From Pocillopora verrucosa (taxonomy: Eukaryota > Cnidaria > Anthozoa > Scleractinia > Pocilloporidae), in contig NC_089316.1 in assembly GCF_036669915.1 (NCBI RefSeq), forward strand, positions 21,262,554 to 21,326,553: a stretch of 64,000 bases of DNA, written 5' to 3'. The position numbers and the translations under genes are program-made. The notes under the pieces are model-generated. The model ran no database searches. It was not told the origin of the DNA and saw only the letters and a list, made by a program, of their open reading frames with translations. Shown here piece after piece: positions 1 to 64,000 of the stretch. How positions within the stretch are numbered: the first letter of the stretch is position 1; the number at the start of each line of letters is the position of its first letter.

Positions 1-1240
1 TCAACATTTTATTTGTCGTTGGCACACGTCTTGTGTGATTGTTGCTTAGATACGGCTGTAGGATGTTTTTCGAAAACTAGACCCCATAATACTAGAGAAT
101 GAAATATATTCTGTAGACTTTTCCCTAATAGCTTAAAAAGCTGTAACACAATATTTCAATGTCCTGTTCTGCGTTTTCTTGAATAATATTCCACTAATCA
201 AATATCCATTTTGCCTCTTAAGACTCTTTACTTTCACTTTCCTCGGAAACAATCTGCATGTTGTCACGTTTTCGAAGCGCATTATCTAACACCACTGAAA
301 AATAATGAATTCTCTACACAATTCTGGAGTTATTCTCTTTTCCTGTTTCAAGACTGAAAGGGTTAAGAACCCAAAGTGTCCCATTTCAACCCACCTAGCC
401 AAAATAATAACTCTTGCATGCTGCGCATGCCTATGTTTATCTTTTCGGTGAGCAGAACATCAAATATATTCCACCTCAGTATTGACTATCTTTTAGACAA
501 GAAAATGTATCTACACCCTCTGGTGATGTATGAGAACTGAGGTAATCCTTACTAACCTCGTTATAGAGTAGTGGTTACTAAGTCGATCGAAATGCCCGCC
601 ATATTCGGATTAGATGCACGATGGTCAGTTTATTATGCTCACTGCACATTTCGCATTGCATTAAAATTAGCCCCTACAACTTTACAGTTCAAATGATCAG
701 ACATTGAAATAGAATACAGTAAACTTAAAATTGATTCCCCTATGCGAAGAACAAATAAGTCTGCAAGTCTGTTATATTTGTTTTAGAAAACGATAATTGG
801 CATGGTTCTTAAGTCACAAGCTCTTCACAAAAAGATAACGCTCTTCACATCATCACGTGCTATCATCCAACAAAGCAATTGGACTGATAATTCTTTGCAA
901 TTGGTATTCACCATCAGTTTCGTAACTGTTGTTGTTCGTAAAAGTGATAGTAACAGAACCATCTGCAGCTTTCCCAAGGTTTTTACAAGGTTAAAGTTAG
1001 ACATGTATATCGTGAAAATGTTCATTGGGATTGTTTCAAACATATTTTGATTTACGCAAAGGTAAGTGTAAACTTGATTCTGACTGTCTGAGGGTTTTTA
1101 TAACTTCTCCCGTGAGTACCACAAACGTTAGCAAATAATGTTCTTATTGCCCTTCAGCGCTCCTAGTGCCTTTGAGTTTACTCAAAATAACATTAAAGAA
1201 AAAGAAAAACAACAACAACAACAACAACATATCAACTCAC

Positions 1241-4200
1241 TCTCGGAGATCTCACAAATATAAGCGTGCTGTTTTTTCCCACTTGTACCATTATCACTCC
1301 CAAATACGCCCTGTTCGCCATTACGGAACCTCTTGTACATGAAAGCCGCGTCGTGTTCACCGCCTGGCTCCCCTTGTCTCCATTTGGAAATAGTCAGCGG
1401 TCTTCCACTCACCCAGGTCCAATTCCTGGCCCTTTTTTTTAAACCAATTCTCCATTTATTTTCATAGTTCGTAGTGTTTCGCCTTTGAATTTCGTCATTA
1501 ATCAAATTCCATTCTTCTTGGGTTTCAAAGGAAACTAGGTCCCCGCCTAGACTTGTCTCTGCTCCAGTACCAGGACTCTCCATCCACCGAAATTATGTAC
1601 CAAGAGTTTTTAAAAGTTATATTTGGGCATTCTACATGATGATGAAGATGAAAACAAAAATACCAATTATCCTAATGATGATAAACAAAGTGATAATTAT
1701 AATAGCATTGATAACATGAAAAGATTATAATCACAATCACAACAAAGGAAAAAAAAACCAATGAGAAAGAAAACGTGACTCATTCACTAATGAATTCCTT
1801 ACATCTTATGTATTTGTCTGATCAGTGTCAATAAATACAATACATCTTTCTTCACTACGGCGTCCGCCAAACTTACCTGCTTTTGTGGATTAGTTAACTT
1901 CACATCAGCTAAGATTATTTGTGAATTCATATCATTTTGGTAGTCGAGTTTTTAAATATTAATTAGTTCCTCGTTGAGCTGACACCTCCCCCACTCCGCC
2001 CCCTACTCTTCCTCCTCTATCTAATCAGACTTAAAAAAACGTAAAATTAAATGTGAATGTAGGTTCCCACAAATGTGCAACTGGAGATACGCAGTTAATC
2101 GTATGCAGTTGTTACGGGCAAAGAGCAAAACTTTAAAGTGCACGCAACAATCTCAAAAGATTATCTGGGTAACGATAATCAATAGGGACATAAAAATTAA
2201 AGATAAATTAATTAGGGTTAGCTCATGCAGTTTAGAATTTAAAGAAAGTCTTGCAATTAAAACAGGTTGTTCAAACCCGTGATGCCTCGTCCTTAAAGTG
2301 ACATTTCCTAGGTTTCCCTGAATTCCTGAGGTTAAGTCTAACCGTGACCTAAAAGCTACCAGCAATACTTTTCAGGTTATAGCTTACAATTCCGACAAGA
2401 TTTTTCCGATAACCTTTTTAAAAAGAACTGCATTTATTATTTGTTTTTCTTAGAGGGCACGGTAAAGATTCCTGGAATCTTATTGGTACTTAACGCGGTC
2501 CGGGTTTTCCTATCTCTGCCCACGGGCACGGTATCGCTTGAGCGAGCCGCCGATTACATCTCTAGCTTTGTTGCTATTTTTTTAAAAAATTATTTCGTTT
2601 TGCCGGCTGGACAGTATTTTTAAGCAAATCGTTTTGGAGCAAATCAAGCCGATCGATAACTTATTAATTCTCACTTTCTCTCTCTCAGATAACTTTGTTT
2701 CCCTGCAAAAAAAATTGGTTTTGAGATGAATATTGGTAGCAATTATGTCATAAGATAGGTTAACGCGCTGCCTTAAAGCCGCTTGTAAATAACCTAAACC
2801 TTACAAGAAGTAACTCAGAAAGTTAAAACGTGAGGTATTTCTTCACAGTTGAATTCATTAATGGTAATTTCATTCATTATGTATCTGAATTCTCTCAAAA
2901 AAATTTTTTTTTGGAGAACAGTGAGCTAGGTCTTTTATACTTCAAATACGCTTTCGGTAAGTCTTTGCAGGTCCGTTCAAATTGGACATTGGTACCGTAA
3001 ATTTCGCAACAGTAAACAAAGGAATTCAACGAGAAAAAGCTGCTTTAAAATTCCCCTTTTGATGAAAGACCAGAGTTGCACTCGCGATTGCAGCAAACAA
3101 ACGAGGGAATTCCCACAACTTCAAAACATAGATTTAAATTTACTTGAAATTACTTTGCAGTTCAGTTTATTTGCCAAACCAGCGCCGTTGTCGTTGTTGA
3201 TTTGTTTTAAAGGGTGCGTGCGTTTTTTTGTTACGCGCTCTCTAATTGACAGGTGTCAAATTGTGACAGATACTTGTCAAAAAATGTTTCAAAGTTTGTT
3301 TGGAGGCCTCTTAAATTACCTTTTTCATTACCCAAATATAAATATTTCGGTGAGGCCTCTTTTTTATTTACATTTACTCAATCTGTTTCAACTACCATTT
3401 ACTAGCTCAAAATTTGTTCAGTTCAAGGAAGGTTTTGCCGCTCTTACAACCCTAACAAATTAGGGCTCATATAGAAAACATTTAGTTAATTTCAAGAGGA
3501 AAAAACTGTTATTTATCAGCCAAGGTCGGTCCGTATTGGGAAAAACTGTGCAATTTATCTCCACTACCAGTTCTCAAGACCTTGGGCACAGTATTACTCA
3601 ATACAGATCTTCCAGCCGGCGAATAACATATTTATCACTGACTTGTACGAGAAACTCACACCCAGACACACAAAAATAAAAGTAATTCGATATGTTATGT
3701 TCAAAACAAAAAGCCTACACTCACTTAATTTTTGAAACATGTATTACGGAAAATTTCATGGGCAGTGTGTTCAACTACTTATGCACGCCTAAAGGTTCAT
3801 TCATAGCTCACACGTTCAAGTTAGGTTAGCAGAGTATATTTTTTTTTACTTTTAAGAAGCAAGAGCAATTTTCATGACACAAGTGCAAGACTGCTAATGT
3901 TTCAGCACATTATATACTTTATGGTTGGAATGTGATCTTACCTCCGGGCATCTCGCAAATGTAGGCATCTCCTTTAACATTTTGATGGATACCATTAAAG
4001 AGGCTTCCGTTCATGGATATTTCCGCCCTTTCGTCGTTCCCATTTGGCTCAGAATCTCGCCATTTCGAGATATTCAGTTGTTTTCCACTCTTCCATATCC
4101 AAACCCCGTCTTTCTTCTCCAAACCAATGAGCCACGCATTAGTAGTCGAACTATTACAAGTACCACGCTTTTGAATCTCATGATTGATAAACTGCCATTC

Positions 4201-6058
4201 TTCCTCAGTCTCGATGGAGACTAAATAACCTCCCAAGATTGAGCAGACGTCATTGTTAGGAAACCTGTAAATTTTACTTTTCGAAAATATGTAAGAGGAG
4301 TTTTTGAAACAGGTCGGTTGGCACTCTATAACAAGAAAATAAATAAATAAATAAACGAAAAATGTATACTGAAGATAGCAACACTGACTGAGCGATCGAG
4401 AAAGTATTTTTCATATCATTAATTTTAATAACAGACGATGGGCATCAAAACCCTCTACATCCCTGAAGCAAATATTAGAATCAGGCCAGGTTTTAAAAGT
4501 GGATCTTTGGGAGATCAGGGTAATAGCACCGTTATTCTTTGACTTTTTGTTTTGCTTTCCAACTCAAGTTTTGAGTCGCAATCCAATGTTTAAAATTAAT
4601 ATGATAATTGGTCAGGTATTATCTTTTTTCCCGTCTATTTAAAGGAACTTGAATATTAAATCGGAATGAAGCTGCCTCACCTGTCCCTGGCAATTTCATC
4701 AACAAACGAAGGATGACTGTAGAAGAGAAAATGGACAAATAAATTGATTGTTATCTCAAGAGTAACATTTGAAACAATGAAAAAGTTTATTAGATTTCGA
4801 GTAAGACGAGTACTAATGCATTTTATTTGCTACATGCCCTTTAACATCCATTCATGAATTTTATTACCTTCCTAAGGAGCTGACGGAGGAATTATAAAAA
4901 ATGAAGCATCTCCGCAATTCACCAACCAGCTGAATAAAACTTTTCACATGTGGAAGCATTTTTAAGGATACGATAGACCCTCAGGAATGTCCTTTGGAAA
5001 TTTTTTTTTAATTGGGTTATTCGCGCAACCGAACTATAAACGAATGAAAAGGATGTAAAATGTGCTATCCAGAGAAAAAAATGTTTCAGCGAATGAATCG
5101 GGTATCAAATCTGAGCGCTCAAATAAAACTTGCACAATTTGAATCTTGAGGGGTTGATCTCCAAAATTTTGTGAGGATTTTTCCATGTTCTTGGGAGTTA
5201 CAAAACTATGGATCAGCAGGCCGCGGAACCTGCAGAACCTCCAGAGCCCATAAATTTTTTTTTAAAAGAAGAGCAATGGGTTGAGTATAAAGTTTGCTTT
5301 CGGGCATAAAGAAAAATAATTTAGAAGAGAAATATGTTCTAATTAACTATGACGTCCAACTTGGCGAGCAGTCAGCAGTCATCTACTCTGAGTTTTAATG
5401 ACAAAACAACAATATGAAAGCTCTAAAGGTTTGGGTACCGCGATGTCTGAATAATGCCTCATCCGAACGCTCTATGGAAACCTACTTTGCACTATACGGA
5501 ATCTAAACGGCTTTAGGAATCCAATTTATAAGAGATCCATGTCTGATTAAGAACCAAAAGTTTAATGAGGACATCTTTAAAGTCTGTTTTGTTTTGTTTT
5601 GTCTTAATTAACAGTACCAAATATCCGCCACCTGACATTTTTGCTCTGTTTGGTTTGGCAAAATTTCACAGGACGTTCCAAAATGGATATTAATGTGTCA
5701 AAAGTGGAAAGTCAAGGTATAGTTAAGGTGGTACTAACCTAGCGAAGAACATATACGAATGTGTCATTACGGGTGATTATTATTCAATTATTTTAAATTG
5801 TATGGAAAGAGAAAAATATTGAGAAACTAATGATAACGATAATGGTGATAATTAGCTTTAATAATTAGACAACAACTCGAGAGGACATGTTAGGAGTTTA
5901 GTATGTTTCGTTATTAGAGTTCCGTAAGTTTAAATATCGAAACAAATATTTTACAATAAAAAGTCCATTTCGACGGTTTCATAGCTACCACAGAACAAAC
6001 AGGAATAAGTAGGGTCGTACTCACCCAGCATACAACATATTACCGGGGTTTTGAACAT
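1241..6058 (-). pseudogene. Leader and two CTLD exons of a gene running off the left edge; second CTLD frameshifted
   Basis: Leader exon 6058-6025 (MFKTPVICCML, GTGAGT donor, phase 1) is shorter than its paralogues. CTLD exon 4325-3942 (384 bases, phase 1-1) is fully open: [36 protein letters not shown] and EPNGND, the only copy with an EPN triad. CTLD exon 1631-1241 is 391 bases, eight fewer than its paralogue, because of a net 8-base deletion near 1545-1557 that removes a conserved Cys region and shifts the frame. Skipping this phase 1-1 exon would restore frame, so a shortened product is possible. What it would join lies outside the window. Confidence 0.7.
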
Positions 6059-8452
6059 TTTGCCGGATTCACTTCTATTTGATTCACACCGCTTGAGAGT
6101 TGCGGATTTGCGGCATCCTCATAAAAAGCCTTTCGTACGAGTTAGATTGTAATGCAAATCATGATCTCTGAACACATGTTCATGGCGTTAGTCTCCATTT
6201 TTTTTTCTGTCATAGACGGACCAATGGACAAAAAGCAACTTGCACCTGATGTAGAGCATTGTTTTTCTAATACAATTGAAAAGCTTCACGGCATCAAAAT
6301 ACTTTTTGTAGTTCAAGTGTTGTAGAAGAAGCAGCTAAAAAATATTTGATGGTAAGAACGGTAATTTCTTTATGAACTCTGTTCAAATGAAAGTTGTCTT
6401 AAACAAAATTCTGTTTTATCAACGAGCAGCTTAAGCTAGTATGCCATCTGTTCGCTATGCATAAATGGAAATTATTGTTATTTATTCATCTCGCCTATGA
6501 CATGCTAATTACTTCGTATGCCTTTAAAACAACGGTGGCTAACGGCCAAAGTTTAGTGTTCAGCCTAAAAAACAACTCTCCCCTAGAAAAGCGTCATGCA
6601 GACCATCACTTTTGTGTCCAAATGTTTGAATTCCAACAATTTAGAACGAGCGGCGAGTCAAAAGCTCTTAGTGCGAGACGTTCTTGGGTCATAGTGATGT
6701 GCTCTGTGGGCGAGACATTCTACTCTCCCAGTATCTCTCCATGCTCATGGAATAATTGATTATTTATTCTGGAATATTCGCTCGTCTTAGCTGGGATATA
6801 TTAGGTCAATCGAAGCTTGAAGCGTTTTGACCTATCGCATTTGAGCAGTGTAGAGAGAAAAGTGCTTGTATATTTCAGAATAATTTTTATTTTAACTTCT
6901 TCCGTCTTAATCGCACGCTTCGTCATCCATGTTTATTTATAAATGGGTATGACGTTAACTAGACTATTATAAACTGTTGGGCACATCTACATAACTGACT
7001 CCTTCTCTCGCTTGTTGAAATTCCTCTGCAATGCTAAGTTTCACTGTAGTGATATTTGGAAACCAGGCCCATCGAAATATTCTGCATTTTTATCGCTAAG
7101 CTTTTTCCTTTAAATTGTAAACTCTATGTAAAAGTTCTTTAATCGTTGTTCAATGATGTGTGCCGAATAGTTTATAATCTCTTGGTTTATGCCTTTTCCG
7201 GCTAACATTGCCCCAGTTTAATTCCAAATTAATCGATGTATTTTCGATTTAAAACGATACTCCTAATTTTAGGAATGCGAAAAGAAATTGGTAAAAGTTA
7301 CTGATCCAAAAAAAAGATCCACTCATAAGAGTTTTTTTTCTGTTCTTTCTAAATAAGTTGTTTACTTATTCAAACATTTACGTATTGATATATTTATTCA
7401 TTAAGCAACTACTTTGAATGTCAGCATTAGCAGCTAATGCTATTAGTATTATTTGTTACGGTACAATTTAACAGACAAAAAGAGCATCATTAATCAACAG
7501 AATCATTTAATTTATTAAACAACTTGTAATATTCTTGCCAAGGAGCGACTCTTAAAGAAGTAGAATAATTATCCTTAAAAAAAACTGATTGAAGCCCACC
7601 ACAAACTACTTCTTTGCTCACCACTGACGTGACACAATCTCGAAGTTGTCTCCAAAGTAACTCGAGATTAACAATCTTCCACGGTTGCTCTCTCTCGGTA
7701 TAGCTTTCTGAAAAGTCCGTCCCTCCCTACAACAAGTACTACAGCTGCAGGACTGTGTCCTTATGTTCAAAGTATTCCCGAAAATTCCGGACGCTTACAA
7801 CACAACTATATTGGTAGTGTTACATCCTAACTACGTAACCTAGTAAAATGCTTCAGAAAGTCCCTCGGTATGCACTCCCGCATGACTAGGCATTCTCGAA
7901 ATTTCTAGAAACCTATAGTTTCAGTTATTATCCATGGCTTATTGTTTAAAGTAATGACAGTGTTTGGTGAGAAGTTTGTAAATTCAATAAGTAAAACGTC
8001 GAATATGAAATAATTATGCAGTAAGTGCAGAAAGTTAGCGCGCAAGAATCGAAAGATAAATACATTCAATTAAAGCTGCGTGCTAGAGTGCTTCTTAAAG
8101 ATAGACAGTTCGTAATATGTTGGCTTAAATTCCCGTCTCGTCTGTATTGGACTGTGGTCTTATTCGAAGGAAAGTCGTCAAGATACTGGGCCATTAGAAA
8201 TTTAAATTTATAGATAGGTTTATTTCGATGAATCTTGCCTACAAATTTACGATCGCCCAGAAAATAAACTTGTTATCGTAAAGAAGATAGATTACAATTA
8301 CAGCTAGTTGAGTGCTTAAACAATAATGAAAAGAAATAACTTTTTGTAGCTGCAGATCGCAAATCAGATCGATCGTAACCGACTTATTGCTGTTATCTAA
8401 GTGATTGTACTAAGTAATTGACCGTCATTTCCGGTTGGCTGGATCCAGTTAT
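6059..8452. other. Gene-free stretch, unit A
   Basis: Lies between the leader exon (transcribed leftward) and the end of the 7TM remnant. It is alignable with 36.93-39.40 kb and 53.55-56.1 kb, so it is duplicated intergenic DNA. The block at about 6560-6760 is one of the best-kept parts. No frame is supported. Confidence 0.6.
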
Positions 8453-10637
8453 TTAAGTTAGGTGCGATTTCGATTCAAACTCAGTAAAAGACTTCAATTC
8501 AACTGCGCATACATCCCCAACCTCACTTGGATTGACTTGTGAGCTCTTCCTTGTGGAGTTGTTCTTTATAGAAGATGGAAAAACAATATCTTTCTTTTGA
8601 ATCGCTCTTTGATCTGCAGATAGACGAGCAACACGAAATACGGTTTTAGCTCGAGTACCCAGATATCTATCGAAACACTAAAACTTGATGATATGGAGTT
8701 AATAATCAGTTTGGTTTTTTTTTTCTTACCTGAGTGTTTCGCATACGGTGTAGAGCGAAAATTAGGAAACCCTGCAGCATGAAAATGATTTCAAGATCAT
8801 TAATTTTTGCAAACAAATTAGTCAAATACCTATAAAGATTTCAAGAAGGAAAGAAAATTGCGTATCTTATAATTGAAAAAGAAGTCTTCCTTCTCTTGCA
8901 TAGCTAACTGCATTTTTGTTTTCAAAACTCCAAAAGATTATCATGTAATCATTGTAATGGTGCCTCACTTGGTCAGAAAGTAAAATAATGATAGAGATTG
9001 AATAATTTTAAGAGTTACCAGCGAATACTGACTTGAGCAGAGTTGGGGAGTATGGTGAAGACGTAAACGAGAGCTTTATCTACAGGCGAGAGGAGACCGA
9101 ATGCCACGTGACACCAAGCAGGGGAATCATCACCACGCATGCTTTGATGCCAATTCTAGGAGTTAAGAGAAAACATTCCTTTATTTTCCTTAAACAATGT
9201 GTTTTCATTTTTAGATATCGTAAGGGCCTTAATTATTAAGGAATGAGGAAGGTAGGCGAAAAGAGCCTCACAGGAGAACACGGTAACCTCTTTCACTATT
9301 TTGTTTTCGTTTTGTGTTGTCAATCTTACCGTATTTGCTGAGAATGGTCATCTTCTCCTGTTGGCTGCGACAAATTGGTCATCTCTTATATGACTCGTAC
9401 GAGTATCAAGATGTTGAGCTGAAGAATACAATAAAGGTAAATTGATTATTTAGATATAATTATCAAATAGCCAAAGCAGGAGAGGATCCTTGCCAAAGAT
9501 GTTACTAGTTTGGTAACAAGCGTGGTATGAAGAGTCATTTACAGGGAATAGAACTCCCAAATGGGAGACCTAGATTGTGAGCTTCGATTCTCTGACAGTG
9601 AGTCAAAGAATCGCGAACTTAAGTGTCTAAACTGAGTGAGCTATACATAGTGAATCCTCATGTTAGATTACACAAATTTAGTATCTCCAAATTTTCCTGC
9701 TCCTTTCATCTTGCTCGATGTTTTTTTTTTAGTTATTTTTGCGAGAAAAAAAGTCAATGTGAAACAATGAGAAAACATCAACAAGGAAAGGGGTAGAATT
9801 TTTTTTCATACGAAAAGCATTTTTTTCATTGGAAAAGTTGGAGAATTTATGAAGCTGTCCTATGCCTGTGAAGATATCAATGGGTAAAAATTGACCAGCA
9901 TCCCCGCAAACAGCGGCTACGTCCAAAGTTTGTTGTGAGTAAATGGGAAAAAGAAAAATGGTAAATGTTGTGCGGGGTCATATCATAAATTCTTAATTCG
10001 CTTTTAAAGAGCAGAGAAAAAATATTTGGCAGCAATTAGTATAGGTATACCAATCACAATCACCAACACTAATCATAAACTCACAACTTCAATGAAAGCC
10101 ACAAAGGCAACTAATAGTCGAGGAAAGTAAGCGACTGAACTCGAAGAAGTGAAAGAAAAAAAAGAAACAAATTTTCAGCAAATGAAATGATACCGATTTC
10201 AAAATACGTACAAAAACAAAACAAAGAATTAAATGCAACGAAATAAAAAGAGAAGAGCACAAAGAAGCCGTTGAATTTTTTCTCACTATTTATCACTCGT
10301 ATAGCTTTGTAAACATTTTTTCTTTTTTCCAGTAGCGATGCCAAGTGAAATGGCCACCATGATCACTGGAAGACCTACCGGCATAGAAAGGAAGAAAATC
10401 GAAACAATTCACTACATGACAACACCATTTTTGGCGATCCGTAGGCATGATTACAGTTTCCAGAGCAAATTGTGAAATAATAAACTTACCCCATGAGATG
10501 ACGTGATAAATATACACTTTGGTGTTGATGTTGTAAACTTTCACAACGAAGAAGTAGACAATTCCCTTGATCAGCATCCAACAGAAAGCGGCCATCAAGA
10601 AATACTGCATCAGAGCTGCTATTGTAACACAGGCAGC
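8453..10637 (-). pseudogene. Truncated 7TM remnant of the adhesion GPCR (unit A)
   Basis: Only the exons from TM3 onward remain: TM3/4 at 10637-10490 ([20 protein letters not shown], one codon shorter than in unit B), TM4 at 10374-10288, TM5 near 10.12 kb with a 17-base deletion, loop 3 near 9.33-9.41 kb, TM6 near 9.03-9.15 kb with a one-base deletion inside VTWLFG, TM7 end near 8.75 kb, and tail ending at TAA 8453. No GAIN, GPS, TM1 or TM2 lies upstream; homology stops at about 10.66 kb. The two frameshifts make it non-functional. Confidence 0.85.
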
Positions 10638-13600
10638 CTGTGGAAAGAAAGAGTTTTTGCATAATTCTTCATATGGGTGAGCATGTAAAAGGTATGTAAA
10701 AAATTTCATTCTTTCTAATGATTGTGGTTAAAACTTTTCATCTATTCTTTTAAGCCTACGCGCGAAAAGTTTGGACTCTTGCATGCTCTCTGGAGCTTAG
10801 ACACTGATCCGTTCATGAACGCGAATTTTAACTTCGGCTCCCTTGCAGAGCATTTTTAAAATGTCGTCTCTGTTAGCCTTGCGTCCAGACTTCCAACGGT
10901 GAAGCCGTACGACTACTTCTTCTCAGTGCAAACTGAGACTACTTATCATTTTTCCTTAAATACCAGGCCTGTATACAGTGGCCCATGTATTTCAGGACCA
11001 CGGTCTCCTTGGCTTTTCCAGTTTCGAGCAACAAGTTTTAAGTATTGAAATTTTTGGGTACGATTTTGCCGAGGAAAGAAATTTGTTTAGTTTCTTAGCT
11101 ACTCTCTACAGGTTTATGAAAAGCACCTTCAACATTAATATTGTGATATTAACATATCATTTTAATGTGTAATGATTCTCTACCTAATGCAAGTGCACTC
11201 GCTATTTCTTTGTCTGCATTGATGTCCGCTGGAGACTTCGGAAACTTTCAGATCACACCCTTTTCAGGCTTTACGATGCCAATCAAAGATTGCACAGTCT
11301 CCAGACCATCGTAATTGTACCAGACTCGCCGAGTGGTGTACGAACACGACCGAATACACGGGAAGAAACACTGGTTGTATTGACGAGTGGCGTAACAGCA
11401 ATCAATAGAGTTTCCCATAATGAAGATAATGGACATTTAGAAAATAAAAAAAGTCAAAAAGAGAATAATTATCAACTTTTACGAATCAAAAGAACAATTG
11501 ATAATATCACCTCAACTCCGGGCATAACGAATGTGTACATCGTTGCGTTCCAAATACGAACTTATACCAATTTCTTTCTCGGATTCCGTTCTCACAATAA
11601 GACGAATTTTGATGATCACATATTTTTTATGTATCTTTTTTTACAGAAGATGGCTAAAAAATATACAAAGCTTTAAAACGCATGTGCTGAGCTGCTAGGC
11701 CATTAAATCGTTTGTTTTACCAAGTCGCCGCAACCGTGGATTAGAGACCTTTAACTACGACGACGGCGACAACGGGGACGAAGCAAAACAAAAGATTTAA
11801 TGAGCAGAACAAAAGCAGAACAATAGCAATTGAATGCAGAGTTAGGGAAACCGAAGCCTCTCGAAGAGAGAGAATCATGAACATAGCCGTGAACCACGCA
11901 CTAAGCTCGAATTAAATGTTAGACGAGATGTAGCCTTCAAGCTAGCACTTCCTGTTGCAGTTGTTTTTCGTTCAGTCAGCGGAAAACAAAAGGGCGTCGC
12001 GCGAATAAAGAAATCGCAAGGGTCTGCCTCCTCTTTTCGTGTTAACGGAGGTTTGTTTTTCTTTTGATGGAAAAATAGACCAAATGGTCAGTTACCCTCA
12101 ATCATCGTTTTCGAATAAATCTGCTGCGTATTCATTGCCGCAATTAAAAAAATAATCTCTTGAAAAAGTTCAACTTGAGCTACTAGGCTAGTTTACACTG
12201 CAAGCACATTTTCAACTCGTTTCTTTTTTATAATTTTGCCGTAGTTTATTGTTACAATGGTTTCCCTTGAGCTACACGGCTAGATCACGCTACCATAACA
12301 TTTGGACGTGATGTTGAAAGAAAGGAAAACATCAAGAACCACATCGCTTAAAGATTTCATAATTCTGCGATCGGGAATTTTACGAGTTAATTGTCTTCAT
12401 TCAAAACACTAGAAGCTTCTAGTGATTACTGAATTTTTTAGCAGTCGAAAAACTACGGGAATTAGCCTCATATTGAATAAACAAACTTAGTCACTGTGAT
12501 TGCATAAGTAAAAATACCTGTGTTGTTTAAGAAGTGATCATATCATAAAATCACTTAGGAGAGATTTATTTGGAAAGAAATGTAGCTGTGATTTTGTGAT
12601 TTCCACTTCTGAGAGAAATTGTTAAACTATCCCAGGCATATCAGAAGTTTCTAAAATGTCTAGCAAAATAAACTAGGACGGATAGTTTTGTGTTTGACTT
12701 TCTATAAGTTTAGAGACTGCGTGAGACCTTTGTATGGCAAGGGATTAGATTGTTATAATCTTAACTTACCTCATTCAGCTAATAATGAAAGTATTTTAAC
12801 CGAGAGCATCTTAACAACCGTCAGCCAACTGATCAGGAAAGTTTGCACGTACGCGGGTGCCCTCGATTGTTTTCACTTTGTAAACAGTTTGCAGCTTTTG
12901 AGTGTCAATGTTTTAGCTTCGTATTTACGTAAGTGATTACGTTAACCTCTGGTCGTGTGCGATGACTGCCGAATTGGTTACTCGACAACGTGTCAACAAA
13001 AGACAAAACATCCAGCTTTGAGGAATAAACAAACTGACTCGCGTTCCAGTTTTCAAAAACTGTTTATTTATAATCAACAAGAAGATATTGTAAGTAATAT
13101 TTGCTGAAATTACATCGCGTTTTCTTTGCCAATGGACCAGAACAGATTACACACCTGACACAAAAGAATATATTTGCCAGAGGATTGTATTTTGAATGTA
13201 CAATTAGTCAACACGATGAATTTAGAAGCGTTAACTATCAAATAATATTGAGAAGGTTTAAACATTACTCACAGAGGAATCCATATTTTAAAACCGCCTT
13301 TATAAAGAAAGAATCAAATAATGAATTAGTTGAGAGGTAAAGGTATTAAAGCTAATAGTAAGTATGATTGTCTGGATAAGTGAACTATTTAAGTGATCAC
13401 CAATTTTTCATCTGACTTCCCCTCCGCGAGACATGAAATTAGTGCCAATCACTTTCATGGACATTAGCTCTTTTCAGGACAATACGCGCTTCTTGATCGA
13501 CCGTTCTTTCTAACTTTAAGCAGTTCCTACCGCGAACATTTCTTCTTGTCATGCAGCTGGAAGTTCAAGATCAACGAGTGTTATCGACGACGCTGAACAA

Positions 13601-14571
13601 TATCGAAACCACGGATAAATGGTCTTTGGTATTACTGCTTTTTTTCTCAGAAACTTTACAGATTTCTAGTTTAAGCAATCCTCTTTGAAAGTGATGGTAT
13701 ATTGTAAAGTGCCACCCGAGTTTATAGAGCAGTATCCAAAAATTTCATTTTATTCTCGTATCGTAACCAAGTGTTGATATCTCTGACCATGTTCAATCCA
13801 TTTGCATTAATCTCAGACATACCTCAATCGTCTTTTGACGTCATTTAATGACTGAGTAACATTAGCTGGCTAATTAGTGGTTGACTTAAAAATTAAAACA
13901 AGACATGTCAGAAATATCATATAATCATTACATTATAGTGAGCCTGAGAGAGAAGTCAACTGCCCTTAGCAAAGCAACCCAGATGTGTAACTATAGCGCG
14001 TGAGTGCATCAAAAAATAGGGGGGAGGGGAGGGGCGGGGATGAAGCACTAGAAAGAATATCACCCCTTTCTTTGCCAGAGTGATTAAAGTAACAATTTTT
14101 GAAATGAAAAAAATCTACTCCAGACACTTTGAAGTAGGACCCTCCCCTCTCCTGTTAGGGAATTCTGCTTGCAGTCCTTTGTCGAAACAAAAAGCGAACA
14201 AGTCGTCAACTCTTAATATATTTTGAGCTTTAAGGAAAGGAAATTAGTTGCTTTTCGGACGCCATCAAGAAAATAAAAATATCCTTTTCAATTAGTATTT
14301 AACGCATGAAATGTCACAGACATTTAACGTGAACTATATTGAGTAACATTAAGGATGAAAATGCAATAAAGTGATATTCTCCTAATTATTTTTTTCCGTT
14401 GATTCATGCAGTTCTAACTTTTTTTGTTGATTTGGTGTGTTTTTGATACTTTGAGACAACATTCGATGCTCACCAAAATATTGAAACCCGCACCGTAAAT
14501 CGTTTCTTCCCGTTCCAAAGAGCCAAAAAACATATATGTAAATGAGTTAATTAAAACAAGTCAGGCCAATT

Positions 14572-15120
14572 ATTTCCAAAGGGAATGGGCAAGCTTGGAT
14601 GACCACCACTAACCGTGTATGAGAAACATTATATTATTTGCCGCTGAGGGGTGGGGTGGGGAATAGATGGTTTTCAGGGGGAACGGAAGAAGGATCAGTC
14701 GTCGCTAATAAAGTATATAAGTGGACTTAATAAAATTGGCGGCAAATTTCCTGCAAATGAGTGGGTTTTCTTAAAAATATTACAGAGTCTTATAAGGGGC
14801 TGGGGGGGGGAAGTGTAGGAAGTGTGGGGTGGGGAATAGATGTTTTTATTATTTAATATTATTATTGTTGTTATTTAATTATTTCCATAGGGAATGGGCA
14901 AGCTTGGATGACCACCACTAATCGTATGTGAGAAACAATTCATTATTTGTCGCTGATGGGTGAGGTGGGGAATAGATGGTTTTCACGGGGAACGGAAGAA
15001 GGATCAGTCGTCTCTAATAAAGTATATAAGTGGACTTAATAAAATTGGCGGCAAATTTCCTGCAAATGAGTGGGTTTTCTTAAAAATATTACAGAGCCTT
15101 ATAAGGGGCTGGGGGGGGGG
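14572..15120. repeat. Two tandem copies of a segment of about 240 bases, ending in G runs
   Basis: GGGAATGGGCAAGCTTGGAT begins each copy (about 14581 and 14890), with a period of about 309. Each ends in a run of 9-14 G after AAGGGGCT. No gene is recognised. Confidence 0.8.
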
Positions 15121-17430
15121 GGGGAGTGTAAAATCCTTAAACTCCGCCCCTTCCCCAAAGGAAACAAATCAACAAACGCTGTCTCTGATAGATTTGATTC
15201 TTCTTTATTTAGACCTTGATTTTACTCGATAGTAAAGTACAGCTTGATTATTCAATCAGCGAAAACTAGAAATACGTTTAATTCTTAAAGCCGTGTCTGT
15301 CAACCCTTTTCCTCTCCATTAGCAGTTTTCAATCTCGTACCCAGGGCTTTTTGCTCCCTAGAAAATCTGGAGATGCTCCGGGAATGACTTTACTGATTCT
15401 TTTTACGCAAACGTCATGTTGACAAAGTTTTTCAAGGAACTCAAAGTGACAAGCTTTGTCGGGTGGGTAGAACTTGATAGTTATAGCTTTTCCTTCCTCA
15501 CTAAACGGAGAAGACAAATTTTATGCTGGTATATATTCCAAATCCTGCCAAAAATAAGCACTCATACTCAATTATTCAAAGTCTGTAATCCCTTACAAAC
15601 TTTTGCCATTTTTTTATAGTTTTCAAAACTTTCTTAGCTCAATGAATTTGTACCCAAACCGCTGCCTCGGTTCTACTCCTCTCCTGTTTCATGGTGGAGC
15701 AGGCGCAGATAATGTTCGGAGTGAGATTGTGACTTAGATCGTTAAGTTTTTGACGTCATTGTTAATATTCGCTAAAGTTCTGTTTTCTGGGTTGAAGAAT
15801 TTCTCCAAATACCAAGAAAATTTTTTTTTTGTAGAAACTTTGCTTTTCGTCATCAAAGGAAATATTTGAGAATAAGTTTCAAATTTGATTCAATCAGTTT
15901 TGAATGTCTGGACAAATATTTGATTTCTGTGATAAGATATAGTGCACGTTTTGTATTTTAGACAGTTTTTACTCACTCGATTGTTCAATATTTTTCTAAA
16001 TAACTCTCGATTATGCGATGACAGAGGAAAAATCTCAATGGTTGAATATAACGAAAACTATAATTAACATTACCACACTCAGTATTTTTAAGTAGAGTTT
16101 TAAAGCTGATTGTAATGTGTTTTGAAACTAGATTTAAACTCGGCGAGTTAAGCCATCACACGTTGTAGATCTTAATGGTTGTGATAATATTATAGCTGAC
16201 TAAATTTTTTATTAAAGAGCGACACCCGTGACTTTCCGGTCATTAAATGTTTTAGAGGAAATTTTCTCAGATTTGATGGTTTTTTAGTTTTGTGAACGTC
16301 TTTCGAGCGACAATTTTGTCTTCCGCGTGCGCACTTTCATTGAAAAGCTTAGCGAACACATCTTTATTTGGGCCAACGTTATGACGTGAAAAGGGGTAGA
16401 AAAACCTTACGGCCATGGGTGCGGTTTCTGCCTCTTTTGTGGGACCTGTTTTCCCTATTAAGAAGGTCACGATTCAGAGGAAATGATTTTTTACCGAAGC
16501 AAAATGACACCTTTTATAGAAAGGTGCTTCTCGTCGGCGAAGCCAAAAAGCAGATTTTCAGTATCGATTATAAAAAAGTTTGGCTTGTGATTTACTCTTG
16601 AACTTCCATCAGTTTTTACTCGTCTAAAACGGCCTTTAGTTCAAGTTTACCACCTCTTCTTAACCGAAATTTTCCCTTGAGTCCCGCCAAACAGCGGAAA
16701 AGTTAACTCTTCACAGATCCAACAAAAACTGAGATGATCAAAGAGTGACCAGGAAAGTTGCGGTACAATGTGTACGTAGTAAGCTCGCCTGACAGAAAGT
16801 CTTCAGACAGCTTATATAATTACAGAAAAAACAAAGTGTAACGTTTGTTCACAAACTGGTTGACTCATCTCACCTTGCTGATTTCGTTTTTCCTCGAGGT
16901 TTCCCTTCTGAATACTTGAACTAGGTTTTCCTCTACTTTGGTCACATTACCTCTTTATAGGCCACAATAAATATTTAATTTTTTCTTTTACTATGAGAAT
17001 CGATTTACCCTCGAAAAAAAAGATGTCATTTTACGCTAGTGGTCCTTTACCTCTCTACGATGACCTTTTTCTCTGTCTTCAAACTGGCCGCTGGGATGAG
17101 TTTCTGCTGCCCGCTCTTTTGTTTGCGCGTGTGCGGATATTTCGTTTTCAAGCTGTCAAAGTCAATGGTAAATTACTGGGGTAACAAAGTATCCGTAGTT
17201 GAATAAACTTCGTGTTCAAAAAATCTTTATTTTTCCTTTGTCAAACTTTTGTTGTTTTCTGTCATTGACTCAATTCTTTCCTTAGATTTTGCGTCAGACA
17301 GGTTGCTTTGTATCCTCTACTTTATCATTTTGCGCGGGGAATTTCCAGCCAAAATTGTTCCACTTGTGTGTTTCAAAAGAGATTAACTGTTTCCGTGCAC
17401 AGTATCCCCGTTTAGGTATGTTTTTTTCCT

Positions 17431-17492
17431 TCTCTTTTCTTTTTTTTTTTTTTTTTTTTTTTTTTGGGGGGGGGGGAAGGGGGTGGGGGAGG
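17431..17492. repeat. Poly-T tract followed by G-rich tract
   Basis: About 28 T, then ten G, then GGGGG and GGGGG groups. The G groups could form a quadruplex. It may be the end of a retroposed copy on the opposite strand, but no body is recognised. Confidence 0.6.
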
Positions 17493-17821
17493 AAGACTTT
17501 AAAAAAGAGCTAACATGTGCTGTCAGTGTTTTGGAAAGCTCAGTTTTTAGTTTTTTACCCATGGGTCAATTCTCTGTTGACCGTCGCTTTTAGACCGTTG
17601 TTTGAAGAGATCGAAAAGTACGCTTTACGTTGAGCGATAGCATAGACGGTTGAATATACATGTCAAAAGTAATTTGTGAAAGAAGATGGTGTCGAATACA
17701 CAATGTAGAGGAAAGGCGACAAAAAGTTTCGTCTGGTTCTTCTTTACCTTGGGGTAGCACCGACGAGGGGTAGTTTTCGTTTGCTGGTACTCAACAAGCA
17801 CTAAATGGAGCAATTTTTTGT

Positions 17822-17911
17822 AAATATCTTGCCACTGATGAGATGATTGCTGACATTCTAACGAGGCCTTTCCCTAAGCACCGCTTCGAGAAACTAATTT
17901 TCAGGTCGTGA
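17822..17911 (+). mobile_element. Copia-type retrotransposon scrap (end of RNase H)
   Basis: The frame reads KYLATDEMIADILTRPFPKH, then RFEKLIFRS and a stop. The DEMIADILT(K/R)P motif is the typical end of Ty1/copia polyproteins. Nothing further upstream is in frame, so only the last 29 codons remain. It is the only element in the window on the plus strand with recognisable coding. Confidence 0.7.
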
Positions 17912-18055
17912 AGCTACGTTTTAATTATCTAATTTAGATGGACCTACATACAAACATAATACACTCTGAAGGAAAGTGGCAAAAAATTATTTCTACTTGA
18001 TCGCCTCTACATTTTTGTTGCCACCTCTATGTTACCATCCTTTATCAAGTTTTTC

Positions 18056-18061
18056 TTTATT
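18056..18061 (-). terminator. Likely polyadenylation signal of the polycystin-1-like gene
   Basis: AATAAA on the minus strand, about 175 bases past the stop codon. It is the nearest canonical hexamer. Confidence 0.45.
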
Positions 18062-18234
18062 TTAAGCGTGAAATTCAATTATAAAGAAAAGAACACATTT
18101 AATACGTATACGTGCGAAGCATTTCAGCCATTTGTCAGTGATCACGGGGTAATGTAGACTGCAGTCCCGATCTTCCAGTCTAATTCTCGAGTATATGATC
18201 TATTCCTTTCACCATTTATCTATTTCCTCTCTCT

Positions 18235-21200
18235 TTAGAAGTCACAGGCTCGCATTGTTTCCATTAGATCATGATATTCTTCGTCCTCTTTTGAGAATCC
18301 CGCCATAACCCTATCAAGCCGCTGAAAGAATTCATACCCTCTTTTCTCTAATTTCCGAAGATGAGAGTGAGCGACATCCTCTTGAAATCGAACTTTCTTC
18401 CTTTTTTTACCTTTGCAGTGTTCGTCATGGCTCATTCTTCCCAGTGTTTTCAAGAATTTGCTAATTCCATCGAAAAATGATTTTCCTCTTGAGTATTTCG
18501 GCTGTTTTTCTTCTGGTTCTTGGCCTGTTTTTCTCCTCAAAGCTTTGATGGCCTCACTGATTTGGTCAAAGTTGATTTTTGAACTCTTCTTAGAATCAAG
18601 GGTAATGCTTCTATCTACTGCTTTTTTCACTCCCGTGTTTGATGCTTGGGAGACTTTCAGTTGTCTCAGTCTACTGCTGACAGAATCGAAAAATGTGTTC
18701 CGTTCTTTTGAGCCTTTGCAACGAACCTCATCAACGAGCTCGTGCAACTCACTTTCGTTCGCGGTATCCTTTGCATCCAGAAGTGCATCGTTTATAACGC
18801 CGATAAAAAAGTTCATGCAGATAATTGTTAGGCTGAAAAGAATAGCAAAGACGAATATCTTAGCGTATGTGCTGTTTACCTCTGCTAATTCACTGATTGG
18901 TCTGGCTTTCACTCTTCCAAGAGTCAGTTCGAGTTGGAAATAAGCTGCTTTTAGCACTGAGGAGTAGCGCTCAGATCCAGTGCCAAACATCAATACACCG
19001 GCGTGAAGAAATGCCACGAAGAGAATCAATAGGACAATGCTAAAGGATGAAAGAGATTGTGCAGATATCGTCAATGCTTTGGAGAATACAGCAACATGTT
19101 TATTGAAGCGAATGACTCGCAAGAGTTTTGCAGTGACGATAAACATCAGGATTCCAAGTACAACATTTTCTGCTTCATGCCAAATGATAGCTTTTTTGAA
19201 ACTTATATTTGCATAACTGTTTTCTTTTAACCTTGCCCATGTTGAAGAGACTATGATTTGTCGTTTTATGTACAAAACCACGGCCAACACGGAGAAAACA
19301 ACCTGGAACATCTCCACCCAATTCCACAGGGACTGGAAATACCGGGAACGGTGATTGTAAAGCTTGAAGCATTCTCTTCCCAAAAACAGCAGAACGGATA
19401 CAGCGTATAGTAAAATGCAAATCAAATAGAACTGATATGAAGCTGTGTTTGTAGGATCAAGAGAAAGAATGTCAGTTTGTACCAAAGCTTCTTTGAGTCC
19501 TGATGCCTCAACTTCGTAAAAGTATGTGGCAACACCTAAAATATTCACCGACGGGTTAAACACGGAAAACTGTGCGAGAACCACCCGGGTTTGCCTGTCA
19601 AGCCAACCGTTGTTTTGCAAAGTGGTTACGGCTTTGAACCCCGTATGGTTCTTGTACCCGAGGTCTGCTACAAATCCTCCTCCACGATAAAATGAGAACT
19701 GTCCCCACTCTGACCCGCTATCACTTTCTTCCGCATTTTGATATCGCCATGGCTTCGGGCAAAGTCCAAATAAATCTTCGTCTCTTGTAGAGTTGTCGAC
19801 AAACCTCCAGCCCGGTTCATAGAAAGCGGTCTTGTCTTCGTTTGTTTCCGAATATCCTTCGTAACATTCCTGGAAAGTTGTCTTCATGTATTTTAACACG
19901 TTGCATGGTGCTGTAAGTTTAATAAAAAAAGGGACATTTATTAGAAAGTTTGTTTTGGAACTAATTCAATCTACAGGTATAGCACATCTCCCATATTCTT
20001 TATCTAGTAGGAAAATTTAGTTAATTAAAGTGCTCTGTGAGCAAACTTGTGAATTGACACATGATTTTTTTAGATTATGTTTAATGTTATCTGGTTTAGG
20101 GAATTTTGTGGTTGATTGTCATATCTAGAGTACGAGCAGTAGTTCAGTGTTCGCTAATGTAGCAAAGAAGCAAAGTAACGTTGGGATAAGAAGGCATTAC
20201 AATTGAAATGATCATGCTATTACATTTGACAAGGTGGATGATGTCATGTGTTTTGAACGTCTATCAATTTTTGTTTCTGGTTCAAAAGAAAAGGTTGGAA
20301 GTAAATGTGGGGAAAAGTAAAATTTACTGTCTTTCGTTGTAAATATTAGAAAATCAAAGCAATACTGTCTTAATGAAAACATTAACGATTCCCTCTTTAT
20401 CAAATGAGACAAACGGGAACGAGTTTTGAGTGATATAACTAAGCCGAGCCTGCCACCGTCATTTTGGATCTTTGCCTGGGTAGATTTGAGTCACGTGCTA
20501 GGCAACGTATAATCAATAACAAGATAGAATTTAATTTCAAGCCTATTTATCAATTTTGTGGTGTGTAACTTTCGCATTTTAGTACGTTGTATGTATGTTG
20601 AATCTTCAAATTGTCTTGAAAATTGTTCTTTAAAAATTCACTGAAAATCGGTAGCTAAAATTGTTTGTTTAGCTGTTATTTGATTTTCGTGTTAACTTGA
20701 TATTTCTTCAGACGCCGGCATCTTCTATTGCTTCACACAGGAAAAACACACGCAACGAAGCGTAATGATCATTTTTGTCCTCAATCTCATGCCATAACAG
20801 AAAAAGCTTTTGAACATCCGTAAACTCCGGGCGCTTCGCAGTAAGTGATATTCTCAATGAATCTTCGGATTGTTTTCAAGTTCAAGGATTGTAAATTGCA
20901 ATTTTATGAAAAACGAAGGTTGTTCTGTTATTTCAGTGTGAATCCTTGCATGCCTGCCAGTCGCTGGCGCCGCTTGTTGAAACTAAAACGAAAAAAAAAC
21001 TCTTTTAAGATTATCATTGGCTTCTTTTTCACCCCACCACTATTCTTAGCAACAAAGGTCGCCATTTCGTCTGTTTACTGCTCGCCAAAAACTATCAAAT
21101 ACACTCAAAAGCCTAAAATCTAAAAAAGTTTACAGGAATCGACCAATCGAGCGAGCGAATGCCATTCCCCACATCGTATCTATAACTCGCTCTTGCGCAT

Positions 21201-21575
21201 GCGCGCAATTCACGATTTAAAAACCGGATATTCACTTGTGCCCGTTTTTTCTCTTTAAAAGGTGTATAGACCAATACAAAATAAAGTAGAATATCAAAAT
21301 CTTGACAACGTATGCCTAACACTTTGACAGAAAAAAAAAATTATATTTTCTGGGCGTCTCCTTTAGGGTGAGTTAGACTTAAAAGTAAATGAAAGAAAGG
21401 ACTTACTCGATTTCACTCTCAGTTGCCTTAATCGAGCCATCCCGACGAGAAGAGAGCGTTTATTACCAATGTACATTGTTTTTTTCTCTTCCTGACCGTT
21501 GTACCATCTACCGGAAAACACTCCAGAAATGAAAACTTCCCGCAGCCAGCTCCAGTACTTCCTGTCATCTGCCAT
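18235..21575 (-). CDS. Polycystin channel exons (extracellular polycystin domain, pore, tail)
   Basis: A 169-base exon (YWSWLREVFISGVFSGRWYN, ending RLRQLRVKS) joins in phase 1 to a 1,676-base last exon. The polycystin domain has YSETNEDKTAFYEPGW, YRGGGFVADLGY and LDRQTRVVLAQFSVFNPSVN. Five more helices follow (for example YQFYLICILLYAVSVLLFLG and VFAILFSLTIICMNFFIGVI), with a pore loop reading LELTLGRV before the last helix. The tail, about 150 residues, is rich in Lys/Arg and Ser, with RKKVRF and no clear domain. An intron of 1.5 kb (19911-21406) separates the two exons and holds nothing recognisable. Confidence 0.93.
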
Positions 21576-24500
21576 CTGAGTTCAATGAAAATTAATACGT
21601 TACTTACAATTTGTGACTACATCACCTTTCGTATCGCTTATTGTGGATATGATGCTTAAAAACAGACTAAATAAAAAGAAAATCAAGAACGGGAGATGTG
21701 TTGGTCGGATTTCACGGACTGGGATGGAGGCATGACTCGCTGGTGGATCAGGAACATTTAGAAACAGATAAGGGAGCCAAGCCATTATGATGCAAAGTCT
21801 TAGAAGAATTGATACAGATTCTAACCAAAAATCGAAATGTGATCATAACAGTTGTTCTATACACAACCAACGGACTTGAAAAGTAGCAATAATTCCCTAT
21901 AAAGAAAAGAGGTGTTTACGCTTTGGAGGATACGTTTATGTCGTGAAAATAGATTTCAAATAGGGTTTGGCAATCCAGAATCAATCGTTGGGTAATATCA
22001 GTCTTTTAACGATTTCTCCAAACACAATAAATGTTACTCACATTGTTAAAATTGGGCAGTCCATCTCGAATTGATCTGGTCATTAGGTAACGATGGTCAT
22101 TTCTGTTTCCATAGCACACTACCATTAACAAGAAAACGAAAACCAAGTAGATACCCAACTCTGTGAAGTAACGTGACAGGTTCTGTTTCTTGGCCTGGCG
22201 TTTCCTCATCTTTTCTACTTCCGATAATTTCAACGTCCACAGCCTTTGTTTTGAGCGACCACTTTCAACTTGATTACAGTCTTCACATGCAGGTACCGTT
22301 GATCTCTTCGCCTTCATCTTGATAATGGCCGCCAAAACTACAGCTGTAAAGAACACTTTAACTGGTTCCGTGATTGTGACATCTTGAGCAAAGGAGATAA
22401 GCATTGAGGACAGCCACTGCTCACTGACACTCTTTTCCCAAATCAGGCTATAGAAGATTGTAAACGTAGCAGAAATAGCACAAGAACCGAAAAAAAAGAA
22501 CCAGGCGATACTTTTGATTAGATTAGCTTTATAGCAAGGACTGTTGTTACTCGAGGACTTTTTGGATGCTTCTTTAAATAAAAGCACTATTAGTATGTTT
22601 ATTGGTGCCACAATGAGCGCGCTTTCAATACCAGTAACTACTTGTCTCCACGAGAATTCCAACGGTCCAACTTGAAAAGGTTGTTCATATCTGCCATGTA
22701 GCTCATAAAACATCGCGTTTGCAAACATGGATGTCAAAAGCACTGAAAGGCAGCACGAAACCCGCTGTACTCTTGAAAAGTGGCTTCTCTTTGGTTTGGC
22801 AGCGACTGAAACCCAAATATGTAGCTCTGTAAGCCCTCTCCGCCAGCGTCTTGCAACCTCACTGGCAAAGTCCATTTGAGATACTGTTGCTTGAAACATT
22901 CGCTCGATACGCCCGTCTCCGCGCTCAAGAGCAAACCACTGACTAACCATAAATTTCCAAGACTGATTGGATTGTACGTCCCGAATGAAAATTTCCTCCA
23001 AAAACCACGAAGGACTGTCACCAAAGTTGTTATGACCAATCTTCACTTCTTGAATCACACCAAGTGATTTGTTAACATACAGTACAAACACGGCCGAGTT
23101 ACCACGAGAGAAGAACGCGTCAATTGAACCAGTCTCTTCCTGGCTGAGCTGAAGAATGCCACTCCTTCCGTCAGAACCGTAAATCTCCATAGCAACTTGA
23201 GCTGTTGTGCCTGAGTATATCCAGACTCCTGTAGTTATTACTATCTTGTATTCATATGTACTCTCTGGAGAGGATGGCAAATGGACTGGTAAAACGTTCT
23301 TAAGAAAAATGATAATACCATTAATGAATCGGTGATTTATTCTTTTTTTTTTGCTTTTTCCCTTACTTAAAGAAAAAAAAAATATATATATATATGTATT
23401 GATGATATTAAAAAACTCGGAAACCTTAAATGATTCTAAGTGATTTCTTCCAGTTCGATGACCACTTTTTTCCAGGATACTTAGAAAAATATGAATCTGC
23501 AAGTTTTCAAAGCGTATTACGTGCTGCATAATTCAAAATGTGTTCAGAACTTACATTTTTAGAGTCTTCTATGTCTGTTTTCCTGACGATAACAAGCACA
23601 ATCACGTAACTTAAGAAAACCAACGCCATCGCCAAAATAACTGTGATATTTCCAGATTCTGGCAACTTTTGAATCTGCACTTGAACCTTGTCGAGGTCGA
23701 TAGGATTCGGTTTAACCAAAAGACTTCCCCCGAAGGATGTCAGGTGATCGCAGCTGCAGTTAATAAATCTGTTCGATGCTCCTAAAATCTGGAATTGTCC
23801 AGAGAGAAAATCACTGTTTCGGTTTTCAGTGCTAATGATGTGCCTTGTCCATTCAAAGGTATTCAAAGGTCGTGATTAGCTATGAGAATAATTATATTTT
23901 TAACGATGGAAGACTACACACGGGCTCGACAAGGTTTTGTCTTCGATTTTTAATTGCCAAATCAGCGAAGATGATCACAATGAAGCACTCATTTTTCCAC
24001 AATTACGTGAAACCCACGAATTCTCTGAAAAGTGTCTGAACTAATTCCACATTATAAAAATTATTCGATAATGTTAACACTTTACAGCAACTCACCCGAC
24101 AGCCTTTTGTTACCCACATCTCAACTTTCGCTGACCAGTATACACAGCTACCGAAGGCCACCCTCAGAGTGTAGTTCTGATCGGTTTTGGAATCATAAGC
24201 TGATGTCACAGATGCAGTTTTACTCATGGGTAGGGCAGGTGGGGGATCTTTGACTTCGACGCAAGACCGCTTTTGCCGTCCAGCGATAAAACACGATCTT
24301 TTCTTTCTCCTGTATGGGGTGGTCGTGGTGGCATTATAGTTTTTTACGCCTACAAAGTATTTCCCAGGATGCCTGGCCAATGTTGCTATCGGGGTAAGTG
24401 GGTTCGACGAGCATTCCGGTTGTCTCTCCTTTTTGTCATGCGCACTTGCAGTCCAAACGCACTGTCCATTTTGAGAGATTGTGGCATTGAGATCGTAGTT

Positions 24501-27500
24501 TTGAGTCGTTGGCCGTTGACCGAATCGCAAGTAAACAAACAGATGTACAGTTGGCTCTTGGGGTTTGACTTCTAGCTGCATCAAAGTGTTTTCGTAATTG
24601 ACATTTATCTCGTGGAAACGTAAATCGTCATCTGTCGTGAAGTACCATAGCTCCTTCGGTAGTGTCCGAGGTTTTGATGGAATAACGATGACAATGTCGT
24701 CTGGTAGACTTGATACTTCCAATAGCTCGCTTTTATTGTCCTTTAGGTCCAGAAATAGAACTTCAGAGTTGACTCGCTCCCTGGTGCTGTCCCAGGTGTA
24801 GGGGTTGAATGACATTGATAGCATCTGCAATAAGAATAAATCAAAACTTTTTGTTGACTTTAAGGAATTAAGGATTAAGAGACATGATAATTATCGCTAA
24901 CTGACCATAATTACGGAAGCCAAACGAGAAAAAGAGTTCAGGATGGCTAACAAAGACTGTACCTTCGAATGCGTTTGCTCTTGGGTTATCAGACTTTCCG
25001 AAGTCACTCACGACTGAATCGATTTTGACACGCGCTCGTTTCTTAATTTGATGTAATCCCTTACCTGGGTGTCGACAAAACTTGTTGTGTTTCTTCCTGT
25101 GACAGGCCATGGTGGTAAAATGAAACTGCCACTTCCACCCTTTATCTGCAGCCCTGCAAGTTTACTCAGGCTATGTCGCCCTAATGTCATGTTCAAGTGA
25201 CCGGTGGAGATCGATATCATGTTTTCATCTGGGACTCTCAGGGCTAACAATGCGTCTGCAACTTTTCTAAGCACTTTAAGGGCAGTATTAACAGATTTTT
25301 CACCCTGTAAAATGAAACAAAACATCACAAACAAACAAGTAAAAATAACAAAAAGAAGCAAAGCTAAACTGACGAAAAGATCTTAGCAAGGACAATTAAA
25401 AATTTTTTGACAACTTTAGCACATTAATTTGACAGTAGCACCAACCTGACACGCAATGTGTCAATTAAAAACGAGGGAAGCCGACTCAAGTGCAGCTTGA
25501 AGTTTCATATGTAACTAGATTTCGCTGTTAGACTACAACAGCCAATAAAATACCTGCTCTTGGAAGCTTAAGGTGGAATCTATTGACGCCATCTCTGCGG
25601 ATATCTTTAACACCCTTTGAAGACACCAAACTAAGTTTTCTGCCGATCGAGTGACTAACGACAAATCAGCAACGTCCTTCAACTGGACGGTTGACCATAA
25701 GAATTTCGTTTGCGAGTCGACAGCCGATAACGACAGTTCCTGAAAGTACATCATGCACAATCATGGAATTATTCTTTCGTAAGATTTGCTGCTCAGCACA
25801 ATACATTTCTATTTCTAAGAGTCAGGAGTTAGAGAGGAATCGTCGCCTCTAAACCAAGTTTGTTCAGGTTAAGGAATTTTAAAACGCACTTAAACTTCTT
25901 TCAAACATTTTTGCCTTTGCTTGATTAACTAAACCAAAACAACCATGACAGCGCTGAAGAACTCTGGCATATGAAAAAGCAGTCAAAAGTTTATATCATT
26001 TTGTCAATTATCGCAATTTCATATTCCTCTACATGTGTCTCATTCTTTCTAATAAACGTTCGATCTAATTTTACCTACCAATGACTCGGGAGAGACCTTT
26101 TCCAAAACGTGAAGAGCAGAACCAATCACGGAGGAGCTTTGAAGCAGGTCTGCAGTGTTGTTTACTTTCACTGACGCAATATTTTTTATCATAAAGTCTA
26201 TAACCTTGAAATGTAATGAAGTTCAAACGAATATATTAATGCAGGAGCCTTCTAACATGCGACTATACGACAGCACGGGTACAAAAATATAAACAACTAC
26301 ACGAATACTGGAATGCACGAGTACGCTACCACACGACTACATGAGTCCACGAATACATGAATAAATTAGTTCACATAAATACTATGTATTATTTGTATTC
26401 TACTCAGTGCAGTTGAATGATAAAATTCATTAGTACCACAATACATGAACACACGAATGCGTAAATAAGTGGATACGTAGAGATATCATTATGCAACTAC
26501 ACGAATAGTGCGTCCAAGAAGTATGAAAGCATTTGTAAATGCATTTACCTTGATTTTATCCTGAAAATTCATCTTAGTTTCTAGTCTAACAATTTGAAGG
26601 ACAGAGTTTGCTAATTGTGCCGCATTTCCCAAGTCTCCTTTACTGATGACTTCATGAAACAAACTGTCATTTGCCATCAAAAGGCTTGAAATTTCATCTG
26701 GTCTTAGACTCTCGGAGGGCTTAACCTATGGAAAGAGCATCAGTCACTATTTAGTGAGTTGCATGTTAAGAAAAATTTGCCTTTCAACCTCCGATGGGTA
26801 GCTGTCAAAAAAGGACAAAATTATGTCAACAAAATTTCCGATGTACATCAATATTACAGTACCTACCAACTAAACTTACCTGTACTGTTAGATTAACAGG
26901 AGAGGCAGAAATTCCGAAGTTATCAGTCACAACAACGTTGAGGCTTATGGTATAGTTTTCTGCATTGTTCCCAGGCAATATCCCAAGAGCAACTATGGAG
27001 TTGTTGACGCCATGATATAACACAGTGTACACACCGTTCTCTAGTCTATATTGAAACCGGTAGGACAGGGGGTTGCTGTCACTTGTCCAGTTGATACAGC
27101 TCAGATTAAAGTGTGATTCCAAGGAGATGCCGCTTGACGGAGTGATCGAGCATTTCCCCCTTGTGGGAGGTAACGCAATGGAAATGTCATAGGCTGACAT
27201 CGCCCATAAACCGTCGGTAGTTGTGATAAATAATGCCAAGCGGTACTTATTTCCAGGAGCAAGAGAACCTCCATTTATAACAATGTTGCTTGCATTTAGT
27301 GGTGTACTGGTAATGAGTTCTAAATTATGTTTTCTTTGCCAAGCAGTGAACGCGTTTCCCTCATATTGCTGGTAGAGTATCCACTCATATGAAGAAATTT
27401 TGAAGCACTGTAATCCCTGGCATTCTGATCGGACACTAAGTCGTACTGAGGGGCTGATTTTAGGCAGACAATTTATGAAACATCTAAAATGAAGGAAAGA

Positions 27501-30500
27501 ATGTTGATTACATAACGAGAATGCAGATCAATGCAGCGTAACGAGGGTCTTGCCTGTTGAGAACTATGGTGGTCATAGTTACTGCAACAGAGAACGAAAC
27601 ACAAAATACAGCGATATTTGAGGCATTCAAGACAAGGCATCGGAAACAAACAAGAGCAACAACAACAGCAATGGCAAAATCAACAACAAGAACTTCAACT
27701 GAAGCAGTAGCAACAATAAGAAAATAGGAAAATAAATAGGGATATCAGTCGCAACAAAAAGAACAAGCAACAGCCACAACGATAGCATCAACAACATGCC
27801 AACTCTCTTACCTTTGATATATTTTAGGGGGATCTCCTTTCGACAAATGGATGACTTGATAAGCGCTAGCATTGCGATAGTCTTTGGCCACAACCAGTCT
27901 AACTATGTAGATATCATTGAGAGACATAGCTTCTGTATCCAAGTAAATTCGCACGCCAGATGCTCTTCCATTATATTGAAAAGCTGACTCGTTTACCGCT
28001 ATAAAGAAATCTCTCTTTCTTCCCTGCACATAGGAGTAGTTCCCTGTGATCTCACCATAATGCCAAGTAAAGTTCATTCCCGATTGGTCACCATGTGCAG
28101 CCTCAGGGTCATATGAGAGTGAGCCATCCAATGTGATGTTTTCTTTGAGTCCTCGAATCACCTCAGCTCCGCCAGAAATGACTGCAACAAGGTCCTGCGT
28201 CTTAACTAAAAGCCGTTGTAACAAAAAGCAAAAGTTTGTTACTTTTTAAACTTAGCTTACTGTTAATCAGAATGGTTCTGCTTTGTCATCAGTGTGCCTC
28301 GACAAAGCTGAAGTAGCCATTGGAAGACACATTCAGATTGCTTTTCCAAATTTCTAACGAAACGTTTTTCTTTCGATTGGCATATAATAGTAAACAGAAC
28401 AGAGTTCCTAAGATTTCTGTCATGGAATCATCGTAACATATACATATACATATACCCGTTTATGTTCAGTTATGAAACTAGCCACAATAGCGTTTTTCAG
28501 AAACACGAATTAGACTACTGGATACTGTCTTTCCCACACTTTTAAGACAAAGCCCTCGCTACAGAAAAGGGTGACATGAAAGCTGAAAAGATGCCAAGTG
28601 AAATCGGAAAAAGCCTAACTTTTGGAAAATAGGCAACCTTGAGTTGTTGATGACGATAATGAAGTCGGTGATGGTAAAACTGTCATTGTTGTCGATACTG
28701 TCAATGTTGGTGGTCCTGTGTAGGTTGGTGATCCTGTGCATGTTGGTGATGTTGTGTATGTTGGTGATGCTTTCCATCTCGGTGATGCTGTCCATGTTGG
28801 TGATGCTGTGTAGGTTTGTGATGCTGTCCATGTTGGTGATGATACTGTTAATGATTCTTCTGATGACGAAAGGATGAAAACAAAAAAGAAATATAAACAT
28901 TTATCTAATTAGTTTGAAAAGCCTCCTCTCTTCTTTGAAGACAATACCATACACGTTTTTAATATGAATATGAGGCAATTAAAGTGAAGGTTAATAACAA
29001 CTAATTAGTATTATAAAGGAATGGCGTACATATTGTTCGAAGTAAAAGAAAACAACAAGGTCAACAAGGCTTAGCTAATGCCTTGACTAGCTTTCACAAA
29101 AGAAGGCTGAGAGCCAAAGAAAGAGGGCTAACTACGAACTCTCAGCTCGTTAGAACATACTGGTAGATAGGCAACCGCTCAAAGGAAAGCACTCGGCGAA
29201 CAGTGTTAAAAAAAACTGTGATAAAATAGCCGAATGAAGGAATGAGATTTCTGACCTTAGAGAGCTTATTTATACACTTGAAAATAAAAGCGATGGAATA
29301 CAATGTGTTCTCTGACCCTTAAAAAGCTATCTTTTACAACAGTGGAAGTAAAAAAAAAATAAACCATAAGACGCATAAAGCGTAGACACACTTTAAAATG
29401 TAGGCTTTTAGCCAAAGATAGGGAAATAAAGGGAAAATTCCTAAAAAAAAATTATCATACTATCAACTTTCTGACAGTCAAGTCAGCATGCTATCAAACT
29501 CATCCCAACATCCGGGACAATCGAATGTAAAATTAGACGACAACTCATGCGAGATTTTGAACAATTTGCAAGACGAATGCGCCTCTACGTCTTTCACGGA
29601 AAAAACAAAGAACCACACCCTAAGTCGATCGAAATGTCCGCCATATTTGAATTAGATGCAGCATGGTCATTTTATTATGTTCACTGCACATTTTGCATTG
29701 CATTGAAATTATCTCCTACAACTTTAAGGTTCAAACGATCGGATATTAAAATAGAATACAATAAACAAAAAATTGATTTCTCTATTCGAAGAACAACTAA
29801 GTCTGCAAGCCTTTTGTATTGATTTTATAAAGTAATAATTGGCACATATCTTAACTGACATGAGGCACTAGCTCTTCCCAAAATATAACGCACTTCACAT
29901 CATTACGCGTTATTATCTAACAAAGCAACTGGACCGATAATTCTTTGCTATTGGTATTCACCGTCATTTTATTCAATCGACAGGATAAATGAACAGCATG
30001 AAAATAACTGATGACTGAAAGTTTCACAACTGTTTTTACTCGTAATAGTGATAGTAACAGAACCATCTGTCACTTTCCTCTGCTTACATGGTTCAAAGTT
30101 AGACAAGTATTTAACAAAAACTTCACTGGGTTTGTTTCATTTATGCAAATTTTATTGTAAACTTGATCCTGATTGTCAGAGGGTTTATGTAAATTCTGTA
30201 GTAAGTATCACAAACTTTAGCAAAGAATGTTTTTATTACGCTTAAGCGCTTCTGGTACCTTTTAGGGTACTCGAAACAACATTAAAAACAACAACAACAA
30301 CGCCAAAAAATCAACTCACCCTTGGAAATCTCACAAATATAAGCGTGTTGGTTTCCCCAACGTGTATCATTAACACTACCAAACACGCCCCGCTCGCCAT
30401 TATTGTTCAGCTTGTACATGAAAGCCGCAACGTATTCACTACTTGGCTCCCCTTTTCCCCATTTACGAATAGTCAGAGGTCCTCCATTCACCCAGGTCCA

Positions 30501-31715
30501 ATTCCCAGCCCTTTTTGTTAAACCAATACTCCATTTATTTTTATAGTTCGTAGAATTTCGCCTTTGAATCTCATCGTTCATGAAATTCCATTCCTCTTCG
30601 GTTTCAAAGGAAACGAGGTCCCCTCCTTGCCTTCGGCAGTTGTATCTGCTCAGGAACCAGGACCATCCATCCACAGAAATTAGGTACCAAGAGTTATTAA
30701 AAGTTATATTTGGGCATTCTACAAAATGGTAAAGATGACAACAAAAATACTAATTATCATAATGATGACAAATAAACTCATAATTATAATAATGATGATA
30801 ACATAAAATGATTATAATCACAATCTCAATAAAGGAGAAACATAAATGAGATGGAAACGTAACTTATTCTCTATTTGATTCCTAATTTTTTAATATGATG
30901 GTTGATCAGTGTCAATTGATACAATACATTCGTTCTTCACTGACTTAGGTAACTTCCCATTAGTTAAGATTATCTGTGAATTCATGTAGTTTTGGTGGTT
31001 GAGTTTTAAATATTAATTAGTTCCTCGTTGAGCTGACACCTTATTCCCCCCCACCCCCTCTAACCTGAACAGACTTAAAAACGTAAAATCAAATGTGAAT
31101 ATAAGTTCTTATAAATGTGCATCTGGAGATACGCAGTAAACGGTATACAGTTGTTACAGGTAAGGTGCAAAAGAGCAGCAATTTAAAGTGCACGCGGCAG
31201 TCTGGAAATTATTTTGTGGGTAACGGTTATCAATATGCATATAAAAAAGTAAGGATAAATTAATTAGGGTTAGCTCGATCTGTTTTTCGTTTTTCGTGCA
31301 GTTTAGAATTTAAAATCAGTCTTGTAAATAAAATACGTTCATCAAACCTGTAATGCCTCGTTCCTAAAGTGACATTTTCTTAGCTTACCCTGAACTCTGA
31401 GGTCAAGTCTAACCATGACCTAAAAGCTACCCGTAGTACCTTTCGGGGTTATCGCTTGCACTTCCGACACGCTTTTTCCGACAACCTTTCTCGAAAGAAC
31501 TGTATTTATTTGTTTTTCTCAGAGGGCGCAGTTACTAATCCTGAAATCTTATTGATCTATAATGCGTTCCAGAATTTTCTATTTCTTTTCAGGCACGGTA
31601 TCGCTTGCGGGAGTAGCAAGCTACATCCCTAGCTTTGTTGCCATTTTTCATAGCTATATTTCGTTTTGCCGGCTAAGCAGTATTTTTAAGCAAATCATTT
31701 CAAAGAAATAAAGGC

Positions 31716-31746
<31 letters not shown>

Positions 31747-34700
31747 TGGGAGAATATAACAGGTAATTTAGTGTCAACAACTGAGATGAAAACACAAATT
31801 GGCCACCGTTAGGAGTTTGAAGCCTTTAAACTCTTTACGGTGGCCAATTTGAGATTGTAACTCAGTTGTTAAAACTAAATAACCATTTTAAAACCAAGCC
31901 GATTAATAACTTATTAATCCTCTCTTTCTCTCTTTCAAATCACTTTGGTTGCCAGAAAAAAAAAGCGGTTTTGAAATGAATTGTGGTAGGAAATATGTCA
32001 TTAAATGTGTTGACGCGCGGCCTAAAACCGTTTGTGATTAACCTAAACCTCTATTAGAAGTAACTCAGAAAGTTAAACTGTGAGGTATTTGTTTACAATT
32101 GAGTTCATTGATGAAAATTTTGTTCGTTTTATATGTGAATTCTCAAAAAGTTTTGTCCCTTGCAAACCAGTGAGCGAAGTCTTCTATATTTCACATACGC
32201 TTTCGATAAGTCTTTGCAGTTCTGTTCAAATTAGAAATTGCTACGTTAATTTCACAACAGATAACGAAGGAGTTCAACGAGAAGAAGCTGCATGAAAACT
32301 CGCCCTCTCGATGAAACACAAGAGTTACACACGTGATTGTACCAAACAAACGAGCAAAATCCCACAACTTCAAAAGATAGACTTGAATTTACTTACAATT
32401 ACTTTCACTTAAGTTTGTTTACCAAACCAGCACCGTTGAGGTTGCTGCTGCTGTTGTTGTTGTTGATTTTTTTAAAGCGTGCATGTGTTTTTTTCTTGCG
32501 CGCTTTCTAATTGGCAGGTGTCAGATTGTGACAGATATTTGTACAAAAAATGTTTGAAACTCTCTTCGGAAGTGTTTTAAATCATCTTTTTCTTTACACA
32601 AATAAAAATATTTCGGTGAAGCCATTCTTTAATTTGCATTACTTCAGTCTGTTCCACTTACTCGCTCAAAAATTTTTCAGTTCATGGAGGACCTTGCCGT
32701 AATTACAGCCCTGACTCATTAGGGTATTTTGGAAAACATTTCGTAAAGTATACGAAAAAACTGTAATTCACTCTGCCTAAAGTACCGGTGGTCAAGACCT
32801 CGGGTACAATCTTACTCAATACGGACCTCCCTGACAGTAAATAACATTTCTCACTAACTACAAGAAACAGACACACGCACACACACAGAAAAATAAAATA
32901 CTTCGATTCGTTATGCTCAAAATAACATACATACACTCACTGATCTCAGAGAACACGCCTTGTAACTTGTGGCAAGGGAAAATTCAGTCGGCTAGATTAT
33001 CCTAATCGTAGCGCGCTGGACAAAAGTTGTGAAACGTACAATTTCGATCGCTGTTTTCCAGCTGTAGTCGATGCAAAAAAGGACAATACTAGGGTAATTC
33101 AATTTTAAATAAGATTACGTGAGCTTTTTTTTTTTAACCTGGCTTCAGAATTTCTGTCCTGTTAAGCTGCAGTGCAGTTTCTTTCTCCTAGAAATACGGA
33201 AGAAACCAGCAAAGAACTGCCCAATTTTTCAATCGGCATTGACCTTTTAGGTCCTGATCCACTGGGAATTCATTTATGAGTTCATTTGGCTTTGATTTTC
33301 TCCATTTTCCCCGTAAACTTTGAGCTTTTCATTCACGGTTATCGGTTAACTGGATCAAAAGTTCTCACGCAAACCAAAGTATAACATGTGTCGTGTTTTT
33401 GACCAGCCAATAGGGACGTTTATTTATTTTTTTGTGCGTTGTGAAAATTTTGCACTCTATCACAATAAAAGGCTTCTTCGCGCAGATCCTTGTCGCTCAG
33501 TTACAAAAGAATTTGCTTATGCTTTTAGCTGTAAGTCTATCTTGGGAAGTTTGGAGAGCACTCAAAAAAGCCACATTTGCTCACGGCTACGCCTCGAGCT
33601 ACTCTTACGCATTTTTCGTGCTCTCCAAACTTCTCGCGTGCATCCATAACTAGATATACGCACGCTAAGCATGAACAAAATTCTTAACTTTAAGGTTGGA
33701 ATGTGATCTTACCTTCGGGCGTCTCGCAAATGTAGGCATTTCTACTAAGCGTAGAGATACCATTAAAGAGGCCTCCATTCTTAGATATCTCCGCCCTTTT
33801 GTCGTTACCACCTGGCTCAGAATCTCGCCATTTCGAAATATTCAGTGTTTCTCCACTCAGCCAAGTCCAAACCCTGCCTTTCTTCTCTAAACCAATGTGC
33901 CACGCACTATCATTCCAAGTACCACGCTTTTGAATCTCAGAATTGATAAACTGCCATTCTTCCTCAGTTTCTATGGAGACTAAATAACCCTTGTGGTCGG
34001 AGCAAGCACGATTGTTGTGACCCCAATGCCTTCCGCTTTTCGAAAAAAAGTAAGAGGAGTTTTTGAAACAGGTTGCTTGGCACTCTAAGAGAAAAAATAA
34101 AGGAGTAAATAAATAAATGAAAAAAACGTATACTGATGATAACAATAATGCTGATACGAATATAGAAGCGATCCTCGATCCTCTACGAACGGTTCTATAC
34201 GGGAATTGAATCCATGACCTCTGCGATACCGGTGCAGCGCTCTACCAACTGAGCTAACAAGCCGACTGGGAACTCAACTTATTTTTTCAGGCCACATTTT
34301 CACTACTACTTAAGTAGTGTTCATAACTGTTCATCAACCGCAGTGCACATACATAATTTTCATATATTTACAGTATGGAATAATGCTGATGATGGACACG
34401 AAGAAGTATTTTTTATACAATTAATTTTAATAACAAACAATGGGCATCAAAATCCTCTACCTCACTGAAGCAAAAATTACAATTAGGCTACGTAACGTTT
34501 TAAAAGTGGAAATTGGAGAGATCAGGGTAATAGCACCGTTATTCATTGAATTTTTGTTTTGCTCTCCAACTTAAAATCACAATCCGATGTAATTCTAACA
34601 GCAAGTCTAATCAGTCAGATGTTGTCTTTTTTTACCGTTCATGTTAAGGTGCATAAATGTTAAAACTGAATTTACACTGCCTAACCTGTTCCTGGCAAAT

Positions 34701-36925
34701 CCATCAACAAATTAAGGATGACTGTGGAAGAGAATAAGCAAATAAATTGATTGTTATCTCAAGAATAACATTTGAGACAATGAAAAAGTTTATTAGATTT
34801 CGAGTTAGATGGTGCTAATGCATTTTATTTGCTACACGCCCTTTGATATCTACCCACGAATTTATTACCTTAGTAGGGAGCAGACAGAGAAAATTTGATA
34901 AACGCCGCATCTCCGCAATTTACCAACCAGCTGAACAAAACTTGTTAAAATATTTTTAAGGATACGGTGGACCTTCGCGAATGTACTCTGGAAAATTCTT
35001 TAAACGGGTTATTCGGAGTGCAACCAAATTATAAAAAAATGAAAAGGATGTAAAATGCGCTATCCAGAATAAAAATAGTGTTTCGTTTTAGTTTGCAGCA
35101 ATTCAAAACGGACGACGGCTGTTTCTTTAAGCGAAGGAATCGGGTTTCAAATCTGACTGCTCAAATAACACTTCTGCACAATTTGAATCTTGAGCGATTG
35201 GTCTCCAAAATTTTGTGAGGAAATTTCCATATTCTTGGGTGTTACTAAACTATGGATCAGCAGACCGTCGAACCTCCGGAACCCATATATATATATATAT
35301 AACTTTTTTTTTTTTTTGTATATGAAGAGCAATGAGATAAGTATAAAGTTTGCTCTCGGGTACAAAGAAGAGAAATATGTTTAAATTTTCCATGACGTCC
35401 AACTTGGCGAGCAGTCAGCAGTCATTTACGCTGAGTGTTAAAAATTAAAAAATAATTTGAAAGCTTAAACGGTTTGGGTTCCGCAATATATGAATAACGC
35501 CTCATCCGAAGGCTCTCAGCGAACCTTTAGGCTGGAATTTATCGTATATGACCCTGGAACGAGGAACACGAAGCGTAAAGTAACATCATCGCCCGTAATG
35601 CTCATAGAATTTCAGGATAATCCATTGAACATGGCTGAATAGAGGACTTTATTAAAAGCCCAATTTTTTCATTTGAGCATAAATCAAAAAAGAAAAAAAG
35701 GAGTTCATTGCTGAATTTTAATACATAAAAAATTGTTATATTTTTAAGGGTTATTTCAATTATGTTTCTGTGAGTGCACTTCATATTAACCCCTCAGCTT
35801 ATTCTGAAAATCAATTATCAAAATTCAAGAAGAGTTATGATGTCTTAACGTACGACGATGAAGGAAAAAATTACACCAATTCAACCATTTTTTCCAACCC
35901 CCCGGTCAAATATCAAACTTGAAATCAGTCTAATCTAGTTCCAGTTTAAGTGGACCCTGTTGATTAAGTTCGATCGTTTGTCTAAGCACGTCGAATGTAC
36001 AACAACCAGCTGAAACATAAAAAGAGGAGACGTCTATCCCTTTTGATATCTTGTCATAGTGACATAAAACGACAGCAATAAAGCTATTGTGTTCCTGCAT
36101 CCTTAATATGGCTGCCAAAGCTGTTTTGTGGACCACCATGACGCAAACAACATGACCACGGCGTGAATGTCTCGCTTGTGCTATTTGCTTTATGATTACT
36201 TTGCTCTGTATAAATTGCTTCAGGAATCCAATTTATAAGAGATCCTTCTTCAGTTATAAACTAAGAGTTTAATGCGGACATCTTTAGAGTCTGGTTTGTT
36301 TTGTTTTAATTAAGAGTGCCAAATAACCACCACCTGACAATTTTTTTCACGGATTAGTTTGGCTGACTTTCACAGGACGTCCCGAAATCGATATAAATGT
36401 TTCGCAAATGGAAAGTCAAGATATTACTGAGGTAGTTCTAACATAGCGCACAACTTTTAAAAAAAAATTCACACTTTGTTGGACTCAGTTGTACTCATCT
36501 CGGAATTCCTCGAGCACACGGTACTAATATAGGTTGCTGTCAATAGCTGTCTTTGCACTTATACGAATGTGTCATTCCGGGTTATTAATTTTTTTCTAAT
36601 TATTTGGAATTGTATGGAAAGTGAAAAATATTGAGAAACCTATAATAATGATAATGTCGATGATACAAAGATCCCCAAGTTTTGCTTTAATGATGGACCA
36701 ATAGGTTAGGAAGGACATGTGTAGAGTTCGGTTGTTTCGTTATTAGAGTTCCGTAGGAGTAAACATCGAAATTAATATTTAAAAAATGGAAATTCAATTT
36801 CGACGGTGTCATAGCTACCTAAGAAAAAAACAGGAATAACTAGCGTCGTACTTACCCAGCACAAAGCATGTTAAAAGGGTTTTGGAAGTTTTGACGGATT
36901 CATTGCCATTTATCATCCACTTCAT
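18235..36925 (-). CDS. Polycystin-1-like receptor channel with two C-type lectin domains
   Basis: Exons in transcription order: 36925-36856, 34084-33713, 30718-30320, 28205-27812, 27483-26880, 26725-26549, 26204-26079, 25739-25554, 25304-25065, 24824-24096, 23788-23555, 23298-22042, 21575-21407, 19910-18235. All borders are AG/GT, phases agree throughout and the sum is 6,633 bases, or 2,210 residues ending in TAA. Order: leader (1-23), CTLD (about 24-147), CTLD (148-280), REJ (about 281-1080), GPS (cleavage near 1115), TM1, PLAT (about 1190-1300), then ten more helices with the extracellular polycystin domain and pore, and a basic tail. The architecture is that of the PKD1/PKD1L/sperm-REJ family, whose members pair with PKD2-type subunits. 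Joining the leader and CTLD exons to REJ rests on phase and position. REJ to channel is solid. Which human paralogue is closest cannot be told. Confidence 0.88.
22042..23298 (-). CDS. PLAT domain and helices 2-6 of the polycystin-1-like gene
   Basis: One 419-codon exon. YEYKIVITTGVWIYSGTTAQ begins the PLAT/LH2 beta-sandwich, a cytoplasmic lipid- and protein-binding module; it runs to about KFMVSQWFAL. Five hydrophobic helices follow: CCLSVLLTSMFANAMF, SALIVAPINILIVLLF, IAWFFFFGSCAISATF, KVFFTAVVLAAII and GIYLVFVFLLMVVCYG. This is the polycystin-1 layout between PLAT and the channel. Confidence 0.92.
23555..23788 (-). CDS. GPS and first transmembrane helix of the polycystin-1-like gene
   Basis: Acceptor TTCCAG gives ILGASNRFINCSCDHLTSFG, which completes the GPS begun in the previous exon. 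The HLT triad for autocleavage is present. About 40 residues later comes the hydrophobic helix NITVILAMALVFLSYVIVLV, the first of eleven. Phase 0 on both sides. Confidence 0.9.
24096..28205 (-). CDS. REJ (receptor for egg jelly) region exons of the polycystin-1-like gene
   Basis: Seven exons. The opening DLVAVISGGAEVI with LDGSLSYDPEA is the typical start of the REJ module in polycystin-1 and sea-urchin sperm receptors. A second part (about 27.48-26.88 kb) has fibronectin-like strands (SPVNLTVQ). Helical segments follow (26.7-25.1 kb). The part ending at 24096 has FNPYTWDS, a basic RRKKRSC stretch that could be a protease site, then the first GPS residues CVYWSAKVEMWVTKGC. All introns inside are phase 0, except phase 2 after the first exon. 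Confidence 0.9.
28206..30319. other. Polycystin intron 3, holding the edge of unit B
   Basis: The minisatellite is at 28.7 kb. Homology with the other units starts at about 29.62 kb. No extra exon with good borders was found. Confidence 0.6.
28694..28837. repeat. Minisatellite, 18-base unit, 8 copies
   Basis: The unit is close to GATGCTGTCCATGTTGGT, with scattered changes. It sits in polycystin intron 3 between CTLD 2 and REJ. Both strands are open through it, but that is a by-product of the 18-base period. Confidence 0.85.
30320..30718 (-). CDS. C-type lectin domain exon, second of the polycystin-1-like gene
   Basis: Phase 1-1, 399 bases, 133 residues. It starts ECPNITFNNSWYLISVDGWS, followed by [36 protein letters not shown] and HAYICEISK. 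Its phase-1 donor (GTGAGT) joins the phase-1 acceptor of the REJ exon at 28205 to restore a Val codon, 2.1 kb downstream. That link is inferred from phase and the absence of any other candidate. Confidence 0.75.
30719..33712. other. Intron between the two CTLD exons of the polycystin gene
   Basis: Contains the dispersed hairpin repeat at 31.7 kb and, at about 32.95-33.07 kb, a homologue of the cysteine-rich exon of the GPCR. That homologue has TAG and TGA in the matching frame, so it is probably dead here. Confidence 0.6.
31716..31890. repeat. Dispersed repeat with internal hairpin
   Basis: Begins GGTAAGTTTCTAAAGAAACT, like 61956 onward. Arms AAATTGGCCACCGT (31796-31809) and ACGGTGGCCAATTT (31837-31850) are perfectly inverted, and outer parts (CAACAACTGAG and CTCAGTTGTT) also face each other, as if two copies lie head to head. 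Family not identified. Confidence 0.6.
33713..34084 (-). CDS. C-type lectin domain exon, first of the polycystin-1-like gene
   Basis: Phase 1-1, 372 bases, 124 residues. It starts ECQATCFKNSSYFFSKSGRH and contains [35 protein letters not shown] and a final AYICE. It has the N-terminal Cys pair and the long-range Cys pair. There is no WND motif. Acceptor TTCTCTTAG and donor GTAAGA are good. Confidence 0.8.
34156..34378 (-). mobile_element. tRNA-derived SINE-like insertion (unit B)
   Basis: Read on the minus strand it contains TTAGCTCAGTTGGTAGAGC (A-box-like) and, about 40 bases on, GGATTCAATTCC (B-box-like), both within a tRNA-shaped segment at about 34190-34265. It is flanked by 12-base direct repeats AATAATGCTGAT at 34144-34155 and 34379-34390, a target-site duplication. 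Unit A has the empty site (about 4.38 kb). Confidence 0.75.
34385..36855. other. First intron of the polycystin gene, upstream of the SINE
   Basis: Alignable with 51.3-53.48 kb and 4.4-6.0 kb. No exon is seen between the leader and first CTLD exon. Confidence 0.55.
36856..36925 (-). CDS. Exon 1 of the polycystin-1-like gene (start and leader)
   Basis: ATG at 36925 opens MKWMINGNESVKTSKTLL, followed by a short hydrophobic end and a GTAAGT donor in phase 1. It is the paralogue of the adhesion-GPCR exon at 53480-53552 and keeps the ATG. The hydrophobic core is weak for a signal peptide. Confidence 0.5.
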
Positions 36926-39171
36926 CGTAACCAAGATAATCAAAGGTTTGCCGTTGAGAGTTAATTACGCTTATAGTTGATTCACCACGCTTTAGAGTTG
37001 CGGATTTGCGGCATCCTCGTAAAACTCCTTCGTACGATTTAGAGTTTAATGCAAATCATGATCTCTGATCACATGGTGATGGCGTTTGTCTCCATTTTTG
37101 TTCTTTCTGTCATAGACGGACCAATGGACAAAAAGCAGCTTCCACCAGATGTAGAGCATTGTTTTTATTAATACAATCGAAAAAATCCACCGCATTATAA
37201 AACACTTTTTGTAGTTGAAGTTTTGTAAAGAAGCAGCTCAAAAGTAATTGATGTTAAGAATGGTAGTTTCTTTATGAGCTCTGCTATATGAAAGTTGTCT
37301 TAAACAAACTTCTGTTTTATCAACGGGTAGCTAAAGCTAGTATACCATCTGTTCGTATGCATAAATGGAAATGATTCCTTTTTATTCATCTCGCCTATGA
37401 CATGCTGCGCGTTTCATTTGGTGGGTCTAATTACTTCGTATGCCTCCAACAGTGATGGACTAACTCGCTCGTGTGTTAATTAAGGTGTATTATTATTTTT
37501 ATACCACGGTAAACTCCGAGTCAAAGGATTTCTTCTCGGTTATCTCAGATCATGAGTTCTATGTGAGTTTACATAAAGTTAATCGTAACTTGATCAGAAA
37601 ACCAACGGAGGTTGACGGCCATAGTTTAATGTTCAGCCTCCAAAACAACTCTCCCCTGCAAAAGTGTCATGCAGACCATCACTTTTGTGTTCAAATGTTT
37701 GAATTCCAACATTTTAGAAGGAGTGGTGAGGTCAAATGCTCTTTTTGCGAGACGTTCCTAGGTCAGAGTGATGTGCTCTGTGGGCGAGACATTATACTGT
37801 ACTACTAATCTCTCTGCGCTCAAGGAATAATTGATTATTTATCCTGGAATATTCCCTAGTCCAAGTTGCCATGTATTTAGTCGATCGAAGCTCGAAGCGC
37901 TTTGACCTATTGCATTTGAGCGGTGCAGATAGAAATATACTTGCATATTCCAGGATAATTATTTTTTTTTTTTAAATTCTTCTGCCTAAATCGTACGCTT
38001 CGTCATCCATGTATATTTATAAATGGGTATGACAACCTAGACTGTTGTAAATAATCGACTCCTTCTCTGGCTTGTTGAAATTCCTATTCAACGCTTCATC
38101 TCCGCTTCTCACTTTAAATTGTATACTCTGTGTAAAAGTTCTTTAATCGCTGTTGAATGATGTGTAACGAATAGTTTATAATCTCTTGGTTTTTATTTCC
38201 GGCTAACATTGGCCCAGTTGAATTCTTTATCAGTCGATGTATTTTCGATTCAAACCGATACTCCTTATCTTAGGTATAGCGAATAACAAATGGTAAATGT
38301 AACTGATCCACAAAAGATCCAATCATAAGGGTTTTTCTGTTCTTTCTAAATTAGTTGTTTATTTATTAAAAAATTTACGTATTCATCTACTAATTCATTA
38401 AGCAACAACTTTGAATGTCAGCGTCATTTGCGGAGACTATTATTATTATTTAACCGACAGAAAGAACATCATTTATCAACAAACCCAACTCATTTATTAA
38501 ACAACTTGTAATATTCTTATCAAGGAGCGACTCTTAAAGGAAGTAGAATAATTATCCTTAAATAAACTGATAGAAGCGCACCACAAACTATTTCTTAGCT
38601 CAACACTGACACAATCTTACAGTTGTCTCCGAAGTGCCTCCAAATTAACAATCTCCCACAGTAGCTCTCTCTCGGTATAGCTTTCTGAAAAGTCAGTTAC
38701 TCCCGACAACAACAAGTACTACTGCTGCACGACTGTCAGGCCTTTTGTACAAAGCATTTTCAAAAATTCCGGAAGCTTACAACACAACTATATTGCCAGT
38801 GCATTTACATCATAACTACGTTACCTAATAAAATGCTCCAGAAAGTTCCTTGGTTTGTCATTTCTGCATGACTGAGCTTCAGTTATTATTATCCATAGTA
38901 AAAAGTAATGACAGTGTTGGGTGAGAAGTTTGTAAACTTAATAAGTGAAACGTCGAATATGAAATAATCATGCAGTAGGCACAGAAAGTTAGCGCGAAAG
39001 AATCAAAAGATAAATACATTTAATTAAAGCTGCGTGCGAGAGTGGTTTTTAGAGAAAGAAGAGTCGTGATTTCCTGGCAAAATTCCCGCCTCGTCTGTTG
39101 CAGACTGTGGTCTTAGTCGAAGGACATTCATCAAGGTACTGAGCCATTAGAAATTTAAATTTATAGATTGG
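36926..39171. other. Intergenic DNA upstream of the polycystin gene
   Basis: Should hold the promoter of the polycystin gene. A block at about 37620-37800 is well kept in the other two units (6560-6760, 54120-54290) at a similar distance from the leader exon. I cannot point to a core promoter. Confidence 0.45.
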
Positions 39172-39177
39172 TTTATT
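39172..39177 (-). terminator. Likely polyadenylation signal of the adhesion GPCR
   Basis: AATAAA on the minus strand, about 230 bases past the stop at 39405. The hexamer is kept at the homologous spot in unit A (about 8220). Confidence 0.4.
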
Positions 39178-39404
39178 TCGATGAATCTTGCCTGCAAATA
39201 TACCATCGCCTAGAAAATAGCTTTTAATCCTAAAGAAGATAGTTTACAATCACAGCTAGTTGAGTGCTTAAACAATAATGATAAGAAAGACCTCTTTTCA
39301 GCTGCAGATCGCAGGTCAGATCAATCGTAACCGACTTATTCCTGTTTAATAAGTGATTTTACTAAGTAATTGACTGTCATTTCCGGTTGGCTGGATCCAG
39401 TTAT

Positions 39405-42125
39405 TTAAGGTAAGTGCGATTTCGATTCAAATTCAGTACAAGACTGCAGTTCAACTGCCCATACATCGCCGACCCCACTTGGATTGACCTGTGAGCTCTT
39501 CCTTGTGGAGTTGTTTTTTATAGAAGACGGAAAAACAACATTCATCTTTCTTTTGAATCGCTCTCTGATCTGCAGATAGACGAGCAACATGAAATATGGT
39601 TCTCAGCACTAGTACTCGGATATTTATCGAAACACTAAAGATTGATGATATGGAGTTAATAATCGGTTTGATGTTTTTTCTTACCTGAGTGTTTCGCATG
39701 CAGTGCAGAGAAAAAATCAGGAAACCCTGCAGCAGAAACATGATTTTAGGATCATTACTTTTTACAATATGCAAACAAACTAGTCAAATATCTATTAAGA
39801 TTTCCAAGAAAGAAGGAAAATTGCATATCTCATAATCCCAAAGAGGTCTGTCTTCTCTTGCCAAGTTAATAGCTTTTTGTTTTCAAAATTCCAAAAAATA
39901 TCATGTGACAATTCTAACGCTGTCTTACTTGGTTAGAAAATAAAATAATGATAGAGATTGAATGATTTTGATTGTTACCATCGAACACTAACCTGAGCAG
40001 AGTTAAGTATGGTGAAGATGTAAACGAAAGCTTTATGTACAGGCGAGAGGAGACCGAATAGCCACGTGACACCCAGCAAGGGAATCATCACCACGCATGC
40101 TTTGATGCCAGTTCTAGGAGTTAAAGAGAGAAAATTCCTTTATTTTCCTTTGACAGGGAGTTTTCAGTTTTAGATATCGTGAGGCCTTACTGATTAAGGA
40201 ATGAGGAAGTTGGGTGAGCAAAGCCTCACAGGAGGACATGGCAACCTCTTCCACTATTTTTTTACAGTTGTATGATGTGAACCTTACCGTATTTGCTGAG
40301 AATGGTCGTCTTCCCCTGTTGGCTGCATCAGATTGGTCATCTCCTTTATGACTCGTACTAGTATCAAGATATTGAGCTGAAGAATATAAAAGAAATAAAT
40401 TGATTATTTAGATATGGTTATCGAATAGCCAAAGTAGAAGCAGATCCTTGCCAGATACATTACTAGTTTAGTAACAAGCGTGGGATAAAGAGTCATTTAC
40501 AGGGAGTAGAACTCCCAACCGTAGGAACTAGATTATGAGCTTCGATTATCTGACAATGAGCTAAAGAAATCGCGAACTAAAGTGTCTGAACTGAATGAAC
40601 TAAGCAAAGTGAATTCTCATGTTAAATTACATAGATTTAATATCTCCTATTCCTCCTGCTCCTTTCATCTTGTTCAATGTTTTTTAAAAGTTATTTTGCG
40701 CGAAAAAAATATCTTGGTACATCAACGTGAAACAGCAAGAAAACATCAACAAGGAAGGGGAAGAATCTTTTTTCTCATGCTTTGTAGTTAAATTTGGAGA
40801 ATTTATGAAGCTATCTTTTGCCTGTGTAGACATTGTCTCAACAGGTTTTACTCGTTATTGAAGACCATCATAGGTTAAAATTGACCAGCATCCTATCAAA
40901 CAGCAGTAACGTCCAAAGTTTGTTGTGAGCAAATAGGAAAAGAAAAGTGGTAAATATTGTGTGGAGTCATGTCATAAATACCTAATTCCTTTTTCAAAGA
41001 GCAGAGAAAAAAAACCTTTAGCCGTAAGTAGTCCAGGTATACCAATCACAATCATCAACACTAATCATAAACTCACAACTTCAGTGAAAGCCACAAAGGC
41101 GACAAATATCCAGATCAGGTTGTTAGTCGAGGAAAGCCAGCAGCTAAAATCGAAGAAATGAAACACAAGAACGACACACAAATCCTCAGCAAATGAAATG
41201 ATACCGATTTCAAACTATATGCAAAAACAAAACAAAGAATTAATTGCAACGAATTAAAAGGAGAAGAGCAACAACAAACCGTTGATTTTTTTCTTACTGT
41301 TTATCACTCGTATAGCTTTGTAACCCTTCTTTTCCAGCGGCGATGCCAAGTGAAATTGCCACCATAATCACTGGAAGACCTACCCATAAGGAAAAGAAGG
41401 AAATCGAACACTTTACTGCATGACAACACCAGATTTGGCGATCCCAAAGCATGGTTACAGTTACCAGTGCATGTTTTAAAATAAAAAAACTCACCCCATG
41501 AGATGACATGATACATGTACATCTTGGTGTTTATGTTGTAAACTTTCACTACGAAGAAGTAGAGATAAATTCCCTCGATCAGCATCCAACAGAAAGCGGC
41601 CGTCAAGAAATACTGCATCAGAGCTGCTATTGTAACACAGGCAGCCTGTGAAAAGAAAGAGTTTTCGTATAACTCTTAACGTGCTCCTTTCGACAAGATA
41701 TTTACGGTGCAAAGAGTAAGCCCATCCTATAGACAGAAGGAGAGGCCACTGACTTTGTTTTCTGTGGCGTTGGTTCCGGCGAGGAAGATGATCTGTCCAG
41801 CTCCAAGTGACACAGAAACGCTCAGTCGAATTTGAGAGAGAGGTTGACAAACATCTCTGATGAAATAATAGTGAAAAAAGAAAATAATGAATTAGACAAA
41901 AGCAACAACGACAATAACAACAACACACTGAAGACATGAGTTGTTCAAAAGTTTTTTTCTTACCAGCTTTGTTGAGAGGAGTTAAGAATCTACCTCAGTA
42001 TTATTCACGTACATTACTTACGTTAGGCAAGAATAAAGTATTAATGTTAAAAGTATTCCGAAGATGGAAAGGCTCAGTCCCGCGTAGGTGATAATTTTCA
42101 GAATTGTTTCGTCCTCCTCGGCGAG
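39405..42125 (-). CDS. Seven-transmembrane exons and C-terminal tail of the adhesion GPCR
   Basis: Nine exons. TM1 is at 42125-42022 ([20 protein letters not shown]). TM2 is at 41856-41754, ending [13 protein letters not shown]3 into TM4 is at 41645-41495 ([20 protein letters not shown], keeping the Cys that pairs with loop 2). TM4 is at 41379-41298. Loop 2 into TM5 is at 41143-41077 ([19 protein letters not shown]). TM5 into loop 3 is at 40376-40288. TM6 into TM7 is at 40113-39993. The end of TM7 is at 39726-39685. The tail is at 39569-39405, 54 residues and basic then Ser-rich. All phases agree. The TM2 donor (GTCAGT) is the least typical. Confidence 0.9.
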
Positions 42126-45100
42126 CTGTGTCAAAAAAAGAGAAATTTAATGACAATATTGAGTTAGTTAACTGAGCCCATAAAATGATTGAGTAAGGCA
42201 AAAAAAATTTTATTACCTTTGTGCTACCGTCAAAGTCCATTAAGACGGCAAAATGCGTCAAATGATTGCAGCTACAAACTGTTTCTTCTGAGTTGCTTTT
42301 TGAAGTAACTACATGGCATCCTTCCTCTGAAAAGCTGTCAGACATGAAAAAAGTAAAGGTAAAAAATTATTCATCGTTTGGGTAAGAGGTGATGCTTGAC
42401 AATTGACAATTTTGCGCTACGATTTTCTCCCATTGTAGTCATAGTTGCGAGAACATTTCAATCAGACTTCCCTTCTCTAAAAACGACAACATATTGGCTT
42501 CCAGGAAAGTGTTAATCTGCGCAAAAACAACTGAGAAAGTTTATTCATTCTCCTCGATATTTAATTTAATTTAAGAAGGAATAAATACTATACAATAATG
42601 TATTGTTGTTTTTTACCTTTTGCTGAGGCCACTCCAAAACATACAGCGCTTCTCTGCTGTCAAGACCTGAAAATGGATTTTATCTTGTCAGAAAAAATCA
42701 AAACAACGCATTGCAACTAATTTTCATGTTACCTTTAGGTTTTTGAACTTAAGGATGACATTTTCTCGCAGTTTCCTTGCCTTGGGGTCCATAGTTACGG
42801 CCATTATCCTGGAGTTAATATACCTATGAAGAAATTGTATTTGAAAATGGCTCAGAAGCAAGGAAGCAACATTACATACTTTTGATAGATTCAAGCGAAT
42901 TTTAATGAAGGTGGAACGGTCAGAGACAAGCAGGGAGTCTTCCAACCTTAGTTAGGGTTTTTGGAAAGTCTCTAAGTTCAGGTTAGTTGAACTTAGATCT
43001 TATGTGTTTCCGAGTTATGTGTTTTTGGGGGTAAACGACATGGAATAATATGAAAATAACGTCACCTTTGGTTGTCTGTTTCATTCCAGACGGTTTGATC
43101 TGTCAGAAGTAGATCATGGAGATCATTGTACATAGTCGCAACTACCAGTGATCCTTAAAACCCCCCAAGAATCAACAAAAAAAGTTATTAAACAACATTA
43201 TAAGTAGGGCGAATGATTAAAGAAGATAGACTATGTAAACTAAGGAGGCGCATTTATATGAGACTTTATTTCAATACAGAAATTTCGATAGGAGAAACCA
43301 AGGTAATTACTAAAAGTTGCACACCACAATAGTTAATACGAACCATTTTGCTCAAAATTTGAGGAAGCGATATTGATCCTCGCTTGCCATTGTTGTTCCT
43401 CAAAGTGGAAGCCTCTTGCGTTCTGGCGATAGGCTTTTTGAATGACCAAAACTGTCGGAAAAAAAAGAAGAAATGAAAGCAGTTACGGCGCAATTTACAA
43501 TAGCACATCTACACAAACATGCGTTTTGCGGTATACACAAATATTTAATAATCTTATTGGATGGACGTGTATTTTTTGTATCTCATTTGCCCTTCAAGGA
43601 CTATTCGACGATTTCAACCATTTATAAAACGTTTCTAAATGTAAAACTGATGAAAAAGTGAGAAGTACTGTACGGACTAAAATTGTCAAAACTCAATTCG
43701 TTCCTCGAACCGTCTCTTTGGAGAACTATAGAGTTCCCTGGGGAGTTTTTACAAGTCCGGTTAAAAATCTTGCATTTATATGCATCGCACACGATAGGCC
43801 AATTTTGAGCCCAGTGTATAGTATGAAGTATGCGGAAAGTATTTGTTAGATTTCTCAATTTCAGTAAGTAAAGTGTGACCAATCTATTATTTAAGAAAAG
43901 TTTCCAATAACTGAGCAAGAGAAAGGTTTCACAATTTGAAGGATTCCGATTCTCAATTGTTGATTGTTTAAGAATACCTTGAATTTCCTTCTCCACCGCG
44001 AGAAATCAGTGTCGAACAAATTAAAAAAAACAGATAAATCGATGACATCCAACAACAACGTTTCTAGAAAGTTGGGTTTATAACTGAGTTCTTAAATCAT
44101 CTAGCTATAGGGAATAAGACAACTCATTAGGTCACTTAGCAAGTCAGTAAGTAGCAAAGGAATAGACTTTGAAACTAAACAGAATTGAGTGCCACGGCCT
44201 CACCCATTTTTGGGGAAACGATCCTTTCTGAAGGCTTCATTCCACTCTGGTGTCGCTTGCTATAATTAAGAGCAAATTTCTCGACGGCCTCTGCCACCTC
44301 AAAAATGGATTTTCTCAGTGTTTTAACCTCTTCCTTGCCTGCCTTGTCTTTTGTGATATTTTTTATTTTTAAGGTGAAATCTTCAAACACAGTAACCGCC
44401 TCCTACAATTACATAAAATATTTCCATGTCATTGACAAGCCAGTCTCACATATACAATTCATATTAAAGATATGGCAAAAGTCCAGCAGGAGGCTCCAAA
44501 TGGTGTTCAGGGTATTCATTTGCTAAAGAACTATTTTAGGGGCCTCACCATTCTCACCTCATATAGCTTGATTGGTGGTTTATTCTTGAAGGTTATATAT
44601 TTATAGGTTATTTCACGGTTGGTGAGCGCGTGCGATTTTCACACAAAGATTAAATAAAAATCGCACAAGCGAACTAACCGTCAAATAACTTAATCATTAT
44701 ATACATACCGAAATTCATGGGCGAACAGAACTCAAAGATAAACTTATTTTTATTTTCTTTCCAAGGAAAACAACGCGCGTCAAGCCGCCTCGCAGTTCGA
44801 GAGTTGCACTGAAATGGCTTCCTTGTAAAATACTGTGCATTTAAATCATCAAGCAAAAATGCCGTTAGAAGGCAGAACTAGTTAGAATTAAACAAGAAAT
44901 TCTGGAGGTATGTCGAAATAGTTCTACGGAAGTTTAAAATTTGAAATACAGAAGCGAAAACTCGAGACTCGCTCCACCTTTCAAAACAAGAAATTCGTGG
45001 AACAGAGCAACATCGTGTTCTGTCTTTTTCTTGGTGTTTTCGTTTTCCTGTCCTTCTGTGAACTCTTCTACTGATGAATTTAGGCTGAAAACGTTTTGTC

Positions 45101-48100
45101 TGATTTGAAGCCATCTTTCTAAAGAAAAATCCGCCTAAGCTCTTAGAATGTGTTATTTGTCAGTCAAGAAGAACGGCGAGCAAGCAACACAGATATCTTC
45201 ACTGGTGAAAATCGATACGTCGTTTTTCACTGGTGAAAAAAATCGTAGGACCAATGAGCTGGCTTCTCTGACGTGAAGAGACTATTTTTATCTCGATGCT
45301 TTTTGGCGCTTAAATCTCGGTATGCATGTAATAATTACTTTTTATCGTTTATCTATCAAAGTTAAAAAGCCTTTAAGTTACGAAAATTGGATACCTGTAT
45401 GGAACCCTTTCTGGTAATATTTATTCCGCATAATTTTGAAACATACTCCTTTGCCTAGAATTAAAAAAAACATGTGTGTCACAGAGAAGATCCTGAAAAG
45501 TGACATGCATAAAAATGGTAAATGACTATTTAGAAAACATACCAGCTGCGATGGCGATGGAGATGGCGATGGCGAGGTTGAGGCCGTTGACGAGAGCGAG
45601 GGCGAGGGCGAGGGCGAGGGCGAGGGCGAGGGCGAGGGCGAGGGCGAGGGCGAGGGCGAGGGCGAGGGCGAGGGCGAGGGCGAGGGCGAGGGCGAGGGCG
45701 AGGGCGAGGGCGAGGGCGAGGGCGAGGGCGAGGGCGAGGGCGAGGGCGAGGGCGAGGGCGAGGGCGAGGGCGAGGGCGAGGGCGAGGGCGATGGTGACGA
45801 CGATGGCGATGGCGAGGGCGATGTAGAAATTGATGAATCTTTAAAGAAAAATAAACATCAAGACCATATCATAAGAAAAAATTGCATAAGCATCACACTT
45901 TGAGGGCAAAGTGAACGATCGGAACTCTTAAATGCACTCGTTGGTTAAACAGAACACTCTTATTATTTCCTTTCTACTATTTTAGTCGTTCGCACACTCC
46001 TTCTGTGATTGATGCCCAGATGAAGCTTTGGGATGTTTTTCGATAACTAGACGTTAAAATACTAGAGAATGATATATTTCCTTTAGAGTTTTCCCTAGTA
46101 GGTGAAAAAGCTTTAAGATAAATTTTAATAGCCTGTTCGTGTTTTCTTGTTTGAATTCTATTCCACCAATCGAATTCCATTTTGCCTCATTACACTTTTC
46201 TCCATCGCGTGTTATTCCCTTGTAGACAACCCGCGTTTTATCACGTATTGGAACCACATTACCCAACATTCCATCGTAAGGGCAAAAAAGCGGACGGAAA
46301 GCGGAGTAACAAAATGGCCGCTATGAACGATCAAAACTCTTAAATCCACTCGGTTGGTTATATAGAACACTCTCATTATTTCCTTTGCATTATTTTCGTC
46401 TTTTGCACACTTATGATATGATCGATGCTCGGATAGAGCTATAAGATGTGTTTCGAAAATACTAGTAAATGAAATAATAGTGCAATAATACATCCCTTAA
46501 TCACTGGTTTAACAGATAAGACAAGTACACATTTTGCCCAGTTTTTGTCATTTCAACTCGCTCCTACGAGGCTCGGAAAATGCCACACAAGTCGCAAAAT
46601 ATCCGCGCGTATTAATTGTTAAACCACTGAATACCACGTATTCATTTCTTATTTTATCTTGAGCTGTCTCCTGTTATCATTTTGTAGTTTTGCTTTTCTG
46701 AGAGCGGGAGAACGGGTCATTTGTTGTACTTTAGACATATTTTACACAATTACAGAGACTAACTCTTTTTACCATATTGTTGCGTGCAAGGTGGTCCAAC
46801 GTAGTCTTGGTAAGAGTCCTGCAAAAAGTTTTGTCCAGGAGCTGGATCTGCTGAAAAAATAATACAAATACAATACAGAGGAATTAATGAATCCAAAAAG
46901 TAAACAAATTGTTTCGTTCTGAGCAGCACTACCATAGCAGCACTACCATTCAAGTTAAGCGCTGCTTTGCGCCTGCACCGGAAATAATTTTTTTTCGCAA
47001 TTTTTATCATAAAAAAGTAATTATGTTTCTGTGTAGAATGATGTGTTGCTCGCACTAATCTGATCGCCGCATAAGGGTATTTATTTCGCAGCAATCAGAC
47101 TGTCGCTTTTTTAGTATGTATCTCACAATAATCAGATTGCCGCATTAGGGTATATATCTCGCACCAATTACGTCATAGCAGTTGGATATCTCACAGCGAT
47201 TGAGTATTGTTTTCTCGTAAATGATGTCATGGAATCTGGGGGCCGTGCATAAAGAATTACATAAACCAGAAATTTTGGACTCATTTGATAAGTGAAATGG
47301 TTTGTGGCCTTGGTAAGAGCCTCGTCGACTGAGGTCGAGATTTATCGGGATATGAAAGGTTTGTATTTAACTTGTTGCATCATTTTTAAGTTTAAAGGTG
47401 TTTTACCTGCTCCTTTTCTCACAACACTCACGCCAAACAACTTACTTCCGTCGCATATTACGTAAACAACAGTCAACCACTCCCAATCATTAGACTGCAG
47501 TTTTACAGGTGCTTGAATTGTTTTCCACCGATCAGATTCCATCACCAACGCGCTTCGTCTCTCTGACGAGGAATAGAGGGCGTTGTGTGGCGAGACCAAA
47601 CAACAGTTGCGAAGGAGACAACGTTAAGCGTGGCACTGATGCATTTTACTTTTGCTTAGAGGCTTTTTACACACTACCTGAATGAGTTCAGAGAAACTAG
47701 GCATGGTTTTGCTTTTTGTAGTAAAATTATGTGGAATTACATTTTGCAGGCAACTAACTGGAAATAAGCAATGTTAATTTTCTCCCTGTCAAAGGTACTG
47801 CAGTAAGCGTAGTCTCTTTGGTCTCGTCACGCAACGCGCTTTCTACCCAAGGAGGACTAGAGTGCGATGTATGACGAGACCAAGCAACAGCTGCGAAGGA
47901 GACAACAGTAGACGTCTATGCCTTTTATTTTTGCTTATGGGTTTTTAAACAATAGAGACAAAAGACCACAAAATACTTGTGTGAGCTCAGATAAATTAGT
48001 TTTTTTTTCCCTAGGGTGAGGTAATGCGATACTTTCGTCACTTTAAAAGTTCTTCTCTTTCTCTGTTACAAAACTAATAGCGTTAGGAACACAAAGTGTC

Positions 48101-51100
48101 CCATCTCAACCCTCTAGCCAAAATAATAACTCTTGCATGCTACGCATATCTGTGTTTATCTTTTGGTAAACAGAATATCAATTAAATTCCAACTCAGTAT
48201 TCAGTATTTTTTAAACAAGAAAATGTATCTACACCCTCTGGTGACATATGAGAACTGAGGTAACCCTTACTAACCTTGTTACAGAGTAATAGTTGCCAGG
48301 TCAATCGAAATGCTCGCCATATTCGAATTAGAAGCAGTATGGCCAGTTTATGTTTACCGCACATTTTGCATTGCATTAAAATTAGCCCCTACAGCTTTAC
48401 AGTTCAAACGGTCGGATATTAAAATATCATACAATTAACATAAAATTGATTCCCCTATGCGAAGAACAAACAAGTCTGCATGTCTTTTGTATTTATTTTA
48501 TAAGACGATAATTTGCATGTATCTTAACTGACATGAGTCACTAGCTGAAGATAACGCACTTCACAACGTCCCGCATTTTTATCTAACAAAACAATTGGAC
48601 TGATGATTTTTTGCGATTGGTATTCACCATCATTTCATTAAATCGAAAGGATAAATAAACCGCATGAAAAGAACTGATGATTGAAAGTTTCATAGTTGTT
48701 GTTACTCGTAATAGCGATAGTAACTTTTCTTTGCTCACAGGGTTAAAAGTTAGACATGTAGATCATGAAAACGTCTACTTAGATTGTGTAAAACATATTT
48801 TCATTTATGCAAAGGTAAGTTTAAACTTAATCCTGACTGTCAGAGGATTTTATGTAAATTCTGTCGTGAGTATCACAAACGTTAGCAAAGAATGTTATTA
48901 TTACGCTGAAGCGCTTGTGGTACCTTTCAGTTAAAAAAACAAACAAACAAACAAACAAACGAAAAGACAAAAAAAAAGCCAAAAACTTACCATTTGCAAT
49001 CTCACAAATATAAGCGTGTCCCTGACGTAAACGATTAATACTACCAAACGCGCCTTGTTCGCCATTACTGTTCAGCTTGTACATGAAAGTCGCGTTGTGT
49101 TCACCTCTTGGCTCCCCTTTTCCCCATTTGCAAATAGTCAGCGGTCTTCCACTCACCCAGGTCCAATTCTCGGCCCTTTTTTCTAAACCAATACTCCATC
49201 TATTGTCGTAGTTCGTATTATTTCGCCTTTGAATCTCGTTATCAATGAAATTCCATTCTTCCTCGGTTTCGATGGAAATTAGGTCCCCTCCTCGGCTTTT
49301 GCAGATGACTCTGTTCCAGCTCCAGGACCATCCAGATACCGAAATGATGTACCAAGAGTTTTTAAAAGTTATTTTTGGGCATTCTACAAAATGATAAAGA
49401 TGAAAAAAATTATCATAAAGATGATAAACAAACTGATTATTATGACAACTGTAAACGAATGTAAATATATAAAAGTCGTATCGTGCGGATAAAGACGTGA
49501 ATATAAAAGCGATCTTCGCAGTAATGAACACTAATGAGCAGTAGTGAAAATAAGGCCTGAAAAATTCAGGCCTGTATGGGATTTGCTCCCATGACCACTA
49601 TGATACCGGCGCAGCGCTTCCAACACGCTTTTTTCTGACAACCTTTCTCGAAAGAACTGTATTTATTATTTGCTTTTTTCAGAGGACACAGTAACAAATC
49701 TTGCAATCGTATTGTTTCTTTATGCGCTCTGTATTTTCCTATCTCTGCCCACGGCACAGTATCGCTTGCATAAGTCGTCGAGTACATCTTCAGCTTTGTT
49801 GCCATTTTCATAAATTTTATTTCGTTTTGCCGGCTGGGCAGTATTTTAAGCAAATCATTTCAAAGCAAATCAAGCGCATTGATAATGTATTAATTCCTTC
49901 TTTCTCTCTCTCCAATCCATTTGGTTGCCAACACAAAAAAATGTTTTTGAAATTAATTTTGGTAGCAAATATGTCATTTAATGGGTTGACACGCAGCCTA
50001 AAAACCGTTCGTAATAAACGAAAACCTTCACTCGAAGTAACTCAGAAACTTAAAAGATGAGGTATTAGTTTACAACTGAATTCATCAATAGAACTTTCAT
50101 TCATTTTACATCTGAATAAAAATAAAAATAAAAAATACTTAGATGCGTGATGTCCAAAAAAACATGCATACACTCACTGACCTCAGTAAACACGCCTTGT
50201 AACTTATGGCAAGGAAAAATTCCGTTGGCTAGATTGTAATAACCGCAGCACGCTGGACTAAAGTTGTGAAACGTACAATTTCGATCGCTGTTTTCCAGCT
50301 GTAGTCGATACACAATTTCGATCGCTGTTTTTCCAGCTGCAAGCGATCATGCAAAATAAGGAAAATTCTAGAGTGATCAAATTATTTTTTTGAAACATGT
50401 GTCCCGGAAATTTTCATGAGCATTATGCTCAACTATTAATACGCGCCTAAAAGTTCATTCATCGCTTACACGTAAAAGTTAGGGGAGCTAAGTTGTGTGA
50501 GCAACATTTTTACTTCTAAGAAACAAGAGAAATTTTCATGACACTGTTGCAAGACTATAATGTTTTAGTACATAATATACTTTATGGTTAAAGTGTGATC
50601 TTACCTCCCCGCATCTCGCAAATGCATTTATTTTTATCATACCGAGAAATACTGTTAAAGAGGCCACCATTCTTGGATATTTCCGCCCTTTTTTCGTTAG
50701 CATCTGACTCAGAAACTTGCCATTTCGAAATGTTCAGTTGTTCTCCACTCAGCCAAGTCCAAACCCCGCCTTTCTTCTCTAAACCAATGTGCAACGCACC
50801 AGTAATCCAAGTGGCACGTTTTTGAATCTCACGATTTATAAACTGCCATTCTTCTTCAGTTTCGATTGAGACTAAGTCACCTCCCTGACCGGAGCAGATA
50901 TGTCTGTTTTTATCCCAAACTCTTTCCCATTTCGAAAAGATGTAAGAGGATTTTTTGAAACAGGTTACTTGGCACTCTATGGGAAGAAAATAAAGGAATA
51001 AATAAATAAATGAAAGAATGTATAATGATGATAACAATAATGCTGATACGAATGTAAAAGCAATCCTAGCAGTTATGAACGGTTACATGCGGAATTTGAA

Positions 51101-53552
51101 CCCATGATCTCTCCGATACCAGTACAGCCTATGCCAACTGAGCTAACAAGCCAACTGGGAGCTAGTTTTATTTTTCAGGCCTTACATTCACTACTACTTA
51201 AGTAGTGTTCATAACTGCGTGCATCGCTTCCATGTTCCTTTCTTCAACCGCAGTGCATATACATGATTTTCATATATTTACAGTCATGTAATAATGCTGG
51301 TGATGGATACGAGAAAGTGTTTTTTTATACAATAAATTTTAATAACATACGATGAGCATCAAAACCCTCTACGTAACTGAAGCAAAAATTAGAACTAGGC
51401 AAGGTTTTAAAAGTGGAAATAAGAGTGATCAGGGTAATGGCACCGTTATTCTTGGACTTTTTTGTTTTGCTCTCCAACTTACGTTTTAAATCACAAAGTC
51501 TGTGACTAGTTATCAGCGAAATCAGTCAGATATTGTCTTTTTTCCGTTCATTTTAAGGTACATAAATGTTAAAATTGGAATTACACTGTCCTACCTGTGC
51601 CTGGCAAATCCATCAACAAATGAAAGATGACTGTAGAAGAGAAAATGAGCATATAAATTGATTGTTATCTTAAGAATAACATTTGAAACAATGAAAAAGG
51701 TTATTAGATTTCGAGTTAGACTAGTACTAATGCATTTATTTGCTATATGCCCTGTAACATCTACCCATGATTTTTATTTCCTTCCTCTGGGAGCAGACTG
51801 AGAAATTTAAATAACCAGCTATACAAAACTTGTTACACGAGGGAAACATTTTTAAGGATACAGTCGACCCTCGCGAACGTCCTTCGGACAAAATTTTTAA
51901 ACGGGTTATTCGGAGTGCAACTAAACTATAAAACGATGAAAAAAAATGTTTCGCTCTAGCTCGCAACAATTCGATATTTCGTTAAGCGAATTAATCAGGT
52001 ATCAAATCTTACCGCTCAATTAAAACTCCTGCACAGTTTGAATCTTGAGGGGTTGGTCTCCAAAATTTTGTGAGGATTTTCCCATATTCATGGTGTTACT
52101 AAACTATGGATCAGCAGACCGTGGAACCTACGGAACCTATTTTTTTAATTAATTTTTTTTGTAAAAGCAATGAGATAAGTATAGGGTTTGCTTTCGGGTA
52201 CAAAGAAGAATAATTTAAAAGAGAAATGTGTTTTAATTGTCCATAGCGTCCAACTTGACGAGCAGTCAGCAGTGTTAATAACTCAACAATAGTTTGAAAG
52301 CTCTAACGGTTTGGGTACCGCGATATTTGAATAGCGCCTTATCCGAAGGCTCTCAGTAAGGCTTAAGGCTGGAATTCTTTGTACATGACCCTGGTATGAG
52401 GAACATGAGCCGCAAAGTATCATCGTCCGTGATGCTCGTATAATTTCGGGGTGATCCATTAAACATTATGAATAAGAGGACTTTATTAAAAGCCAAAGAC
52501 AGAATTCTCAGAATAAAGCTTAAAAAAAAAAAGAATCTCCATGTGGCTGTAAGGAGTTCCATTGTTGAATGTTAAAACATGGAAACTGTTGAATTTTAAG
52601 AGTTGTTTAACACCTGCGTCACTTTAACACCTCAGCTCGCTCAGAAAATCAGATATCGACGAGAAAGGAAAAACTAAACCAATTCAACCATTTTTTGCCA
52701 AACCCCGGATCGAATGTTAAAATCTAATACCATTTTATGCGGACCCTGATGATTAAGTTCGATCTTTTGTCTAAGTGCGTCGAACGTTCAGCAGCTATCT
52801 GAAGACGAGACGTATTTCCCTTTTTAACATCTTGTCGTAGTGGCATAAAACTATAGCAACTAAGCTATTGTGTTCCTGTTATCCTAAATATGGCTGCCAA
52901 AGCTGTTGTGCAGATAACCATGACGCAAATAACATGACCACCGCATGAATGTCTCGCCTGTGCTATTTGATCTTTAGTTACTTTAGGTTTCAAGAATTCG
53001 ATTTATAAGATAGCCTTCTCTAATTAAGAATTATGAGTTTAAGAGTATGTTTTGTTTTGTTTTGTTTTAATTAACAGTGTCAAACAACCGCCACCTCTCA
53101 GTTTCGTTTGGCTGAATTTCACAAATGGAAAGTCAAGATATAATTAAGGTGGTACTTACCTAGCGTACAACTTATTAAAAAAAAATTTGCACACTTTGCC
53201 GGTTTAGTTGTACTCATCACACAATACAATCATTTGGCATTATACGGAAGGCGATTAATATCGAGAAACTAATAATAATGATAATACAATGATCCCAAAG
53301 TTTTGCTTTAATGATAAACAAATAGTTTGGAAAGGAGATTTGTAGAGTTTTTTAGTATGTTTCGTTATTATAGTTCCTTAAGTTTAAATTGGAAATAAAT
53401 ATTTCACGAATTGGAAAGTCAGTTTCGAAGATTTCGTAGCTAGAGCAGAACAAACAGGAATAACTAGCGTCGTACTTACCCAGCACACAACATATTAAAA
53501 GGGTTTTGAAAATTTTGCCGGATTCAGCTCCATCTATCATCCACCTCATCAT
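39405..53552 (-). CDS. Adhesion GPCR with two C-type lectin domains and a Ser-Pro stalk (intact model)
   Basis: Predicted cell-surface receptor. Exons in transcription order: 53552-53480, 50976-50605, optional 50336-50178, 49383-48991, 47562-47407, 46850-46773, 45838-45543, 45454-45395, 44402-44204, 44063-43978, 43451-43340, 43153-43066, 42823-42733, 42666-42617, 42334-42217, 42125-42022, 41856-41754, 41645-41495, 41379-41298, 41143-41077, 40376-40288, 40113-39993, 39726-39685, 39569-39405. Every junction has AG and GT borders and matching phase, and no stop occurs before TAA at 39405. That gives about 1,031 residues, or 1,084 with the optional exon. Order: leader, CTLD, CTLD, linker, Ser-Pro stalk, GAIN, GPS, 7TM, 54-residue tail. 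The 7TM resembles the latrophilin-like class (TM3 [11 protein letters not shown]6 [13 protein letters not shown]). The leader and CTLD exons lie in duplicated unit C and the GAIN-7TM exons in unit B. Ligand is unknown. Least certain are the leader and the exons at 50.2 and 47.4 kb. Confidence 0.8.
42217..42334 (-). CDS. GPS cleavage-site exon of the adhesion GPCR
   Basis: Encodes [20 protein letters not shown] followed by [14 protein letters not shown]. This is the classical GPCR proteolysis site: two Cys pairs, and His-Leu followed by Thr where self-cleavage occurs in this family. The new N-terminus THFAVLM closely matches the tethered agonist of adhesion GPCRs. Cleavage and self-activation are therefore expected; this is inferred from the family. 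The exon is missing from unit C. Confidence 0.9.
42617..45454 (-). CDS. GAIN-domain exons of the adhesion GPCR
   Basis: Seven small exons (60, 199, 86, 112, 88, 91 and 50 bases) with matching phases encode the domain that folds around the cleavage site. Recognisable pieces are an amphipathic helical segment ([20 protein letters not shown]), [35 protein letters not shown], and the first GPS cysteine with its tryptophan ([12 protein letters not shown]). The exon at 43978-44063 has a modest acceptor and is the weakest of the set. Unit C carries frameshifted copies of the 199- and 86-base exons. Confidence 0.75.
44607..44689. mobile_element. Short palindromic MITE-like element in a GPCR intron
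   Basis: The two arms of about 33 bases, starting GTTATTTCACGGTTGGTGAG and, reversed, GTTATTTGACGGTTAGTTCG, enclose about 15 bases. It lies in a segment (44.60-45.34 kb) that is missing from unit C. Confidence 0.6.
45543..45838 (-). CDS. Ser-Pro stalk exon built from a coding hexanucleotide repeat
   Basis: The exon has acceptor TTTCTTTAAAG, donor GTATGT, 296 bases and phases 1 to 0. On the minus strand it reads Asp-Ser-Ser-Ile-Ser-Thr, then about 40 Ser-Pro dipeptides with a few variants, then [11 protein letters not shown]. The next exon is phase 0, so the repeat stays in frame with the GAIN exons. Such stretches form extended, often O-glycosylated stalks; here it would hold the lectin domains away from the membrane. 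The homologous exon in unit C (59943-60013) has only a handful of Ser-Pro units and an in-frame stop. Confidence 0.75.
45596..45791. repeat. Perfect hexanucleotide repeat (GGCGAG)n, about 33 copies
   Basis: Uninterrupted over about 196 bases. On the minus strand it reads TCG-CCC codons (Ser-Pro) inside a GPCR exon. The six-base unit means length changes never shift frame. Confidence 0.95.
45898..46500. repeat. Local tandem duplication in a GPCR intron
   Basis: 45898-46110 and 46280-46490 are diverged copies, sharing AACTCTTAAAT(G/C)CACTCG, CACTCT(T/C)ATTATTTCCTTT and the TAAATGAAATAAT-like end. The second copy also resembles 60.08-60.32 kb. Confidence 0.6.
46773..46850 (-). CDS. Mini-exon, acidic Pro/Gln linker of the adhesion GPCR
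   Basis: A 78-base phase 1-1 exon lies behind the acceptor TATTTTTTCAG and before a GTAAAA donor. It encodes 26 residues ([20 protein letters not shown], then PCTQQY) joining the lectin part to the Ser-Pro stalk. The last split codon joins to give Asp-Ser-Ser, the start of the stalk exon. It has no known domain. Confidence 0.6.
47407..47562 (-). CDS. Probable linker exon of the adhesion GPCR, unknown fold
   Basis: A 156-base open segment lies between acceptor ATTCCTCGTCAG and a GTAAAA donor. It is phase 1-1 and encodes 52 residues, with a core reading [20 protein letters not shown]. It lies exactly where an exon could join CTLD 2 to the mini-exon at 46.8 kb, and phase is kept on both sides. 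I recognise no family. The stretch is missing from units A and C, so no copy is available in the window for comparison. Confidence 0.5.
47577..47970. repeat. Local short duplication
   Basis: The block GACCAA(A/G)CAACAG(T/C)TGCGAAG followed by GAGACAAC occurs at about 47605 and again at about 47880, each followed by a similar TTTTGCTTA stretch. Confidence 0.55.
48991..49383 (-). CDS. C-type lectin domain exon, second of the adhesion GPCR
   Basis: A 393-base phase 1-1 exon encodes 131 residues. It begins [20 protein letters not shown], followed by [23 protein letters not shown], a W-x-W strand and the final HAYICE. The long-loop EPN position reads EPR, and the WNDxxC segment with its partner cysteine is missing, so one of the usual two disulfides is absent. 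Homologues are 30320-30718 (polycystin gene) and the frameshifted 1241-1631. Acceptor TTTGTAG and donor GTAAGT are good. Confidence 0.85.
49500..49622 (-). mobile_element. Truncated copy of the same SINE at a deletion breakpoint
   Basis: Carries the second half of the tRNA-like part (GCGCTGCGCCGGTATCATAG on the minus strand) and the tail, but the A-box half is gone. It abuts sequence that in units A and B lies about 0.7 kb further on. Confidence 0.6.
50178..50336 (-). CDS. Possible cysteine-rich exon between the two lectin exons
   Basis: A stop-free 159-base segment lies between acceptor TTGCAG and donor GTGAGT and is phase 1-1, so it fits exactly between the two phase-1 CTLD exons. It encodes 53 residues with five cysteines ([19 protein letters not shown] is its core). 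I do not recognise the domain. Its first 31 bases are a tandem copy of the next 31, which supplies the in-phase acceptor. The homologous stretch near 32.95-33.07 kb has two stops in the matching frame, and in unit A it is deleted. It may be a real added exon or a relic. Confidence 0.4.
50605..50976 (-). CDS. C-type lectin domain exon, first of the adhesion GPCR
   Basis: A single 372-base exon, phase 1-1, encodes a whole CTLD of 124 residues. It starts [16 protein letters not shown] and has the hallmarks [16 protein letters not shown], a HIGLEKK core strand in place of WIGL, a W-x-W loop and a terminal CICE in place of YICE. The sugar-binding EPN position reads ESD and there is no WND motif, so classical calcium-dependent sugar binding is unlikely. 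Paralogous exons lie at 33713-34084 and 3942-4325. Acceptor CCCATAG and donor GTAAGA are clear. Confidence 0.85.
51048..51289 (-). mobile_element. tRNA-derived SINE-like insertion (unit C)
   Basis: Same element at the same place as in unit B, with flanks AATAATGCTG at 51036 and 51290. The tRNA-like part (about 51095-51155) is more decayed, with a B box close to GGTTCAAATTCC. Confidence 0.75.
53480..53552 (-). CDS. Exon 1 of the adhesion GPCR (start codon and leader)
   Basis: Two adjacent ATGs (53552 and 53549) open a short frame that ends in a basic-then-hydrophobic stretch, [13 protein letters not shown], at a strong GTAAGT donor. It leaves phase 1, as the CTLD exon requires, so the join reads VLG-ECQVTC. 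The same exon with an ATG recurs at 36925 and, shortened, at 6058. The hydrophobic core is short for a signal peptide, so a further upstream exon cannot be excluded. Confidence 0.55.
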
Positions 53553-56109
53553 GCCCAAGATATGCAAAGGTTGCTCCCAGGAGCTATCGTTGCACTTAAA
53601 TTTGATTCACCCCGCTTGAGAGTTTTGAGTTTGCGGCATCCTCATAAAACGCTTTGGTACCAGTTTGAGTTTAATGCAAATCATGATCTGTGATCGCATA
53701 TTCATGGCGTTAGTCTCGATTTTTATTTTTCGGTCAAAGACGGACCAATAGACAAAAGCAACTTGCATCAGATGCGGAGCATTGTTTTTCTTAATACAAT
53801 CGGAAAACCTCACGGCATTAAAACACTTTTTGTAGTTGAAGTTTTGTAAAGAAGCAGCTCAAAAATAATTAATGTTTAGAATGATTATTTCTTTTTGGGC
53901 TCTGCTAAATGAAAGTTGTCTCGAACAAACTTCTTTTTATCGACTGGCAGCTAAAGCTATTACGCCGTCTGTTCGTATGCATAAAATAATGGAAATGATT
54001 ATTATTTATTCATCTCGCCTATGACATGCTGCACGTTTCAGTTGGTGGGTCTAATTACTTCGTACTCCTTTAACTTTGATGGAATAACTCGCTCATATGT
54101 TAATTAATACGCATTATTATCATGCAAACCATCACTTTTGGGTTCAAATGTTCGAATTCCAATATTTTAGAAGGAGCGGTGGGGTCAAAAGCTCTTTGTG
54201 CGAGACGTTCTTGGGTCATAGTGATGTGCTCTGTGGGCGAGACATTCTACTCTTCTGGTATCTCTCCACGCTTATGGAATAATTGATTATTTATTCTCGA
54301 ATATTCTCTAGTCCTAGCTGCGATCTATTTAGTCAATCGAAGCTTGAAGCGTTTTGACCTATCGGATTGGAGCGGTGTAGGGAGAAATATAATTGTATAT
54401 TTCAGAATACTTCTTTTTTTTTATTTCTTCCGTCTCAATCGTACGCTTCGTCATTTACATTTGTTTATAAATGGGTGTGACGTAACCTAGACTGTTGCAA
54501 ACTGTTACGCACATCTACATTATCGACTCCTTCTCTTGCTTGTCGAAATTCTTCTTCATTGCTACGTCTCCGCTGTAGTGATATTTGAAAACCAGGCCCA
54601 TGGAAATATTCCACATTTCTGTCGCTGAGCTTTTTCCTTTAAATTGTTTACGCTGCATAAAAGTTCCTGAATCGTTCTTTAATAATTTGTACCGAATAGT
54701 TTATAATCTGTTGGTTTATGCCCGTTTCCGCCTAACATCGCCCCAATTTAATTCCAATTAATCGTTGTATTTTCGATTCAAAACGATACTCCTTATTTTA
54801 GGAATGTGAAAACAAATGGGTAAATGTAACTGATCCACAAAAGATCCAGTCTAGGGGTTTTTTTCTGTTCTTTCTAAATTAGTTGTTTATTTATTCAAAC
54901 ATTTACGTATTCATCTACTTATTCATTAAGCAACAAATTTGAATGTCAGCGTTAGCTGCTAGTACTATTAGTATCATTACGGTACAATTTAACCGACAGA
55001 AAGAGCATTATTTTCTAAGGGCCTGTTTACACGGTACGACTTTGTCGCATGCGACAAGCTTACGACAGGCTTACGACACGAATTGTTTCGTGAAAATCAA
55101 ACCTACAACTCGCTTACGACTCTTAAGTCATGTCGTAGGCCTGTCGTAAGCTTGTCGCATGCGACAAAGTCGTGCCGTGTAAATAGGCCTTAACAAACCC
55201 GACTACTTAATTAAACAACTTGTAATATTCTCAACAATGAGCGACTCTTAACGGGAAGTAGAACAATTATCCTTAAATAAACTTACTGAAGCCAACTAAA
55301 AACTATATCTTAGCTCACCATTGACACGATCTCACAGTTGTCTCCAAAGTTCCCTTAAATTAACAATCTTCTACAGTAGCTCTCTTTCGGTATTGCTTTC
55401 TGAAAAGTCAGTCACTCCCGACAACACTCCCGACTCCTTATGTATAAAGTATTCTAGAAAATTCTGGAAGCTTACAACACAACTATATTTTTAGTGTTAA
55501 ATCATAACTACGAAACCCAGTAAAATGCTGCAGAAAGTTCCTGGGTATGCATATCAGCATGACTAGGCATTCTCGAAATTTCTACAAACTTATATTCAGT
55601 TATTATCCATAGCTTATTGTTAATAGTAATAATAATGTTTGATGAAAAATTTGTTAAAACTCAATAAGTAAAACGCCGAATATGAAATAATCATGCCGTA
55701 AGCGCAGAGAGTTCGCGTCCAAGAATCAAAACATAAATACACTCTATTAAAGCTGCGTGTTAGAGTGCTTTTTTTAAGAAAGAAGAGTCATGATTTCCTG
55801 GCATAAATTCCCGCCTCGTCTGTGGCAGACTGTAATCTTATTCGAAGGATAGTCGTCAGCATACTGAGCCATTAGAAATATAAAAAAAAAAATAGATTGG
55901 TTTATTTCGTCGAATCTTGCCTGAAAATGTCCGATTGCCGAGAAAATAACCTTATAATCATGAAGTTAGGTTACGTTTACAACTAGTTGAGTGCTTAAAC
56001 AAAGATGAACGGAATGACCTCTTTTACCTGCAGATCGCAACTCAGACCGATCGCAACCGACTAATCGCTGTAAGTACTTGTACCAAGTAACTGACTATTA
56101 TTTCCAGTT
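53553..56109. other. Intergenic DNA upstream of the adhesion GPCR
   Basis: Homologous to 36.93-39.4 kb. It holds the palindromic MITE at 55.0 kb and the conserved block at about 54120-54290. It is the expected promoter region of the adhesion GPCR; no core element is identified. Confidence 0.45.
55017..55192. mobile_element. MITE with long palindromic ends
   Basis: About 175 bases. The ends read GGGCCTGTTTACACGG and, on the other strand, AAGGCCTATTTACACGG, followed inward by GTCGCATGCGACAAGCTTAC on both sides. It is flanked by TAA. Units A and B lack it at the matching position (about 7.49 and 38.47 kb), so it inserted after duplication. A PIF/Harbinger-type origin would fit the 3-base TAA flank but is not proven. 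Confidence 0.75.
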
Positions 56110-59100
56110 GGCTGGATCCAGTTAAGTGCGATTTCGATTCAAATTTAGAAAAGACTGCAATTCAACTGCCTTTATATCCCCAACCTCACTTGGATTGACC
56201 TGTGAGCTCTTCCTTGTATAGTTGTCCTTTGAAGAAGATAGAAAAACGATATTCATTTTTCTTTTGAATCGCTCTCTGATCTGCAGATAGACAAGCAACA
56301 TGAAATATGGTTCTTAGCAGTACTACTCGGATATCTATCAAAGCACTAAAACTTGATGATATGGAGTTAATAATCAGTTTAATGTTTTTTCTTACTTGAG
56401 TGTTTCGCTTGCAGTGTAGAGCGAAAATCAGAAAACCCTGCAGCATAAAGATGATTTCGGGATCATTAATTTCTAAATATGCAAACAAATTAGTCAAATA
56501 TCTATTGAGATTTTCAAGAAGGAAGGAAAATTACATATCTTATAATTGAAAAAGAAGTCTGTCTTCTCTTGCATGGTTAAAAACTTTTGTTTTCACAATT
56601 CCAAAAACATATCATGTGCCCATTGTAACGGTGTCTCACTTGATCAGAAAGTAACATAATAATAGAGGTTGAATGCTTTTGAGAGATATCATCGAACACT
56701 CACCTGAATAGAGTTGAGTATGGTGAAGATGTAAGCGAAAGCTTTATGCACAGGCTAGAGAAGACCGAATAGCCACGTGACACCCAGCAGGGGAATCATC
56801 AGCACGCATACTTTGATGCCAATTCTAGGAGTTAAAAGAAAATATTCCTCAAGTTTCGTTTGACGATGAATTTTCATTTAGTTAGATATCGTAAGGCCTT
56901 ACAGGTTAATGAGCGAGGAAGTTAGGCGAAAAGAGACTCACAGGAGGCTATATTGTTTTAGTCTTATGTTGCAAATCTTACCGTATTTGCTGAAAATGGT
57001 TGTCTGCCCCTGTTGGCTGCAACAAATTGGTCATCCCCCTTATGACTCGTTGGAGTATCAAGAAGTTGAGCTGAAGAATACAATAGAAATAAATTGATTA
57101 TTTATATATAGTTATCGAATAGGCAAAGCAGGAGAGGATCCTTGACAGAGACGTTACTAGTTTGGTAACAAGCTTGGGATAAAGAGTCATTTACAGGGAA
57201 TAGAACTCCCAACCGTGGGACCTAGATTTTGAGCTTCGATTCTCTGACAATGAGCTGAAGAAATCACGAACGTCTTTACACTAAATGAACTACGCCAAGT
57301 GAGGCCTCGTGTTAAATTGTATAAATTTACTCTTCCTGCTCCTTTCTTCTTGTTCAATGTTTTTTTTTTAGTTATTCTTGCGCGAAAAAAATATCTTAAT
57401 ATATCAATGTGAAACAGTGAGAAACCATCAACAGGAAGGAGGAAGGAAGGAATTTTTTTCCCTTCATACTATGTAGTAAAAGTTGGAGAGTCTATGAAGC
57501 TATCTTATGCCTGTGAGGACATTGTCTCAACAGGTTTTTCTCATCATAAAGGGCCCTCAATAGCCACGTCCAAAGCTTGTTGTGGGTAAATAGGAAAAGG
57601 AAAATTGTAAATATTCTGTGGGATCATGTCACAAATAGTTAAATTATTTTTTACAGAGCAGAGAAAAAAATCTTTAGTAGCAAGTAGTCCAGGTATACCA
57701 ATCACAATCACCAACACTAATCATAAACTCACAATTTCAGTGAAAGCTACAAAGGCGACGAATATCCAGATCAGGTTGTTAGTCGAGGAAAGCCAGCAAC
57801 TAAACTCGAAGAAGTGAAACACAAGAAAGAAACACAAATGAAATGATATCGATTTAAAACTATATGCAAAAACAAAACAAAGAATTAAATGCAACGAATT
57901 AAAAGGAGAAGAACAAGAAGAAACCGTTGTTTTTCTTTCTTACTATTTACCACTCGTATAGCTTTGTAACCCTTCTTTTCCAGCAGCGATGCCAAGTGAA
58001 ATGGCCACCATGATCATTGGAAGACCTATCCAAAAAGAAAGGAAGGAAACCGTAACACTTCGCTAGATGTCAGCATCATATTTGGTGATCCGAAAGCATG
58101 GTTACGGTTACCGGTGCATATTTTAAAATAATAAACTTACCCCACGTGATACGTGTACATCTTGGTGTTAATGTTATAAGCTTTCACAACGAAGAGGTAG
58201 AGATAAATTCCCTCGATCAGCATCCAACAGAAAGCGGCCATCAAGAAATACTGCATTAGAGCCGCTATTGTAACACGGGCAGCCTGTGGAAAGGACGAGT
58301 TTTCGTATTCTTATCGTGCTCCTTTCGACAAGATATTCACGGTGCAAAGAGAATTCATTCCACGAATAGAAAGAGAGGCCAGTAACTTTGTTTTCTGTGG
58401 CGTTTATTCTGGCTAGAAAGATGATCTGTCCGGCTCCAAGGGACATAGAAACACTCAGTCGAATTTGAGGGAGAGGTTGACGAGCATCTTTGGTGAAATA
58501 AAAGTAAAAACATAAAGAATCAATGAGACAAAGCAACAACAACAATAACAACAAAACACACAAAACAACACACTGAAGACAGTAAGCACAGCAGAACATA
58601 ACAAAATTGAATTAAAAGACACCGCAAAATATGGCTAAAAAATCAACAGAATCTTGACAACAAAATATGTTATGATCTTATTTGATGGACGAGTATTGTT
58701 TGTTTTTATATTTGCCCTTTAACGGCTATTCGACAAATTCAACCATTTTACAACGCTTTTTCAATGAGCACCATTGGACGGACTAAATTTACAAAAACTC
58801 AATTCGTTCTTCGAACGGTTTCGTTGGAGAGCTATAGAGTTCATTGGGGAGTTTTTAAGAGTACGGTTAAAAAATTTTGCATATACATGCATCGCAAACG
58901 ATAGGCCAATTTTGAGCCCAGTGTATAGTATGAAGTAAGCGGAAAGTATTTGTAAGATTTGACAATTTCAGTTAGTAAAGTGTTACTCACCAATCTATTA
59001 TTTAAGAGAAGTTTCAATAAACAGAGCGAGAAGAAAGGTTTCAAAATTTGAAGGATTCCGATTCTCTCTTGTTGATTGTTCAGGAATACCTTGAATTTCC

Positions 59101-60013
59101 TTTTGCACCGCAAAAAATCAAAGTATCCAACAAATTAAAAGAACAGATGATCGATAACATCCAACAATAACGTCTCTAATAAGTTGGGCTTATAGTTGAG
59201 CTCTTACATTATCTAGCTTTAGGGAATTGGACAACTCAGTGGGTCAGTCAGCAAGTCAGTAAGAAACAGGAATAGACTTAGAAACTAAAAAGGATTGAAG
59301 GCCGCAACCTCACCCATTTTTGGAAAAAACGATTCTTTCTGAAGGCCTCATTCCACCCAGGTGTCACTTTCCATAATTAAGAGCAAATTTCTCGACGGCC
59401 TCTACCACCTCAAAGACGATTTCTGTACTGTTTTAACGTCTTCCATGCCAGTCTTGTCTTTTGTGAGGCTCTTGATTTTTAAGGTGAAATCTTCAAACAC
59501 AGTTACAACCTCAGACAATTACATAAAATATTTAAAGCTCATCAACCAGCCAGTCTCAAATATACAATTTATAGTCAAAATGCGGGCAGGAGGAGGCCCC
59601 CAATTGTGTCCAGGGTTTTCACTGGCTAAAGAACTCTTTAGGGAACCTGGATTATTTTTTAAGCCTCAGCATTTCCACCTTGTATCGCTTGATGGTGGTT
59701 TATCCTCAAAGGTCAGATATTTACTTTTTATGGTTTAAAGACATATATCAAAGTTAAAAAGCCTTCAAGTAATGAAATTACATACCTGTACGGAACTCTT
59801 TCTGGTAATAATTCTTGCGCCAAATTTTGAAACATACTCCTTTGCCTGGAACAAAAACTGATGTCTGTCACATTTGTAAAGAGGGAAGATCATGAAAAGC
59901 GACATGCATAAAAACGGTAAATAACTATTTTAGAAAACATGCCAGCTGCTAAACTAGGGATGGCCACGGCGATGGCGGTGGGGATGGCGATGGCGAGGTT
60001 GCAAGTGATGAAT
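56110..60013 (-). pseudogene. Dead adhesion-GPCR copy (unit C)
   Basis: Homologous exon by exon to the gene at 39.4-45.8 kb, but broken in many places. The Ser-Pro exon (59943-60013) has an in-frame TAG at 59949-59951 and its GT donor is now GC. The GAIN exon near 59.31-59.51 kb has a one-base deletion around 59412-59430. The next exon has a two-base deletion near 59.14 kb. The GPS and TM1 exons are missing (about 1.6 kb lost near 58.6 kb). The TM3 Cys is Arg (58275-58277). The TM3/4 exon end is shortened. TM6 has a TAG at 56755-56757. TM2, TM4, TM5 and the TM7 end still read well. The leader and lectin exons expected upstream are absent, because unit D is cut off at 61.0 kb. Confidence 0.85.
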
Positions 60014-60559
60014 CTTTTTTAGTTTAAAGAAAAATGTTGATCAAGACCATATCATACAAAAAAATTACCCTAGTATTACACTGTAAGGGCAAAAATGCGG
60101 ACGGAACGCGGAGTAACAAAATGGCTGCTATGAACGATCAAAACTCTTAAATGTACTCGATGATTTTATTGATTATGCAGAACACTCATATTGTTTCGTT
60201 TCCATTATTTTCGTGTTTCGCACTCTCGTATGATCGATGCTCTGATAGGGCTGTAGGATGTTTTTCAAAAGTACTTGTAAATGAAATAACAGTGCAATAA
60301 CACATCCCTTAATCACTGGTTTAACATATGATACTAGTACACATTTTGCTCACTTTTTGTCATTTCAACTCGAACATGCGGGAATTGGAAAATGCCACGC
60401 AAATCGCAAAATATCCGCGCGTATTCATTGTCAAACCACTAAATATTACGTGGCACGGATACATTTTAATTCTGCTTGGGGGTTTTTAGACAATAGAGAC
60501 AATAGACCAAAAATTAGTATTTTTTTCCTTTCTCTTAAGGTGAAGTAATGTGATATTTT

Positions 60560-61015
60560 CGTTACTTCAGAAGTTATGCTCTTTTTCTGTTACAGAACTG
60601 ATAGTGTTAGGAACACAAAGTTTCCAATCTTAACCCTCCCAGCCAAAATAATAACTCTTGCATGCTACGCATGCCTATATTTATCTTCTTGGTGAGCAGA
60701 ATATCCATTAATTCCAACTCATTATTGACTATTTTTTAAACAAGAAAAAGGATCTACGACCCCTGGTGACATATTAGAACTGAGGTAACCCTTACTAACC
60801 TCGTTACAGATTTATGGTTGTTAGGTCGATCGAAATGCCCGCCATATCTGAACTAGACACAGGATGGTCAGTTTATTATGTTCACTGCACATTTTGCATT
60901 GCATTGAAATAAGCCCCAACAACTTTACAGTTCAAACGATCGGATATTATAATAGAATACAATAAACATAAAATTGATTCCCCTATGCGAAGAACAAACA
61001 AGTCTCATATTTGTT
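60560..61015. repeat. Stub of a fourth unit (D)
   Basis: Matches 48040-48510 and 325-790 closely, then stops abruptly at about 61.02 kb, where unrelated repeat-rich sequence begins. It contains no exon. Confidence 0.75.
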
Positions 61016-61116
61016 TTAGAATCTAAGAAAATTGATTACCCTGGTTTGCTTTCCTTGTCAATTAGTTTTCATCAATCACTTTGATAAAGTACTTCTACAG
61101 TAGTATAACACCTTAA

Positions 61117-61320
61117 CCCTTTGACTCCTAAGATCTCATTAGTAATTCTCCTTACTGTCTACCATACAGTTCTTATGATGTTGGTTTGGAGAATTTGGTA
61201 TTGGATCAACTTATAATCCCCTAATTGATATTTTTCTTTAATCTCATCACTTGTCTGCTTGATATTATATTGATATTGTAAGGAGAAATTCTGTCTTAGT
61301 CACTCATGGGAATTAAAGGG
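61117..61320. mobile_element. TTAA-flanked MITE
   Basis: The 204 bases lie between TTAA at 61113-61116 and TTAA at 61321-61324. The ends are inverted: CCCTTTGACTCCTAAGA against CCCTTTAATTCCCATGA. A TTAA target and CCC ends are the piggyBac pattern. No transposase is present. Confidence 0.7.
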
Positions 61321-61948
61321 TTAACATCAATATCCATATTCTCTAGACTCTTCACTATATAATTCCTTTAGTACTGATAAGAAGAATTCATGTTGTAATC
61401 AGAGCGTCTTGAGTTAGGAATCTTTTTTTTTTAATTCTTAATGAATGATTCAGCAATATTACTGGAGGGAGAACTTACTTGCTTACTACCCTTGGGGCTG
61501 ATAGGGTTAATTAAGCAGAGAGAAGTCTATTGTTTCTCTTGTAAGCCATGCTGTGTTCCCTATTTACCAGGACATGTCTTCAAAATATGGTCCGAAATTA
61601 ACAAACATCACTTATTTCAAAGCCAAGAGTAGTATTCCACATTAGAGTAATATTTGAATTAAGTATTGGCAATTGTAGAGTTCTGAGAACTGTATTTGAT
61701 AATTAAAAAACAAACTCTCAGTCTGATTAAATTGGTATTCATAAACAAAGTCATAGCTAGCTCACCTGATTGTAACATAAAGAAATCCCGGCAAGGACCC
61801 AACCAGTCAGTTGTCAGCTGTCAGACAGGTAAAAATGGGTAGAACAGGATCCTGTATACAAGAAGGGTGACAATATTCTGAAAAACTAATTAAAACAGAG
61901 AAATTTTTTTTCTCTTGCTCATGTTGAGTACTGGACTGCTGTGCAGGT

Positions 61949-61955
<7 letters not shown>

Positions 61956-61985
<30 letters not shown>

Positions 61986-62110
61986 TCAATGGGAGAGTAT
62001 AACAGGGTATAAATTTAGTATTATTGACTGAGTTGATATTATAAATTGGCCACTGTGTATAGTTTAAAAGCTGATGTTTTGAACACAATAGCCCTTCATC
62101 AAAGCAATTG
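61956..62110. repeat. Dispersed repeat, second copy
   Basis: Shares GGTAAGTTTCTAAAGAAACT, GTGGTGCTGCGT and TAAATTGGCCAC with the copy at 31716. This copy continues into AGCCCTTCATCAAAG. No coding sequence is seen. Confidence 0.55.
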
Positions 62111-62612
62111 GAGGAATTGTGGTTTGTGTGTGTATTTATATGCAGAAAATGGAGCTATGCTATTGGTGGGAATATGGTGACAAGAAAACAAGAATAAATT
62201 AGTTAAATGAAAAGCATTTGTTGATACCGTGGGGCTTAAGAGTACCTATTTGAAAGATAATTTTTGTTCTGGAGTTTTGTAGCCCTCCAAACTGCCTAGA
62301 TGTAGAGAAAGGCCCCAAGGTGCCATATGCTGCCCAGAATGATTAGAGAGATTAAAGTATCTAGCCACTGGTTTGGATGTGTCCTTGTCATTCCTTCTTA
62401 CGTCATGAAGGTGTTACGGCTGTGTTGGTAGTTGAGGGTTCAAGCCCCAGACCACAACAACACTTAGGGTCTTAAAATAAATGAGGAGAATTTGCTGTCT
62501 TTGATACAACATCTGCAAATGGTTAGACGTTCTAGTATTTTGGCCAAGGATGATAAACCACAGGCCCCATACTCTCCTAGATCTTCTCTGTACTGGTTAT
62601 AAGCAGGGGACA

Positions 62613-62872
62613 TTAACCCTTTAACTCCCAGAAATAATTAAAATGTAACTTCTCCCTATAATAATAATAATATAATAATAATAATAATAATAATAAAAAT
62701 AATATAATACCCTTACATTATCCAGCAAACAGGCAATGAGAATACTCAAACTAATCAGGTAGAGGATGTTTTCTTGATCTAACAGAAAAGTTCTCATAAC
62801 TGATGAATATGCAAATGTGCAGCAGCAAGAAGGGAGAATTAATTTATAATCAGATCTTGAGAGTTAAAGAAT
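62613..62872. mobile_element. Related TTAA-type MITE, right end decayed
   Basis: Starts TTAACCCTTTAACTCCCAG and ends near CAGATCTTGAGAGTTAAAGA, an imperfect inverted copy. The interior holds an (AAT)n run at about 62660-62700. Confidence 0.6.
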
Positions 62873-63667
62873 AAAAGAATTCACAGACTTCAACAAAGAG
62901 TAATAAATGTGACTCCCAGTGTGGTCATCTGGCCTTGTTATCATTTATAGAGGCCCACATTTCAACCTGCTTTTAAAAGCCCAAGTGAGCCAGCCTGTCT
63001 AAATATTCCAAATAAATAAATAAATAACTCAATATCAAGTTCGCACCCACATCACAAATGGAGGCTAGGCGCCCAAGGGGCCCATGAGCTGCACCTACAG
63101 TCACATCCCAAGGTGCTAGAACACCCAACTGGCCTACCCAATGCTAAAGTGGCAGCTTGCAGAAATAGACCCCACAAAAGAAACCCTGCAGTTAGGTTTG
63201 AGGGGAGGAAAGACCAAGAAATGCTATCTTCAAGGACAAGAATTCCATGCTATAGAACAGCAAACACAACACAGGCACATGGTGGAACAATGCGTGCACT
63301 GATAAGGTATACCACTAAATGAGGATGGCCCCAGGGCCCTAACATCCACAGCAGTACTGCTGCAAACTCTGTAGAATGCAACAAATGCTGTACGGATACT
63401 AACAACTGCCTAAGACACAAACCAAACGCCTGAAAACACTGCTGACCATACATGTATTTGCTCCTAGTCATTTAAACTGTATGTTAAATTCCATATAACT
63501 ATGTTAAAATTTGTTCATAAACTAATACTGGCCCATGGCAACTGATTTGACCTATAGCTACTAGAGTCACTAAAATGATTTTAACAGTGAGAGAAAAAAA
63601 GCAAAAAAAAAAAACAAACAAACACTCAATTTGTTCAAAATCAGGTTGGCATGGTATGACCACTTAC

Positions 63668-63790
63668 CCTGCACCCATCCAGCTGGGTCAGGCATTTGAA
63701 AAATTCCATTTTTTGGTTGTAAAAACATATTCAGGCATGTGCTGGAAGTGGCTCCAAACATAACAGCAAAGATGAATGTTGCCAAAACCA
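63668..63790 (-). CDS. Possible exon of an unknown gene at the right edge
   Basis: An open 123-base segment lies between acceptor TTTTCTAAG and the strong donor GTAAGTG, phase 1-1. It encodes VLATFIFAVMFGATSS, then TCLNMFLQPKNGIFQMPDPA, so a hydrophobic stretch precedes a Cys. The phase matches the lectin cassette exons, but no homology is visible and it lies among repeats. Confidence 0.28.
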
Positions 63791-64000
63791 CTTAGAAAAT
63801 CAAATGGTCTGAAAGGAAACCACATATACATTGGTAAAACAGTGGCACCCAAATAGCTCACTTAAAAATACACTCCCATTAAACCCATTCAATAAAGGAA
63901 TGTCTTATATTATTGTACTGTGTTTATATTCTGACTGAAATGGCACAAGTTCCTGATAGATCAGGGGTGGGGGAGTTTTTAGGTCAATTTTTGCTGCATA

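Follow-up and report, generated by a model that had tools for sequence, protein, structure and literature searches.

Introduction

Polycystin-1 proteins and adhesion GPCRs have a GAIN/GPS cleavage module in common, in which the cleavage site is HL followed by T or S (PMC9672506), and tandem duplication of receptor genes is common in corals (PMC10236652); here and below, statements from the literature reflect the accessible parts of the papers cited. C-type lectin domains are known in front of both receptor types. Sea urchin SpREJ1-3 combine them with REJ, and SpREJ3 additionally has 11 transmembrane segments; the lectin domains of sea urchin REJ proteins are reported to be under positive selection and probably to matter for gamete recognition (PMC1934368). 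Human polycystin-1 and PKD1L2 likewise have a C-type lectin, a GPS within GAIN, PLAT and 11 transmembrane segments (PMC1934368, PMC9672506). The accessible text of these papers describes neither an adhesion GPCR with the lectin front of SpREJ1-3 (PMC1934368) nor a front shared between human polycystin-1 or PKD1L2 and a GPCR (PMC1934368, PMC9672506). Among GPCRs, an N-terminal C-type lectin has been called unique to amphioxus, where adhesion GPCRs carry it (PMC2246102). The polycystin-1-like protein of Nematostella has a REJ and PLAT body, but WSC and no identifiable C-type lectin, as far as its description extends (PMC8846589).

Here, we describe a locus of the coral Pocillopora verrucosa at which a polycystin-1-like channel and an adhesion GPCR carry homologous fronts, each consisting of a leader and two C-type lectin-like domains (CTLD1 and CTLD2). 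Unlike human polycystin-1 and PKD1L2, the coral channel genes place two lectin exons at the extreme front, encode their stalk by repeats and occur in many tandem copies. Compared with the amphioxus GPCRs (PMC2246102, accessible text), the coral genes are cnidarian, their lectins stand in tandem, and the front is common with a channel. The parts are thus known, namely lectin polycystins and lectin adhesion GPCRs (PMC1934368 and PMC2246102, in the parts accessible), whereas their sharing and exchange of a front are new to us. The first-pass annotation knew of no described pair of this sort, and we also found none with a front common to both families in the literature searched, which consisted mostly of papers outside subscription.

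Results

The window, the 64,000-nucleotide stretch analysed here, is C5:21262554-21326553 of the 353-Mb genome, and all of its features lie on the minus strand. The hand-built polycystin gene P1 has 15 exons from 36925 to 18235, with GT-AG introns throughout, and encodes 2284 aa with a sole, terminal stop. Its order is leader, two C-type lectin-like exons, Thr/Ser linker, REJ, GPS, PLAT and channel:

36856..36925, minus strand, P1 leader exon with ATG, ending in phase 1
33713..34084, minus strand, P1 CTLD1 exon, phase 1-1
30320..30718, minus strand, P1 CTLD2 exon, phase 1-1
29214..29624, minus strand, junction zone in the intron after CTLD2; GPCR A homology ends at 29624
28638..28859, minus strand, P1 Thr/Ser-rich linker exon, phase 1-1, of 18-bp repeats, with a weak donor; may be skipped
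26880..28205, minus strand, P1 REJ exons (28205-27812 and 27483-26880; Pfam)
24096..26725, minus strand, P1 exons 7-11, the interval from REJ to GPS
23555..23788, minus strand, P1 GPS exon with the HLT tripeptide (Pfam)
22042..23298, minus strand, P1 PLAT and transmembrane exon (Pfam)
18235..21575, minus strand, P1 polycystin domain and channel exons (21575-21407 and 19910-18235), with the stop (Pfam)

The adhesion GPCR gene, GPCR A, extends over 21 exons between 53552 and 39405, also with GT-AG introns, and encodes 949 aa with one terminal stop, in the order leader, two lectin exons, Ser-Pro linker, GAIN, GPS and 7TM:

53480..53552, minus strand, GPCR A leader exon
50605..50976, minus strand, GPCR A CTLD1 exon
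48991..49383, minus strand, GPCR A CTLD2 exon
46773..46850, minus strand, GPCR A small exon, phase 1-1, whose in-frame omission is possible
45543..45838, minus strand, GPCR A Ser-Pro linker exon, made of 6-bp repeats
42217..45454, minus strand, GPCR A GAIN and GPS exons (GAIN from 45454; GPS 42334-42217; Pfam)
39405..42125, minus strand, GPCR A 7TM exons and C-terminus (Pfam)

The polycystin-1 layout of the one gene and the GAIN-GPS-7TM layout of the other, both proposed in the first-pass annotation, were borne out by Pfam domains that all exceeded their cut-offs. In P1, REJ (236.5 bits, profile positions 50-451 of 452), GPS (37.4), PLAT (52.7), Polycystin_dom (116.4) and PKD_channel (126) follow the order expected of the polycystin-1/REJ family, and the best solved-structure match was polycystin-1 (6a70_B, E 9.1e-52). 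Its GPS exon (23788-23555) has the motif CSCDHLTSF, with HL followed by T. A frameshift suspected ahead of this exon was dismissed: coral homologues place the true acceptor 91 bases further in, which leaves the gene intact and raises the GPS score from 18.2 bits to the above value (cut-off 22.5). GPCR A has the domains of an adhesion GPCR, with GPS at 45.5 bits, 7tm_2 at 155.7 bits and GAIN at 26.6 bits, which barely passes its cut-off of 26.5; its GPS keeps HLT, and the stalk after the HL site reads THFAVLM. In both genes, short tandem repeats encode the stalk. The Ser-Pro stalk of GPCR A is encoded by 45.7 copies of a 6-bp repeat (45548-45821), and its length may vary between individuals.

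Two repeat-like elements were seen in P1. About 1 kb of its last large intron (20066-21080) has an 86% inverted match roughly 41 kb off in the left flank and is probably a mobile repeat. Just upstream of CTLD1, a tRNA-like stretch (34260-34200), similar to a piece ahead of GPCR A CTLD1, is perhaps a tRNA-derived repeat; ARAGORN called no tRNA there.

The blocks of leader, CTLD1 and CTLD2 in the two genes had been proposed to be paralogous copies with alignable introns. They do align, introns included, in three segments: 33687-36499 with 50579-53218 (74% over 2903 columns), 36598-37496 with 53228-54120 (81%), and 29624-30787 with 48300-49443 (79%). The bit scores, 834 to 1884, exclude chance. 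The lectin exons are 81-83% identical, and each protein has two Lectin_C stretches (Pfam; whole-protein scores 73.3 for P1 and 65.4 for GPCR A, cut-off 22.6). The front closes in phase 1, which is also the starting phase of both linkers and of the first REJ exon (REJ1), so either machine can take the cassette with no shift of frame. The view that homologous fronts precede two different GPS machines thus holds up, with fitting phases, open frames and a layout also seen in further copies and in certain gene models from other Pocillopora.

The window evidently sits inside a tandem array. Exon-by-exon comparison over C5:21092554-21366553 and C5:20962554-21012553 identified P1-P4, four close copies of the polycystin, and a series of GPCR copies, some of which reach into the window:

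8453..10637, minus strand, GPCR 3' remnant behind P1, starting with TM3; GPCR A homology picks up at 10669, within the intron between TM2 and TM3
1242..6080, minus strand, GPCR C front: leader, CTLD1 (4325-3942) and CTLD2 (1631-1242, with a broken frame); closely resembles the front of P3
56120..59845, minus strand, GPCR D, incomplete and degenerate; exons G3 to TM1 not found

The first-pass annotation mentions none of these three elements, nor the two linker exons of P1 and GPCR A. The same comparison detected GPCR 3' remnants from TM3 onward behind P2 as well as P1, and from IC3 onward behind P3; behind P4 it found no GPCR remnant exon, and within the window it found no lectin exon for GPCR D. 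Beyond GPCR D, pieces of 61113-64000 match both flanks at 74-92%. Elsewhere in the array, one GPCR copy (L024, G000:C5:21200682-21194390) has a doubled lectin block, in the order partial CTLD1, CTLD2, small exon, and then CTLD1, CTLD2, small exon, the second CTLD1 being broken. E2 has a broken CTLD1, and the CTLD2 of E1 holds a stop.

Among the polycystins, P2 is open throughout (2284 aa), P3 is open from CTLD1 on, and P4 is degenerate. P2 (G000:C5:21179963-21143074; loci L014, L015, L016 and L022) contains 26 linker and 26 REJ1 pieces in units of about 1.38 kb. All of the 22 linker pieces read are open, and a splice donor follows only the last of the 22 REJ1 pieces read. We rejected a giant form of P2 carrying 25 additional linker-REJ1 modules, as 16 of these 22 REJ1 pieces hold a stop in the frame tried.

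CTLD1 and CTLD2 lay upstream, in the same order and on the same strand, in all six polycystin copies examined (P1-P6), out of at least 19 places with a channel exon at 59% identity or more. P5 (C5:23.6 Mb) and P6 (C5:12.5 Mb) are megabases away and have the lectin pair, with no GPCR exon match at E <= 0.01 in the 20 kb searched at each (about 5 kb of that of P5 being N). In P6, a Ser-Pro linker stands in phase, and its donor reads GTAAGT.

Among automatic gene models, P0001 of P. damicornis and P0002 of P. meandrina both join CTLD2 to REJ; P0002 also seems to read through intron. The REJ1 of P0001 is 95.4% identical to that of P4, versus 76-81% to those of P1-P3, and P0001 pairs with P4 in the CTLD2 tree. 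GPCR models with lectins are P0007 (P. verrucosa) and P0008 (P. meandrina, an automatic model that looks merged). Gene-model searches (about 645 to 3997 aa, in part among the best word-sharing candidates only) returned no P. verrucosa model with lectins and polycystin. Nor did the gene models retrieved include one at least 90% identical to GPCR A (best, 87%), and model P0011, which is 100% identical to GPCR F over 471 aa, starts inside GAIN, without a lectin front.

Related layouts occur in other corals. Oculina patagonica P0003, P0004 and P0019 have similar REJ and PLAT bodies (54-59% where aligned), with the channel in P0004 and P0019, but their fronts differ or are absent: P0019 has a laminin-G-like front, and P0004 and P0019 have a Cys-rich module. 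In Stylophora pistillata, a related lectin domain is joined to GAIN-GPS-7TM in P0012 and to the start of GAIN in P0017; unlike the tandem pair here, these have one lectin domain and a Cys-rich stretch. Additionally, Stylophora P0006 is a polycystin fused to GAIN-7TM exons of the family of GPCR A, with no lectin in the polycystin model. It probably represents two neighbouring genes merged by annotation, which would place a polycystin and a GPCR side by side in Stylophora as well.

Discussion

The first-pass annotation attributed the shared fronts to one tandem duplication of one pair. Its core, shared fronts on two machines, stands, but a single event does not account for the much closer pairings of P3 to GPCR C and, as far as CTLD1, of P1 to GPCR F. 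These are closer than P1 and GPCR A, indicating that fronts were exchanged more than once. At CTLD1, DNA identity was 95.8% for P3-C, 94.6% for P1-F, 93.3% for P1-P2 and 80.6% for P3-P1; at CTLD2 it was 95.4% for P3-C, 94.0% for P1-P2, 86.5% for P1-F and 82.2% for P3-P1. The P3 and GPCR C fronts were 93.4% identical over 7726 columns, upstream intergenic DNA included, and those of P1 and GPCR F were 92.8% identical over 7550 columns, extending beyond CTLD1.

Scanning P3 in 500-bp segments, we found 91-96% identity to GPCR C in 12 segments, which run from intergenic DNA past the leader and CTLD1 into CTLD2, and 87% in the segment that follows, whereas identity to P1 in those front segments was only 69-84%. 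Three segments without a match to P1 or C follow (two of them match GPCRs F and A at 78-84%), and the last segment before the body is 76% identical to P1. In the body, P3 and P1 were 84-99% identical in 19 of 20 segments and at least 90% identical in 14 of the 20, one having no match; none of the GPCRs tested (C, F and A) matched the P3 body segments. Likewise, P1 and GPCR F were 88-96% identical in 14 of the 15 segments up to CTLD2 (80% in the other) and 82% identical in the CTLD2 segment, a drop that points to an exchange breakpoint before or within CTLD2. The silent distance between P1 and P3 was 0.36-0.39 in the lectins versus 0.03-0.13 in four body exons. CTLD1 trees of nine sequences, constrained to hold the polycystin fronts together, to follow the order of the bodies, or to hold P1, P2 and P3 together, were all rejected (p-AU 4e-12 to 3.4e-5, at a cost of 154-184 log units). 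Identity, silent distance, constrained trees and the segment scan thus all set the history of the fronts in conflict with that of the bodies, indicating that fronts have been exchanged between polycystins and GPCRs. Fast protein change in the lectins does not explain their divergence, as introns and silent sites differ as well; CTLD1 dN/dS among P1, P2 and F was 0.76-1.23, values that come from 4-5 silent changes per pair and do not establish diversifying selection.

Bodies and fronts would also differ in history if the fronts had stayed put and gene conversion had made the polycystin bodies alike, and the high, tract-like identity of those bodies fits such conversion. We nevertheless consider this unlikely, since the P3 front and its upstream intergenic DNA match a GPCR unit over 7.7 kb, which indicates recent common ancestry of the P3 front and flank with a GPCR neighbour; moreover, conversion of the bodies would end in the same outcome, near-identical fronts on two machines. 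The array is highly repetitive, P2 contains repeats and there are gaps elsewhere, so the mosaics might be thought to be assembly or haplotype errors joining different copies. This we regard as very improbable: the P4-like pairing of CTLD2 with REJ recurs in the independent P. damicornis model, the P. meandrina model makes the same join, and the frames of P1-P3 are open across the joints.

Another reading is that the lectin exons make separate secreted lectins and that the polycystin starts at a first exon of its own, for example at an ATG before the Thr/Ser linker. In P3 and P4, an in-frame ATG and a hydrophobic stretch do lie ahead of the linker exon and could form a private start, but the hydrophobic stretch doubles as the pyrimidine tract of the linker acceptor, and P1 and P2 have no in-frame ATG before the linker. 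The splice scores of the linker donor (0.0) and the REJ1 acceptor (−0.6) are weak, as is that of one acceptor of GPCR A (−0.1); skipping the linker keeps the frame in P1. The leaders look weak as signal peptides by eye. The lectin-free start of P0011 would suit separate lectins. A strict scan from CTLD2 to the next REJ1 for ATG exons carrying a GTRAG phase-1 donor gave 0 in each of P1-P4 (in P2, it covered the stretch up to the first REJ1 piece only). A loose scan that accepted any GT as donor gave 11, 7, 18 and 7 hydrophobic ATG candidates in P1, P2, P3 and P4, respectively, with poor donors, and P6 has one short GTAAG start candidate within its linker. Conversely, both lectin exons are open and have splice sites in P1-P4, P0001 and P0002 join CTLD2 to REJ, and the lectin pair also precedes P5 and P6, near which (20 kb each) no GPCR exon was matched. 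On balance, separate lectins seem improbable, and we retain the reading in which the lectin exons belong to the polycystin.

As for direction, the first-pass annotation held that it could not be told. Within the array, the polycystin body occupies the place of the missing GPCR middle. In P1, the alignment with GPCR A breaks off at 29624, within the intron that follows CTLD2, and picks up again at 10669, within the intron between TM2 and TM3; high identity to P4 starts at 29546 and to P3 at 29214. The simplest reading is that, in this array, the polycystin body landed in what had been a GPCR unit, downstream of that unit's lectin front. We do not extend this to a clean first origin from GPCR to polycystin, as the fronts of P5 and P6 are old, the lectin tree is weak at its deep nodes, and no GPCR remnant exon was found behind P4.

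We think it probable, on sequence grounds, that this is a tandem array in which two receptor types have a common, exchangeable leader-CTLD1-CTLD2 cassette, reshuffled by recombination or conversion. Exon order, phases, open frames, homology and mosaic identity are observed, and from these we infer the rest of the mechanism. In one type, the cassette would lead through a Ser-Pro stalk into a GAIN-GPS-7TM adhesion GPCR; in the other, it would lead through a Thr/Ser stalk, or directly, into a REJ-GPS-PLAT-polycystin channel, the lectin exons presumably being spliced to REJ in the cell. Unequal recombination or conversion, with switch points before or after CTLD2, would change which front sits on which machine. 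Cleavage at the HL/T site, with a tethered stalk retained, is predicted for both proteins, and a ligand on the lectin pair would then elicit G-protein signalling through the GPCR and cation flux through the polycystin.

The best solved match of P1 CTLD1 was CD23 (E 2.6e-10). Calcium-dependent sugar-binding C-type lectins carry the motifs EPN or QPD, and WND. By eye, P1 CTLD1 has EPG and LFN where CD23 has EPT and RWN, and thus departs there from the residues usual for calcium and sugar; we do not class it with these lectins, and consider a ligand that is a protein or an unusual glycan just as probable as a plain sugar. We propose contact recognition with GPS-dependent signalling as the putative role; use in gametes, in self/non-self or in microbe recognition is a guess. 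More tentatively, the array could be a variable recognition system, in which fast-changing fronts are reshuffled between channel and G-protein receptor outputs, so that either pathway is tried and one ligand may fire both; we see this as a possibility rather than as our expectation.

For both receptor families, how ligand binding leads to a signal is still argued. Natural swap pairs are P3 and GPCR C, for which the intact relative P0007 could stand in, and P1 and GPCR F. In each, near-identical bait is placed on a channel and on a G-protein receptor, and the pairs could test the ectodomain as an exchangeable ligand or force sensor. The locus is also a tangible example of recombination in a tandem array carrying an ectodomain from one receptor superfamily to another, and one and the same bait may thereby be coupled to different alarms.
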